From Rugosibacter aromaticivorans (GTDB taxonomy: Bacteria; Pseudomonadota; Gammaproteobacteria; Burkholderiales; Rhodocyclaceae), in the NCBI RefSeq assembly GCF_000934545.1, contig NZ_CP010554.1, positions 744,001 through 808,000 of the forward strand: a DNA stretch of 64,000 nucleotides. The letters run 5' to 3'. Below are positions 1 through 64,000 of this stretch, one piece after another. Below the pieces are notes generated by a model that saw only the letters and a list, made by a program, of their open reading frames with translations, did no database searches and was not told where the DNA came from. The position numbers and the translations under genes were made by a program. Numbering within the stretch: position 1 is the first letter of the stretch; every line of letters starts with the position of its first letter.

Positions 1-37
1 TAAGATAGCGACTTCAGTCGACAACTCAACAACGCTT

Positions 38-682
38 ATGAATCATTACCCGCATCCCATGCTTGCTCGCGAAGGCTGGTCTTTTATTTTCTTTGCGCTT
101 TTGGCAGCAATAGGGAGTTTGTATTTCCTGGGTTTGGCGTGGAGTATTCCGGCCTGGATTTTTTTCGTATTTTGCGTACAGTTTTTTCGTGATCCTGCTC
201 GACCGATTCCGCAAGGTGAAAAAAGTGTTCTATCCCCAGCTGATGGCCGTATTGTGGTCATTGAGCCGGCGCGCGATCCTTGGCTTGATCGAGAGAGTGT
301 GAAGGTGAGCGTTTTTATGAATGTTTTTAACGTGCATTCAAATCGCAGTCCGGTCGATGGTGAAATTATGCATTGCTGGTACCATCCGGGTAAGTTCTTA
401 AATGCCTCCCTGGATAAAGCTTCGCTTGAAAATGAACGCAATGCGTTACACATTCGCACCCGTGACGGGTTTGATATAACTTGCGTTCAAGTTGCGGGCT
501 TAATTGCGCGACGGATACTTTGTTATGTTGATAGCGGACAAAAAATGACCCGTGGTCAGCGTTACGGATTTATTCGCTTTGGCTCACGCGTTGATCTTTA
601 TCTTCCACCTGAAACCCGCATAAAAGTCGGCGTTGGCGAGACGGTAAAAGCATCGTCGACTATTCTTGCTGAGCTGCCATAA
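38..682 (+). CDS. psd: Phosphatidylserine decarboxylase proenzyme (short form)
   Basis: The 214-residue protein decarboxylates phosphatidylserine to phosphatidylethanolamine at the inner membrane. Residues about 13-52 are hydrophobic and form the N-terminal membrane anchor. Near the C-terminus is the self-cleavage site FGSR (Gly182-Ser183), where the chain splits to create the pyruvoyl group; the downstream alpha chain is about 32 residues, as in the short Psd family. It is followed 38 bp later by pssA, the enzyme that makes its substrate, and then by leuA. In many betaproteobacteria ilvC precedes this trio, and the in-frame-looking TAA at the very start of the window may be its stop, but nothing else of it is visible. 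The residues just after the cleavage site ([11 protein letters not shown]) are encoded by DNA resembling the dispersed repeat described elsewhere; here this may be coincidence. Confidence 0.95.
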
Positions 683-720
683 TCTCGTCCAAAGACAAAA
701 AGCTTGCCCCTGCGAAAACC

Positions 721-1488
721 ATGAGTCCTTTACCCCCAACGCCGCCCGTACGATTAGATAAAACGCTAATGAGCCCCGGTTTTCGACGACGGGGTATTTA
801 TGTGCTGCCTAATCTTTTAACGACAGCCGCTTTGTTTGCAGGCTTTTATGCCATCGTGCAAGCGATGAATGGTCGTTTTGAACACTCTGCCATAGCAATA
901 TTTATCGCTATGGTTTTGGATGGTTTGGATGGGCGCGTTGCCCGAATGACGAACACTCAAAGTGCATTTGGAGCAGAGTACGACTCACTTTCTGACATGG
1001 TGTCTTTTGGTGTGGCGCCTGCATTGGTTGTGTACGAATGGTCATTAAAAGGTTTGGGCAAATTAGGGTGGATTGCTGCTTTTATTTACTGCGTTGGCGC
1101 TGCATTGCGGTTAGCAAGATTCAATACCAACATGAGGACAACCGATAAACGTTATTTTCAAGGCCTGCCAAGTCCCGCGGCGGCTGCCTTAATTGCTGGG
1201 CTGGTTTGGGTGTTGCTCGACCTTGAAGTTACGGGAGAGGATGCACGTTGGATTGCCTGTATCCTGACTATCTTTTCAGGCATCACAATGGTCAGCAATA
1301 TTCCGTATTGGTCTGGCAAGGAGATCAATCTTAAAAAAAGCGTGCCATTCATGATGGTTGCCGTGATTGCACTAGGCTTTGCGTTCGTATCGTCTTACCC
1401 CCCGGGGGTTTTGTTTTCGCTATTTTTGGTTTATGCCTTGTCCGGTTATATCTTGTTCGCATGGCGTTGGCAAAATAAACGCAAGTAA
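721..1488 (+). CDS. pssA: CDP-diacylglycerol-serine O-phosphatidyltransferase
   Basis: This 255-residue integral membrane enzyme joins CDP-diacylglycerol and serine to give phosphatidylserine. The CDP-alcohol phosphotransferase signature is complete: Asp67, Asp70-Gly71, Ala74-Arg75, Gly84, Asp88 and Asp92. About six to eight hydrophobic segments follow the pattern of the PssA family. It lies directly after psd on the same strand, so substrate and product steps are co-transcribed. The ATG at 721 is the first start in frame after the psd stop region. No oddities seen. Confidence 0.95.
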   Translation: MSPLPPTPPVRLDKTLMSPGFRRRGIYVLPNLLTTAALFAGFYAIVQAMNGRFEHSAIAIFIAMVLDGLDGRVARMTNTQSAFGAEYDSLSDMVSFGVAPALVVYEWSLKGLGKLGWIAAFIYCVGAALRLARFNTNMRTTDKRYFQGLPSPAAAALIAGLVWVLLDLEVTGEDARWIACILTIFSGITMVSNIPYWSGKEINLKKSVPFMMVAVIALGFAFVSSYPPGVLFSLFLVYALSGYILFAWRWQNKRK

Positions 1489-1536
1489 AATCTCAAACGT
1501 ATTGCAACAAAAGCATAAAGCATTTATAGTCGATCC

Positions 1537-1650
1537 ATGGTTCCGACGACACTTTTCCAGTTTGTGTTTTTCGCTCTATTCGGCGCGCTTGTTGTGCGCT
1601 GCTCGTTGCGCGCCAAGACTTTGCCACTGCTGCGCAACGCGCATAAATAA
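1537..1650 (+). CDS. Candidate 37-residue leader or small membrane peptide upstream of leuA
   Basis: An open frame begins at ATG 1537 and encodes a short peptide with a hydrophobic stretch (residues about 5-21) and a basic tail ending in TLPLLRNAHK. Seven leucine codons are present, three of them close together near the end. It is followed 29 bp later by a hairpin with a T run and then by leuA. This layout resembles a transcription-attenuation leader for leucine synthesis, but there is no clear ribosome binding site before the ATG, and the leucine run is modest. It could equally be a chance frame. Low confidence. Confidence 0.25.
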   Translation: MVPTTLFQFVFFALFGALVVRCSLRAKTLPLLRNAHK

Positions 1651-1678
1651 ACTCCTCCCCATAATCCGGTTAACTTGA

Positions 1679-1706
1679 AGCAACTCCAGAATGGAGAGGC
1701 TTTTTT
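1679..1706 (+). terminator. Rho-independent terminator or attenuator hairpin before leuA
   Basis: Stem AGC..CTCCA (1679-1688) pairs with TGGAG..GCT (1692-1701) around a GAA loop with a 2x2 internal loop, followed by six T residues (1701-1706). It lies 36 bp upstream of the leuA start and after the candidate leader peptide. It may end the psd-pssA transcript or act as a leucine-responsive attenuator. A second possible stem in the leader is GGCGCGC (1582-1588) with GCGCGCC (1608-1614). Confidence 0.5.
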
Positions 1707-1742
1707 ACGTGTGCCTATTTTGAATTCTCCAAGGAGATCACC

Positions 1743-3264
1743 ATGTCCAAAGAACAATTGATTATTTTCGATACCACGTTGCGCGATGGCGAACAAAGTC
1801 CAGGCGCTTCAATGACTAAGGAAGAAAAGTTGCGAATCGCACGGCAGCTTGAACGCATGCACGTCAATATCATTGAAGCCGGATTTCCTGCCGCTTCCAA
1901 CGGAGATTTTGCTGCGGTTAAAGCCGTTGCTGAGGCAATTAAGGGCTCGACCGTTGCAGCCCTTAGCAGGGCTTTTGATAAAGATATATCGCGGGCTTTG
2001 GAGGCTATCAAGCCGGCTGCGTCAGGCCGTATCCACACATTCTTGGCGACAAGTCCAATCCATATGGAGAAGAAGTTGCGCATGTCGCCAGACGAAGTCC
2101 TTGTCGCTGCAAAAAGTGCGGTGCGCTTTGCGCGTAACGGCATTGATGATGTTGAGTTTTCATGCGAAGACGCCGGTCGGTCTGAATTGGATTTTCTCTG
2201 CAGAATTATTGAGGCAGTTATCAAAGAAGGTGCAACGACGATCAACATTCCTGACACCGTTGGCTATAACGTACCCGAGCAATTTGCTGAGCGTATCGGA
2301 CAATTACGCGAACGCATCCCAAATTCAGATAAAGTTGTTTGGTCAGTGCATTGTCACAATGATCTTGGATTGGCCGTAGCAAATAGCCTCGCTGCGGTAA
2401 TGGCTGGCGCACGTCAAGTCGAGTGCACGATCAATGGGTTGGGTGAGCGGGCAGGTAACGCATCTCTTGAAGAAATTGTTATGGCTGTTCGTACGCGACA
2501 AGATATTTTCCCGTGCGAGACTCGCATTGATGCAACGCAAATTGTTCCGGCCTCTAAAATGGTTTCCAGTATCACTGGGTTTCCAGTTCAGCCCAATAAA
2601 GCGATTGTCGGTGCCAATGCCTTTGCTCATGAATCAGGCATTCATCAAGATGGCGTATTGAAACATCGCGAAACTTACGAAATCATGCGTGCTGAAGATG
2701 TAGGCTGGAATGCCAATAAACTCGTTTTGGGCAAACTTTCAGGCCGAACTGCATTCCGGGCGCGCTTAAAAGAGCTTGGCATAGAAGTGGATAGCGAACA
2801 GGTGCTGAATACGGCATTTATGCGATTTAAAGAACTGGCTGATAAGAAGCATGAAATATTCGACGAAGACTTACATGCGATCATGAGCGATGAGGCCGTC
2901 ACGCTGGAGTCCGAACGCTATCGACTTGTTTCATCCATGTTTCATTCCGAAACAGGTGAAGCGCCATTGGCGCGACTTGTTATCTCAACAGAAGGTGTCG
3001 AAAAAGAGGCAGAAGCCAGTGGCAGCGGGCTTGTTGATGCAACATTCAAAGCGATTGAAAGCGTAGTTGCAAGCGGGTCTGAGCTCTTGTTGTACTCGGT
3101 AACTGCCATTACTACAGGGACGGACGCGCAGGGCGAAGTGACCGTTCGCCTCGCCAAAGATGGTCGAATCGTCAATGGACAAGGCGCAGATACTGACATT
3201 GTTGTTGCTTCGGCCAAAGCCTATATCCATGCTTTGAACACCCTGAGTTCAAGGAAGGAAAAAC

Positions 3265-3281
<17 letters not shown>
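1743..3281 (+). CDS. leuA: 2-isopropylmalate synthase
   Basis: The 512-residue enzyme condenses acetyl-CoA with 2-oxoisovalerate, the first committed step of leucine synthesis. The N-terminal TIM barrel carries the metal ligands: Asp15 in TTLRDGEQ, and His203 and His205 in HCHND. Further signature stretches are [13 protein letters not shown] and HESGIHQDG. Residues from about 380 form the C-terminal regulatory domain that binds leucine, so feedback inhibition is expected. Length fits the LeuA type 1 family. A clear AAGGAGA binding site precedes the ATG. The 3' end overlaps the convergent DUF2069 gene by 17 bp. Expression may be controlled by the hairpin at 1679-1706. Confidence 0.97.
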
Positions 3282-5105
<1,824 letters not shown>

Positions 5106-5184
5106 GTAATCGATTTAATCGAGAAGATTTTTTTCTTGAGTAAAATGAACAGTCCTCTGATAAATCATTTTTCCTCTGATTTCT

Positions 5185-5934
5185 ATGCAAAATTTTCTCT
5201 CTACCAAAGCCATTGATCCTCGCGACCGCCTGATTGTCGCGTTAGATTTTCCAAGCGTCAGTGCAGCACGGATTTTAGTAAACACGCTGGGTGATGTGGT
5301 TAGTTTTTATAAAATCGGCTTGGAACTTTTCATGGCAGAGGGCTATTTTGATTTTCTGAAGTGGCTCGTTTCGCAGAAAAAAAAAGTATTTGTTGATCTT
5401 AAGTTTTTTGATGTCCCAGAGACTGTTCGCTCAGCAGTACGTGCCTTGGCCGGAAGTGGGGCAACCTTGGCAACTGTTCATGGGAATCAATCAATGATGG
5501 AAGCAGCGGTGAAAGACAAAGGGCCACTTAAAATTCTTGCCGTAACAGCCTTGACGAGTCTTGATCGCGGGGATTTAGATGACTTAGGCTTTTCATGCGA
5601 TGTTGAAAGCTTGGTGCTGTCTCGGGCGCGTCGGGCATTGGAAGCCGGCGTGGATGGTATTGTATCTTCAGGCATGGAAGTCACCTCAATACGCGCTGAG
5701 CTTGGTGATAAGTTACTCGTGGTAACTCCGGGTATCCGTCCTGTTGAAAACAAATCAGTCGATGACCAAAAACGAACCGTTGATGTAGCGCAGGCGTTTC
5801 GAAATGGGGCTGACTACATCGTCGTTGGACGGCCTATTCGACAGGCTGGCGATCCACGCTTGGCCGCCGTTGAGATTCAGCAAACCATTCAAGCTGTATT
5901 TGGCTCTTTCGATAAAGGGGCGGTCTGGCGATAA
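5185..5934 (+). CDS. pyrF: Orotidine 5'-phosphate decarboxylase
   Basis: The 249-residue TIM-barrel enzyme makes UMP from OMP, the last step of pyrimidine synthesis. Asp21 and Lys43 bind substrate, and the catalytic cluster D71-x-K73-x-x-D76 lies in VDLKFFDVPETV. The phosphate-binding stretch near the C-terminus is ADYIVVGRPIRQAGDP. Length and motifs fit the bacterial type 1 PyrF. It lies on its own transcript start; a stretch of 79 bp separates it from the preceding gene. The binding site before the ATG at 5185 is weak. Confidence 0.96.
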   Translation: MQNFLSTKAIDPRDRLIVALDFPSVSAARILVNTLGDVVSFYKIGLELFMAEGYFDFLKWLVSQKKKVFVDLKFFDVPETVRSAVRALAGSGATLATVHGNQSMMEAAVKDKGPLKILAVTALTSLDRGDLDDLGFSCDVESLVLSRARRALEAGVDGIVSSGMEVTSIRAELGDKLLVVTPGIRPVENKSVDDQKRTVDVAQAFRNGADYIVVGRPIRQAGDPRLAAVEIQQTIQAVFGSFDKGAVWR

Positions 5935-6033
5935 GTGTGGCTTGATATGGACGATGGTGCTGTGGCGAGCGCCTTGTTTTATCTGCTTGTTTGAACTACA
6001 ATATCCAGCTTTACTGTACCTTGAGAGAACACT

Positions 6034-6288
6034 ATGGTAGTTATTCGTTTGGCCCGAGGTGGCGCAAAAAACCGTCCATTTTTCAATATGGTGGTAACTG
6101 ACTCGCGCAATCGCCGCGATGGTCGTTTTATTGAGCGTATTGGTTTTTACAACCCGGCTGCTGCGGCAACGGAGCAAGGCTTGGTGATTAATCCTGAACG
6201 TCTGGCCTACTGGCAGCAGCACGGTGCCCAGCTTTCGCCTACGGCCGCTCGCTTAGTGAAGCAGTCCGGTGTCCAAAGAACTGCCTGA
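6034..6288 (+). CDS. rpsP: 30S ribosomal protein S16
   Basis: An 84-residue ribosomal protein with the family start [21 protein letters not shown] and [20 protein letters not shown]16 stabilises the 5' domain of 16S rRNA during assembly. It is the first gene of the rpsP-rimM-trmD-rplS operon, which is conserved across proteobacteria. The start is preceded by a GAGAG-type binding site. rimM begins 6 bp after its stop. Confidence 0.98.
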
Positions 6289-6294
6289 TATACA

Positions 6295-6801
6295 ATGATT
6301 GTGCTGGGGCGGGTTATTGCCCCATTTGGCGTTCGGGGCTGGTTGCGCGTGCATCCATTTGGTGATGATCCGTTGTCATGGGTGAAAATTCCGCAATGGT
6401 GGTTGTCTCCAACAGCGGATGCACCGCCCGATCGATGGACTGCCTATGTGCCGGAGGTCATTAAAACCCACGCAGATAGCCTTGTCGCCAAGCTTGCAGA
6501 TGTTGATGACCGCGACACTGCGGAGTCAATCGATGGCTGTTTTATTGGTGTGGCACGCGAGGATTTACCACCCGTTAAGCTCGGTGAATATTACTGGGAT
6601 GATCTAACGGGTCTTACCGTTGTAAACTTGCAGGGGCAGTTGTTGGGAAGCGTGAAGTCTCTTCTTGAAACTGGTGCGCACGATGTTTTGGTTGTTGGTT
6701 TCGCAAAAAATGAAAGATTGTTGCCATTCGTTGAGCATGTAATCAAGGTGGTCGATGTTTCCGGAAAAGTGATTTACGTGGATTGGGAGGCTGATTGGTG
6801 A
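6295..6801 (+). CDS. rimM: Ribosome maturation factor RimM
   Basis: The 168-residue protein assists late 30S assembly and binds S19. The N-terminal beta-barrel begins with [21 protein letters not shown], the family signature, and the C-terminal PRC-barrel domain holds [23 protein letters not shown] and ends in IYVDWEADW. It follows rpsP closely and its stop overlaps the GTG start of trmD, as expected in this operon. Confidence 0.97.
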
Positions 6802-7541
6802 CTTTGCGATTTGATGTCATCACCCTGTTTCCTGAAATGTTTTCGGCAATTACTGCATCAGGAATCACCCGGAGGGCGCTGGAACGCAAGCTCTGGCAGC
6901 TGGAGTGTTGGAACCCTCGGCAGTGGGCAAATGATGTGCATCGAACAGTAGATGATCGCCCTTATGGTGGCGGGCCTGGCATGGTAATGATGGCAGAGCC
7001 GTTAGAGCATGCAATTCAAGCTGTAAAAGTCGGCGCTGGCGATACGGTGAAAGTGATTTATCTTTCCCCGCAGGGCGCACCGATCAAGCAGCAACGAGTG
7101 GTTGAATTAGCGGCAGGCCCGGGTGCAATTCTTTTGTGCGGTCGCTATGAAGGTATTGATGAGCGACTTATTGATCGATGTGTTGATGAGGAGTTATCAC
7201 TAGGGGATTTTGTTTTATCAGGGGGTGAAATTGCAGCAATGGCATTGATGGACGCTTGTATTCGCCACTTGCCGGAAGCCTTGAATGATGAGTCGTCGGT
7301 AGTGGAAGATTCTTTTTCTTCAGGTTTGTTGGACTGGCCGCATTACACGCGGCCAGAGGTGTACGAGGGATGTGATGTTCCTGACGTTTTGTTATCAGGG
7401 AATCATGAAAAAATCCGGCGTTGGCGGCTGAAACAGGCGCTAGGGCGGACATGGCAGAGGCGCCCCGATCTTTTGCAGAGTCGGTCGTTGAGCCAAGAAG
7501 AGGCCAAATTGCTGGGGGAGTTTCAGCGAGATGGTCAATAA
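6798..7541 (+). CDS. trmD: tRNA (guanine-N1)-methyltransferase
   Basis: TrmD methylates G37 of tRNAs with S-adenosylmethionine and prevents frameshifting. The protein starts [15 protein letters not shown] and contains the trefoil-knot motifs [25 protein letters not shown] and [11 protein letters not shown] chose the GTG at 6798 (247 residues): a GGAGG lies seven bases before it and it overlaps the rimM stop as GTGA. A TTG start three bases earlier is possible. DNA at 7025-7050 (encoding [10 protein letters not shown]) matches the dispersed repeat closely, although the amino acids also fit the family. Confidence 0.96.
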
Positions 7542-7622
7542 AGCTACACACCAGGGGTGACTCTGCTCTGTGTAAACGGTTGGCAGGCTGGATCTGCAGC
7601 CATATAATTAATGGAGTAATAA

Positions 7623-7991
7623 ATGAATCTGATTGAACAGTTGGAAAAAGAAGAAATTGCACGGTTGGCAAAGGTTATCCCCGAATTTTCTCCGGGTGAT
7701 ACCGTCATTGTTAATGTGAATGTTTTCGAGGGTGATCGCAAGCGTACGCAAGCTTTTGAGGGGGTAGTTGTTGCTAAGCGCAACCGTGGCCTGAATTCAA
7801 ACTTTATCGTGCGGAAGATATCATCAGGCGAAGGCGTTGAGCGTACTTTTCAAACCTACTCTCCAGTGATTGCCAGCATTGAGGTCAAGCGTCGCGGCGA
7901 TGTGCGTCGTGCCAAGCTCTATTATCTGCGTGACCGCTCCGGTAAGTCTGCGCGTATTAAGGAGAAGCTGACGAGATCAACTCGCGCTTAA
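7623..7991 (+). CDS. rplS: 50S ribosomal protein L19
   Basis: A 122-residue ribosomal protein that sits at the 30S-50S interface. The sequence [55 protein letters not shown] is typical for L19 (given here as a region, residues about 21-78). It is the last gene of the rpsP operon. A GGAG binding site precedes the ATG. A strong hairpin terminator follows at 8045-8087. Confidence 0.98.
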
Positions 7992-8044
7992 GAGTCTTGA
8001 AAGCGTATTAGCTGATTCTGAATTAGCCGTTTTATTTATCAGCT

Positions 8045-8087
8045 AAAAAACGGGCCGTACATCAAACGATGTACGGCCCTTTTTTTA
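8045..8087. terminator. Bidirectional terminator between rplS and folE2
   Basis: A perfect 12-bp stem, GGGCCGTACATC with GATGTACGGCCC, with loop AAAC, is flanked by an A run on the left and a T run on the right. It can end the rplS operon on the plus strand and folE2 on the minus strand. Confidence 0.95.
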
Positions 8088-8096
8088 AAGCCGGGT

Positions 8097-8921
8097 TTAG
8101 TGAGCCTTCTTATCCTTTTCAATCATCGCATAAGCAGAGTGATTATGAATTGATTCGAAATTCTCACTTTCAACGCTGTAGGCATCAATGCGTTGATCGA
8201 CATTCAGTACGCTTGCAACATCACGAACAAGATCTTCAACAAACTTTGGATTATCGTATGCACGTTCAGTGACGAATTTCTCGTCGGGGCGCTTAAGCAG
8301 GCCATAAAGCTCGCAAGAGGCCTGGCTTTCAGCAATGTTAATCAAATCCTCGATCCACACAAGCGTATTAGTCGTGGCAGTGATAGTGACATGTGAGCGT
8401 TGATTGTGTGCGCCACGGTCTGAAATTTTCTTGGAGCAAGGACATAAGCTGGTAACCGGCACTAACACCTTGATAGTTTGTCGGTACTCACCATTGGAAA
8501 GAATTTCACCAATAAATGTGACGTCATAGTCCATAAGACTCTTGACGCCAGAAACAGGCGCTGTTTTGTTAACGAAGTAAGGAAAACTCATTTCAAGATA
8601 ACCCATTTGGGCCTCTAAGCGCCTTACCATCTCACGCAACATGGTTTCAAAACTCTCAACCGAAATCTCATCTTCGTGTGAGTTAAGAATTTCAACGAAA
8701 CGCGACATGTGCGTGCCCTTGAAATTATGCGGCAGTCCCACGTACATGTTGAAGTCAGCGATGGTATGCCTTACGCCACCGCTTTTATCGAGGACCTTGA
8801 ATGGGTGGCGAATTGACTTAATACCAACTCGGTTGATTGGTAAATGGCGCAAATCTTCGCTCGATTGGACGTCAGGTATGACGGCCTTATTTTGATCAGG
8901 CATAGGAACCCTGGAATTCAT
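8097..8921 (-). CDS. folE2: GTP cyclohydrolase FolE2
   Basis: The 274-residue enzyme converts GTP to 7,8-dihydroneopterin triphosphate at the head of folate (and possibly queuosine) synthesis; the type IB enzymes use varied metals and can work when zinc is scarce. Family marks are [13 protein letters not shown] near the N-terminus, [21 protein letters not shown] with the metal-ligand cysteine, and the C-terminal [18 protein letters not shown]. queC, which uses the same pathway product downstream, lies about 18 kb away. It stands alone on the minus strand and is closed by the terminator at 8045-8087. Confidence 0.95.
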
Positions 8922-8985
8922 AATTTGTTTGCAACTTGTGTAAAAAAGTCTGTGTGATGAACTGTATATTTTCCGACAAAATTAG

Positions 8986-10839
8986 TCAACTATTGGCGGC
9001 TCGCTTTTCACATACGCTGCTGGCAATGCCTGCGGGGTCGAGCCCGATCTTAGACAACAACGCGGCGCTATCACCCTGATCAATGAAATGGTCAGGTAAT
9101 CCAAGCCGTAAGTGGGGCACTCTGAGCCCCGATTCTTCAAGGATGCGGGATACTTCAGCCCCGGCACCACCGATAATGGTATTTTCTTCAATGGAAACTA
9201 ATAGGTCATGACTCAGAGCGAGTGAATGGATGAGCTCGTGATCAATAGGTTTCACAAAGCGCATGTTTACCACGGTGGCATCGAGCAAGTCACCCGCCGC
9301 TAGTGCTGGCGTCAGCATTGAGCCAAATGCCAATAGAGCAGTGCGTTTGCCTTGACGTTTTACTTCGCCTTTGCCAATGGCAAGAGTTGATAAATCAGGC
9401 TGTATTGGTACGCCCGAGCCACTGCCACGAGGATAGCGAACGGCTACTGGGCCATCAATGGCGAACGCGGTAGAGAGCATTTTACGGCATTCATCCTCAT
9501 CACTTGGCGTCATCACCACCATGTTGGGGATGCAGGTGAGATAGGAAAGATCAAAAGCCCCGTTATGTGTGGCGCCGTCCGCACCCACGAGCCCCCCGCG
9601 ATCAATGGCAAATACAATGGGTAAATTTTGCAAAGCGATATCGTGGATGAGTTGATCATACGCCCGCTGCAAAAATGTTGAGTAAATTGCGACTACGGGT
9701 TTCATTCCTTCACACGCCAAGCCAGCGGCAAATGTCAGTGCATGCTGCTCAGCAATGCCTACGTCAAAGTAGCGGTCAGGGAACTCCTGCGAGAAGCGCA
9801 AGAGACCTGAGCCTTCACGCATGGCCGGGGTAATGCCCATGAGACGCGAATCGCTAGCGGCCTGGTCGCATAGCCAGTCGCTGAATACCTGCGTGTAGGT
9901 TAGCTTGCTGCTACTTTTTGCCGGCTTGATCCCACACGTGGTATCGAATTTACTGACACCGTGATAAAGAACAGGATCAGTTTCTGCAAGCTTATAGCCT
10001 TGCCCTTTTTGAGTTATGACATGTAGAAACTGAGGGCCTTGGAGCCGACGTAAATTCTGCAAGGTAGGAATCAATGCTTCTAGATCATGGCCATTGATGG
10101 GGCCAATGTAGTTGAAGCCCAGTTCCTCGAACAAGGTGCCCGGCGAGATCATTCCTTTGACATGCTCTTCAACTCGACTGGCGAATTCCCGCATACTAGG
10201 CATGACCGATAGAACTTTTCCACCTGCTCGGCGGGCTGCATTGAAGGTTCTGCCGGAGAGTAATCGTGCCAGATATTTGTTCAATGCTCCTACGGGAGGG
10301 GAGATAGACATGTCATTATCGTTTAGTATGACAAGTAAATTGGCATCGAGCGTGCCCCCGTTGTTTAGAGCCTCGAACGCTTGGCCGGCAGACATAGCCC
10401 CATCACCGATGATGGCAGCGACGCGACGTTCTTCACCTTTATTGCGCGCTGCGACAGCCATACCAAGAGCAGCAGAGATGGATGTGGAAGAGTGGCCAAC
10501 ACCAAAGGTGTCGTAAATACTTTCTGTACGCTTTGGGAAGCCGGAAATCCCTTGGTACATTCTCAAGCGTGCCATGCCTTCTCTTCGGCCCGTGAGTACT
10601 TTATGAGCGTAAGTCTGATGACCTACATCCCACACTAGCCGGTCTTCAGGTGTATTAAAAACATAGTGCAGCGCGATCGTCAGTTCAATTGTGCCAAGGT
10701 TTGAGGATAAGTGGCCGCCCGTTTTTGCGACAGACTCAAGTAAAAATTGACGTAGCTCATCGGCTAACTGAGGTAGTTGATGTGGCGAAAGTAATCGAAG
10801 ATCCGCTGGGGATTGAATCGTATCGAGCAGTGGCGTCAT
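8986..10839 (-). CDS. dxs: 1-deoxy-D-xylulose-5-phosphate synthase
   Basis: This 617-residue thiamine-diphosphate enzyme condenses pyruvate and glyceraldehyde 3-phosphate, the entry step of the MEP isoprenoid pathway. The cofactor motif [18 protein letters not shown] is present, followed by [18 protein letters not shown]. The transketolase pyrimidine-binding domain includes [17 protein letters not shown], and the C-terminal domain is complete. Its start overlaps the ispA stop by one base, so it is the third gene of xseB-ispA-dxs. Confidence 0.98.
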
Positions 10840-11723
10840 CAGAAGTTTCGCTCAGCGATGAAATCGGCTAGTTCATGTAGACGTAATGCGTGATCACCAA
10901 ACGGGGCTAAGGCGGCATGCGACTCATGCAACATGGTTACGGCAAGTTCTTTGGCTTGGTTTTTCCCTAATAGACTGACATAGGTGGATTTGTTTTGCGC
11001 TGCATCCTTACCTGCGGTTTTTCCAAGGGTGGCCGTGTCACTTTCTGTATCAAGAATATCATCGACGACTTGAAACAATAAGCCGAGCCGGGTGGCAAAG
11101 TGGCTTAGTTGGTCTAATTCACTTGGTGTTGCCTTGCCGCAATGCGCGCCAAGAAGAACAGCGGCGCGAATCAACGCCCCTGTCTTGTGGATGTGCATCA
11201 ATTCAAGTTCTACAATGGTTAGCTGTTGATTAGTAGCGGCAATGTCAAGTGCTTGGCCACCAGCCATTCCACGTGAGCCGGAGGCTGTCGCCAGCAAGTT
11301 CAGCATATCAACTTGATGTGATAAATCAACATCTAGTGAGCGTGATGAAAGTACTTGGAAGGCGAGCGTTTGAAGCGCGTCGCCAGCAAGTAGGGCAGTT
11401 GCTTCATCAAACCCAATATGGCATGTTGGCTTGCCGCGTCGGAGCACATCATTATCCATGCATGGCAAATCATCATGCACGAGCGAATAAGCATGAATGA
11501 GTTCAGTTGCAATCGCTGCCGTATCTAAAGAATTCTGGTTGGCTTTAAAAAGATCGCCCGCAGCATGGCAAAGCAATGGCCTGATCCGCTTTCCTCCGCC
11601 AAGCACGACATAGCGCATTGCGTCATGCAAGCGTGTGGGTGAAATGTGAGACGGGGGTAGGGCCAACTCGAGCGCAACCTCTGTCCGCTGCTGAATGCTA
11701 GAAGCCCAGCTGGAAAAGTTCAT
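10839..11723 (-). CDS. ispA: Farnesyl (geranyl) diphosphate synthase
   Basis: The 294-residue prenyltransferase builds farnesyl diphosphate from isopentenyl and dimethylallyl diphosphate. The first aspartate-rich motif is [17 protein letters not shown], of the short-chain bacterial type, and the second is [25 protein letters not shown] near the N-terminus binds the diphosphate. It sits between xseB (2 bp away) and dxs (1 bp overlap), so chain elongation and the first pathway step are co-expressed. Confidence 0.96.
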
Positions 11724-11725
11724 CG

Positions 11726-11992
11726 CTATTTATCTTCCAGTTCACCGAGGGTGTCTGGCTTGAGGGGGCGCAGAGTATTGTCTTCAAGGATACGTATTTG
11801 CTGCTCGGCTGCATTGAGAGTTTCTTGGCACTGGCGAAGCAAAAATATTCCACGTTTGTAGATATCCAGTGCTTCTTGGAGCGGCATCTGACCAACTTCC
11901 ATGGCACTGATGATGCCTTCCAGTTCAGTGAGAGCGTCTTCGAAAGATTGCGATTCTATCAGCGTAGAGGATTTTTTCGGGGTAGTTTTCAT
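11726..11992 (-). CDS. xseB: Exodeoxyribonuclease VII small subunit
   Basis: An 88-residue helical protein with the XseB signature SFEDALTELEGIISAMEVGQMPLQEALDIYKRG (residues about 16-48). Several small subunits bind one XseA large subunit to form a single-strand exonuclease. xseA is not in the window. Placement before ispA and dxs is a widespread proteobacterial arrangement. Confidence 0.94.
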   Translation of the reverse strand: MKTTPKKSSTLIESQSFEDALTELEGIISAMEVGQMPLQEALDIYKRGIFLLRQCQETLNAAEQQIRILEDNTLRPLKPDTLGELEDK

Positions 11993-12098
11993 GATTAGAG
12001 GACCATGTTAGCCAAAGACGATAGTCGATAACAAAAATGTTGCAAAAATAGCTTGGGCGTGGCTTCCGGTCAAATTCGTTACGCGCTACAATGCGGTA

Positions 12099-12122
12099 AC
12101 CGGCGCTGAGCCGGTTTTCTTT
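12099..12122. other. Terminator-like hairpin in the xseB-Rieske intergenic region
   Basis: AACCGGC pairs with GCCGGTT around GCTGA, followed by TTCTTTT. It lies 64 bp upstream of the Rieske gene in the divergent region (11993-12185). As a plus-strand terminator it would need an upstream transcript that I cannot identify; it may instead be a leader structure. Confidence 0.35.
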
Positions 12123-12185
12123 TGCCATTAAACCACTTCGATTGTTTCCGGTTTCCACGTAAATCTTTCCTGGAGGTTGGGAATT

Positions 12186-13283
12186 ATGTCTGAAACTCTC
12201 CCGCATTCTCTTTTGTTACCCAGTACTTCGCAACTTCCGGTGGAGTGGTATTTCGACGAAAAGCTTTTTGAATTAGAACAGAAAGTGATTTTCGAGGCAG
12301 GGGCGAATTACGTTGGCCATGAGCTGATGGTACCAAACATGAATGACTATCGCTCACAAGAATGGAATGACCACGCGCGGATCATCATTCGCCAGCCTGA
12401 TGGCGTCTATGAAATGTCAAATGTCTGCCGCCATCGCCAAGCCATCATGCTTGAGGGATCGGGAAATGCAAAAAACATTGTTTGCCCAATTCATCGGTGG
12501 ACTTATGATTGTGGAGGTACATTAGTCGGTGCGCCGCATTTTGCCACTAACCCCGCATTGAATTTGAAAAAACAGGCGCTTGAGAATTGGCAAGGCCTGT
12601 TATTCAAAGGGCCACGCTCTGCCAATGCCGATTTAGCAGGGATGCGATTTACAAACGCGTTTGATTTTACGGGCTACAGACTAGACCATGTTGAGTTGCA
12701 TGAGTGTAACTACAACTGGAAGACATTTATTGAAGTCTATCTAGAAGATTACCATGTTGCTCCATATCATCCAGGACTAGGCGGCTTCGTCACGTGTGAT
12801 GATCTCAGTTGGCAATTTGGCGATTGGTATTCAGCACAGCAAGTGGGTATCCAATCGCTTGCAAAACCTGGTTCAGCGACTTATCAGCGCTGGCATAAAA
12901 CAGTTCTCGACTACCATAATGGCGAGTTACCAAAGTGTGGTGCAATTTGGCTGGCTTACTATCCTAATATTATGGTGGAGTGGTATCCACAAGTACTCGT
13001 TGTTTCTACGCTAACCCCACAGGATGTGAATAAAACACTCAATGTGGTTGAGTTTTATTATCCCGAGGACATCGCGCTCTTTGAACCAGATTTCATCAAA
13101 GCTGAGCAGGCGGCCTATATGGAAACGGCGTTAGAGGATGATGATATTGCCGAACGTATGGATCGTGGTCGATATGCGCTAATGAAGCAAGGCCGAAGCG
13201 AGGTGGGTCCTTACCAATCGCCAATGGAAGATGGAATGCAACACTTCCATGAGTATTACAGACACATCATGGGGTTAATCTGA
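12186..13283 (+). CDS. Rieske-type aromatic-ring-hydroxylating oxygenase alpha subunit-like protein
   Basis: A 365-residue protein with an N-terminal Rieske domain: Cys81-x-His83, then Cys100-x-x-His103, which hold a [2Fe-2S] cluster. The C-terminal catalytic domain has the mononuclear iron site ligands His190 and His195 in LEDYHVAPYH, and a likely aspartate in EDDDIAERM. It is therefore a complete Rieske oxygenase, but the substrate is unknown; no reductase or beta subunit is beside it. The ATG at 12186 is chosen because GGAGG lies nine bases before it. A fatty-acid desaturase follows 78 bp downstream on the same strand. Orthologues next to xseB-ispA-dxs are common in betaproteobacteria (from memory). 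Confidence 0.85.
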   Translation: MSETLPHSLLLPSTSQLPVEWYFDEKLFELEQKVIFEAGANYVGHELMVPNMNDYRSQEWNDHARIIIRQPDGVYEMSNVCRHRQAIMLEGSGNAKNIVCPIHRWTYDCGGTLVGAPHFATNPALNLKKQALENWQGLLFKGPRSANADLAGMRFTNAFDFTGYRLDHVELHECNYNWKTFIEVYLEDYHVAPYHPGLGGFVTCDDLSWQFGDWYSAQQVGIQSLAKPGSATYQRWHKTVLDYHNGELPKCGAIWLAYYPNIMVEWYPQVLVVSTLTPQDVNKTLNVVEFYYPEDIALFEPDFIKAEQAAYMETALEDDDIAERMDRGRYALMKQGRSEVGPYQSPMEDGMQHFHEYYRHIMGLI

Positions 13284-13361
13284 GTCAGTGCGGGTGATTT
13301 GCTCATGTAGAATGCTCGCAGAGCGCATGAACCTATAAACTTCTAACAAGGAATCGTTTGA

Positions 13362-14525
13362 ATGTATTCTGGAATCATTGAGTTACCTTGGTGGGGGTAT
13401 TTTGTTTTAACCTTGGCGCTGACCCATATCAGTATTGCTAGTGTCACGATTTATCTTCATCGCCATCAAGCACATCGTGCGTTGGATCTATCGCCAATAC
13501 CTAGCCATTTCTTCCGATTTTGGCTTTGGCTAACAACAGGTATGGTTACCAAAGAGTGGGCGGCAATACACCGCAAACACCATGCAAAATGCGAAACGAC
13601 TGAGGACCCACACAGTCCGCAGATTCTGGGTATCCAGCCAGTATTATGGACAGGTGTCTTCTTTTATGTGAAAGAATCTCGTAATGCTGAAACCATGGTG
13701 CATTATGGCCATGGAACACCCGATGATTGGCTGGAGCATGTTATCTATACGCCGCTAAATAAGCTAGGCGTGTTCATTATGCTGGGTATCAACATTGCTT
13801 TTTTTGGCCCCTGGATCGGGAGTCTGATTTGGCTTATTCAAATGATCTGGATTCCTTTTTGGGCGGCTGGTGTGATTAACGGGATAGGCCATTATTGGGG
13901 ATACCGCAATTTTGCCTGCGCCGATGCATCAACGAATATTTTCCCTATTGGTATTCTGATCGGCGGGGAAGAGCTCCATAACAATCATCATACCTTTGCT
14001 TCTTCGGCAAAGCTTTCCAGCAAGTGGTACGAATTTGATATCGGTTGGTTTTATATTCGATTGCTTGAGATTGTTGGCCTGGCGAAAGTTAAAAAAATTG
14101 CCCCGACGCCTCGTTTTGATCTGGCAAGACCGGCCATTGACTTTGATCTTCTGCAGGCGGTAGTTACCCACCGGTATGATGTTTTGGCTAAATACTTAAA
14201 GAGCCTGCATCATTTGGCGTCTGAGGAATTTTCTCAACTCAGCATAGATGCGAAAGAAGGCCGTGTCATGAAGCACTTGTTGGGCAAAGATGAAAACAGT
14301 CTTCCCGTCGCTCAACATGCGCGGCTTGCGACTCTACTGGAAAAGAGTGAGCGCTTGGCACGTGTCTATGCAATGCGTAAAGATCTGGAAGCATTGTGGA
14401 GCCGATCAGCAGTAACACACGATCAGTTGGTTAAACAGCTTGAAGCGTGGATTACTCGTGCTGAGCAAAGTGGCATTAGGCAGATGGAAGAATTTTCTTT
14501 GCGGTTGAGAACCTACGCCGTGTGA
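13362..14525 (+). CDS. Fatty-acid (acyl-CoA delta-9 type) desaturase
   Basis: A 387-residue membrane di-iron desaturase. The three histidine boxes are present: His33-x4-His38 (HRHQAH), His70-x2-His73-His74 (HRKHH) and His206-x2-His209-His210 (HNNHH). Hydrophobic segments at about 10-31, 50-62, 133-150 and 152-172 flank them in the usual order. The C-terminal 130 residues (from about 260) are charged and helical, and longer than in minimal members. Such enzymes insert a cis double bond in a saturated acyl chain and adjust membrane fluidity. It follows the Rieske oxygenase, which suggests co-expression. A hairpin terminator closes the unit. Confidence 0.88.
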   Translation: MYSGIIELPWWGYFVLTLALTHISIASVTIYLHRHQAHRALDLSPIPSHFFRFWLWLTTGMVTKEWAAIHRKHHAKCETTEDPHSPQILGIQPVLWTGVFFYVKESRNAETMVHYGHGTPDDWLEHVIYTPLNKLGVFIMLGINIAFFGPWIGSLIWLIQMIWIPFWAAGVINGIGHYWGYRNFACADASTNIFPIGILIGGEELHNNHHTFASSAKLSSKWYEFDIGWFYIRLLEIVGLAKVKKIAPTPRFDLARPAIDFDLLQAVVTHRYDVLAKYLKSLHHLASEEFSQLSIDAKEGRVMKHLLGKDENSLPVAQHARLATLLEKSERLARVYAMRKDLEALWSRSAVTHDQLVKQLEAWITRAEQSGIRQMEEFSLRLRTYAV

Positions 14526-14550
14526 TGCAAGCTGTGTAACACAAAAAACC

Positions 14551-14585
14551 AAAAAAAACCCCACCAGATATGGCGGGGGTTTTTG
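14551..14585. terminator. Terminator between the desaturase gene and rpmG
   Basis: AAAACCCCACC pairs with GGCGGGGGTTTT (one mismatch) around AGATAT, with A and T runs on both sides, so it can work for both the plus-strand desaturase gene and the minus-strand rpmB-rpmG pair. Confidence 0.85.
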
Positions 14586-14623
14586 TTGCTCAAGAGGTAT
14601 GTAAGCGACTATAAACCTTGTCC

Positions 14624-14791
14624 CTACTTCAGCTTTACTTCCTTGTAAGCCACGTGCTTGCGTACCTTTGGGTCATACTTAATGAATTCCAGCTTGCCTG
14701 GAGTAGTTTTCTTGTTTTTTGAGGTCGTATAGAAATGACCTGTGCCTGCTGTTGATTCCAGTTTAATTTTTTCGCGTCCGCCTTTGGCCAT
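14624..14791 (-). CDS. rpmG: 50S ribosomal protein L33
   Basis: A 55-residue ribosomal protein beginning [20 protein letters not shown], with [20 protein letters not shown] and ending [11 protein letters not shown]. It lacks the CxxC pairs, so it is the zinc-free L33 form. The stop is TAG. It lies 14 bp downstream of rpmB on the same strand, the usual rpmB-rpmG pair. Confidence 0.96.
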
Positions 14792-14805
14792 GATTTTTCT
14801 CCTGA

Positions 14806-15042
14806 TTAGGAACGTTCGCCACGTTCACGTAACTCGGCGAGAATTACGTCGATGCCTTTTTTATCAATCGTACGCAAGCCTGCGTTTGAAACACGCAAGC
14901 TGACAAAACGATTTTCTGCTTCGACCCAGAACCGACGATTATGTAGATTGGGCAGAAAGCGGCGTTTGGTTTTATTGTTAGCATGGGAAACGTTGTTTCC
15001 CACCATTGGGGCTTTGCCCGTCACTTGGCATACGCGCGACAT
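14806..15042 (-). CDS. rpmB: 50S ribosomal protein L28
   Basis: A 78-residue ribosomal protein starting [21 protein letters not shown], with [21 protein letters not shown] place the start at 15042, which gives the normal length; a frame continuing ten codons further upstream has no family support. It is the first gene of the rpmB-rpmG pair. Confidence 0.96.
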
Positions 15043-15116
15043 GTTTAGTGCTCCTGAATGCTGATTTTGCAAAGTGGGTCAGTATACCAAATATTGAGCT
15101 GGAAGCCCACTCATTT

Positions 15117-15797
15117 TTAGATTAATCCACGTTCAGCAAAGGACAGTGGTGTGGCGCCAGATGCGACGACGAAATGGTCGAGTACTTTAACCTCAATCAA
15201 AGCAAGCGCCTGCTTTAGCGCAGAAGTGATCGCTATATCGGCTGATGAAGGGTCAGTGAGTCCGGAGGGATGGTTGTGAGCCAAGATGACGGCACCGGCA
15301 TTATTCGCGAGTGCGCGTTTTACAACTTCACGAGGGTATACGCTGGTCTGGGTTAGGGTGCCACGAAAAAGTTCCTCAGTGGAAATGAGGCGGTTTTGTG
15401 CGTCAAGCCATAGGGCGACAAATACCTCATGCTGTAGCCCTCCCAAGGACAAACGTAACCAGTCACGCACGGCTTGAGGGGACGTCAGTGCATCACGCTC
15501 CTTGAGGGGATTGATGAGAGCGCGGCGAGCTAATTCAAGCGCGGCACAGAGTTGAGTTGCCTTTGCCGGGCCAATGCCGGGTAGCTTGGCGAGTTTCGCA
15601 GCACTCGCTGCAGCTAACTCGGCAAGTTCCCCATTAAATTGTGCTAATAAATCACGGGCTAGATCTACGGCGCTTTTTCCGCGGATGCCCACACGTAGAA
15701 ATATTGCGAGCAGTTCGGCATCAGAAAGCGCTGCTGCACCCTTTTCCAGTAATCGTTCACGCGGACGTTCGGCAACGGGCCAATCGCGTATGGCCAT
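15117..15797 (-). CDS. radC: RadC/JAB-domain protein (UPF0758)
   Basis: A 226-residue protein with an N-terminal helix-hairpin-helix region ([21 protein letters not shown]) and a C-terminal JAB/MPN metalloprotease-like domain carrying [14 protein letters not shown]. Despite the old name, a role in DNA repair is not established. It is divergent from coaBC with a gap of 45 bp, the usual position in betaproteobacteria. Confidence 0.94.
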
Positions 15798-15842
15798 GGT
15801 TTACAATCCTCCATTCAATGCCTAATTGCAGATTGTAATGTC

Positions 15843-17057
15843 ATGGATGCTTTTGCGGGTAAGCGTATCGTGTTGGGAGTAACCGGGGGAATTGCGGCCT
15901 ATAAGGCGGCTGAGCTTTCACGGTTATTGGTTAAGGCTGGCGCCATCGTTGATGTTGTGCTCACGAAGGCAGGAAGTGAATTTGTCGGGGCTATGACATT
16001 CCAGGCACTGACGGGACGCCCTGTGTGGCAGTCGTTATGGGACGACCGTATGAGTAATGGCATGGCACATATTGACCTGACGCGTGGCGCTGCTGCCGTG
16101 CTGGTTGCTCCGGCAACGGCCAACGTTCTTGCCAAATTGGCGCATGGCGTTTGTGACGATTTGCTGTCGACCTTATGCCTGGCGCGCGATTGCCCTTTGC
16201 TTGTCGCTCCTGCAATGAATCGGCAGATGTGGGAGAACCCGGCCACGCAACGGAATATGGCCTTGTTAAGTCGTGATGGCGTAAAAATTCTCGGCCCCGC
16301 CAGTGGAGATCAAGCCTGCGGCGAAGTGGGTGAAGGCCGTATGCTCGAAGCGGAGGCACTTTTTGATGAGCTTTTTGCGTATTTGCAACCTAAGTCACTG
16401 GCGGGTAAACGTGTTTTGTTAACGGCAGGGCCGACGTTTGAACCCATTGACCCCGTGCGCGGGCTGACGAATTCGAGTTCCGGGAAAATGGGGTTTGCGC
16501 TTGCGCAGGCGTGTGTTGAGGCAGGTGCAGCGGTGACGATGATTGCTGGCCCAGTGACACTACCTACGCCGCGCGGCGTACGGCGAGTGGATGTGCAGAC
16601 AAGTGCCCAGATGCGTGAGGCCACATTACGAAATTTGCCAGGTCAGGATGTGTTTATCGGTGTTGCGGCCGTGGCGGATTATCGGCCGAAGATGGTGTCT
16701 GCGGAAAAAATAAAGAAAAGTGGTGAGCCGCTGACATTGGTGCTTGAATGTACAAGCGATATTCTCGGCGAAATCGCCGCGCGACCGGATGCGCCGCTTT
16801 GTGTGGGCTTTGCAGCGGAAAGTCAGCATTTGGAAACTTATGCGGAATCCAAGCGGAAGGCAAAAAATCTCGCGCTCGTTGTGGGAAACCTTGTTCAAGA
16901 TGGTTTGGGCGGGGAGACCAATCGAGTCACCTTGTTTGATGCGACCGGTGCTTACCCCCTGCCACCCGCTAAAAAAATAATCGTGGCGCGTTGCATCGTC
17001 GCGCATTTAGCTTCTTTGATGGAGAAATTTGATGGGAAACCCCGTGCCAACAATTGA
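15843..17057 (+). CDS. coaBC: Bifunctional phosphopantothenoylcysteine decarboxylase / phosphopantothenate-cysteine ligase
   Basis: This 404-residue enzyme performs two consecutive steps of coenzyme A synthesis. The N-terminal flavoprotein (CoaC) domain has [16 protein letters not shown], the active-site His in [11 protein letters not shown] and the [14 protein letters not shown] clamp. The C-terminal ligase (CoaB) domain starts near residue 190 with [19 protein letters not shown], then [10 protein letters not shown] and the lysine motif in [10 protein letters not shown]. Its 3' end overlaps dut by 26 bp. Confidence 0.97.
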
Positions 17058-17505
17058 TTTGAAGATACTGGATGCGCGGTTGAAAGATGCTTCCGGCCAT
17101 TACGCACCGCACTATGCAACGCCTGGCTCAGCGGGTGTTGATTTGCGTGCTTGTATCGATGCAGCCATGAAGATCCACCCGGGTGAGACCATTCTGATAC
17201 CGACAGGTATTGCACTTCATATCGCTGACCCGTCGCTGGCTGCCGTGATTTTGCCTCGTTCGGGTTTAGGCCATAAGCATGGCATTGTGTTGGGGAATCT
17301 TGTGGGGTTGATTGATTCCGACTATCAAGGTGAATTGTTTGTTTCAACCTGGAACCGTGGACATGAAACCTTCACGATAAATCCACTCGATCGCTTGGCG
17401 CAGTTGGTGATTGTGCCTGTTGTGCAAGTGAGTTTTAATATTGTCGATGAGTTTGTGACTAGCGAACGCGGAACCGGTGGGTTTGGTAGTACCGGAAAGG
17501 CTTAA
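17032..17505 (+). CDS. dut: Deoxyuridine 5'-triphosphate nucleotidohydrolase
   Basis: The 157-residue trimeric enzyme hydrolyses dUTP to dUMP, keeping uracil out of DNA and feeding thymidylate synthesis. The conserved motifs are in order: [10 protein letters not shown] (1), [11 protein letters not shown] (2), [10 protein letters not shown] (3), [10 protein letters not shown] (4) and [10 protein letters not shown] (5, which closes the active site). The ATG at 17032 has GGAG seven bases upstream; a TTG codon directly before it is an unlikely start. It overlaps coaBC by 26 bp, so the two are coupled. Confidence 0.97.
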
Positions 17506-17527
17506 AATAGCCCTATAAATCGTTGAC

Positions 17528-17553
17528 TCGCCGTCTCACCAGCGCCGATTTTT
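17528..17553 (-). repeat. Dispersed repeat copy, dut-aceB intergenic
   Basis: On the minus strand this reads AAAAATCGGCGCTGG then TGAGACGGCGA, matching the family at all but two or three positions. It sits between the convergent ends of dut and aceB, where a terminator would be expected, but the TCGGCG/CGGCGA arms do not pair perfectly. Confidence 0.75.
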
Positions 17554-17578
17554 TGTGGTCGACGCGCTGGGCTTTAGC

Positions 17579-19183
17579 CTAAACCATGGCCTCGTACAGC
17601 GGTAAGGTGAGGAACTCAGGGTAGTTGTCAGCCAGCGACATTTCCTCGAAAATTTTCGCGGCTTGATCGTAGGTCATCGTCGTATTGCCGCTTTCAGCAA
17701 CCGTGGTTTTTACCTTTACCAGCTCTTCGCAAATCAATCCGCGAACCATATCGGCAGTTACTTTACGGCCATCGTCGAGCTTGCCTTTAGGCGAGACAAC
17801 CCATTGCCAGATCTGTGAGCGACTGATCTCCGCAGTAGCCGCATCTTCCATGAGGTTGTGAATAGGCACACAACCATTCCCGGCTAACCAGCTGCCTAGG
17901 TAATGAATGCCTACATTGATATTATTGCGAACACCTGCTTCCGTAATCGGTTGCTCGGGTTGAAAATTGAGCCAATCGCGAGGGCCAAAGCTTTCATCGC
18001 GTTGCTTTTCCCATTGATTGGGACGGTCGCCAAGTACTTTCTGAAACTCCTCTGCGGCAATAGCAACGAGCCCCGGGTGCGCTACCCAGCCACCATCGAA
18101 GCCATCTGAAGCATCCCGTGTTTTATCGTGGCGAATTCCTGCCAATGCTTTTTCATTCGCAACAGGATCGTTTTTGATCGGGATCAGCGCGCTCATGCCA
18201 CCTATCGCGGGGGCGCCACGTTTGTGGCAGGCTTTCACCAGAGCTAATGCGTAACTCCGCATAAAAGGCACTTCCATCGTGATGGCCCCACGATTGGCAA
18301 GACAGAAATCCGTATTGCGTTTGAATTTTTTAATGCAACTAAAGATGTAATCCCAGCGACCTGCATTCAGCCCGGCACTATGGTCGCGCAGCTCATAAAT
18401 AATTTCTTCCATCTCGAAGGTGGCGAGAATGGTCTCTATGAGCACCGTCGCTTTAATCGACCCTCGAGGCAGGCCAATTTCATTTTGAGCCACGATGAAA
18501 ATATCATTCCATAACCGGGCTTCGAGATGACTTTCCATCTTCGGTAAATAGTAGAAGGGCCCAGCACCCTGTGCTATCTGCTCTTTGGCATTGTGAAAGA
18601 ATGCCAAGGCAAAATCGAAAATTCCGCCAGAGACGCGTTGCCCGTCAACCAGCACATGCTTTTCATCAAGGTGCCAGCCGCGTGGTCGAATCTGCAAGGT
18701 GGCGATTTTGTCGTTGAGTTTGTATTCTTTTCCCGCGTCATTTTTAAATGACAGCTCACGGCGAATCGCTTTATACAGGTTGATTTGTCCCTGAATCTGG
18801 TTTTCCCATTTAGGACTGTTAGAGTCCTCGAAATCAGCCATATAGCTGTCAGCGCCTGAATTAAAGGCGTTAATAATCATTTTGGCTTCAACGGGCCCGG
18901 TAATTTCTGTTCGGCGGCGTTCAAGCGCTTTGGGTAGTGGAGAAATTTTCCATTCACCTTCGCGAATGTGCCTGGTTTCCGGCAAAAAGTCTGGCATTTC
19001 GCCCGCGTCAATACGCTGTTGACGTTCCGCTCGAGCAGCAAGAAGTTGTTGACGCCGTGGCTCGAAGGATCGATGAAGCTTAGCGATCAGTTCAAGCGCT
19101 TCACGAGTCAGAATCTGCGAAAAATCGGCAGTGACGGGCGCAGTGATTTGCATACCGTAAGGAAGTGTTGTTGGGTGGCTCAT
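17579..19183 (-). CDS. aceB: Malate synthase A
   Basis: The 534-residue enzyme condenses glyoxylate with acetyl-CoA to give malate, the second step of the glyoxylate shunt. Family stretches include YMADFEDSNSPKWENQIQGQ, RPRGWHLDEKHV, YLPKMESHLEARLWNDIF and IGGMSALIPIKNDP. Length fits the AceB (MSA) class rather than the longer GlcB class. It is the downstream partner of aceA, separated by 89 bp that include a strong hairpin. Confidence 0.97.
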   Translation of the reverse strand: MSHPTTLPYGMQITAPVTADFSQILTREALELIAKLHRSFEPRRQQLLAARAERQQRIDAGEMPDFLPETRHIREGEWKISPLPKALERRRTEITGPVEAKMIINAFNSGADSYMADFEDSNSPKWENQIQGQINLYKAIRRELSFKNDAGKEYKLNDKIATLQIRPRGWHLDEKHVLVDGQRVSGGIFDFALAFFHNAKEQIAQGAGPFYYLPKMESHLEARLWNDIFIVAQNEIGLPRGSIKATVLIETILATFEMEEIIYELRDHSAGLNAGRWDYIFSCIKKFKRNTDFCLANRGAITMEVPFMRSYALALVKACHKRGAPAIGGMSALIPIKNDPVANEKALAGIRHDKTRDASDGFDGGWVAHPGLVAIAAEEFQKVLGDRPNQWEKQRDESFGPRDWLNFQPEQPITEAGVRNNINVGIHYLGSWLAGNGCVPIHNLMEDAATAEISRSQIWQWVVSPKGKLDDGRKVTADMVRGLICEELVKVKTTVAESGNTTMTYDQAAKIFEEMSLADNYPEFLTLPLYEAMV

Positions 19184-19232
19184 GAGATTCCTTGAGATGA
19201 GTTGAATGACTGTTTATGAAGTAGTAGCGATG

Positions 19233-19270
19233 ATTCCGCAATGGTCATTGATTTCCAGCCATTGCGGAAT
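19233..19270 (-). other. Stable hairpin between aceA and aceB
   Basis: A perfect 12-bp stem, ATTCCGCAATGG (19233-19244) with CCATTGCGGAAT (19259-19270), lies two bases after the aceA stop. There is no T run on the transcribed strand, so it is more likely a 3' stabiliser or a processing/attenuation element that sets the aceA:aceB ratio than a full terminator (inference). Confidence 0.7.
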
Positions 19271-19272
19271 TA

Positions 19273-20571
19273 TTAATGGAATTGTGCTTCTTCAGTCGAT
19301 CCTGTCAGTGCTGTAACGGAGGACCCCCCGCCTTGAATAACCGTCGTGATATCGTCGAAGTATCCGGTGCCCACTTCTTGCTGATGAGAGACAAAACTAT
19401 ATCCACGGTCACGTGCTGAAAATTCCGGTTCTTGTACTTTTTCGACATAGGCCGTCATGCCACGTGCGACATAATCTTGCGCTAAATCAAACATGCTGTA
19501 CCACATAGAGTGAATGCCGGCGAGGGTTATGAACTGATACTTGTAGCCCATGGCACCCAGCTCGCGCTGAAATTTTGCAATGGTGGCGTCGTCAAGATTT
19601 TTCTTCCAGTTGAACGAGGGTGAGCAATTGTATGCCAGCATTTTCCCCGGGTGTTTGGCATGCACGGCAGCAGCAAACTGGCGAGCAAAATTTAAGTCGG
19701 GGGTGCCTGTTTCGCACCAGACTAAATCTGCGTAAGGCGCATAAGCGATCGCACGTGATATGGCTTGGTCTATGCCGCTGCGTGTTTTATAAAAGCCTTC
19801 GTTTGTCCGTTCTCCTGTGCAAAAGGCTGTGTCATTTGCATCGTAATTTGATGTCAAAAGATCCGCTGCTTCGGCATCGGTACGGGCAATCACGAGTGTG
19901 GGGATACCGCAGACGTCAGCTGCCATACGTGCGGCAATTAATTTTTGTACGGCTTCGTTGGTCGGCACGAGTACTTTGCCGCCCATATGACCACATTTTT
20001 TGACCGAAGCCAGTTGATCTTCCCAATGAACACCACTTGCACCAGCGCTAATCATCGCTTTCATCAGTTCAAAAGCATTCAATACACCGCCAAAGCCTGC
20101 TTCAGCATCAGCTACGATAGGAGCAAAGTAATCGATGTAATTTTTATCACCGGCTTCTATCCCTTTAGCATATTGAATCTCATCCGCACGGCGAAATGAG
20201 TTATTGATCCTCTCGACAACTTTAGGCACAGAATCAACTGGATAGAGTGACTGATCAGGATACATGGCGGCGTAGCTGTTATTGTCTGCAGCAACTTGCC
20301 AACCAGAAAGGTAAATTGCCTTAATGCCGGCTTTAACCTGTTGCATTGCTTGCCCGCCAGTGAGCGCGCCGAGGCAATTAACGTAAGGCTGGTTGTTCAG
20401 CAAATCCCATAATTTTTCTGCCCCACGACGTGCCAGGGTATGCTCAATTGGAAAAGAGCCACGAAGACGAACGACATCCTCGGCCGAGTAGCCTCGTTTA
20501 ATGCCTTTCCAACGCGGATTGTTTGCCCAGTCTTTTGCCAGGGTGGCAGCAACTTCTTTGCGATCAGTCAT
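19273..20571 (-). CDS. aceA: Isocitrate lyase
   Basis: The 432-residue enzyme splits isocitrate into glyoxylate and succinate. The signature [11 protein letters not shown] with the catalytic cysteine is present, with [19 protein letters not shown] at the N-terminus and [14 protein letters not shown] later. I place the start at ATG 20571 because AAGGA lies six bases before it; an ATG two codons upstream would overlap that site. With aceB and the nearby icd this sets the glyoxylate-shunt branch point, which allows growth on acetate or fatty acids. Confidence 0.97.
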
Positions 20572-20862
20572 TTTCATTCCTTAAAAAGAGGGTTATACAG
20601 GAGAGGATGAACAAGGATGCAAACGCATTATTAATTAAAAAATATAATATGTCAATTATCTTATATAAGACTTATAAATTTAAAATAAATCAAATTGCAC
20701 TTCGGGCGGAAGTGCGGTACGTTGTTGTTTTAATGGGTAAGGATAAAAAGCTTTGGCCGTAGCCGTTGCCAAGAGCCGCTTGAAATGTATTAAACGTCAG
20801 GTTAACGGCGGCGTTTAAGGCGGCACTACATAGATCATATGCCGCAACATTGGAGGACTATG
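20572..20862. promoter_or_regulatory. AT-rich intergenic region carrying the aceA promoter
   Basis: This stretch upstream of aceA has no gene. Positions about 20625-20700 are strongly AT-rich (runs such as AATTAAAAAATATAATATG), as expected for an upstream promoter region. I cannot fix a -35/-10 pair with confidence. Confidence 0.4.
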
Positions 20863-20896
20863 AAAAAACTCGGCGCTGGCGAGACGCCGAGTTTTT
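20863..20896. terminator. clpA terminator formed by a dispersed repeat copy
   Basis: AAAAAACTCGGCG and CGCCGAGTTTTT flank loop CTGGCGAGA, giving a perfect 7-bp GC-rich stem extended by A:T pairs and a T run in both directions. It lies 18 bp after the clpA stop. The loop and left arm (ACTCGGCGCTGGCGAGACG) are a copy of the dispersed repeat, so in this place the repeat works as a terminator. Confidence 0.85.
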
Positions 20897-20913
20897 GGTG
20901 ATTGCATTATTAT

Positions 20914-23190
20914 TTAACCGACGGTAGATGATGAGGTTGTCGGGTTGGTGACAGCGTCTTCGAATGTCAGTTTAACTTTCTCGTTTTCGTCAAGATCGAT
21001 AATTACTCGGCCACCATGAATCAATCGGCCGAACAACAATTCATCCGCTAAGGCGGAACGGATTGTGTCTTGAATTAAACGCGCCATGGGGCGGGCACCC
21101 ATTAAGGGGTCAAAGCCTTTTTCACCCAGCCATGCACGAAGAGCATCCGTGAAGATAGCCTCGACCTTTTTCTCGTGTAGCTGGCCCTCAAGCTGCATGA
21201 GAAATTTATCAACGACGCGCAGAATAATCTGTGCATCCAAGGCGCGGAAGGAAATGATGGCGTCCAGTCGATTACGGAACTCTGGCGTGAACAGGCGCTT
21301 GATATCGACCATTTCATCACCTTGCATTTTATTTGTCGTAAAGCCGATGCTGGTTTTTTGTAAAGATTCTGCACCAGCATTTGTGGTCATGATAATGATC
21401 ACATTGCGGAAGTCTGCCTTGCGACCATTGTTGTCAGTCAGTGAGCCGTGATCCATTACCTGCAGCAGGATATTGAAAATCTCAGGGTGTGCTTTTTCTA
21501 TTTCATCAAGCAAGAGAACCGCATGCGGTTTTTTAGTGATGGCTTCAGTTAGCAATCCACCCTGATCGAAACCAACATAGCCCGGCGGGGCACCTATGAG
21601 GCGGCTGACGGCATGACGCTCCATATATTCGGACATATCAAAGCGAATGAGGTCAATGCCCATGCAATAAGCCAGTTGTCGAGCCACTTCGGTTTTGCCA
21701 ACACCCGTGGGGCCAGAGAAAAGAAAGCTGCCAATTGGCTTTTGCGGGTCACCCAGCCCTGAGCGAGACATTTTGATGGCTTTAACCAGCGCGTCTATGG
21801 CCGCATTTTGGCCATAGACCATATTCATGAGATCACGGTCGAGATTTTTTAGTGCTGATCGATCATCTGATGAGACGTGTTTTGGCGGAATTCGCGCAAT
21901 TTTTGCAACAATCTCTTCGATTTCAGTTTTACCAATCAGCTTCTTTTGTTTCGATTTCGGCAAAATGCGTTGTGCTGCACCCGCCTCATCAATCACGTCG
22001 ATGGCTTTATCAGGTAAATGCCGATCATTAATATATTTGGCCGACAATTCAGCAGCACTAGAGATGGCAGCAGCCGAATATTTAACACTATGGTGTTCTT
22101 CAAAGCGAGACTTAAGGCCACGCAGAATGGAGACGGTTTCATCGACCGATGGCTCATTGACATCGACTTTCTGGAAGCGCCTAGATAGCGCGTGATCCTT
22201 CTCGAATACGCCGCGATATTCGTTATAGGTGGTTGCACCAATACACTTGAGCGCACCAGAGGATAACACTGGCTTTAGTAGATTGGAGGCGTCAAGTGTT
22301 CCGCCTGAGGCAGCGCCAGCGCCGATTAAGGTGTGAATTTCATCAATGAACAAAATCGAGTTTGGCGTGTCAGCCAATTGCTTCAGTACAGCCTTTAAAC
22401 GCTGCTCAAAGTCACCTCGATACTTTGTTCCAGCCAAGAGGGAACCCATGTCGAGTGAGTAAACAATGGCATTAGAAAGAATATCAGGCACACGGCCTTC
22501 AGTAATACGACGTGCAAGACCTTCCGCAATAGCGGTTTTTCCAACGCCGGCTTCGCCAACGAGCAGGGGGTTATTTTTGCGGCGTCGGCAAAGTGTTTGG
22601 ATGACGCGCTCCAGTTCCTTATCCCGCCCTATCAACGGATCTATCTTGCCAATCAGTGCTTGCTGATTAAGGTTTTGTGCAAAACTTTCAAGCGCCCCCG
22701 CTTTTTCTTGCGATTCTGCTTCAGTTTCAGCCGTTTCCTCTTTGCTCTGGGATGGCGGAATCTTAGCGATGCCGTGAGATATAAAGTTCACCACATCAAG
22801 GCGCGAAATATTCTGTCGCTGGAGGAAGTACACCGCGTGCGAATCTTTTTCACCGAATATCGCAACCAGAACATTGGCGCCGGTCACTTCTTTTTTGCCG
22901 GACGACTGCACGTGCAAAATGGCGCGTTGAATGACTCGCTGAAAACCTAGGGTGGGTTGAGTATCGATCTCATCGGTACCATTAACCGTAGGCGTGTGAT
23001 CGCTAATAAAAGTGGTTAGCTCTTTGCGAAGTCCATCCATATCAACAGCGCAAGCGCGCAACACCTCAGCGGCAGACGTGTTATCAAGCAGAGAGAGCAG
23101 CAAATGTTCAACCGTAATAAATTCGTGGCGCTTCTGACGTGCATCCACGAAGGCCATGTGTAAGCTAACTTCAAGTTCTTGGGCAATCAT
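20914..23190 (-). CDS. clpA: ATP-dependent Clp protease ATP-binding subunit ClpA
   Basis: A 758-residue AAA+ unfoldase that feeds substrates to ClpP (clpP is not in this window). After the N-terminal Clp repeat domain come two ATPase modules: D1 with Walker A GEAGVGKT and [10 protein letters not shown], and D2 with [19 protein letters not shown] and [10 protein letters not shown] ClpP-contacting IGF-type loop is present as TSIGFTT. The start overlaps the clpS stop (TGATG), so adaptor and unfoldase are coupled. Confidence 0.97.
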
Positions 23191-23510
23191 CAGTTTTCCT
23201 CCATAACGCAGGCCAGCGGGTGCTGGTGTTGCCGTGCAAATGCACTAACCAGTTCAACTTTCGTTGCAGCAATATCCAGAGGATAAACGCCGCAAACGCC
23301 TTTCCCTTCACGGTGCACCTTCAACATAACCTGCATCGCCTGTTCGCGTGACAGATTAAAAAACTTTTCTAGAACCATCACGACAAAATCCATCGGCGTG
23401 AAATCATCATTAAGCAGCAACACCTTGTACATCGGCGGTAAGCTTGCCTTACTTTTTTCCGGGGCTAGTGCGGCATCACTGCCCGTACCAGTTTCTCTGC
23501 GTGTAACCAT
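23190..23510 (-). CDS. clpS: ClpS adaptor for the N-end rule pathway
   Basis: A 106-residue adaptor that delivers substrates with destabilising N-terminal residues to ClpA. The core [24 protein letters not shown] (residues about 28-51) and the substrate-pocket stretch [20 protein letters not shown] are conserved. The N-terminal extension is unstructured, as is usual. It directly precedes clpA. Confidence 0.97.
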
Positions 23511-23905
23511 GAGTACATTCTAATGTTAATTACGAAGGTTTCAACTCAATTTCAACTCAACAAAAGCAGGCTTTATATGGGGGATAAAAAGTGCAATTCA
23601 AGTTGTTTTGCATGCTAGCCTCAGAGGCTGGTCAGTGATAAAGTGGTCAAATATGTGCGGCGCAACATAAAAAGTTGTTGACGCGGATGAACTTAGTAGG
23701 TAAAACGCACACCGTGTTTAGCTTATGTTTTGCTCAGAGTCTTTCGAAATTCTTTCTGCCTTTAGAAATTTATGGTTTGTTTGAATTAAAAAATTCTTTT
23801 TTGCGCTCTTGAACTTAAGTGTTAAACATGCCCCGGCCGGGGTGCGGTTTCTCTTGTAGCCCGCAGCGGTGGCCGATTTGTTCGTTTTGATTAAGGAATA
23901 GTTAC
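23511..23905. promoter_or_regulatory. Divergent regulatory region between clpS and the cold-shock gene
   Basis: A 395-bp region without a gene. It must hold the clpS promoter on the minus strand and the cold-shock promoter and long 5' leader on the plus strand. A TTGACG at about 23677 is a possible -35 element. Long leaders of this kind commonly act as thermosensors in csp mRNAs (family knowledge; structure not shown here). Confidence 0.4.
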
Positions 23906-24109
23906 ATGGCAACTGGTACAGTTAAATGGTTCAACGACGCCAAAGGTTTTGGCTTTATTACCCCTGATGATGGCAGCGAAGACCTTTTCGCTCATTTCTC
24001 CGCCATCAATATGGCAGGATTCAAGTCGCTGAAAGAAGGCGACAAAGTGTCTTTCGACGTGGTCCAAGGCCCCAAAGGCAAGCAGGCCTCAAACATTCAG
24101 CGCGCTTAA
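23906..24109 (+). CDS. Cold-shock protein (CspA family)
   Basis: A 67-residue single cold-shock domain with RNA-binding motifs RNP1 (KGFGFI) and RNP2 (LFAHFS), starting [20 protein letters not shown]. It binds single-stranded RNA and DNA and melts secondary structure. It is alone on its transcript and followed by three hairpins in a row, the last a strong terminator. Which Csp paralogue it is cannot be told from one copy. Confidence 0.96.
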
Positions 24110-24129
24110 GGTTTTTTACTTGAGACGCT

Positions 24130-24184
24130 GACTGTCTGACAGACAGTCAAAGTATTATCAGAATCGCTACTTGATTCTGATAAT
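24130..24184 (+). other. Two tandem hairpins downstream of the cold-shock gene
   Basis: GACTGTCT pairs with AGACAGTC around GAC (24130-24148). ATTATCAGAATC pairs with GATTCTGATAAT around a 7-base loop (24154-24184). Both are perfect stems. With the terminator that follows they make a compact structured 3' end, possibly protecting the mRNA. Confidence 0.7.
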
Positions 24185-24190
24185 GTTTAG

Positions 24191-24226
24191 AGCCCGCCCC
24201 TGATTAAGTCAGGGGCGGGCTTTTTC
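24191..24226 (+). terminator. Rho-independent terminator of the cold-shock gene
   Basis: AGCCCGCCCCTGA pairs with TCAGGGGCGGGCT around TTAAG, followed by TTTTTCTC. A 13-bp GC-rich stem. Confidence 0.93.
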
Positions 24227-24263
24227 TCTGGATTTTTCTCTTTTAGCTACGGCTTTTTAAGAC

Positions 24264-25493
24264 TTACATGCGATCAATCATTGCTTGCCCAAAGGCTGAG
24301 CATTTCACTTCTTTAGCGCCTTCCATGAGGCGAGCGAAGTCGTACGTGACAACCTTATCGCCAATGGCGGCTTCCATTGAGTGAATAATGAGATCTGCAG
24401 CTTCTGTCCAGCCCATATGACGTAGCATCATTTCAGCAGACAAGATTAATGAGCCGGGATTGACATAATCTTTTCCGGCGTACTTGGGAGCTGTTCCGTG
24501 AGTGGCTTCGAAAACGGCGTAGTCATTGGAGATGTTAGCCCCTGGCGCAATGCCTATACCACCTACCTGTGCAGCTAGCGCATCAGAGATGTAGTCGCCA
24601 TTGAGATTGCAGCAGGCGATCACATCGTACTCGGCTGGACGAAGCAGAATCTGCTGTAAAAAAGCGTCAGCAATGGTATCTTTGATCACTATGCCGTTAG
24701 GCAGCTTGAGCCAGGGGCCGTCGTCAATTTCGACACCACCAAATTCTTTTGCGGCTAAACCATATGCCCAGTCACGGAAGCCACCTTCGGTGTACTTCAT
24801 GATGTTGCCTTTGTGCACAATGGTGACCGATTTGCGCTTGTTGTCAATAGCATACTGGATCGCCGCGCGCATCAGACGTTCAGAGCCTTCGCGCGAGATG
24901 GGTTTGATGCCGATACCCGATGTGTCAGGAAAGCGAATTTTCGTTACACCCATTTCTTCCTGAAGAAATTTAATGACTTTTTTTGCCTGGGGCGACTCTG
25001 CTTGCCACTCAATACCGGCATAGATATCCTCAGTGTTTTCACGGAAAATAACCATATCCGTCTTGGAGGGATCTTTCAGTGGTGATGGAATGCCCTTGAA
25101 GTAACGCACGGGGCGCACGCACTGAAAGAGATCCATTTCCTGCCGAAGGGCTACGTTGAGTGAGCGGATGCCGCCGCCGACGGGGGTGGTTAGCGGCCCT
25201 TTAATTGACACAGAGTAGTCTTTGCAGGCGTTAATGGTTTCTTCTGGAAGCCATACATCGGGACCATAGACACGGGTGGCTTTTTCTCCTGCGTAAACTT
25301 CCATCCATGAAATTTTGCGCTTGCCTGCGTAGGCCTTCTGAATCGCGGCATCTACTACTTTTTGCATGACTGGCGTGATATCAACGCCAATGCCATCACC
25401 TTCGATGAAGGGGATGATCGGATTATCAGGAATCGACTGGCCTGGAATGATTTTTTGGCCTTGTGTGGGAACTTTAATAAAAGAGGTACTCAT
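24264..25493 (-). CDS. icd: Isocitrate dehydrogenase (NADP-dependent)
   Basis: The 409-residue enzyme oxidatively decarboxylates isocitrate to 2-oxoglutarate. The substrate and metal regions are present: [15 protein letters not shown] near the N-terminus, [13 protein letters not shown], the conserved STP-like segment and the cofactor stretch [21 protein letters not shown]. Length fits the E. coli-type homodimer. It competes with AceA for isocitrate, whose gene lies 4 kb away. A copy of the dispersed repeat lies 134 bp upstream of its start. Confidence 0.96.
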
Positions 25494-25626
25494 GCTGGCT
25501 CCAATTGTTTTCCTACGAGGGGAGGGGGGGTTAAACCGCTGAAAGCGATCCTGTGCAATTATCCACTAAAAAGGGGTTCGTCTTCAACGGAAGAAGGCAC
25601 GGTACGGTGGGCTTGGGTTATTTCGC

Positions 25627-25652
25627 AAAAGTCGGCGCTGGTGATACGCCGA
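25627..25652 (+). repeat. Dispersed repeat copy, miaB-icd intergenic
   Basis: The full core AAAAGTCGGCGCTGG is followed by TGATACGCCGA. In this copy TCGGCG and CGCCGA can pair as a 6-bp hairpin. It lies between the end of miaB and the start of icd, both on the minus strand. Confidence 0.85.
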
Positions 25653-25708
25653 TTACACGACGATGTGACCTGCCAATAGTGGCTAGGATATGTGCTAGGA
25701 TGTTTTGT

Positions 25709-27034
25709 CTAGGTGATCATTTCCCCGCGCAGGCTGTTCGGGCGTGTTGCAGTGATGCGGACATCAATCAGCCGCCCTAAAAAGCTGTCATCGCCAGCGA
25801 AATTAACGACGCGATTATTTTCAGTACGTCCTGCGAGTTCTTGCGCATTTTTTCGAGCGTGTCTCTCTACCAGAATACGCTGCACACTACCTACCATCGC
25901 CTCGCTTTGAGTCATGGCTTGGAGCCCGATCTTTTTTTGGAGGCGCATCAACCGGCCTGCCTTCACATCCTGAGGTGTGAGATCGCTCATTGCGGCAGCT
26001 GGTGTTCCCGGACGCGCGCTATAAAGGAAGGAGAAGCTGTTGTCAAAGTTGAGCTCCTCAATCAGTTGCATTGTTTTCTCAAAGTCTTCGTCTGTTTCCC
26101 CAGGGAAGCCGACAATGAAGTCGGACGAGAGCGAAAGGTTGGGGCGTGCAGATTTTAGTTTGCGCACCAGTGATTTATATTCAAGCACGGTGTACCCCCG
26201 CTTCATTGCTGACAATATACGGTCTGACCCTGATTGGACGGGCAAATGTAAATGGGAGACCAACTTGGGTACCGTGCGGTAAACGTCAATCAGCCGCTGT
26301 GTTACCTCGCGCGGGTGCGACGTTGTGAAACGGATGCGTTGGAGCCCTTCAATTTCAGCGATGGTTTCAATAAGAAACGCCAGATCGGCTGTGTCACCAT
26401 CATCCATTGGGCCGCGGTACGCATTAACATTTTGCCCCAGCAATGTAATTTCGCTGACACCTTGTGCGACGAGGCCGGAAATTTCAGCTAAAACATCGGC
26501 GAATGGCCGCGAAATTTCTTCTCCTCGTGTGTAAGGCACGACACAAAAAGTGCAGTATTTCGAGCAGCCCTCCATGATCGAAACCAAAGCAGAAGCGCCC
26601 TTTGTTTTAGCCGCAGGCAAGCGATCGAATTTTTCAATTTCGGGAAACGTAATGTCAACCTGCGGCCGCCCCGTTGCGCGGCGTGCAGCAATCATTTGCG
26701 GTAAACGATGCAGTGTTTGTGGTCCAAAGACAACATCAACATAAGGCGCACGATGGACAATTGTCTCGCCTTCCTGGCTGGCGACGCAGCCACCTACGCC
26801 AATAATGAGATTTGGATTGAGTTTTTTCAGATACTGGACACGGCCTAGATCGTGAAACACTTTCTCTTGTGCTTTCTCGCGAACAGAGCAAGTATTGAAG
26901 AGAAGAATATCTGCCTCTTCAGGGTTGTCCGTTCGAGTTGAGCCCTCTGCGCCAGCGAGGACGTCGGCCATTTTGTTGGAATCATATTCATTCATCTGGC
27001 AGCCAAAGGTGCGTATGAATACTTTCTTGGTCAT
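25709..27034 (-). CDS. miaB: tRNA-2-methylthio-N6-dimethylallyladenosine synthase
   Basis: A 441-residue radical-SAM methylthiotransferase that modifies A37 of tRNAs. The N-terminal UPF0004 domain has [14 protein letters not shown] with further cysteines for an auxiliary cluster ([16 protein letters not shown]). The radical-SAM motif is [15 protein letters not shown]. The C-terminal TRAM domain ends the protein ([14 protein letters not shown]). miaA is not in the window. Confidence 0.97.
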
Positions 27035-27109
27035 TACTTGAGGGCCAAATAAAAAAGATTGTTAATTATAGAGCAGCTATAACCGTGCTCCTTTGCTACT
27101 ATTGCGCCC

Positions 27110-27793
27110 ATGAAAACTGCAGTTATTCTTCTTTCGGGTGGCCTGGATTCGGCAACGGTGCTGGCGTTGGCGAGCCAGCAAGGCTTCGCCTGCTATTGTT
27201 TATCGCTCGATTATGGGCAACGTAGCAGCTCTGAGCTGCTCGCTGCGGGGCGAGTGGCAAAGGCTTTAGGTGCCGTAGCGCATCGGGTACTCAAGCTAGA
27301 CTTAGGGCAGCTGGGTGGCTCGGCGTTGACGGATGCTTCGATTGCCGTGCCGATAGATGGCGTACGCCCTGGTGTGCCCGTTACGTATGTTCCGGCGCGT
27401 AACACGATCATGCTCTCGCTTGCATTGTCATGGGCAGAAGTCTTGGGTTCCCGAGATATTTTTGTCGGAGTCAATGCCATTGATTATTCTGGTTATCCTG
27501 ATTGCCGCCCCGAGTTTATTCGTGCTTTTGAAACCTTAGCCAATTTGGCGACCAAAGCGGCAGTAGAGGGGGCGGTGCTAACAGTTCATGCGCCGTTGAT
27601 ATCCATGAGCAAGGCGCAAATTATTAAGAAAGGCATGCAGTTAGGGGTAGATTACGGACTGACTGTATCGTGTTACCAAGCTGACGAAGCTGGCCGCGCA
27701 TGTGGTGTATGCGACTCCTGTCGGCTAAGGAAAGAAGGGTTTTATTCTGCCCAACTGGTTGATCCAACAAGTTATTACGAAAAGAAACCCTGA
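27110..27793 (+). CDS. queC: 7-cyano-7-deazaguanine synthase
   Basis: The 227-residue enzyme converts 7-carboxy-7-deazaguanine to preQ0 in queuosine synthesis. The ATP pyrophosphatase loop SGGLDSAT lies at residues 9-16, and the zinc site is built from cysteines in [25 protein letters not shown] near the C-terminus. It is divergent from miaB. Queuosine sits at the wobble base next to the position MiaB modifies, though the enzymes do not act together directly. Confidence 0.97.
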
Positions 27794-27865
27794 GTCTCCA
27801 GCGGTGAGCTCACGAGCGGTTCGGCGGACAGTGTCTGTGCGATCTGTACTTTGGATAAAACTCGT

Positions 27866-27895
27866 TTGACACTTCCCCTGCGGATTGATTAGAAT
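27866..27895 (+). promoter_or_regulatory. Sigma-70 promoter of rplM-rpsI
   Basis: TTGACA (27866-27871) and TAGAAT (27890-27895) are separated by 18 bases, about 95 bp upstream of rplM. This is the clearest promoter in the ordinary coding part of the window. Confidence 0.75.
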
Positions 27896-27990
27896 GCACG
27901 GCTGTCCGTAAAGCGCCTGTTTATTTGGGTCAAACTCATAGGGCGCTCGCTGGCTTATTAATGCAAGTAAAGAGCAAGTAAGGGAAAAGA

Positions 27991-28419
27991 ATGAAAACAT
28001 TTTCTGCCAAACCGCATGAGGTGCAGCCTGACTGGTTCGTCATTGATGCGGCGGATAAGGTGCTTGGCCGCTTGGCCGCTGAAATCGCACGTCGTTTGCG
28101 TGGCAAGCACAAGGCGATTTATACCCCGCACGTTGATACTGGTGACTACATCGTCGTCGTCAATGTTGAGAAGCTTCGCGTGACGGGTAATAAGGCGCAG
28201 GATAAAAAATATTTCCGGCATACCGGGTATCCGGGCGGAATTTATGAGACTAACTTCAACAAGCTGCAACAACGTTTTCCTGACCGCGTGCTTGAAAAAG
28301 CGGTCAAGGGTATGCTGCCAAAGGGCCCCTTAGGCTATGCCATGCTGAAGAAGATGAAATGTTATGCGGGAGCAGACCATCCGCATACCGCACAGCAACC
28401 TAAGTCGCTTGATATTTAA
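27991..28419 (+). CDS. rplM: 50S ribosomal protein L13
   Basis: A 142-residue ribosomal protein needed early in 50S assembly. It contains [26 protein letters not shown] and [18 protein letters not shown], and ends near [12 protein letters not shown]. It is co-transcribed with rpsI, 24 bp downstream, the conserved bacterial pair. AAGGGAAAAGA precedes the ATG. Confidence 0.98.
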
Positions 28420-28443
28420 GCGCTGGAAAATCAAGGAGTCCCA

Positions 28444-28836
28444 ATGGCAGTTACTCAATACTATGGCACTGGTCGTCGGAAGACAGCTATTGCGCGCGTT
28501 TTTCTCCGTGCCGGAAGCGGTAAGTTCGTCGTAAACGATAAACCGGTCGATGTATTTTTTTCGCGTGAAACAGGCCGCATGGTTGTCCGTCAGCCACTCG
28601 AGTTGACGCAACATGCTACAACCTTCGACATTCTAGTGAATGTCACAGGTGGCGGTGAGTCTGGTCAAGCAGGTGCGGTGCGGCATGGTATTACGCGTGC
28701 TTTGATTGAATACGATGCAACCCTTAAGCCTGCGCTGTCCAGTGCTGGTTTTGTTACCCGCGATGCGCGTGAAGTTGAGCGGAAAAAAGTTGGTTTCCGC
28801 AAGGCTCGCCGTCGTAAGCAGTTCTCGAAGCGTTAA
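28444..28836 (+). CDS. rpsI: 30S ribosomal protein S9
   Basis: A 130-residue ribosomal protein whose basic C-terminal tail ([12 protein letters not shown]) reaches the P-site tRNA. It starts [22 protein letters not shown] and contains [21 protein letters not shown]. It is the second gene of the rplM-rpsI pair and is followed by a terminator. Confidence 0.98.
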
Positions 28837-28852
28837 GCTTCGTGGAATGGGG

Positions 28853-28877
28853 AAAGCCGCTTTCGGGCGGCTTTTTT
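28853..28877 (+). terminator. Terminator of rplM-rpsI
   Basis: AAAGCCGC pairs with GGCGGCTTT around TTTCG, followed by a T run. Confidence 0.9.
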
Positions 28878-28936
28878 GTTTCTGCTGGTTTGCTTAAGAG
28901 TTACCATCCTTCCTTTACGAATTTTGGGAGCTAAGT

Positions 28937-29965
28937 ATGATCAAGGTAGGTATTGTTGGTGGTACAGGGTATACAGGGGTTGAGCTTTTGCGGCTGCTTG
29001 CTCAGCACCCAGAGGTTGAGCTATTGGCAATTACTTCACGAGGAGAAGCGGGAACTCCGGTAGCCGAGATGTTTACCAGTCTGCGCGGGTCAGTCGATCT
29101 GGAGTTTAGTGACCCGAAGGATGCGCCACTGGCGGCCTGTGACATTGTTTTCTTTGCCACACCTAATGGTATTGCCATGCAACAGGCCGCACAGTTGCTT
29201 AATGCCGGCGTCAGGGTGGTCGATCTGGCGGCTGATTTTCGCATTCAAAATATTACTGAATGGGAGAAATGGTATGGCATGAAGCACGTCAGCCCTGCAC
29301 TGGTAGCCGAGGCTGTTTACGGACTGCCCGAAGTGAATCGATCCGCTATTCGGCACGCCAGACTGGTTGCAAATCCTGGCTGTTATCCTACCGCAACCCA
29401 GCTTGGGTTTTTACCTTTAGTTGAATCGGAGTGTGTCGATTTGAGCTCCTTAATCGCTGACGCTAAGTCGGGCGTTTCCGGTGCTGGCCGCAAAGCCGAA
29501 ACTTCGTCGTTATTTTCTGAGGTGGCCGATAATTTCAAGGCTTATGGCGTTTCTGGCCACCGTCATTTGCCTGAAATTCAACAGGGTCTCTCGCGTGCGG
29601 CAGGTGGGCCTGTGGGGCTAACTTTTGTTCCACATTTGGCCCCGATGATTCGTGGTATTCATGCAACTCTCTATGCGCGGATTACTCGTGAAGTTGATTT
29701 TCAGCAGTTATTTGAAAGCCGCTACGCTGATGAGCCTTTTGTTGACGTGTTACCGCCAAAATCACACCCTGAAACTCGATCCGTGCGAGCGGCTAATATT
29801 TGCCGGATTGCGATTCACCGCCCACAGGAAGGCAATGTACTGGTTGTGCTTTCGGTAATCGACAATCTCGTCAAGGGTGCTGCAGGTCAAGCAGTACAAA
29901 ACATGAATATCATGTTTGGGTTTGATGAATGCACAGGCCTGTCACACATTCCTGTATTTCCGTAA
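28937..29965 (+). CDS. argC: N-acetyl-gamma-glutamyl-phosphate reductase
   Basis: The 342-residue NADPH-dependent enzyme carries out the third step of arginine synthesis. The nucleotide-binding start is [20 protein letters not shown], the catalytic cysteine is in [12 protein letters not shown], and [12 protein letters not shown] contains the active-site histidine. The order rplM-rpsI-argC is common in betaproteobacteria. argH, the last step of the pathway, lies at 49.5 kb. Confidence 0.97.
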
Positions 29966-30035
29966 TGACTCGGCGGTGGCGTACCCGCTTTGGCATTACA
30001 GCGCATCGCGTTGCAATAAAGGCAGCGCGCTCAAT

Positions 30036-30403
30036 AACCAACCTTTAGGGCGCATTGATACGTTATTGGTGCAGGAACAATAGTAGCTGGAGATATCTGT
30101 TTTACGGTTGGGCTACGTATAGATGAAACAGTTAAAGGGAATATTTTTGGGTCCCTGAGCCAGGTAACAACGCTAGTCATTCGTGAGCAAGCGCATGTTG
30201 AGGGAGAGGTAGTAGTGCCTCATTTGGTGACTAACGGAACGATCATCAGTCCAGTGAAAGTGGCTGGTTTTGTTGAACTTCAGCTCAAAGCGCGGGTTAC
30301 AGATGATGTTGAATATGAGATGATCGAAATACATCCTGGCGCTGTTATTCAGTGCCACTTGACTGATCAAGAGGGACTTAACAAGGCAAGACTGTTGAAT
30401 TAA
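30036..30403 (+). pseudogene. Frameshifted bactofilin gene
   Basis: From 30068 to the stop at 30403 one frame encodes a bactofilin beta-helix core (GAGTIVAGDI, IDETVKGNI, TTLVIREQAHVEGEV, NGTIISPVKVAGFVELQLKARVTDDVEYEMIEIHPGA, each a segment of it). The expected preceding residues, GRIDTL, are encoded at about 30048-30064 but in another frame; one missing base near 30065 explains the break. No good start codon exists for the downstream frame before GTG 30215, which would give only 62 residues. Bactofilins polymerise at the inner membrane and shape cells. The position between argC and erpA is the normal one in betaproteobacteria (from memory). An error in the sequence is an alternative explanation. 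Confidence 0.75.
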
Positions 30404-30493
30404 AATTAGCCTCAGGTGCAAAATAGGGCTACTTGAAATTATTAGCAATGCACGCATATGCTATCCTTGGCGTATGTTTTATAGGAGAACACC

Positions 30494-30844
30494 ATGAATG
30501 CAGTGACAGAAATGCCCGCGCCATTTAACTTTACGGACAACGCGGCGAAAAAAGTCAAAGAATTGATTGATGAAGAAGGTAATCCAGAGTTGAAATTGCG
30601 TGTTTTTGTCTCTGGCGGTGGTTGCTCAGGGTTTCAGTACGGGTTTACCTTCGATGAAGTCGTCAATGATGACGATACCGCACTCAATAAAGATGGCGTG
30701 ACGCTTCTTATTGACCCCATGAGCTATCAATACTTAGTCGGTGCTGAAATTGATTACAGCGAAGGTCTGGAAGGTTCGCAGTTTGTGATCAAAAACCCGA
30801 ATGCAACGAGTACGTGCGGGTGCGGTTCTTCTTTCTCGCTCTGA
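30494..30844 (+). CDS. erpA: Iron-sulfur cluster insertion protein ErpA
   Basis: A 116-residue A-type carrier that hands Fe-S clusters to target proteins. The three conserved cysteines are present: Cys44 in [10 protein letters not shown], and Cys108 and Cys110 in [15 protein letters not shown] precedes the ATG. Targets likely include the IspG/IspH enzymes of the isoprenoid pathway started by dxs here (family knowledge). Confidence 0.96.
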
Positions 30845-30899
30845 TACTCCGATAGTTTGATCAGGAGTGGATGTCTATCCGCCCCATTGGTGATGACAC

Positions 30900-31988
30900 T
30901 TAGGCGGGATAGATTGCACCAAGGATGCGCGGCCCGTGAGCGCCGGTAACGGCAGGCAAGTTTCCTGGTTGCCTTGAGATGGCGCGCCACGCTAACCAGG
31001 CAAAGGCTACGGCCTCGACCCAATCGGGCGGTTGCCCCAAAAAGTCGGTGCTGGCAATACGGCAATGGGGAAGGTGATGTTGTAAGCGAGCCATTAATGT
31101 CGCGTTATGAACCCCGCCACCACAGACGAAAACTTCATCCGGATGGCCGCACCACTGCTGGATGGCTTGTGCCGAGATAAGTGCTGTAAGCTCCGCTAAT
31201 GTGGCTTGAACATCTTCTGGACGTTCACCACCGTCGAGAAACTGGGAAAGCCAGGGCATATTGAAGCCGTCTCGTCCGCAGCTTTTAGGGGGTGGCGAAT
31301 GGAAAAATTTATCCGCCATCAACTTTTCGAGCAGGGATGGGGAAATCACCCCTTGACTAGCCCAGCTACCCCCCTTGTCGTACTGAATTCCTTGTATGGC
31401 ATCAATCCATGCATCCATCAACACATTACCCGGCCCACAGTCGAAGCCCTGAATCGGTTTTTCAGGATTGAGATCGGTCAGATTGGCAAAACCACCTATG
31501 TTTAGAATGACGCGATGTCGGCTTGATGAACTAAAAACCTCGGCATGAAAAGCAGGAACTAGTGGCGCACCCTGTCCCCCAGCGGCGATATCACGGCTAC
31601 GAAAATCAGCAACAACGGTAATTTTAATTAGCTCGGCGAGTAGGGCCGGATTGTTCAGCTGTAAGCTATACCCAGCGTTAGGTTGATGCCTAACGGTTTG
31701 GCCGTGACAGCCAATAGCGGTCACTTGCTCCGGGGAAATGTGTGCTTTTGCAAGTACATTCTCGACTGCGTGTGCATAAAGTTGCGCTAAGTCGTTAGCC
31801 AGAAGTGCCGCTATATGAAGCTCATTACTTCCCGCCGACTGAAGCCGTAATGCTTGATCGCGTAATGGGGTTGGATAGGGTAGCCAGACTGTGGCGAGTG
31901 TTTGTGGTGTGCCAGAAGAAAAATCGACAAGCACTGCATCAACACCATCAAGGCTCGTGCCTGACATTAGCCCTATAAAAAGTTGCAC
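30900..31988 (-). CDS. anmK: Anhydro-N-acetylmuramic acid kinase
   Basis: The 362-residue kinase opens and phosphorylates 1,6-anhydro-MurNAc released from cell wall turnover. The start FIGLMSGTSLDGVDAVLVDF is the family signature; GCHGQTVRHQP, NIGGFANLT and the nucleotide-binding VCGGGVHN also fit. AmpD, which works earlier in the same recycling route, is encoded at 57.3 kb. Within the gene, 31040-31065 is a copy of the dispersed repeat, read here as CRIASTDFLG near the C-terminus. It follows the M23 peptidase on the minus strand, so two cell-wall genes are adjacent. Confidence 0.95.
   Translation of the reverse strand: MQLFIGLMSGTSLDGVDAVLVDFSSGTPQTLATVWLPYPTPLRDQALRLQSAGSNELHIAALLANDLAQLYAHAVENVLAKAHISPEQVTAIGCHGQTVRHQPNAGYSLQLNNPALLAELIKITVVADFRSRDIAAGGQGAPLVPAFHAEVFSSSSRHRVILNIGGFANLTDLNPEKPIQGFDCGPGNVLMDAWIDAIQGIQYDKGGSWASQGVISPSLLEKLMADKFFHSPPPKSCGRDGFNMPWLSQFLDGGERPEDVQATLAELTALISAQAIQQWCGHPDEVFVCGGGVHNATLMARLQHHLPHCRIASTDFLGQPPDWVEAVAFAWLAWRAISRQPGNLPAVTGAHGPRILGAIYPA
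31040..31065 (+). repeat. Dispersed repeat copy inside anmK
   Basis: AAAAGTCGGTGCTGG then CAATACGGCAA on the plus strand, antisense to anmK, with a single mismatch in the core. It remains in frame, encoding the CRIASTDF region, so it is tolerated by the protein. Confidence 0.75.
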
Positions 31989-32006
31989 AACCTTCCCCTC
32001 GCTTTT

Positions 32007-33377
32007 TTAGTCGGACTGTGCAAGATCAAACTGTTGTAGCAAGTCGAGGCTGGCAAAATAGCCTGCGGTTAGGTTTTTAAAGTTAGCCTTTTGCGCAGTG
32101 CTTAACGGCTGCGCATCTGAAAAAATGACCTCCAGCGGGTTTTTATGAACATCATTAATGCGGAACTCATAGTGCAGATGTGGTCCGCTAGCTAACCCGG
32201 TGGCACCGACATACGCGATGACATCCCCTTGGTTTACGCGACTACCTTGTCGTATTCCCGGGGCAAAACCTGAAAGATGCCCATACAGCGTTGTGTAGTT
32301 ATTTTTATGGCGAACAATAACGGCATTCCCGTAGCCTCCTTTGCGCCCTAAAAACTCAATGGTGCCATCCCCAGTACTTTTGACATGCGTGCCCACAGGA
32401 GCCCCGTAATCAATTCCCTTATGGGCTCTCCATTTATTTAACACAGGGTGAAAGCGTGACTCCGTAAAACCTGAAGTGACTCGGGAGACCTCCAAGGGAG
32501 ATCGCAAAAAGTCTTTGTGAATGCTTTTTCCTTCTGCCGTGTAGTAATCGCCGCGTCCTTCATCAGTCGAGGATGAAAACCAGGCTGCGCGATAAATCTC
32601 TCCATTATTTAGAAACTCGGCAGCAAGGATTCGCCCGGTTTTAACAGGGCGACCGAGGTAGGTGAATACTTCATAAACGACTGAAAATCTATCGCCTTTA
32701 CGTAGACCGCGTTGAAAATCGATATCGCCGCTGAATATATTGGTCAGTTGAAGTGCAATCTTTTCGGGAATTTCCACTTCATCGCTTGCGCCAAAAAGCG
32801 AGTGGCGTATTTCAGCCGTTTTCGTCACAATCTGCTTTTCTAGCGGTAAGCGTTTTTCATTTGTGGTAAAGAAATCACTTTGGCGCTCAATGACAAGAAA
32901 TCGATCAGAGTCAGAAACAAGCGGAAAGATCAACGATTGTAAGTCACCCAAAGACGAAATGCTGGCTACTACATTCTTGCGCGGGTTCAATTGTTTTGAA
33001 ATGAGTTGAGAGGGATAGTCAGTACGTAGAAAACTCAAAGCCGAAGCATCGTGAACCATTAAACGCTGCAGGATGGAGGCCAGCGTATCCCCCTGCTGAA
33101 TTCGAGTTTCATAAAGCAGATTATTTTGAGGCGGGTCTAAGAGGCTTACCACAGGCGTGAGCGCTTCACTGGTCGGTCGTTGGCTGAAGTGGCTTGATGG
33201 GGGTGGATTGATGGTTGCAAAAGCGACAACCATACTAAACAAGCCAAACAACCCAGCCAGGACCGTGATGGATGACCGTCGGGCGCTAGCAGGTAGGCCA
33301 GAGGTAAGTTGCGATAGAATTTCGGTGTCTATTTTTTGCACTTTCCAAAGAACTGATTGTGATTGAGCTATGATCAA
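32007..33377 (-). CDS. M23-family murein endopeptidase with N-terminal membrane anchor
   Basis: Up to 456 residues. A single hydrophobic segment (about 38-56) anchors the protein, followed by a LysM/OapA-like region ([21 protein letters not shown]) and a C-terminal lysostaphin-type zinc peptidase: [20 protein letters not shown] supplies a histidine and aspartate ligand and HLHYEFRIN the last histidine. It likely cuts peptidoglycan cross-links (MepM-like). The first codon used is TTG; an internal GTG near residue 14 is possible, so the start is uncertain. It is divergent from tyrS, the common arrangement with anmK downstream. Confidence 0.92.
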
Positions 33378-33429
33378 TTTTACCAGTTTATCAATACCAG
33401 CCTTTACGCTACCATTAAAAAACTATTCC

Positions 33430-34617
33430 ATGATTGATATTGAATCTCAACTTGCGCACATCAAACATGGTGCCCACGAGCTGTTGATTGAGTCCGAGCT
33501 TGTCGAGAAACTCAAAGGCAACCGTCCCTTGCGCATCAAGGCCGGCTTTGATCCGACAGCTGCAGACCTTCATTTGGGCCATACGGTACTAATCAACAAG
33601 TTGCGCCATTTTCAAGAGATGGGCCATCACGTTATGTTTCTCATTGGGGATTTTACTGGCATGATCGGTGATCCAACGGGAAAAAATACCACGCGACCAC
33701 CATTGACTCGTGACCAAATCTTAGCGAATGCGCAAACTTATCGTGAGCAGGTTTTCAAGATTCTTGATCCCGACAAAACTGAAGTATGTTTCAATTCAAA
33801 ATGGTTTGATTCTCTCGGTGCCGGGGGGCTCATTCAGATGGCCGCAAGGTATACGGTGGCTCGCATGCTGGAGCGGGATGATTTTTCAAAGCGTTATGCT
33901 GCCGGGCAGCCTATAGCAATTCACGAATTTCTTTATCCACTCTGCCAGGGCTACGATTCTGTTGCAATGCGAGCTGACGTTGAACTGGGTGGGGCTGACC
34001 AGAAATTTAATTTACTAGTGGGGCGAGAACTTCAAAAGCACTATGGGCAATCTCCCCAATGTGTTTTGATGATGCCTTTGCTGGAAGGCTTGGATGGCGC
34101 GAATAAAATGTCTAAGTCTTTGGGTAACTATATTGGTATCACTGAGTCCCCGCAAGAAATATTCGGAAAGCTGATGTCCATATCAGATACCTTGATGTGG
34201 CGGTACTTTACGCTGATTTCCTTTATGGGAAGTAATGAGATTACACGTTTAAAGAGTGAAGTAGACTCTGGACGAAACCCACGGGATGCAAAAGTAATGC
34301 TTGCACAGGAAATCGTTACCCGGTTTTACTCAGCTAAGGAGGCAGAAAAGGCTTTAGAAGATTTTGAGGCCCGTTTTCAAAAAGGAGCATTGCCAGACAA
34401 TATGCCGGAACTCAGTATTGCGGGAGGGCCTATCGCGCAAGTGCTTAAAGGTGCTGGATTAACGCAGAGTACGTCTGACGCGTTACGAATGATCGATGGT
34501 GGTGGTGTAAGACTTAATGGCGAAAAGGTCAATGATCGAAATTCTGTATTAAATCCAGGCCAAACCATCGTGCTGCAGGTAGGGAAGCGAAAGTTTGCGC
34601 GGGTAAATCTTGTTTAG
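33430..34617 (+). CDS. tyrS: Tyrosyl-tRNA synthetase
   Basis: A class I synthetase of 395 residues from the ATG at 33430. The HIGH-type motif is HLGH in [15 protein letters not shown] and the KMSKS motif is in [14 protein letters not shown]. The C-terminal S4 RNA-binding domain ends [11 protein letters not shown] start 20 codons upstream (33370) would overlap the divergent peptidase gene and lacks family support. The variant with HLGH and SLGNYIG is the TyrZ-like type common in betaproteobacteria. Confidence 0.95.
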
Positions 34618-34673
34618 AAATCAGATGTTATTTAGAACCTGAAAGATAAATGGCAATTTTTTCCTAAACCCCC

Positions 34674-34702
34674 TTTACAAGGTAAAGCGCTGCACCTATA
34701 AT
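34674..34702 (+). promoter_or_regulatory. rRNA operon promoter
   Basis: TTTACA (34674-34679) and TATAAT (34697-34702) are spaced by exactly 17 bases, about 350 bp before the 16S gene. A boxA-like antitermination sequence, GATCTTTAAAAA, follows near 34763 and recurs before 23S near 37213. Confidence 0.85.
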
Positions 34703-34776
34703 CTTGTTTCTCTGCTGGATGTAGAGAAGGCCTGGAAGCCCTGGAAACGGGGGTGAGGCAAAGATCTTTAAAAACC

Positions 34777-34800
34777 AAACAACCGATAGGTGTAGGTGCT
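34777..34800 (+). other. Left arm of the pre-16S processing stem
   Basis: AAACAACCGATAGG followed by TGTAGGTGCT is complementary, with one bulged base, to 36642-36666 just after the 16S gene. The two would form a long duplex enclosing 16S rRNA, the classical RNase III substrate. Confidence 0.8.
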
Positions 34801-35054
34801 TGCCGAGCTGGTGGTGGGAACAGGCAATCGGACTGAAATCGAAGGTCTGAAAGCGGATGAAGCTCCCCGTTAAAGGGGGGATTTGATCACGTTCTGTACG
34901 GTTTCTGCCGTGCAGAATCTGTTACTGCTGGAAGCTGAAAGTAATAAAGCAAGCACTTACACGAAGAAACAAGGAATCAGCTGCAATCAAATGCAACGCT
35001 GATTCTCGCAGATTCGTTTGAGAGCGCTAAGTAAGTAAGACAACAAGCAAGATT

Positions 35055-36625
<1,571 letters not shown>

Positions 36626-36641
36626 GAGCAAAGGCTGGGTG

Positions 36642-36666
36642 AGCACCTACAACCTATCGGTTGTTT
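36642..36666 (+). other. Right arm of the pre-16S processing stem
   Basis: AGCACCTACAACC then TATCGGTTGTTT complements 34777-34800 upstream of the 16S gene. Confidence 0.8.
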
Positions 36667-36678
36667 AAGCCAGACAGC

Positions 36679-36755
36679 GGGTCTGTAGCTCAGCGGGTTA
36701 GAGCACCGTCTTGATAAGGCGGGGGTCGTTGGTTCGAGCCCAACCAGACCCACCA
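36679..36755 (+). tRNA. ileT: tRNA-Ile (GAT)
   Basis: A 77-base cloverleaf with acceptor GGGTCTG/CAGACCC, anticodon loop CTTGATAAG (GAT) and GGTTCGAGCC T-arm; CCA is encoded. Standard first tRNA of the 16S-23S spacer. Confidence 0.97.
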
Positions 36756-36757
36756 TG

Positions 36758-36857
36758 GGTCTGCGATAACCGGCGCATGGCGGCGTTGTCGCATGGCTTG
36801 CCTGCGAAAAGTCGGCGGCGGGGCCCTCCGCCTTGACTCGCTTGATTCTCGCAGACC
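36758..36857 (+). other. Hairpin-closed block in the tRNA-Ile/tRNA-Ala spacer
   Basis: GGTCTGCGA (36758-36766) pairs with TCGCAGACC (36849-36857), closing a 100-base block. Inside, near 36810, is AAAAGTCGGCGGCGG, a degenerate copy of the dispersed repeat. The stem may guide processing between the two tRNAs. Confidence 0.5.
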
Positions 36858-36882
36858 AATGTAGCCGCAACGGGGCGATGGC

Positions 36883-36968
36883 TTTTTGCAAGTAGTACAA
36901 GGCGCGAGGGAGCGCCGCATAGCAGCGCTATGCAAGCGACCGAGCAACGCAGTAATACGCCGCAAAAA
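36883..36968 (+). repeat. Compact inverted-repeat element in the tRNA spacer
   Basis: An 86-bp unit with ends TTTTTGC and GCAAAAA. Inside are two perfect hairpins, GGCGC/GCGCC (36901-36916) and GCATAGC/GCTATGC (36917-36933), and imperfectly mirrored pieces AGTAGTAC and GTAATAC. Its last base directly precedes the first base of tRNA-Ala. It looks like a REP- or MITE-type element. Only one copy lies in the window. Confidence 0.6.
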
Positions 36969-37044
36969 GGGGGATTAGCTCAGCTGGGAGAGCACCTGCT
37001 TTGCAAGCAGGGGGTCGTCGGTTCGATCCCGTCATCCTCCACCA
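36969..37044 (+). tRNA. alaT: tRNA-Ala (TGC)
   Basis: A 76-base cloverleaf. Acceptor GGGGGAT pairs with ATCCTCC, giving the G3:U70 identity pair for alanine. Anticodon loop CTTTGCAAG (TGC); CCA is encoded. Confidence 0.97.
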
Positions 37045-37224
37045 TCGCTGGTGTTTGGCGTTAGTCGGCAGCACCGCAGTCGGCAGCACTAGGGGAACGA
37101 GTGGAGGCGGCCTGCGGCGATGACTGCCTCTGTCTGTTAGATGATGTGCAATGAGTGAAGGTTAAAGCGTTAGCCCTCAGCCATTGCTCATTATGTGAGT
37201 AAGCGGTTGTTCGATCTTTAAAAA

Positions 37225-37239
37225 TTCGGAAGAAGTAAA
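37225..37239 (+). other. Left arm of the pre-23S processing stem
   Basis: TTCGGAAGAAGTAAA is the exact reverse complement of 40598-40612 in the 23S-5S spacer, giving a 15-bp stem around 23S. Confidence 0.8.
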
Positions 37240-37405
37240 AGTAAATGGATGTGTCATTCTGGAAGGGATGGCACATGGGTTGTGACTGTATTTTTGCATC
37301 GTTCTGTTCCCGATTCTTTGAACCGGCGTTGGGAATGGAAAAAAGAAGCCTATTGGTTACACCTATAGTGAATGGATTCCGGAATAATGGAGCTTAACGT
37401 TATAG

Positions 37406-40463
<3,058 letters not shown>

Positions 40464-40597
40464 ATAACAGTAAGTTTCAGCACTGCTGGAGTTCCTGTGC
40501 GGTCAATCGCGCAGGTGTGTAGCCAATATTTACAATGACAACCTTACCTGACTGCAGTTGAAAGCCCTACTGGTTCAACTGTACGAAAACTTGCTTC

Positions 40598-40612
40598 TTT
40601 ACTTCTTCCGAA
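40598..40612 (+). other. Right arm of the pre-23S processing stem
   Basis: TTTACTTCTTCCGAA complements 37225-37239 upstream of the 23S gene. Confidence 0.8.
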
Positions 40613-40663
40613 CCATGTGTGCCGGGCCAAAAATTAGGTCAACTCCCGGCGCACCCCCTTCAA

Positions 40664-40779
40664 GTCTGGTGTCCATAGCGAGGTGGAACCACCCCTTCCC
40701 TTCCCGAACAGGACCGTGAAACGCCTCTGCGCCAATGATATTGCACTTCACCGTGTGAGAAAGTAGGTCAACGCCAGAC
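40664..40779 (+). rRNA. rrf: 5S ribosomal RNA
   Basis: The 5' GTCTGGTG pairs with the 3' CGCCAGAC. Typical interior CATAGCGAGGTGGAACCACC and CCGAACAGGACCGTGAAACG are present. About 116 bases, with ends set by the closing helix. Confidence 0.95.
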
Positions 40780-40793
40780 TCCCCCATCTACAT

Positions 40794-40829
40794 ACCCCCT
40801 CAAGCTTACAAACTTGAGGGGGTTTTTTT
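40794..40829 (+). terminator. Terminator of the rRNA operon
   Basis: CCCCCTCAAG pairs with CTTGAGGGGG around CTTACAAA, followed by seven T residues. It is 15 bases after 5S. Confidence 0.95.
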
Positions 40830-40974
40830 ATGGGTAATAGACGCGCTTGGGAGAGAGGAAATAACGTAAACTCTACTGTTGTATTTTCTTAAGACTTGGG
40901 AGAATAGCGCTGAGTTTTGTCTGCGGGTATTCGTTCGAAGTCCCCCTGGTAAATTTTAACTACTTAGTGTTAGC

Positions 40975-42657
40975 GTGCCGTCAATATCACATTTACTCTT
41001 ACCAGCAATCTTAGGCTCTCTATACCTAACGCTATGGAGTGAAGCGGGCTCCGTCGCTGGTAAAGCTTTTTTTCTTGTCCATGTTGGGTTATTTATACTT
41101 TGGCAGCCTTTTGTGCGCAAAGGCCATCGAATTACACTCACGTCGGCAGTACTGGGTCTGGTGTTGCTTGCTACAACGCTGATATGGCTCGATGGGTGGG
41201 TAATCGTGGTATGGATCATTATTCTGATCTCCATCATCGGGGGCAAGGTTCCACTTTTCGGGGACCATAAATTACGCTTGGCTAACCTATATTGCTTTGC
41301 ATCGTTAGTGCTGACACTGCTTTTGATTGCTGTTCCATCTGCTGTTCCAATCGCAAAACTGCCGGAGGGGCTAATTTGGCTGGGGCATGCAGGTACGCTA
41401 GCGCCCATCTTGCTGATGATCCCATTGCTTAAACCAGGTGATTTAGGTCGAGAGGATAATATAGTTGATTTCATCAACAGCCTAATAGCCATGTTGATTC
41501 TGACTGTGCTTGTTTTTGGTAGTTTGGTTTTAATGTTGCTGGTAGGTAGCTCATACATAAAGGCATTACTTCAGTCGATAATCATTATTGCAGTTGTGCT
41601 TTTGATGCTAGGTTGGGCATGGGATCCTCGAGCTGGATTTGCTGGGCTAGGAAATTTATTTTCACGTTATTTAATGTCAATTGGACTCCCCCTGGATCAG
41701 TGGTTGGCAATGCTGACTGATCTAACTCATCAAGAAGATGATCCGGAAATATTTCTTGAAAAGGCGTGTAGCAATATGTCGCAACATTTACCCTGGGTGT
41801 TTGGGATTAAATGGGAAACCGACATGGGGCCAGGTCAGTATGGCGTTACAGATGGGTATTGCGCTGTATTCAAATACGAAGAGCTAACGCTGCATCTTTA
41901 TACGAAATATCAGCTCACAACAACACTAATGTTTCATTTCAGCTTGCCAACTAGATTGCTCCTGAAATTTTATAGTGATAAAAAAAGGGATGCAGCACTC
42001 AAGCAATTGTCTTATATGCAGGCAATATATGAGACTGGCGCCAGGCTGACACATGATGTTAAAAATATTCTACAAACCTTGAATGCGCTATGTGTCGCGG
42101 TAAACGAACCACAGGCAGAATCTTCTCATGCCTATCAAGCGCTTTTGCGTCGTCAATTACCGGCAATATCAGACAGATTGACAGAAACCATTAATAAGCT
42201 AAAAACTCCGCAAGAAAATAAAAGACTCAAGATTTCATCTGCGCAGCAGTGGGTAAAAAATTTTGAGCAAAGAGTTTCAAGAAGAGACTGGATATCTATT
42301 GATGCACTAGGGGTAAATGGAGATTTGCCAGAGGATCTTTTTTCAAGTGTGGCTGAAAATTTAATTCAAAATGCTGAGGAAAAATATCATCGAGAACCTG
42401 GGCTTCAGGTAAAAGTCAAGATATCAACAAGTGCAAAAAGGACTGTACTGGAGATAAGTGACAATGGGTCAAGAATTGGAGAGGACACTCTAAAGTATTT
42501 GTTCTCCAGGCCAGTTCGTTCTAGTAAAGGCCTGGGTGTAGGTCTGTTTCAGGCAGCTCAGTATGCTGAGACTATGGGATATAAGCTGATGCTTTCTGAA
42601 AATCAGTTGGGTCGAGTTTCTTTTCTTCTCACACCCGGCACCCATTATCGTGGTTAG
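40975..42657 (+). CDS. Orphan membrane histidine kinase (PrsK-like)
   Basis: A 560-residue protein. The first 220 residues hold about seven hydrophobic segments. A linker follows, with a possible GAF-like region (MLTDLTHQEDDPEIFLEKAC and after). The dimerisation and phosphoacceptor helix has His in ETGARLTHDVKNILQTLNAL, and the ATPase domain shows the N box ENLIQNAEEKY, the G1 box ISDNGSRIG and the G2 box GLGVGLFQA. The HDVKN motif resembles PrsK-type kinases. No response regulator is adjacent. The start is GTG, the first possible after an in-frame stop at 40957. Its base composition is AT-richer than its neighbours. Confidence 0.85.
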   Translation: MPSISHLLLPAILGSLYLTLWSEAGSVAGKAFFLVHVGLFILWQPFVRKGHRITLTSAVLGLVLLATTLIWLDGWVIVVWIIILISIIGGKVPLFGDHKLRLANLYCFASLVLTLLLIAVPSAVPIAKLPEGLIWLGHAGTLAPILLMIPLLKPGDLGREDNIVDFINSLIAMLILTVLVFGSLVLMLLVGSSYIKALLQSIIIIAVVLLMLGWAWDPRAGFAGLGNLFSRYLMSIGLPLDQWLAMLTDLTHQEDDPEIFLEKACSNMSQHLPWVFGIKWETDMGPGQYGVTDGYCAVFKYEELTLHLYTKYQLTTTLMFHFSLPTRLLLKFYSDKKRDAALKQLSYMQAIYETGARLTHDVKNILQTLNALCVAVNEPQAESSHAYQALLRRQLPAISDRLTETINKLKTPQENKRLKISSAQQWVKNFEQRVSRRDWISIDALGVNGDLPEDLFSSVAENLIQNAEEKYHREPGLQVKVKISTSAKRTVLEISDNGSRIGEDTLKYLFSRPVRSSKGLGVGLFQAAQYAETMGYKLMLSENQLGRVSFLLTPGTHYRG

Positions 42658-42741
42658 GTTTAAAGAAAAGTCACGACAACTCAATACTGCTCAAGAAGCC
42701 CGAGGGATTAGATGTTGCAGTAGGTCGAGGTTTTTGCTGGG

Positions 42742-43287
42742 CTAATGTAGGGATTGGCCGTAAATGATTTTTCGGCCTATTAGGCTATAGATATCCACGT
42801 TTCCCTTTCCTTTGAGAGGGGTGGTTTTTGGCCCATCAAAATCGAATGTTCTAGCTAGTCTTCGATAGGTCGTTGCATCGCACTGAATCATGCCGGATAA
42901 CCCCTCAGAGGTTATCCGGCTAGCGATGTTGACGGTGTCGCCCCAAAGATCATAAATAAATTTCTTTTTGCCGACCACGCCAGCGATTAGTGGGCCTGTG
43001 CCGATACCAATGCGTATTCCAAGGTCAAGCGGGTTGATGCTGCGGTTTTGACTCAGGGTAGCGTTCATTTCAATTGCCATGTCTGCGATTGCGTGCGCGT
43101 AGTCTGGGCAATTGTTATCAAGTCCGCCGGCAATCATATAAGCATCACCAATCGTTTTAATTTTCTCTAGACCATATTTTTCAGCTAGCTCGTCGAAGGC
43201 TGAAAATATTTGATTAAGCGTTGTAAATACCTGATTAGGCGACAAGCTGGCGGCCAGTTGAGTAAAGTTGACGATATCAGCGAACAT
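42742..43287 (-). pseudogene. Class III adenylate/guanylate cyclase, 3' part (catalytic domain) cut off by an IS element
   Basis: These 181 residues hold almost the entire catalytic domain: MFADIVNFTQLAA with the first metal aspartate, KTIGDAYMIAGG with the substrate lysine and second aspartate, RIGIGTGPLIAGVVG, and DLWGDTVNIASRI with the transition-state region. The ATG that now begins the frame comes from the 8-bp target duplication. Removing the IS joins it in frame to the 5' part (GFADVTVMFADIVNF). Whether it is still expressed is unknown; the IS end supplies only a weak GGATAGG before the ATG. Confidence 0.9.
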
Positions 43288-44701
43288 GAGCCTATCCGAA
43301 TTTTTGTGTGTAAGGCATATTCATCAGTTCGAGAAAGGAACGAGATATGCCCGAGCAACAAACGAAACCCAAGAAGCTGAGCATGGTTCAGCAATCCATT
43401 GAGGATGCGCGCAACGCGCCTGCGTTTACGCCCGAGATGCAGGCACAGCTGGACACACTGGTCAGCGCACCGATGACCGGCAGCGAGGTCAACGACCTCA
43501 CCGCACGCCTGAAACGCGCGATCATCGAGCGCGCGCTGGCTGCTGAGATGAGCCTGCATCTGGGCTACGCACCCGGCGAAGACAAGCCCGCAGGCGTTGC
43601 CAACCATCGCAACGGCAGCAGCGGCAAGACGCTCCTCACCGACACCGGCCCGCTCAGGATCGACATCCCGCGCGACCGCAGCGGCGCGTTCGAACCCCTG
43701 ATCGTCCCCAAGCATGGCCGCCGCTACGAAGGCTTTGATGACTTGATCCTGTCGATGTATGCACGCGGCATGAGCACGCGCGACATCCGCGCGCACCTGA
43801 CCGAGATGTATCACGTCGAGGTGTCGCCGGATTTCATCAGCACCGTGACCGATGAAGTCATGGCCGAAGTCTCTGCCTGGCAGGCCCGACCGCTGGAGCC
43901 GATGTACCCCGTGATCTTCTTCGACGCGTTGCGGGTCAAGATCCGCGACGACGGCCTGGTCAGGAACAAGGCGGTCTATCTTGCGCTGGGCATCCTGCCC
44001 GACGGCAGCCGCGACATTCTCGGGCTGTGGATCGAACACACCGAAGGGGCCAAGTTCTGGCTCAAGGTCTTCAACGACTTGAAGACGCGCGGCGTGGAGG
44101 ACGTGCTGATCGCCGTTTCCGATGGTCTGAAAGGGATTCCAGAGGCGCTTGCTGCGGCGTATCCGGAAGCCGTCCTGCAAACCTGCATCGTGCACTTGAT
44201 CCGCAACAGCCTGGACTATGCCAGTTGGAAGGATCGCAAAGCCGTCGCAGCGGCGCTGCGTCCGATCTACACCGCGACGAGCGCAGACGCCGCAGAAGTC
44301 GCGCTGACGGCGTTCGCGCAATCCGAATGGGGAACGAAACTGCCGCATGTCGCTGCGGCCTGGCGGCGTGCATGGGACTACGTGACGCCATTCTTTGCGT
44401 TCCCGCCCGAGATTCGGCGGGTGATTTACACCACCAATGCCATCGAATCGGTCAACGCGCGCATCCGCAAGGCGATCAAGACACGCGGGCATTTCCCCAA
44501 CGACGAGGCGGCGACCAAGCTGATCTGGCTGGCGCTGAGAAACATCACCAAGGAATGGGCAATGCCGGTGTTTCACTGGAAAGCCGCGATGGTGCAATTC
44601 GCCATCCAGTTCGGGGATCGCTTTACGAAACGTGTCGCGTAAAATCAGGCAGCAATCAATGAAACATCAACCGCCTTGCACACAAAATTCAGGACACTCC
44701 C
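43288..44701. mobile_element. IS256-family insertion sequence
   Basis: 1414 bp. Terminal inverted repeats of about 29 bp: left GAGCCTATCCGAATTTTTGT and on, right (reverse strand) GGGAGTGTCCTGAATTTTGT and on, both ending GTGTRAGGC-like (GTGTGTAAGGC and GTGTGCAAGGC). The flanks are the exact 8-bp duplication GCGAACAT at 43280-43287 and 44702-44709. The element is much GC-richer than the host gene, so it looks recently acquired. Confidence 0.93.
43347..44642 (+). CDS. IS256-family transposase
   Basis: A 431-residue DDE transposase (mutator-type). The catalytic residues are expected in VIFFDALRVKIRD (first Asp), LIAVSDGLKGIPEA (second Asp) and YTTNAIESVNARIRKAIK (Glu). The N-terminal region ALAAEMSLHLGY and the N-H-R-N-G stretch (NHRNGSSGKTL) are characteristic of the family. 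The frame is intact and lies fully inside the terminal repeats, so the element may still be active. Codon use is strongly GC-biased at third positions, unlike the surrounding genes. Confidence 0.96.
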   Translation: MPEQQTKPKKLSMVQQSIEDARNAPAFTPEMQAQLDTLVSAPMTGSEVNDLTARLKRAIIERALAAEMSLHLGYAPGEDKPAGVANHRNGSSGKTLLTDTGPLRIDIPRDRSGAFEPLIVPKHGRRYEGFDDLILSMYARGMSTRDIRAHLTEMYHVEVSPDFISTVTDEVMAEVSAWQARPLEPMYPVIFFDALRVKIRDDGLVRNKAVYLALGILPDGSRDILGLWIEHTEGAKFWLKVFNDLKTRGVEDVLIAVSDGLKGIPEALAAAYPEAVLQTCIVHLIRNSLDYASWKDRKAVAAALRPIYTATSADAAEVALTAFAQSEWGTKLPHVAAAWRRAWDYVTPFFAFPPEIRRVIYTTNAIESVNARIRKAIKTRGHFPNDEAATKLIWLALRNITKEWAMPVFHWKAAMVQFAIQFGDRFTKRVA

Positions 44702-45465
44702 GCGAACATGACCGTGACGTCAGCAAAACCATCGGCGATTGTCTGATTAGTGTTTCTCAAACGATCGGCTACAGGTGCTGGCAATATGTTTAACAGCAAA
44801 TTTTCCGCTCGTTCTTGTTCGAACATCAACTGCGCATAGGTTTCTTCCAGTCTTTTTTGCATTTTGCGTTTTTCCAATATTGAATAACGCAACAACAAAT
44901 AAATACTCGCGGCTACAGCGATAAAGTTAATGGCAAAAAATATTAAGCTTGTGCGAATGGGAATGATGTCAGTTTTAGCTGAAAAAAGTGGGTCGGCTAA
45001 ATAGTAATCCATTGCGCCAGAGATTGCGGTCAAAGCGGCCCACGCAATAAACCAACCAACAGATTGACTCGCTCCGATACACAACAGCGCGCCGATTGGC
45101 GCAATCAGTGCCCACAAAATGACACCGCTTGAGGATATGAAGTTACCTATTGCCCACTGGGTAACAAATGGAAGAAAGAGGAAAACACCCAGCTGAGTCA
45201 CACGGAAAAAATCGAAATTACGGGTCTTGATATACAGCAGCATATTGCAGGTTAAAATTAATTGAAACAGCAAAGGAAGCGTTGTCGAGAACGACTTTCC
45301 AAGCGCAGAGTAAATCATGGGCCACAGCATCGCTGTCATGGTGAATAGACCCGTGGCAAGCATCAATAGCGACTTATTGAGGCGAACTTCTTCACTGTCA
45401 TCCGAGGTGATGCCTGCATTGAGCAGCTGGCTGACAAAGCTAGGAGGAGGTTTTTCGGATGACAT
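44702..45465 (-). pseudogene. Class III adenylate/guanylate cyclase, 5' part (membrane sensor region) cut off by an IS element
   Basis: About 255 residues. Six hydrophobic segments (roughly residues 30-200) are followed by a coiled-coil linker (LEKRKMQKRLEETYAQLMFEQER) and the cyclase signalling helix LLLNILPAPVADRLRN. The sequence ends at DVTVMFA, where the IS begins, and reads a few codons into the IS before a stop. The start at 45465 (MSSEKPPPSF) is more likely than one 18 codons upstream. The layout, membrane domain plus cyclase domain, is that of the CHASE-less or MASE-like cyclases. Confidence 0.88.
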
Positions 45466-45625
45466 AGAAGAGGCGCTACAGCTACAGATAGACACTTGGA
45501 ATAGGATAAGGAAAGGCATTGAATTATGGAAACTTTGGCTGGCAGCTAATCCAATTTGATTATATAGCTAGAGCCACTGCATTTTTCCTTGATCCTCAAC
45601 TAAGAATGGTGTTCAATGAGCTGCT

Positions 45626-46009
45626 ATGGATGATGAGACAAAATATCAAATCGAGACAGTTGCCTTAGCGCATTATCTTCCTGAGCAATCTGATCCGGCA
45701 ATTAATCGCTATGTTTTTGCTTACGTAATACGTTTGCTTAACATTGGCAATGTGGCTGCACAGCTTATTTCACGACATTGGATCATTACGGATTCAGGTG
45801 GTCATGTGCAAGAGATACGTGGTTTGGGTGTTGTCGGAAATCAGCCCATACTCAACCCAGGTGAGAGTTTTGAATACACAAGCGGATGTCAGCTAGCGAC
45901 CCCTGTTGGCACAATGCGCGGGACCTATCAAATGACGGCGGAAGATGGGGTGCAATTTGATGCGCCTGTTGCTGAATTTTTATTATCCATGCCCCGCATG
46001 CTTCACTGA
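45626..46009 (+). CDS. apaG: ApaG-domain protein
   Basis: A 127-residue single-domain protein with the ApaG beta-sandwich: FAYVIRLLNIGNVAAQLISRHWIITDSGGHVQEIRGLGVVGNQP and FEYTSGCQLATPVGTMRGTYQM (regions about residues 30-115). Its function is not settled; in enterobacteria it is linked to apaH, which is not here. It stands alone, divergent from the cyclase. Confidence 0.93.
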   Translation: MDDETKYQIETVALAHYLPEQSDPAINRYVFAYVIRLLNIGNVAAQLISRHWIITDSGGHVQEIRGLGVVGNQPILNPGESFEYTSGCQLATPVGTMRGTYQMTAEDGVQFDAPVAEFLLSMPRMLH

Positions 46010-46047
46010 ATCTCTTTATGCACCGAGCCATTTCAGTTTTGTGATTT

Positions 46048-46665
46048 CTATTTTCTGAATTGCTGGCATTGTGCTTTTCGTATTTGCCACACCATGCGGG
46101 TGCTGAGGAGCGCAGTGAGTATGACCCAGTAAATTAGCGGTTTTCTGATATCCGCTTTGACCATCCAAGTGTAGTGCAGCACGGCAAGAGCGCCGCAGAG
46201 GTAAACCATGCGGTGCAGTTGTTGCCACCGGCGCCCGCCAAGTTTGCGTATTGCTCGCGCATTGGATGTTGCGGCCAAAGGTATTAGCAGGAGAAACGTT
46301 GTCATTCCTACTGTGATGAATGGGCGTTTAAATATATCTTTGCCAATGGCTAGCCAGTCAAAAAACTGGTCAAACCAAAGATAGGTTGTCAGGTGCAGGC
46401 TGGCATAGAAAAAAGCAAACAGGCCCAGCATGCGCCGAACGATAAGTGGCCATGTCCAGCCGGCATAGTGTCGTAGTGGTGTGGCTGCTAGTGTAATCAG
46501 CAAAAAATTTAGCGCCCAAGTGCCCAGTCCGCGAGTGACCGCTTCAATCGGATTTGCGCCGAGATTGTCTGTTTGAATTCCCCACGCATACCAACCTAGC
46601 GGTGCCAAGCTGGCAGTAAAGACAAACAACTTCAACCCATTCAGCTTCAACCCATGCGGCCTCAA
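46048..46665 (-). CDS. msrQ: Heme b membrane subunit of the periplasmic methionine sulfoxide reductase
   Basis: A 205-residue protein with six hydrophobic segments and heme-ligand histidines (for example [15 protein letters not shown] and LHRMVYLCG). It passes electrons from the quinone or flavin pool to MsrP. Its start overlaps the msrP stop by 4 bp, so the subunits are coupled. Confidence 0.94.
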
Positions 46666-47585
46666 AAGTATTTCCTCAAATCCAATCCGGTGTACAGCTG
46701 CGCGACTTGATCTGCATACCCATTAAAGGGCAAGGTTTTTCGTTTGAAAAACTCACCAATGCGGCGTTCAGTTGCCTGACTCCATCGCGGATGGTCTACA
46801 GTGGGATTAACGTTTGAATAAAAGCCATATTCACTGGGGGCGGATTTCATCCAGGTTGTGCGCGGCTGGCTATCGGTGAGGCGAATCTTGACAATCGACT
46901 TACCGCTTTTGAAGCCATATTTCCAAGGAACCACAAGTCGCAATGGGGCACCATTCTGGTTTGGCAAGACGTCCCCATACAGTCCTGCCGCCATGATGGT
47001 CAATGGGTGAAGGGCTTCATCCAGACGCAAGCCTTCGGTATAAGGCCAATCCAGAACGCCACGGCGTATGCCAGGCATGGTATCGGGCTGCACTGCCGTG
47101 ATGAACTCAACATATTTTGCGCTGCCCAAGGGCTCGACTTGTTTCAGTAAACTCACTAACGGAAAGCCGAGCCAAGGGATCACCATGCTCCATCCTTCAA
47201 CGCAACGCAGGCGATAGATCCGTTCTTCCAGCGGAGCGAGTTTAAGAATCTCTTCCATGCCCATCGTTTTTGGTTTTTTTACCAAGCCTTCAATCGAGAC
47301 GGTCCAAGGCTTGACACGCAGGGTGTGCGCATACTCTGCCGGGTCTTCTTTGTTAGTCCCAAACTCGTAAAAATTGTTGTAGCTAGTGACATTTTTTAGC
47401 GACGTGGGCGCCTCAGTCGTTGAAAAAACACTGGCTTTGCCGGGACCAAGCCTGGCTTGGGCTTCCGGAAGAAATCCGGCAATGGCTATCCCAGCAGAGA
47501 GTCGTAAAAATTCGCGGCGACGTGTGTAAAGCGCGTGCGAGGTAATTTCAGAAGGCACGATATGGTTTTTTTGCAGAATGCGCAT
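46662..47585 (-). CDS. msrP: Periplasmic methionine sulfoxide reductase catalytic subunit (molybdopterin)
   Basis: About 307 residues. The N-terminus carries a twin-arginine export signal, [21 protein letters not shown]. The molybdenum-ligand cysteine lies in [20 protein letters not shown]. Other conserved stretches are [12 protein letters not shown] and [17 protein letters not shown]. It repairs oxidised methionine in envelope proteins together with MsrQ. I choose the ATG at 47585, which has GGAG nine bases before it, over a TTG 16 codons upstream. Confidence 0.95.
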
Positions 47586-47705
47586 CAGAGTTTTCTCCGT
47601 CAAATAATCACCAGACTCACTGAGTAGACGCAAAATTCAGCGATGCCTTACAAAATAATTCTGATCGATACAAATGCTGCAAATTAAGCCGGTAATTGAA
47701 TATTA

Positions 47706-47731
47706 TTGCCGTATCACCAGCGCAGACTTTT
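47706..47731 (-). repeat. Dispersed repeat copy, msrP-grxD divergent region
   Basis: On the minus strand: AAAAAGTCTGCGCTGG then TGATACGGCAA, one mismatch to the core. It lies between two divergent start codons, where a terminator is not expected, so the repeat cannot be only a terminator. Confidence 0.8.
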
Positions 47732-47843
47732 TGAGTAAAGCCGATTAGTATCGTCGCCATGTGCACGCTATAAGCGCTTGACGCCGATAAGGCCAGACCG
47801 CTAGAATACCTGATCTTTTTACTCAGCTATTTTGGAGTGTGCC

Positions 47844-48167
47844 ATGGATACCCGGAAAAAAATTCACGCGCTTGTGACCAGTAGTCCCATCGTGTTGTTC
47901 ATGAAAGGTACGCCGCAGTTTCCGCAGTGTGGTTTTTCTTCGCGTGCGATACAAATTCTTAACGCGTGTGGCGTGAAAAATATGGTCACGGTGGATGTGT
48001 TAGCCGATCCAGAGATACGTCAAGGCGTTAAAGATTACGCGAATTGGCCGACGGTTCCCCAGCTATACATCGCAGGTGAATTCATGGGTGGAAGCGACAT
48101 CATGACGGAAATGTACGAGGCGGGTGATCTGCAGAAATGTATTGATCTTTTAGCCAGTGCCCACTGA
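47844..48167 (+). CDS. grxD: Monothiol glutaredoxin (CGFS type)
   Basis: A 107-residue glutaredoxin with the CGFS site (Cys29) in KGTPQFPQCGFSSRAIQIL and WPTVPQLYIAGEFMGGSDIM. Such proteins carry [2Fe-2S] clusters with glutathione and take part in iron-sulfur trafficking. The ATG at 47844 has GGAG six bases before it. Confidence 0.95.
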   Translation: MDTRKKIHALVTSSPIVLFMKGTPQFPQCGFSSRAIQILNACGVKNMVTVDVLADPEIRQGVKDYANWPTVPQLYIAGEFMGGSDIMTEMYEAGDLQKCIDLLASAH

Positions 48168-48194
48168 TTAAAGCCTGGGATGCTTTGAGGCCCG

Positions 48195-49520
48195 CTAGAG
48201 CGATGCAAGCCGTTGGTTTGCATCGGCTAGGCGGCCGGCAATGACATCAAGAAAACCTTGGTAGCAGTGCATTCGACAGGCGTTCGAACTGTGCTGTAAT
48301 GCCTGTGACGGGATAGTAACCACCCGCGCAGTCGTTGTTGCGACAACGTCGGCACCGCGCTCATGGCGTCCTTTTTGAATGATCGCCATTTCGCCAAAGC
48401 ATTCACCGGTATGCAGTGTGACCAGGTGCCGTTTATTTTTTTCTACACTCAGTTCGCCTTCCAGCAAAAAAGCAAAAAAATCGCCGGGTTCGCCATCTTT
48501 CATGATGACAGTGCGTGGCGCAATCTCCCTCCAGCGTGAAAAGCGTACGACTTCCCAAAGCTCAACATCTGAGAATTCAGCAAAGAACGGCAGGGTGCGA
48601 AGTGTTTCAAATTTTTCGCTGTCGGGAAAGGAAGAATGTTCCGCTGACAGCTGTGTATTGCGGAATGATTGTGCAAGGTCATGGGAAAACTCCTCCCATG
48701 TTTGATAGCGCGTTGCCAACTCTTTTTGCATGGCACGCTTGATAACCGCTTCAAGGCCTGGTGGGATATCCGCGCGAAACATGGAGGGCGGGGGTGGTTC
48801 GGTATTGCATATCTGGTAGATCATGCCGAAGTGAGAAGAAGCCTCAAACGGGAGCCTTCCTGTCAGCAATTGGTACATCACGACGCCCAGAGAATAAATA
48901 TCAGTCTGCTGGGTTAATGGTTGATCGCGCAGTTGCTGTGGCGACATGTAAGCCGGTGAACCTACCCCGGAAACCTGTGTTTGCTCGCCACCACTGATCA
49001 GCGCGGCACCAAAGTCAGAAATTTTGATGTCGCCAGTGGATGTAGCAGCAGATGCAGCTTCAGAGTCGCCCCCATTTTTCTGGGCAAGCAGGATATTGGC
49101 CGGTTTAATGTCGCGATGGGTAATGCCGGCGCGATAGGCGTAGTTGAGTGCACGTGTGCATTTGAAGATAATTTCTACCACGCGATCAATGGGCAACAAA
49201 TCGCCGGGTTTGCAAAATACCTCTAATGTGCTGCCGGGTACGTATTCCATGACGATGTAGCTCTGCTCTTCATCGAGTACCGCATCAAAAATCTGCACAA
49301 TATGTGGGTGCTGGAGCCGGCCGGCTAAGGAAGCTTCGGTCAGAAGCAATCGCCGATACTGCTGCCCTCGTTCTTTATCGCGCAATACATCGGGGGAAAT
49401 CAGCTTGATGGCTACATCGCGCGAGCTGAAAGCATCGTAGCCCAAATAAACAATAGAGGTCGTACCTTCGCCCAACTTGCCGCGTATCTCGTACTTGCCA
49501 ATGCGCTCAGGCTGTTTCAT
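48195..49520 (-). CDS. Ser/Thr protein kinase with C-terminal cyclic-nucleotide-binding domain
   Basis: A 441-residue protein. The kinase domain (about 10-290) is complete: GEGTTSIVYLG loop, Lys39, HRDIKPANIL with Asp137, DFG at 169-171 and SPAYMSPQQL. A low-complexity insert (KNGGDSEAASAATSTG) precedes DFG. The C-terminal region (about 320-440) is a cNMP-binding fold with FGEMAIIQKGRHERGADVVA, including the phosphate-binding Glu and Arg. There is no membrane span, so it is cytoplasmic. The start, five bases after the argH stop, is chosen because the kinase domain begins there. A cyclase gene in the same window is broken. Confidence 0.9.
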   Translation of the reverse strand: MKQPERIGKYEIRGKLGEGTTSIVYLGYDAFSSRDVAIKLISPDVLRDKERGQQYRRLLLTEASLAGRLQHPHIVQIFDAVLDEEQSYIVMEYVPGSTLEVFCKPGDLLPIDRVVEIIFKCTRALNYAYRAGITHRDIKPANILLAQKNGGDSEAASAATSTGDIKISDFGAALISGGEQTQVSGVGSPAYMSPQQLRDQPLTQQTDIYSLGVVMYQLLTGRLPFEASSHFGMIYQICNTEPPPPSMFRADIPPGLEAVIKRAMQKELATRYQTWEEFSHDLAQSFRNTQLSAEHSSFPDSEKFETLRTLPFFAEFSDVELWEVVRFSRWREIAPRTVIMKDGEPGDFFAFLLEGELSVEKNKRHLVTLHTGECFGEMAIIQKGRHERGADVVATTTARVVTIPSQALQHSSNACRMHCYQGFLDVIAGRLADANQRLASL

Positions 49521-49524
49521 TGTC

Positions 49525-50919
49525 TCAAAGTCGGGCATGCGCGCGGAGAATGGCGGCGCGCACTTGTGCGGGGGCCGTACCGCCACGATGATCGCGTGCA
49601 GCGAGCGAGCCGGCAATGGTTAAGACATCAAACACGTCGGCATCCACGAGGGGTGAAAAAGTACGTAATTCATCTAAACCAAGTGCTGCCAGATCACAAC
49701 CACGACTTTCACAGGTTCGCACGGCACGAGCAACCACTTCATGGGCATCACGAAAGGGGAGCCCCTTCTTCACCAGGTAATCGGCCAGGTCGGTTGCCGT
49801 TGCATAGCCTTGGCGAAGTGCCGCCGCCATGGCTTCAGATTTGACGCGAATGCCGGGTACCATTTCAGCGAAAATGCGCAGGGTGTCGACGAGGGTGTCG
49901 GCTGTGTCGAAGAGCGGCTCTTTGTCTTCCTGGTTGTCTTTGTTGTATGCCAGTGGTTGCGCTTTCATCAGCGTGAGTAGCGCCATGAGATGGCCGTAGA
50001 CGCGACCTGTTTTCCCTCGTGCAAGCTCGGGCACATCCGGGTTTTTTTTCTGCGGCATGATGGAAGAGCCGGTGCAAAAACGATCCGGCAGATCGATAAA
50101 GCCTAATCGCGGGCTCATCCATAGCACGAGCTCTTCTGAGAGTCGAGAAATATGGGTCATCGCAAGTGCGGCGGCAGCGCAGAATTCGATCGCAAAGTCG
50201 CGATCAGATACAGCATCCAGGGAGTTCTCACAAATCGTCTCAAACCCCAGTTCGCGGGCAACAGTTTCACGATCAATGGGGAAGGTGGTTCCTGCGAGTG
50301 CTGCGGCGCCTAGCGGCAGACGATTAACGCGGCGACGGCAATCAGTGAAGCGCTCGCGGTCGCGTTGGAACATTTCGAAATACGCCAGTAAGTGGTGACC
50401 AAAGGTCACCGGTTGTGCGACTTGCAAGTGGGTAAAGCCAGGCAGCGGGGTATCGCTATGCGATTCGGCTAGCGTGAGCAGTGCCTTTTGCAGCTCGCGC
50501 AGCAAGCCATCAATATCATCAATCGCATCGCGTAGCCAAAGGCGAATATCGGTGGCTACCTGATCATTCCGTGAGCGGCCGGTGTGCAGACGCTTGCCTG
50601 CATCGCCGATGAGTGCGGTGAGGCGTTTTTCGATGTTGAGATGAACATCTTCATCGTCAAGATTCCAGTGAAACTGACCGCTATCGATTTCCTGGCAGAT
50701 CAAAGCCATGCCACGCTCTATGGCAGCCAGATCGTCGGTTGTGATGATGCCTTGCTGCGATAACATCCGGGCATGCGCTAGCGAGCCGTGAATATCCTGA
50801 CGCCACATCCGGCGATCGAAGAAAACTGAGGCAGTATAACGTTTGACCAGATCAGAGACAGGCTCGGAGAAACGGCCAGACCAGGCTTTGTCGGAAACGG
50901 GTTGTGTAGGTTCTGTCAT
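49525..50919 (-). CDS. argH: Argininosuccinate lyase
   Basis: The 464-residue enzyme releases fumarate and arginine in the last step of arginine synthesis. The family signature [20 protein letters not shown] is present, with [18 protein letters not shown] and [19 protein letters not shown]. Length is normal. It is divergent from the AlgZ-like kinase and followed at five bases by the Ser/Thr kinase gene. Confidence 0.97.
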
Positions 50920-51030
50920 AATCAGCGTGAGGCCATGTTGTGCAATGCAGTGCGCAAAAAGTGCGCTGTGTGCAACTGAAATTTAAAGTTAAAAATCCAT
51001 TGGAGTACATGCGGAGTACATGCGGAATCC

Positions 51031-52044
51031 ATGCCAAGTATAACGGGAAACCTTGTGACATCGGGCCTGCCAGACTTCCGCCAGGGAGCTTTGTGGCTAC
51101 GCACATTGCTCGTGGTGAATTTGGTCATGGTGTTGAGTGTTCTGGCTGCGAATCGCGACTGGGCGCACCTGTTCATAGAGTTCATCGAGATTGCGGCTTT
51201 GCTCGAACCAGTGCTGCTAGTGAATCTTGTGGTTTTTTCCCTGATTTCAGACTGGATTACGCCTTTGCCTCGGCGTACTGGATGGGCAATGTTTCTGTTA
51301 CTGAGCTTATTGGTGACGGCTGCTGTACATGGTTTTTTTGTTGCCATGCAGTGGACGCAGATCGGGCTGGGGCGAACGGCGATGTGGTCAGTCGTGGTTA
51401 CTTATTTGCTACTTGTCTGGTTCGATCTGGTGGTTCGTGCGCAATCGCCGGCCTTGGCCGAGGCGCGATTGATGGCGCTGACTGTGCGCATTCGTCCCCA
51501 CTTCTTATTCAATACATTGAATGCTGTTCTTGGTGTGATGCGCTCAGAACCAAAGCGTGCTGAAAGCGCTTTAGAGGAGCTCTCTGATTTGTTTCGGGTG
51601 TTGATGCGCGAAAACAGAACATTGGTGCCTTTATCAGAGGAGATAGCGGTAGCGCGGCAGTATCTCAATCTCGAGCGCCTCCGATTGGGGGACCGCATTC
51701 AGGTGCAGTGGGATATGGCCTCTTGTCCGCCCGACCCACTGGTGCCGCCACTCATGCTTCAGCCCTTACTGGAAAACGCGGTGTACCATGGCATTGAACC
51801 ATCCACCCAACCTGGAGATATTTTGATTCGATGCGAGCAGGTAAACAACCGAGTGCGACTTGAGCTTTCAAACAACTTAGCTACGGACAATCGTCACGCT
51901 CAAGGTAATCAAATGGCACTGGCCAATATTCGCGAGCGTCTATTGCTTTTTTTTCAACTCGAAGCTGTGATGACGACGGGAATCCATGAAGGTCGTTTTC
52001 ACGTATTGATTGAATTTCCCTACCGGCGGCACGTTGCATCATGA
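51031..52044 (+). CDS. LytS/AlgZ-family sensor histidine kinase
   Basis: A 337-residue protein with about four N-terminal membrane spans (residues 20-145) and a His_kinase domain of the LytS type: phosphoacceptor in RIRPHFLFNTLNAVLGVMR, ELSDLFRVLMR, and ATPase motifs LLENAVYHGIEPS and NQMALANIRERLLLFF. It overlaps the next gene by 4 bp (ATGA). In Pseudomonas the pair AlgZ/AlgR controls alginate and twitching; in betaproteobacteria the pair next to argH is conserved but its targets are less known. Confidence 0.9.
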   Translation: MPSITGNLVTSGLPDFRQGALWLRTLLVVNLVMVLSVLAANRDWAHLFIEFIEIAALLEPVLLVNLVVFSLISDWITPLPRRTGWAMFLLLSLLVTAAVHGFFVAMQWTQIGLGRTAMWSVVVTYLLLVWFDLVVRAQSPALAEARLMALTVRIRPHFLFNTLNAVLGVMRSEPKRAESALEELSDLFRVLMRENRTLVPLSEEIAVARQYLNLERLRLGDRIQVQWDMASCPPDPLVPPLMLQPLLENAVYHGIEPSTQPGDILIRCEQVNNRVRLELSNNLATDNRHAQGNQMALANIRERLLLFFQLEAVMTTGIHEGRFHVLIEFPYRRHVAS

Positions 52045-52805
52045 GTGAGCCGTTACGTCTTTTTCTGGTCGATGATGAAGCGCCGGCGCGTACTCGTTTG
52101 CGAAATTTGTTGAGCGATATTGCGGAGGAGGTTCCCACCACGATAGTCGCTGAGGCTCATGACGGCCACAGTGCGTTAGCGTTAATACAAGCGCATCCAT
52201 GCGATATTGCCTTGGTCGATATACGCATGCCCGGGATGGATGGCGTCGAGTTTGCACGGCATCTCGCTCGCTGGCCCGCAGCGCCAGCTGTGATCTTTGT
52301 CACTGCGTATGATCAATATGCCGTTAGCGCTTTTGAGTTGGCCGTACTGGATTACCTTGTCAAGCCGGTACGCGCGGCGCGCCTTGCTGTAGCTTTGCAG
52401 AAGGCAAAGCGTCATCCGGATGAGGTTGAACGTCTTGAAAAGTCGGCGCTGGCAACACGGCAACATCTGTCTTGTTTTGAGCGCGGTCGCGTTTTGCTTG
52501 TGCCCGTAACAGATATTCTCTACCTGAAAGCCGAGCAGAAATACGTCATAGCGCGCACGGCGGAACGCGAGTATCTGCTTGAGGAGTCACTGGTGAAGCT
52601 TGAGGCTGAGTTTGCCGAGCGCTTCTTGCGCGTCCATCGAAATTGTCTGATCGCGCCGGGGGCGGTGATTGGTATGCAACGTGCCAGCGCCGAGGGCGAA
52701 AAGGATGACTTCTGGCAGGTGATGCTGTCTGGCATCAATGAGCACATCCCCGTCAGCCGTAGGCAGTGGCCTTTGATAAAAAATCTTCTCAAGCACGGAG
52801 GCTAG
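52041..52805 (+). CDS. algR: LytTR response regulator (AlgR family)
   Basis: A 254-residue regulator. Receiver domain: acidic pair in FLVDDEAPARTRL, phosphoacceptor Asp in IALVDIRMPGMDG, Lys in VLDYLVKPV. LytTR DNA-binding domain from about residue 150: ILYLKAEQKYVIARTAEREYLLEESLVKLE and RVHRNCLIA. The linker between the domains (residues about 133-141, EKSALATRQ) is encoded by a copy of the dispersed repeat. Partner kinase lies immediately upstream. Confidence 0.92.
   Translation: MSEPLRLFLVDDEAPARTRLRNLLSDIAEEVPTTIVAEAHDGHSALALIQAHPCDIALVDIRMPGMDGVEFARHLARWPAAPAVIFVTAYDQYAVSAFELAVLDYLVKPVRAARLAVALQKAKRHPDEVERLEKSALATRQHLSCFERGRVLLVPVTDILYLKAEQKYVIARTAEREYLLEESLVKLEAEFAERFLRVHRNCLIAPGAVIGMQRASAEGEKDDFWQVMLSGINEHIPVSRRQWPLIKNLLKHGG
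52438..52463 (+). repeat. Dispersed repeat copy inside algR
   Basis: AAAAGTCGGCGCTGG then CAACACGGCAA, a full core match. It is in frame and encodes part of the flexible linker between the receiver and LytTR domains, where an insertion would do little harm. Confidence 0.85.
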
Positions 52806-52962
52806 TGAAGAAATGGACTTGGCAATACTCAAATTGAGAGGGAGCAGCACTATTCCTGGTTGACTCCACGCTTATTTCGGCACTGATATGGCGTAGCTTA
52901 TGGCGTCATCAGACGGCTTGATTGCCGCATGCTCGTTGACGTCTTCCTCTGTGCTGCCTAAC

Positions 52963-53958
52963 ATGACACATTTATCCGATAGCCTTGCCGTGAATTTTTC
53001 TACTTTGTACGCCCCGATTGATGCGGATATGCATGCCGTCGATCACGTTATCCGCAGTCGTTTGCACTCCGATGTTGTATTGATACGGCAAGTCGCCGAG
53101 TACATTATCTCGGCGGGTGGCAAGCGTATGCGGCCTGCACTGGTGTTGTTAGCAGCGCGCGCTTGTGGTTATTCTGGCACGATGCATCACGAACTCGCTG
53201 CCGTGGTCGAGTTCATCCATACTGCTACCCTGCTGCATGACGATGTAGTTGATGAGTCCTCACTGCGACGTGGCCGCGATACCGCCAATGCTGTTTTTGG
53301 CAGTGCCGCCAGCGTGCTGGTGGGAGACTTTCTTTTCACGCGTTCTTTTCAGATGATGGTTGATGTGGGCGATATGCGTGTTATGAAAGTTCTCGCGAGT
53401 GCGACTAACATCGTTGCAGAGGGCGAAGTGCTGCAACTGATGAACTGTGGCAACGCGGATCTTTCCGTAACCGACTATCTGCAAGTGATTCATTACAAGA
53501 CGGCCAAGTTGTTTGAGGCGGCGGCGCGTTTGGGGGCAATCATTAGTCATGTCGGACCCGCACTGGAAGAAGCGTTAGCTGCTTATGGCATGCATATTGG
53601 TACGGCATTCCAACTGATTGACGACGTGCTTGATTATTCCGGCAATGAGGCTGAAACCGGGAAGCATTTGGGCGACGATCTGGCGGAAGGGAAAACCACC
53701 TTACCTCTAATTCACGCCATGCTAAATGGCACAACAGCGCAGGCTGTACTGGTGCGCACGGCCATTGAAACTGCAGACAGAGACAAGTTTCCAGAGGTTC
53801 TCGTTGCGGTGCGTTCCAGTGGTGCTTTGGCGGCCGCTCGACAGCACGGAATAGCAGAAGCGGAAGCGGCGAAGGCTTCGCTAGCGCTATTGCCAGATTC
53901 AATATTCAGGCAAACGCTGATACAATTCGCCGACTTTGCCGTACAGAGAGATTTTTAA
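52963..53958 (+). CDS. ispB: Long-chain polyprenyl (octaprenyl-type) diphosphate synthase
   Basis: About 331 residues from ATG 52963; a frame 21 codons longer has no family support. First aspartate-rich motif DDVVDESSLRRGRDTAN, second DDVLDYSGNEAETGK, with GGKRMRPALVLL before them. It extends farnesyl diphosphate to the side chain of ubiquinone; the exact chain length cannot be read from motifs. It draws on the product of ispA at 11 kb. Confidence 0.93.
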   Translation: MTHLSDSLAVNFSTLYAPIDADMHAVDHVIRSRLHSDVVLIRQVAEYIISAGGKRMRPALVLLAARACGYSGTMHHELAAVVEFIHTATLLHDDVVDESSLRRGRDTANAVFGSAASVLVGDFLFTRSFQMMVDVGDMRVMKVLASATNIVAEGEVLQLMNCGNADLSVTDYLQVIHYKTAKLFEAAARLGAIISHVGPALEEALAAYGMHIGTAFQLIDDVLDYSGNEAETGKHLGDDLAEGKTTLPLIHAMLNGTTAQAVLVRTAIETADRDKFPEVLVAVRSSGALAAARQHGIAEAEAAKASLALLPDSIFRQTLIQFADFAVQRDF

Positions 53959-54043
53959 CGGCTGAATGTCAGAAACGATGCTGGGCCTCACTGTTTTTTC
54001 GGCCATTTTCCCGCAGCATCGTTCATTAGTATCCACTCACCGT

Positions 54044-54122
<79 letters not shown>

Positions 54123-54148
54123 ACCTTCACACATAGGCGGGTGATTTT

Positions 54149-54361
54149 GTGGCAAAACTCCTTCTTTTTATAGCGTTCGTCGTTTTCCTCTATCTTCGTT
54201 TTGCCGGGAAGAGACGACGGCCGCCACCCAATGTTCGGTCGCCGGAAGGGATGATTCCGTGCGCTCACTGCGGAATTTACATCCCGCAATCCGAGGCTCT
54301 CGTCGATAATCATGCGGTTTATTGCTGCGAAGCCCATCGCTTGCGGGGGGCGAGCAAATGA
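54149..54361 (+). CDS. PP0621-family small membrane protein
   Basis: A 70-residue protein with one N-terminal membrane span (residues 3-17), a basic stretch (GKRRRPPP), and MIPCAHCGIYIPQSEALV...YCCEAHRL, a cysteine pair plus a second CC-H cluster that could bind metal. This pattern is the PP0621 family. Start is GTG. Its stop overlaps the start of pilS (ATGA), so it leads the pilS-pilR-ampD unit. Confidence 0.85.
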   Translation: MAKLLLFIAFVVFLYLRFAGKRRRPPPNVRSPEGMIPCAHCGIYIPQSEALVDNHAVYCCEAHRLRGASK

Positions 54362-55953
54362 TAAGGCGCAACCTGGCTACGGAGATTAATCAAACGCCCG
54401 TCTCTTTCTGGCGCTCTTTGTTATTTTTTTCTATCTACCGATCGAGCGTCGCACTGTTTTTTCTGGGTGCGGTAGTGGTATTTGGTGACGCTGTGAGCCT
54501 GGGTGCTCAGAATGCCCATTTATTCCGCAACGTTGCCAGCATCTACTTAGTGCTTTCGGTGGTTTTTTTGGCGACACAGTTACGACATCCACATCACTTT
54601 GATGTGCAGCTGACAATCCATGTTGCAACCGATATCCTTGCCTTGACGCTTATGATGTTTGCTAGTGGCGGTCAAAAAAGCGGGGTCGCGACGTTGTTGC
54701 TGGTTGTGGTTTCGGGGGCTGGACTGGTCGGTCAGGGACGCATGGTTTTGTTTTATGCGGCGCTGGCTTCGGTTGCCGTCTTGCTCGAAGAAAGTTGGTG
54801 GGCACTGGTGATAGATAGCGAGCCCGCCGATTTTTTCAGTGCCGGCATTATTTGTCTGGTTTTTTTTGCAGCCGCAATTGCAGCCCGAATGCTGGCAAAA
54901 CGCGTAGTGGCCAACGAACTCTTGGCTCTTGAGCGAGGGCAACAACTCGATGCTCAGTTAAAAATAAGCAAACAAATTATTCGCGATATGGAAGGTGGCG
55001 TGCTGGTAGTTAATAGCGAGGGGCAGGTGCATATGAGCAATCCACAAGCCAGAGCCTTACTGGACATGCCGCTGCAGGATGGCCAGCAACCTCTGAGAGG
55101 ATCACTGGCGGAACGGTTTTTGATTTGGCAAGCGCATCACGTTGAAACGACCGAGATCTTTTTTTTCCGGGAAACAAATCGCCAGTTGCGGACACGCTAT
55201 TTACCCCCTTCGAGCATGCTGGGAGATTCTTTACTTTATCTGGAAGACATGGCGCAGGTTCACTTTCAGTCGCAACAGCTAAAACTTGCAGCGCTTGGTC
55301 GGTTGACGGCAAATATGGCGCATGAAATTCGCAATCCACTGGCGGCGATCAGTCATGCGGCAGAGCTCCTGGCAGAGGACAACGCGAATCCTTTTCAACA
55401 ACGACTTGCCCGCATTGTTCACGACAATACCCTGCGCCTTAATCGCTTGGTTACCGAAGTGCTGGAGCTTGGTCGTCGCGACCAGGCAGCACCTGAAACG
55501 ATTGATTGGCAGAGATTTATAGAGGGTTTTATGGAAGAAATGTTCTTGCATGACGCCTCGGCAGCAAGTCGTATTCGAGTGACAGACGCTCGTGGCCTGA
55601 AGGTGTGGTTTGATCGCGGACATCTGCATCGCGTGCTATGGAATCTTCTGGTGAATGCATTGCGGCATGCCAGTGACACCGAAGGTGCGGTTCGAGTCCA
55701 AGCAAAGGTAGTCATGGCGAATTGCATTGAATTGCACATCAGTGATGATGGTAGTGGAATTGAAGAATCTTTACGCGCACAAGTATTTGAACCTTTTTTT
55801 ACGACGCACGGTGCCGGAACGGGTCTTGGACTCTATATTGCACGAGAGCTGTGCGAGGCGAATAAGGCGCGCCTGGAGTTGTTGCCCAAATTATTGCCAA
55901 ATAGTCCTGGTGCACATTTTCGAATCACGGTTGAGGGAGCGCTATGTCTTTGA
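54358..55953 (+). CDS. pilS: Sensor histidine kinase PilS
   Basis: About 531 residues from ATG 54358. Six membrane spans (residues about 22-185), then a PAS-like sensor domain (IIRDMEGGVLVVNSEGQVHMSNPQARALL) and the kinase: H box AANMAHEIRNPLAAISHAAELL-like (here TANMAHEIRNPLAAI), N box NLLVNALRHA, DDGSGIEES and GTGLGLYIARELCE. It activates PilR, which drives pilin gene expression with sigma-54. It overlaps pilR by 10 bp. Confidence 0.92.
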   Translation: MIRRNLATEINQTPVSFWRSLLFFSIYRSSVALFFLGAVVVFGDAVSLGAQNAHLFRNVASIYLVLSVVFLATQLRHPHHFDVQLTIHVATDILALTLMMFASGGQKSGVATLLLVVVSGAGLVGQGRMVLFYAALASVAVLLEESWWALVIDSEPADFFSAGIICLVFFAAAIAARMLAKRVVANELLALERGQQLDAQLKISKQIIRDMEGGVLVVNSEGQVHMSNPQARALLDMPLQDGQQPLRGSLAERFLIWQAHHVETTEIFFFRETNRQLRTRYLPPSSMLGDSLLYLEDMAQVHFQSQQLKLAALGRLTANMAHEIRNPLAAISHAAELLAEDNANPFQQRLARIVHDNTLRLNRLVTEVLELGRRDQAAPETIDWQRFIEGFMEEMFLHDASAASRIRVTDARGLKVWFDRGHLHRVLWNLLVNALRHASDTEGAVRVQAKVVMANCIELHISDDGSGIEESLRAQVFEPFFTTHGAGTGLGLYIARELCEANKARLELLPKLLPNSPGAHFRITVEGALCL

Positions 55954-57299
55954 AAATCCAGCGGCGTCGGCGCGGAGAAGCTAATCGCATTTTGATCGTG
56001 GATGACGAGGCAGATATTCGTGAGCTAATTGATCTAACGCTCGTGCGCATGGGGCTTGAGGTTGATTGCGCGGGATCATTGGTAGAAGCCCGCACCATGC
56101 TGGCAAGCCATCGTTATCAACTTTGTTTGACTGATATGCGGTTGCCCGATGGTACAGGGCTAGATCTCGTGCGCCATGTTAATGAGGTTATGGCCGACTT
56201 GCCGGTGGCTGTGATGACGGCGTATGGCAGCACCGAAAATGCGGTTGCAGCACTGAAGGAAGGTGCTTTTGATTACGTCACGAAGCCAGTGTCACTTGAT
56301 CAGCTAAGAGGCTTGGTCAAGCTGGCATTAGAGTTGTCAGGAACAGAGTCGGTTTCTGGTGCAAACGCTGAGGCCAGGCTTCTCGGCGATTCGCCCGCGA
56401 TGCAACAGGTGCGTGCCCTCATTGAGCGCGTCGCACGCAGTCAGGCCCCCGTCCATATCACGGGTGAATCTGGGAGCGGAAAAGAATTGGCCGCGCAATT
56501 AATCCATCAGCTAGGTGCGCGTCGTGATCGTGCGTTTGTGCCGGTAAATTGCGGTGCTATTCCCGAAAACTTGATGGAGAGTGAGTTCTTCGGTTATCGC
56601 AGGGGGGCATTTACAGGGGCCAATGAAGATCGCGATGGTTTTTTTCAGGCAGCCAATGGGGGAACATTGTTTCTCGACGAAGTGGCAGACTTATCTTTAG
56701 CGATGCAAGTAAAGCTGTTGCGCGTGATTCAGGAAAAGCGGGTGCGCAAAGTCGGCGCGACAACCGAAGAGGATGTCGACGTGCGTGTGATCTGTGCGAC
56801 CCATCAGGACATCAAAGCACTGGTTAATGAAGGGCGTTTTCGTCAGGATCTTTTTTACCGGTTGAATGTGATTGAATTACGTATGCCCGCACTCCGTGAG
56901 TGTCATGAAGATATTCCGTTGCTGGCAACACATATTCTTGACCGGCTAGCCCATGCAGCTGGTATAAGGCCGCCATTGCTTTCTCTTGCTGCTTTAAAGG
57001 AGTTACGGACTCATCCCTTCCCCGGGAATGTGCGTGAGCTCGAAAACATCCTCGAGAGGGCGTTGGCGTTGATGGATGGCAGCTATATCGAAGCGGCTGA
57101 TCTCAGCCTACGGTCATCTCGCCCTGAAAATGAATCGACAGCAACAACGTTGCAGGACAAGCTGGATCAGGTTGAGCGCCAAATGATTTTGGATGCGCTT
57201 CAAGAAGCAAATAACAATCGTACTGCAGCTGCCCGTTTGCTAGGGGTCACTTTCCGTTCCCTACGCTATCGTATGGCTCGTCTGGGCATGAACGAATGA
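55944..57299 (+). CDS. pilR: Sigma-54-dependent response regulator PilR
   Basis: A 451-residue regulator. Receiver domain with ILIVDDEADIRELI, phosphoacceptor in LCLTDMRLPDGTG and KPVSLDQL. AAA+ domain with Walker A GESGSGKE, sigma-54 contact loop GAFTGA, Walker B GGTLFLDEVADLS. C-terminal Fis-type helix-turn-helix NNRTAAARLLGVTFRSLRYRM. It controls type IV pilus genes in other species; pilA is not in this window. Confidence 0.94.
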   Translation: MSLKIQRRRRGEANRILIVDDEADIRELIDLTLVRMGLEVDCAGSLVEARTMLASHRYQLCLTDMRLPDGTGLDLVRHVNEVMADLPVAVMTAYGSTENAVAALKEGAFDYVTKPVSLDQLRGLVKLALELSGTESVSGANAEARLLGDSPAMQQVRALIERVARSQAPVHITGESGSGKELAAQLIHQLGARRDRAFVPVNCGAIPENLMESEFFGYRRGAFTGANEDRDGFFQAANGGTLFLDEVADLSLAMQVKLLRVIQEKRVRKVGATTEEDVDVRVICATHQDIKALVNEGRFRQDLFYRLNVIELRMPALRECHEDIPLLATHILDRLAHAAGIRPPLLSLAALKELRTHPFPGNVRELENILERALALMDGSYIEAADLSLRSSRPENESTATTLQDKLDQVERQMILDALQEANNNRTAAARLLGVTFRSLRYRMARLGMNE

Positions 57300-57856
57300 G
57301 CTCGCTATTTAGTTCTGAACAAGACGAGGGGTGGTTACCCGAAGCCCGGCGTATTCTTTCGCCGAATTTTGACGAGCGCCCTGTAGAAAACGATATTTGT
57401 CTAGTTGTAGTCCATGCCATCAGTTTGCCACCAGGAATGTTTGGCGGGCAGGGCATTATTGATTTGTTTACTAACCAGCTAAATCCGGAAGACCATCCTT
57501 ATTATCGCGAAATATCCAACCTACGAGTTTCGGCACATTTGCTAATACGGCGTAATGGCGAGTTAATTCAATTTGTATCCCTATGGAAACGCGCGTGGCA
57601 TGCTGGGGTTTCCGAATGGGCAGGTCGTGAGCGATGTAATGATTTTTCAATCGGGATTGAGCTTGAGGGTTGCGATGAGTTATCTTTTGAAAAAGCGCAA
57701 TATGCAACGCTCAATGCGGTATTAGCTGATCTGTTGGCTCGCCACCCTATACAAGCCGTTGTTGCCCATAGTGAGATAGCTCCCGGGCGTAAAACAGACC
57801 CGGGACCACTGTTTGACTGGGATAGTGTAATTTGTCCAGCCGTCTACCCCGGATAA
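57296..57856 (+). CDS. ampD: 1,6-anhydro-N-acetylmuramyl-L-alanine amidase AmpD
   Basis: A 186-residue zinc amidase that removes the peptide from anhydro-muropeptides in the cytoplasm. Zinc ligands lie in VVVHAISLPPG and in VAHSEIAPGRKTDPGPLFDW (His and Asp). ISLPPGMFGG and RAWHAGVSEWAGRERCNDFSIGIELEG are family marks (the latter in two pieces). It overlaps the pilR stop by 4 bp. AnmK at 31 kb handles the sugar it releases downstream. Confidence 0.95.
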   Translation: MSSLFSSEQDEGWLPEARRILSPNFDERPVENDICLVVVHAISLPPGMFGGQGIIDLFTNQLNPEDHPYYREISNLRVSAHLLIRRNGELIQFVSLWKRAWHAGVSEWAGRERCNDFSIGIELEGCDELSFEKAQYATLNAVLADLLARHPIQAVVAHSEIAPGRKTDPGPLFDWDSVICPAVYPG

Positions 57857-57901
57857 GAATCCACTCCTTTTCGAGATTTATCAGTGCGATTTATGTTTTT
57901 C

Positions 57902-57926
57902 AAATAACACTTAGCAGGTGTTATTT
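57902..57926 (+). terminator. Hairpin after ampD
   Basis: AAATAACAC pairs with GTGTTATTT around TTAGCAG, 46 bp after the ampD stop. AT-rich and with only a short T run, so a weak terminator. Confidence 0.5.
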
Positions 57927-58110
57927 ATGCCAAAAGAATTAATTCTTCGGTGCCAGTGCGTAAACTAAAACAAATTGATAGACGGATAAACGGGCGGAAT
58001 TCATTGTTTTCAATTGCATTAAAGGCATGGATAATTCACATCAACCCAATTGGGTTGTATTAAATAAAGAAGCGGCTCTTCCCTGTTAAAACTTGTTAAG
58101 GAGACTCACC

Positions 58111-58665
58111 ATGGTTGTAAAGAAGAAAATAGCCACGGCACCGGCAGCGAAGAAGCCCGCTGCCAAAAAACCAGCGGCGAAAAAAGTTGCTGCTAAAAAG
58201 CCAGAAGTTAAGAAAGTAGTTGCCAAAAAACCAGCAGCGACTAAAGTCGCCGCTAAAAAGCCCGTCGTGAAGAAAGCTGCTGCTAAAAAACCGGTAGTGA
58301 AGAAAGTCGCCGCTAACAAGCAGGCCGTTAAAAAGGTGGCTGCTAAAAAACCAGCAGTGAAGAAAGTTGCTGCTAAAAAACCGGTAGTGAAGAAAGTTGC
58401 TGCTAACAAGCAGGCCGTTAAAAAGGTGGCTGCTAAAAAGCCAGCAGTGAAGAAAGTTGCTGCTAAAAAGCCAGTTGCCAAGAAAGTGGCTGCAAAAAAA
58501 CCTGCAGCTAGCCCCGTAGCCAAAAAGCCCGCTGCAAAGAAAGTTGTCGCTAAGAAGCCTGCTGCAAAACCTGCTGCAAAGCCATCAACTGCTGCAACAC
58601 CAGGGTTAAAGTCTTCACTTAATCCGGCAGCTGCTTGGCCTTTCCCTACTGGGTCCCGCCCATAA
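58111..58665 (+). CDS. Lysine/alanine/proline-repeat histone H1-like protein (AlgP type)
   Basis: A 184-residue protein made almost wholly of KKPAAKK, KKVAAKKP and KKPVVKK repeats (residues about 2-150), with a short tail NPAAAWPFPTGSRP. Such proteins resemble the eukaryotic histone H1 tail and AlgP/HC1-type bacterial proteins, and bind DNA through charge. TAAGGAGACTCACC gives a strong binding site for the ATG at 58111. Repeat number is likely to vary between strains because the DNA is internally repetitive. The PilR/AlgR context suggests a surface-gene link, but that is inference. Confidence 0.85.
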   Translation: MVVKKKIATAPAAKKPAAKKPAAKKVAAKKPEVKKVVAKKPAATKVAAKKPVVKKAAAKKPVVKKVAANKQAVKKVAAKKPAVKKVAAKKPVVKKVAANKQAVKKVAAKKPAVKKVAAKKPVAKKVAAKKPAASPVAKKPAAKKVVAKKPAAKPAAKPSTAATPGLKSSLNPAAAWPFPTGSRP

Positions 58666-58682
58666 GGAAAACGCTGGCAAGT

Positions 58683-58757
58683 GGTTACTTTCTTAAAAGT
58701 AACCGTGATGCTGGGTTGAAATGTAAGCGCGTGCTGTTAAGTCGGCACGCGCTTTTT
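58683..58757 (+). terminator. Two hairpins after the H1-like gene; the second is a terminator
   Basis: GGTTACTT pairs with AAGTAACC (58683-58704). AAGCGCGTGC (58725-58734) pairs with GCACGCGCTT (58745-58754), followed by TTTTTATT. The second is a strong Rho-independent terminator. Confidence 0.85.
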
Positions 58758-58851
58758 ATTTCCCGCAAAACAATAGATTGGAATCCATGCATTGTCCTAT
58801 TGTGTTTTAACGATGCCGTGACGTGGCGTGACATCGTAGATGCTGCATGCC

Positions 58852-58877
58852 AAAAGTCGGCGCTGGTAACATGGTAG
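58852..58877 (+). repeat. Dispersed repeat copy, H1-like gene to tRNA-Asn
   Basis: AAAAGTCGGCGCTGG then TAACATGGTAG. Full core, with a diverged right half. The rest of the 58758-58951 interval shows nothing else I can name. Confidence 0.8.
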
Positions 58878-58954
58878 ATCGTCGGTAGGGTCAATCAACG
58901 GGGCAGAATGCTTTAGTAAAGCGGCCAAGGTGAATAAAAAAATTCCGTGGACAA

Positions 58955-58983
58955 AAAAAGCCCGCAGTAACGCGGGCTTTTCA
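58955..58983 (-). terminator. Terminator of tRNA-Asn
   Basis: AAAAGCCCGC pairs with GCGGGCTTTT around AGTAAC, with A/T runs on both sides; it lies just after tRNA-Asn on the minus strand. Confidence 0.85.
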
Positions 58984-58987
58984 ATTC

Positions 58988-59063
58988 TGGCTCCTCGACC
59001 TGGGCTCGAACCAGGGACCTACGGATTAACAGTCCGGCGCTCTACCGACTGAGCTATCGAGGA
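58988..59063 (-). tRNA. tRNA-Asn (GTT)
   Basis: A 76-base cloverleaf on the minus strand: acceptor TCCTCGA/TCGAGGA, anticodon loop ACTGTTAAT (GTT), T-arm TGGTTCGAGCCCA, discriminator G, encoded CCA. Confidence 0.97.
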
Positions 59064-59120
59064 ATATGAAGGCGCGAATTATAGCCACAGGAGCTAGCGC
59101 CTGCAATACCTTTCGCGTGT

Positions 59121-60329
59121 TTACTTTTTGCCGATGACGGATGCGGTGGCGGTGGCTACGTAGTCAATATTTTTGGTGTTGAGTGCAGCCAGGCAGATGC
59201 GGCCGGTGCTGACAGCATAAATAGCGAACTCGGTTTTTAGTTGTTCAACTTGTTGGGCCGTCAGCCCAGTGTAGGAAAACATACCGCGTTGTTTGACCAC
59301 AAAAGAAAAGTCCTGCGGTACGTTTTTTTCCTTGAGTTTTTCTACGAGCGAAATGCGCATGGCACGAATGCGTTCGCGCATGGTGGCGAGTTCAGCTTCC
59401 CATTGCTGACGTAACGCGGAGCTGGATAGTACGGCCGCAACAATGGCGCCGCCGTGGGTCGGCGGGTTGGAGTAGTTGGTGCGGATAACGCGTTTGACTT
59501 GCGAGAGTACGCGGGCGGATTCTTCCTTGTTTTCTGTGACTAGCGTTAGCGCGCCAACCCGTTCGCCGTAGAGTGAGAAGGATTTTGAAAAGCTGCTGGA
59601 AACTAAAAATTGAAGGCCGGATGCAGCAAATAAGTTCAGCGCAACGGCATCTTCAGTGATGCCGTCAGCAAAGCCCTGGTAGGCCATGTCGATAAAAGCA
59701 ATCAGATTTTTTTCGCGAATAACGGCGACCACTTGTTTCCATTGCTCAGCGGTAAGGTCAGCGCCTGTTGGGTTGTGGCAGCAGGCGTGCAGAACGATGA
59801 TGGCGTTGGCTTCCAGTGCGGCAAGGTAGGCCTTCATGGCGGCAAAATTCACGCTATGGGTGGCGGCATCGTAGTAAGGGTAGTTTTCTACGGTAAACCC
59901 GGCGGATTCAAACAGGGCGCGGTGGTTTTCCCAGCTGGGGTCGCTAATGTAGACTTTTGAGCTGGGGTAGAGCCGCTTGAGAAAATCTGCACCAACTTTT
60001 AATGCGCCTGTACCACCGAGTGCTTCAATGGTAACGGCGCGGCCTTCTTTGATCAGCGGGGAGTCTGTGCCGAAAATGAGATTTTGTACGCTTGTATTAA
60101 AGGCACCCAGGCCTTCGATGGGCTGATAGCCGCGCGCTGGGGCGGCTTCCAGACGCGTTTTTTCAGCGGCTTTGACTGCTTCGAGCAAGGGGAGCTTGCC
60201 GTTATCGTTGTAATAAACGCCCACGCCTAAATTAACTTTGTTGGGGTTGGTGTCGGCATTAAAGCCTTCGGTCAGGCCAAGAATGGGGTCGCGGGGGGCT
60301 AATTCAACCGCCGAAAAAATTGAGGTCAT
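59121..60329 (-). CDS. Aspartate/aromatic-amino-acid aminotransferase
   Basis: A 402-residue PLP enzyme of the AspC/TyrB group. It starts MTSIFSAVELAPRDPILGLTEGF; the PLP lysine is in SSFSKSFSLYGERVGALT; HACCHNPTGADLT and the substrate arginine near NYSNPPTHGGAIV also fit. Whether it prefers aspartate or aromatic substrates cannot be settled. The start at 60329 is supported by the family; 22 upstream codons would run through a dispersed repeat copy. A copy of that repeat is therefore in its 5' leader. Confidence 0.93.
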   Translation of the reverse strand: MTSIFSAVELAPRDPILGLTEGFNADTNPNKVNLGVGVYYNDNGKLPLLEAVKAAEKTRLEAAPARGYQPIEGLGAFNTSVQNLIFGTDSPLIKEGRAVTIEALGGTGALKVGADFLKRLYPSSKVYISDPSWENHRALFESAGFTVENYPYYDAATHSVNFAAMKAYLAALEANAIIVLHACCHNPTGADLTAEQWKQVVAVIREKNLIAFIDMAYQGFADGITEDAVALNLFAASGLQFLVSSSFSKSFSLYGERVGALTLVTENKEESARVLSQVKRVIRTNYSNPPTHGGAIVAAVLSSSALRQQWEAELATMRERIRAMRISLVEKLKEKNVPQDFSFVVKQRGMFSYTGLTAQQVEQLKTEFAIYAVSTGRICLAALNTKNIDYVATATASVIGKK

Positions 60330-60357
60330 GAGATTCCAGAAAATGATGATGTTAGGT

Positions 60358-60383
60358 AAAAATCGGCGCTGGTGAGACGGTGT
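60358..60383 (+). repeat. Dispersed repeat copy in the aminotransferase 5' leader
   Basis: AAAAATCGGCGCTGG then TGAGACGGTG. It lies 29 bases before the aminotransferase start (minus strand) and in the divergent region facing uvrB. Confidence 0.8.
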
Positions 60384-60523
60384 TTTATCGATCAATTTTT
60401 CGATTGATTAGTCGATCAAGCGCGCAACGCGTAATAATACCCGATTGAGCCTAATCTTTGAATGGCTTGCAGCTCGTATGAGCGCCTCTTGACGCATCAA
60501 AAAACCGATAAACGAGGGTTGTA

Positions 60524-62596
60524 GTGACGTACGCAAATGATCCAAAAGCAGACGTGGTGACGTTTGAGGGCAGCCCTTTTCGTCTCCATCAACCATTTTC
60601 ACCAGCGGGCGATCAGCCCGAAGCGATTCGCTTGCTGGCTGAAGGGATTAACGACGGATTGTCGTTTCAAACATTGCTTGGGGTGACGGGCTCTGGCAAG
60701 ACCTACACCATGGCAAACGTGATTGCACGGCTAGGGCGGCCGGCTTTGGTGCTGGCACCCAACAAAACATTGGCAGCGCAGTTGTATTCCGAATTCCGCG
60801 AGTTTTTTCCGGAAAACGCGGTGGAGTATTTCGTTTCTTATTATGACTACTATCAGCCCGAAGCCTATGTGCCTTCGCGCGATTTGTTCATCGAGAAAGA
60901 CTCGGCAATCAATGAGCATATTGAGCAAATGCGCTTGTCGACGACCAAGAGTTTGCTTGAGCGGCGCGACGTGGTCATTGTGTGCACGGTGTCGGCGATT
61001 TACGGCATTGGCGACCCGGTGGATTACCACAGCATGATTCTGCATTTGCGCCAAGGCGAGAAAATGGCGCAGCGCGAGATCATTCGTCGGCTGACTGAAA
61101 TGCAGTACGAGCGCAATGAGGTTGATTTTCGGCGTGGTGTTTATCGTGTGCGCGGTGATGTGATTGATGTGTTCCCGGCTGAAAATGCGGAGAACGCGAT
61201 ACGCATTACTTTATTTGATGATGAAATTGAGACCTTGGCCCTGTTTGATCCTTTAACAGGACAAACGAAGAAAAAGTTAGGTCGATTTACCGTGTTTCCT
61301 TCGAGCCATTACGTCACTCCCCGTGCCACGGTGCTCAAGGCAGTAGAGGCGATCAAGCACGAATTGCGTGAGCGGATGGATTTTTATACCCAGGCGCAAA
61401 AGCTGGTTGAGTTGCAGCGGATTGAGCAGCGCACGCGGTTTGATCTGGAGATGCTGGATCAACTCGGCTTTTGCAAGGGCATCGAAAACTACTCGCGCCA
61501 TTTATCCGGCCGCCAGCCGGGCGAGCCACCCCCGACGTTGTATGACTATTTGCCGAGCGACGCGATCATGTTTGTGGATGAGTCTCATATAGCCATCCCA
61601 CAAGTGGGCAGCATGTATAAAGGCGACCGCGCGCGGAAAGAAAACCTCGTGAGCTATGGGTTTCGTCTGCCCTCAGCGATGGATAATCGTCCTTTGAAGT
61701 TCGAGGAGTTCGAGAAACTAATGCCGCAAACGGTGTTTGTTTCTGCGACGCCATCGGTCTATGAAGAGGCGCATCAAGGCCAGGTGGTTGAGCAGTTAGT
61801 GCGCCCCACGGGGCTGGTCGATCCGATTCTGGAAATTCGTCCGGCCGCAACGCAAGTGGATGATTTGTTAGCGGAGGCAAAAAAACGCATTGCCCTTGGT
61901 GAGCGAGTGCTGGTAACCACCTTGACCAAGCGGCTGTCTGAGCAACTGACTGAGTATTTGAGTGACAATGGCATCAAGGTGCGTTACCTGCACTCGGATA
62001 TTGATACCGTCGAGCGTGTCGAGATTATTCGCGATCTGCGTCTGGGGGTATTCGATGTGTTGATCGGCATCAATTTGTTGCGCGAGGGGCTGGATATTCC
62101 GGAAGTCTCCCTGGTGGCGATACTCGATGCTGACAAAGAGGGGTTTTTACGCTCAACCCGTTCGTTAATCCAAACCATAGGCCGCGCGGCACGGCATATC
62201 AATGGCACAGCGATTTTGTATGCGGATCGAATCACGGATTCGATGCAACGTGCGATTACTGAAACCGAACGCCGTCGAAACACGCAGTTAGCACATAACG
62301 CGGCTTATGGGGTCATCCCGCAGGGAGTGAATAAGCGTATCAAGAACATCATTGATGGGGTTTATGATGCAGATACGGCCGCTCAAACGCGCCAAGCTGT
62401 CCAAGAAGCGGCGCGCTATGAAATGATGAGCGAAAAAGAATTAGCACAGCACATTAAAAAGCTGGAAAAATCAATGCAGGCACATGCCAAGAATCTGGAG
62501 TTTGAAGCCGCCGCCGCCGCCCGTGATGAACTTTTTCGCATCAAGCGCTTGGCGTTTGGCGGTGAAGCGCATGATGCTGAAGGTGATGCGGGCTGA
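60524..62596 (+). CDS. uvrB: UvrABC system protein B
   Basis: A 690-residue damage-recognition helicase of nucleotide excision repair. Walker [13 protein letters not shown], the beta-hairpin region [21 protein letters not shown], helicase motif DESHIA, and [30 protein letters not shown]. The C-terminal UVR domain ([24 protein letters not shown]) contacts UvrC. Start is GTG. It is divergent from the aminotransferase gene; uvrA and uvrC are not in the window. Confidence 0.97.
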
Positions 62597-62769
62597 GTTG
62601 CGTTGAGTCATGTTGGGTCACGTGAGAGGTGCAATCCTTTCTTTGCGCGTTGCGTGATTGACGTGCATTGTGTAGCATCCGCCGATTGATTACGCGCTAG
62701 GCGATGATTGGCAATCAGGCGAGATTCTCTGTGGGTCTATGCGTTAACGAAATGAATGATGGAGTAGCG

Positions 62770-63246
62770 ATGAGCGATAAATTTGAGTGGTCGGATTCTT
62801 ATTTGCTAGGGTATGGTCCGATGGACGAAACGCACAAAGAATTTGTGCTGTTGGTGGATGCGATGAAGCATGCGTCTGATGCTGATTTTTCTGCACGTCT
62901 TGATGCTTTTGAAAAGCATGCCGTGAAACATTTTTCTGAAGAAGACGAATGGATGACATCAACCAGCTTCCCTTCTGCTGATTGTCATATTGAAGAGCAT
63001 GGCAAAGTACTCGCGTCAGTGCATGGCATACAAGCCATGGACGCAGAAAAAAAACTGAAGATTGGTCGTGGCCTTGTGACGGCGCTGGAAGAATGGTTTC
63101 CGGGGCACGCTGACTACCTGGATTCGGCTTTGGCAAAATGGATGGTCAAGCAGAGTTTTGGTGGCGCACGGGTTGCGCCCGTCGTGTTCAAGCGAAATCC
63201 AAAGATGAGCGAAACTGGCGTGGGCGAGCAGAGTAAAAATCCATAA
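62770..63246 (+). CDS. Bacteriohemerythrin
   Basis: A 158-residue single-domain hemerythrin. Di-iron ligands fit the pattern His in MDETHKEFV, His and Glu in KHFSEEDEWM, His in CHIEEHGKVL, and His and Asp in GHADYLDSAL. It binds oxygen reversibly and may serve in sensing or storage. The ATG at 62770 has GGAG eight bases before it; a longer frame has no family support. A C-terminal extension of about 25 residues follows the domain. No signalling domain is attached. Confidence 0.9.
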   Translation: MSDKFEWSDSYLLGYGPMDETHKEFVLLVDAMKHASDADFSARLDAFEKHAVKHFSEEDEWMTSTSFPSADCHIEEHGKVLASVHGIQAMDAEKKLKIGRGLVTALEEWFPGHADYLDSALAKWMVKQSFGGARVAPVVFKRNPKMSETGVGEQSKNP

Positions 63247-63280
63247 GACTGGTGCGGTGTGAGCGTGTTAGAAATGTGCA

Positions 63281-64000
63281 ATGAGGTGGGGTGACTATCG
63301 CTCGCAAAAGCTGTTCAACCTTGCGCTGCTACTCTCTGTTCTGTTGCACGTCATTGTATTGTCTTTGCACAGTGGGTCCCCTGGGTTAACGTCACAATCG
63401 GTGATGCACGCGGCCGACTCGCCCCCTGCACGCATGGAGGCAACGCTAGCGCCTCCGATAAAGCCCCCGCCGTTGGCAAAGCTTCCGCCTCTGTTGCCTG
63501 CGCCACGCAACACGGCAAAACGCCATGACAGACGTCCGCGGCAAACGAAAATACTCAGCGTGCCGCGACAGTTGACGACCGCCAGGTCGTGGACTACCGC
63601 TGAACGTGATGAGATGGATCAGTTTCTGAATGAACTGAAGTCCCCGCCGCCAAAAAGCGGTTTTGATTTATCTCGGCAAGCACTGGCGATGGCAAAATCA
63701 GAAGGGCGTCGCTTACAGAAACAAGACGAGGCGGCCGAAGCGGAATCTTCCGTGAATAGCAAGGCGGTCGAGCCCTTTAGCTTGCAGATGTATTTCGATG
63801 CATTCGTTCGCAAACTGAATCAGAGTTCCGCGTTTATTAAAAATGATCCGCGTAGCCGAGGGTCGCACAAGGCATTGGTGCAAATTGTATTGAGGCCTGA
63901 TGGCACCCTGAAAAACTATCGTGTGCTGCGCGCGGCCGATCAGCAGGCTCAGATTGCCTACATCAAAAACGTGATTGATCTGGCCTCGCCTTTCTCGGCT
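63281..64000 (+). CDS. TonB/TolA-like envelope protein (5' part, runs off the window)
   Basis: An open frame of 240 codons from ATG 63281 to the window end without a stop. It has a short basic start, one hydrophobic anchor (LFNLALLLSVLLHVIVLSL), a proline-rich stretch (APPIKPPPLAKLPPLLPAP), and a C-terminal region with the start of a TonB-type domain (ALVQIVLRPDGTLKNYRVLRAA). It would span the periplasm from the inner membrane. Partners such as ExbB/ExbD are not visible. The end is missing because the window stops. Confidence 0.75.
   Translation, partial: MRWGDYRSQKLFNLALLLSVLLHVIVLSLHSGSPGLTSQSVMHAADSPPARMEATLAPPIKPPPLAKLPPLLPAPRNTAKRHDRRPRQTKILSVPRQLTTARSWTTAERDEMDQFLNELKSPPPKSGFDLSRQALAMAKSEGRRLQKQDEAAEAESSVNSKAVEPFSLQMYFDAFVRKLNQSSAFIKNDPRSRGSHKALVQIVLRPDGTLKNYRVLRAADQQAQIAYIKNVIDLASPFSA

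Follow-up and report, generated by a model that had tools for sequence, protein, structure and literature searches.

A dispersed 25-bp word in Rugosibacter aromaticivorans and related Rhodocyclaceae as a putative DNA-uptake signal

Our analysis suggests that a 25-bp word, repeated hundreds of times in the genome of Rugosibacter aromaticivorans, is probably the genomic footprint of a putative sequence-preferring DNA-uptake system, in a third family of bacteria, the Rhodocyclaceae. On the best reading of the data, this putative uptake word works like the DUS of Neisseria and the USS of Haemophilus, yet belongs to neither. The reading rests on the copy number of the word, its boundaries, its strand balance, its origin by substitution at some sites, its dialects, the mobile regions that are free of copies, and the presence of ComEC and minor pilins.

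Within the window, the 64-kb stretch of DNA that was analysed, ten copies score 32.7–42.1 bits with a 26-column weight matrix (Table 1), and the best non-copy place scores 1.1 bits, showing that the repeat family is sharply bounded. An earlier note on this DNA had listed eight copies, all of which are present where it placed them; the repeat it described is real, but its tally overlooked the copies at 622 and 7025, and a degenerate copy that it placed near 36810 proved to resemble the core only by chance (the place at 36807 scores −15.4 bits). A 15-base core of the word, allowing up to three mismatches, occurs at 13 places in the window, a number reached by none of 100 shuffled sequences (mean 2.32, sd 1.65). 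The note had staked the family on a genome-wide count above chance, and this was indeed found: with up to two mismatches allowed, the core occurs 479 times in the 2.93-Mb genome, 238 forward and 241 reverse, against 20 for a reversed-pattern control, and an 864-kb sample holds 143 matrix matches of at least 14 bits, against one in simulated sequence.

Table 1 Copies of the 25-bp word in the window, with matrix scores and surroundings
Feature	Position	Strand	Score (bits)	Surroundings
copy	622..647	+	36.4	within phosphatidylserine decarboxylase family gene (ORF 2-682)
copy	7025..7050	+	41.8	within trmD (6795-7541), translated KVGAGDTV
copy	17528..17553	-	40.4	convergent neighbours dUTPase (17029-17505) and malate synthase A (17579-19183)
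copy	20865..20890	+	37.5	3' of clpA (20914-23190)
copy	25627..25652	+	42.1	3' of miaB (25709-27034), upstream of isocitrate/isopropylmalate dehydrogenase family gene
copy	31040..31065	+	37.4	within anmK (30900-31988, minus strand)
copy	47706..47731	-	37.0	divergent neighbours msrP (46662-47633) and glutaredoxin (47832-48167)
copy	52438..52463	+	39.5	within LytTR response-regulator gene (52041-52805), translated EKSALATRQ
copy	58852..58877	+	32.7	intergenic, histone H1-like gene on one side, tRNA gene on the other
copy	60358..60383	+	36.2	divergent region, aminotransferase gene and uvrB (60524)

The family match of the aminotransferase gene beside the copy at 60358 begins at residue 26, and the true start of this gene may lie downstream of the copy. 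On the reverse strand, some copies contain GCCGTCT (that at 17528 is an example), perhaps by chance.

The repeat unit is 25 bp long, AAAAGTCGGCGCTGG-tgan-ACGGCG, with a sharp 5' end and the full consensus AAAAGTCGGCGCTGGtganACGGCG, and no conserved sequence was seen around the copies outside these 25 bp. It carries 34.9 bits of information, where 13.6 bits would suffice to find the sites. More bits were conserved than needed in all seven genomes modelled, with a smaller excess in G202 and G179, although matrices built from small samples of 17–45 copies (for G179, 19 copies from seven seeds) may overstate the bits. The commonest form of the word is non-palindromic, and among 141 sampled copies, drawn from a 27% genome sample plus the window, the exact self-pairing TCGGCG/CGCCGA occurs in only four, in agreement with the view of the earlier note that primary sequence is conserved over pairing.

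At least 101 of the 141 sampled copies lie inside predicted genes, in reading frames that can be tolerated; this is a lower bound, because our home-made gene calls miss some genes (the copies in anmK and psd were scored as intergenic). The in-gene copies are read as KVGAGDTA (38), AVSPAPTF (26), RR..SADFS (18), EKSALATRR (14) or otherwise (5), and the choice of frame is strong within either orientation. Neighbouring copies rarely lie close together, with one of 105 adjacent spacings below 500 bp where about 8.3 were expected; overdispersion is not seen in the number of copies per 20 kb (variance/mean 1.11, p = 0.28).

Comparison of orthologous genes shows how copies originate. In 14 of 79 orthologous pairs (pairs with the motif in both genomes were entered from both sides), representing 11 sites, the motif of one genome is matched by ungapped, non-motif coding sequence in the partner, indicating that copies arise by substitution and not by insertion. 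Where rows with our own motif were gapped and the partner had no motif, 14 of 17 were trmD, whose loop differs in length. Five of 40 stretches sampled from the Rugosibacter genome are free of copies, and all five hold mobile or conjugation genes (2–5 proteins scanned in each), while ten proteins taken from five of the 35 copy-bearing stretches included none of either kind. Of three copy-free stretches in other genera, one was mobile, one defence-like and one catabolic, and copies were also detected on viral contigs, some within phage-like genes.

Across the family, 22 of 199 genomes (68 genera surveyed) are rich in the motif, and they belong to seven genera. In other genera the word is found as dialects, in which AAAAGTC...ACGGC and the length are constant and the middle is altered: the forms include GGCGCTGG, GGTGCTGG (G016), ...ACGGCAC (G233), AGTCcC (G018) and, among the matches listed for G201, GACGCTGG, and a distant genus has the dialect AAAAGTCAGTCcC. 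The closely related genus g120 is without the word, the species G306 is nearly without it despite lying within a dialect genus beside three dialect-rich sister species, and the close motif-poor genome G241 gave one weak match and none at 20 bits in 138 kb. Counts of 10-mers in 80 kb each of the motif-poor genomes G013, G200, G239, G220 and G023 revealed no clear alternative dispersed word, a weak test since, in the rich genome G233, the word itself comes no higher than eighth. These counts also placed GACGATGCCG at 17 sites in G239, against 0.34 expected.

The com and pil genes to which the earlier note had pointed are present. ComEC (PF03772) was detected in 35 of 35 genomes tested, motif-rich and motif-poor alike, and the Rugosibacter genome has a pilin cluster that includes ComP_DUS-type and GspH-type pilins; its N_methyl pilin-like genes number ten. 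The ComP_DUS family occurs in 184 of the 199 genomes irrespective of motif content, and was not found in three motif-rich drafts (G005, G201 and G290). Similarly, the ComP-like pilin of our genome has only weak matches in seven of the 22 rich genomes (G002, G005, G194, G201, G278, G290 and G302) and strong matches in motif-poor ones. Among the ComP_DUS family, this pilin and ComEC, no receptor follows the word by co-occurrence. In its AlphaFold model (mean pLDDT 83.1, pTM 0.69, 65 sequences), P0001 is a minor-pilin fold, and not specifically ComP.

The main rival reading is that some protein inside the cell, whether nucleoid-associated, Noc- or SlmA-like or another chromosome-organising factor, binds the word, and that mobile DNA is without it owing to recent arrival. 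We consider this unlikely, even though it would account for copies on both strands across the whole chromosome, for substitution at some sites, for mobile stretches without copies, for the avoidance of close neighbours, and for our not seeing an uptake receptor that follows the word. If recognition were all that maintained a site, its information should stay near the smaller bit figure, whereas some 35 bits are conserved here, and hundreds of sites shift together as dialects between genera. Copy density also shows no gradient from origin to terminus and no confinement to the terminus (2.0, 1.55, 1.25 and 1.73 per 10 kb in successive parts of the sample between ori and ter, with the origin set near the contig ends from GC skew), and no replication-strand polarity is significant, so that a nucleoid or segregation site, as the earlier note had considered, becomes less likely. 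The same data bear on a further rival, which we regard as very improbable: that the word, like KOPS, Chi or matS, gives polarity to replication or recombination. Its many copies and its conservation in part of the family would suit such a role, and there is a leading-strand excess of 81 to 60 among the sampled copies, but this bias, for which the note had proposed a test, is not significant (p = 0.09). The known KOPS and Chi motifs are short and have a strong skew, and matS is confined to the terminus.

Less probable again is a short mobile element spread by insertion, such as a MITE or a REP moved by a RAYT transposase, the latter a candidate of the earlier note that does not fit. REP elements occur as hundreds of short copies per genome, as the word does, and two Y1_Tnp genes are present, one of which, at 74.7 bits, falls a little short of the cut-off of 80 for the REP-associated family NF047646. 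The note had envisaged a RAYT gene flanked by the motif; however, the 3.3 kb around this RAYT-like gene hold no copy, while the second Y1_Tnp gene, a 97-aa open frame, has one in 3.2 kb. We rejected REP/RAYT chiefly on the ungapped orthologous sites: existing residues are replaced without a gap at 11 in-gene sites, where an insert of 25 bp would throw the gene out of frame. In addition, conservation ends with the 25 bp, most copies lie in genes, and the common form is non-palindromic. Least probable of all is a terminator or other RNA element recurring at gene ends. Copies are enriched between genes, a point that the earlier note had proposed to test (40 of 141 copies in 14.7% of bases, p = 2e-5), 12 of the 37 placed intergenic copies lie between convergent genes, and the copy at 20865 forms, with its 3' flank, a terminator-like hairpin followed by a T-run. 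Nevertheless, the majority sit in genes, on either strand, and an exact complementary arm, the only kind covered by our check, was present nearby or within in just seven of 141 copies, one of the seven T-tailed.

Of the three candidates in the earlier note, a DNA-uptake-like signal therefore fits best. In such a system, a receptor on a type IV or competence pilus would bind AAAAGTC...ACGGCG on free DNA, and fragments bearing the word would be preferentially taken up and recombined. Point mutation together with biased transformation would, over time, spread the word to every few kilobases of the core genome, where it would settle at positions and in frames that the genes can accommodate; mobile DNA that had come in recently would not yet have acquired it, and related genera would drift to dialects in mid-word while retaining both ends and the length. 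Several observations speak against the uptake reading: the ComP_DUS family, our own pilin and ComEC are found whether or not a genome has the motif, the counts per 20 kb lack overdispersion, viral contigs carry copies, and only one in three copy-free stretches of other genera is mobile. On balance, and with less assurance than for an uptake word as such, we favour a third lineage of self-DNA uptake signals, a longer and information-richer bipartite 25-mer in which the ends AAAAGTC and ACGGC would be two receptor contacts and the genus-level dialects of the middle would act as sexual barriers.

A strong preference for particular sequences in DNA uptake has been described for species of two families, Pasteurellaceae and Neisseriaceae (PMC7811141), and in the open-licence literature, outside which most subscription papers lie, we found no description of this word or of a DNA-uptake sequence in Rhodocyclaceae. 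If true, our reading would add environmental bacteria as a third case, among them Rugosibacter, Sulfuritalea, Sulfurisoma and other members of the Rhodocyclaceae. Such a case would open questions on the origin of these words, on whether they serve mate choice or simply follow as a side effect of receptor bias, and on the way in which gene pools are divided by dialects. Comparison along the series of dialects, with g120 and G306 included, makes it feasible to map the receptor.

Like the DUS of Neisseriaceae, whose receptor is ComP, the word has many dispersed copies. DUS dialects follow phylogeny with a constant core, and some family members have no obvious DUS, according to PMC3630211; our word likewise has dialects around constant parts and is absent from some family members. 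Integrative conjugative elements stand out by a DUS distribution that is atypical (PMC7371117). The two differ in that the DUS is a 10-mer, GCCGTCTGAA, absent from both strands of our consensus, whereas the word is bipartite and 25 bp long, and in that about 1,900 copies of the DUS 10-mer compare with 479 core copies in 2.9 Mb here. DUS lie in up to 37% of terminators in some species, as stated in PMC13020248, while few copies of our word form hairpins, and we saw no ComP-type protein that follows it. For every known uptake word that was examined, one orientation is reported to prevail in reading frames (PMC2346458); we saw no such preference (53 in-gene copies on the strand of the gene and 48 opposite, n = 101), which lowers our confidence slightly. 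On the reverse strand the word shares its GCCGT end with the Neisseria DUS, which may be a relic of an ancestral pilin specificity common to both. The USS of Pasteurellaceae is described in PMC7811141 as dispersed, evolving by point mutation, with lineage variants and a core with conserved flanks, at an average spacing of about 1,000 bp. Its core, AAGTGCGGT (PMC13020248), is absent from both strands of our consensus, and where the USS is a 9-bp core with AT-rich flanks, our word is sparser and conserved over all 25 bp. It is nonetheless also dispersed, evolving by point mutation and varied between lineages, and it has the general traits of uptake words: high copy number, strand balance, origin by point mutation, tolerance in frame, dialects, low density in mobile DNA and import machinery.

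The repeat dispersed through the Rugosibacter aromaticivorans chromosome is a 25-bp word, AAAAGTCGGCGCTGG-tgan-ACGGCG, with slight or absent conservation in its flanks on both sides. Within the window, 13 places match its 15-base core (the 5' part) with at most three mismatches, against 2.32 expected, and a 26-column matrix separates ten copies at 32.7-42.1 bits from a next-best place at 1.1 bits. These ten include all eight copies listed in an earlier note and add two, at 622 and 7025, while the degenerate copy which that note placed near 36810 drops out, the place at 36807 scoring -15.4 bits. Counting across the genome (a single contig of 2,934,611 bases, of which the window is 744001-808000), as the same note had proposed, yielded 479 core copies with at most two mismatches, 238 forward and 241 reverse, compared to 20 for a reversed-pattern control. 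Scoring 40 stretches of 20 kb together with the window (864 kb in total) gave 141 copies of at least 14 bits, 72 and 69 on the two strands; a slightly different matrix gave 143 matches, against 1 in equally long simulated sequence.

Our home-made gene finder, which called 85.3% of the sampled bases coding, placed 101 of the 141 copies in genes and 40 between them. Since it misses some genes (by Pfam, the copies at 622 and 31040 lie within a phosphatidylserine decarboxylase gene and anmK), 101 is best read as a minimum for genic copies, and the intergenic excess (40 of 141 copies against 14.7% of bases, p = 2e-5) as a maximum. Genic copies show a strong choice of frame (KVGAGDTA 38, AVSPAPTF 26, RR..SADFS 18, EKSALATRR 14, others 5). 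With the replication origin set near the contig ends from GC skew, leading and lagging copies number 81 and 60 (p = 0.09), at 2.0, 1.55, 1.25 and 1.73 copies per 10 kb from origin to terminus. Close neighbours are scarce, with 1 of 105 adjacent spacings below 500 bp (8.3 expected) and 11 below 1,000 bp (15.9 expected); the number of copies per 20-kb unit shows no overdispersion (variance/mean 1.11, p = 0.28; mean 3.26, 5 of 43 units empty). An exact complementary arm lies near or inside seven of the 141 copies, one of them, at 20865, a T-tailed hairpin. The window also encodes a histone H1-like protein of the HC2 family, with tandem repeats of 30 bp (58113-58562, ORF 58093-58665).

All eight other genomes of the genus hold 312-524 copies (22-mer, at most three mismatches), against 0-1 in controls. 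A family survey of 199 genomes in 68 genera, drawn out of a larger group, found 22 rich genomes in seven genera with 282-802 copies each; the others have at most 43, mostly close to control counts. Among 150 genomes drawn from the whole order, R. aromaticivorans (403) and the family member G044 (164) were rich, and 12 more had 1-5 copies. Among the matches listed in a genome-contig scan (80 contigs), titles naming Rhodocyclaceae, Rhodocyclales, Sulfuritalea, Rugosibacter or Sulfurisoma predominate, and others name Propionivibrio, Thiobacillus, Burkholderiaceae or unplaced proteobacterial bins. When the 30 closest genomes are placed on a UvrB tree, the 21 rich ones among them split into two blocks, and motif-poor genera sit both between these blocks and next to them; the rich/poor label requires two changes, equalled by 47 of 500 shuffles, and deep forks are weak. 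The motif-poor genome G211 has several copies on single contigs (C66, C104), which a rich relative may have contributed by contamination or transfer.

Related genomes carry variant words: AAAAGTCGGtGCTGGCGaGACGGCG in the G016 sample (38.5 bits conserved, 13.0 needed), gAAAgTCGGCGCTGGCGGgACGGCAC in G233 (34.1, 13.1), nAnAGTCGGCGCtGGCGnnACGGCGa in G222 (33.0, 13.3) and aAAAGTCGGCGctGGCGggACGGcg in G202 (28.6, 14.0). G018, where the R. aromaticivorans word is nearly absent, carries aAAAGTCAGTCcCngCgGcACGGCG at unchanged length (32.5, 13.6); among the matches listed for G201, most are AAAGTCGACGC. Conservation exceeds need in all genomes modelled (also G179: 23.8, 13.8), although matrices built on few copies may overstate bits. 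The exact frame AAAGTC-N12-ACGGC (0 mismatches) occurs 101-677 times in each of the 22 rich genomes, 459, 393 and 445 times in G018's genus (g11, three genomes out of four), 87, 63 and 26 times in G179, G300 and G266, and 0-16 times in others. G306, also of g11, has 5 bipartite copies against 393-459 in three sister species, which may reflect loss, non-gain or a further dialect. Copies of the AGACGGC type (such as 17528-17553) read GCCGTCT on the reverse strand, the first seven letters of the Neisseria DNA uptake sequence (DUS), GCCGTCTGAA; this may be chance, because GCCGT alone is constant across dialects. Other repeats were also seen: the 10-mer GACGATGCCG, which occurs 17 times, dispersed over 80 kb of G239 (L509-L512; 0.34 expected), and overlapping 12-mers with 49-50 occurrences in G236 (L464-L470), probably an array of CRISPR or other repeats.

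Five of the 40 R. aromaticivorans stretches of 20 kb lack the word, as do 3 of 33 stretches from four other rich genomes; 2-5 proteins were scanned in each of the former and 17 in the latter three together.

Domain content of stretches without a copy of the word
Stretch	Source	Position	Content
L152	R. aromaticivorans		recombinase, D5-type primase, DNA methylases
L159	R. aromaticivorans		phage integrase, transposases; beside ring-hydroxylating oxygenase, GGDEF/EAL protein
L162	R. aromaticivorans		ParB, primase, ArdC domain
L163	R. aromaticivorans	G000:C1:1027111-1047110	TrbI, TraH, TraG
L175	R. aromaticivorans		CagE/TrbE protein, SNF2 helicase
L454	other rich genome		recombinase/D5-primase type as in L152
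L493	other rich genome		defence-like by domains
L438	other rich genome		catabolic cluster

None of ten proteins scanned in copy-bearing stretches (the two longest genes from 5 of 35) was a mobile or conjugation protein. A SAVED-domain gene lies near the conjugation genes of L163, and the recombinase and D5-type primase pairing without the word was seen in two genera. The word is, however, present in at least 120 stretches of viral contigs (IMG/VR), which counts against avoidance of mobile DNA; loci selected for having a copy hold 216 in 1.12 Mb. Of the first eleven of these loci, ten supplied the ten motif-bearing ORFs tested, among which four resemble DNA methyltransferases and one resembles tail protein J (L257, L258, L264, L266, L260); phages may carry the tag.

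To trace how copies arise, predicted R. aromaticivorans proteins were aligned by tblastn with 311 loci of relatives. Among 79 orthologous pairs (identity at least 55%, motif at least 25 bits on one side, partner threshold at least 12 bits), the partner has the motif in 39, where one pair may count from both sides, and lacks it in 40. Of the latter, 22 are gapped in the footprint, 4 in the flank alone, and 14 rows (11 sites) are ungapped at or near the motif, as in WIVGAGGTAVIAHP versus WIRGAGGLAVIAHP in the relative, IESALVTRRE versus IEAALEARRT, AKVGARQTA versus PKSGARRAS and, with the motif on the relative's side, DSISEKSALALR versus DSICGKSPVAIA. Because these alignments have no gap, copies at the 11 sites are, as judged from sequence, the product of substitution without insertion of a 25-bp element. 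In a smaller earlier run, trmD supplied 14 of 17 gapped rows with the motif in R. aromaticivorans and none in the partner; seven other genomes of the genus have a trmD match, and six of them, like G009, carry the motif at that position, while it is missing from G007 and 15 more distant relatives, whose loop differs in length or sequence.

ComEC was found in all 35 genomes tested, both rich and poor. R. aromaticivorans has ten N_methyl pilin-like matches, and a cluster at 2.79 Mb pairs a GspH-type pilin with a PilE-type pilin that matches Pfam ComP_DUS at 44.8 bits (cut-off 27.3) and has a copy of the word 86 bp upstream of its gene. That PilE-type pilin is not confined to rich genomes, and its predicted structure is that of a generic minor pilin. 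Near G000:C1:2049700 (L193), a short frame of 93 aa that carries an N_methyl pilin motif precedes a 153-aa ORF with a signal-peptide-like start, a layout we take to be reminiscent of the split Geobacter pilin arrangement.

Taken together, our analysis suggests that the word is probably part of a putative self-DNA uptake sequence system outside DUS and the Pasteurellaceae uptake signal sequence (USS). Of the earlier note's candidates, an uptake-like signal fits this picture and an insertion element fits poorly, given strand-balanced dispersal, point-mutation origin, dialects and atypical distribution in integrative elements; on the same evidence, a terminator and KOPS, Chi or matS are also poor fits. 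The word could instead be the binding site of a chromosome-binding protein, which we consider unlikely: conservation in R. aromaticivorans is 34.9 bits, far above the 13.6 bits enough to find that many sites, and hundreds of sites differ jointly from genus to genus. Both features favour a drive such as biased uptake, which would lie behind them. The 101 genic copies, however, show no orientation preference (53 on the gene's strand, 48 opposite), unlike the known uptake words (PMC2346458), so that we hold the uptake reading somewhat less firmly and the protein-site rival somewhat more. Within the uptake reading, we lean slightly towards a third lineage of uptake signals in Rhodocyclaceae, a 25-mer whose ends AAAAGTC and ACGGC would be receptor contacts and whose dialect middles would be sexual barriers.

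Compared to known systems, the word resembles DUS and USS in its dispersal on both strands, point-mutation origin and dialects (PMC3630211, PMC7811141), and DUS in its atypical distribution in integrative elements (PMC7371117). It differs from both in sequence, length, bipartite form and lower density, and it rarely lies in hairpins, whereas as many as 22% and 37% of terminators contain the uptake word in certain members of the known families (PMC13020248).
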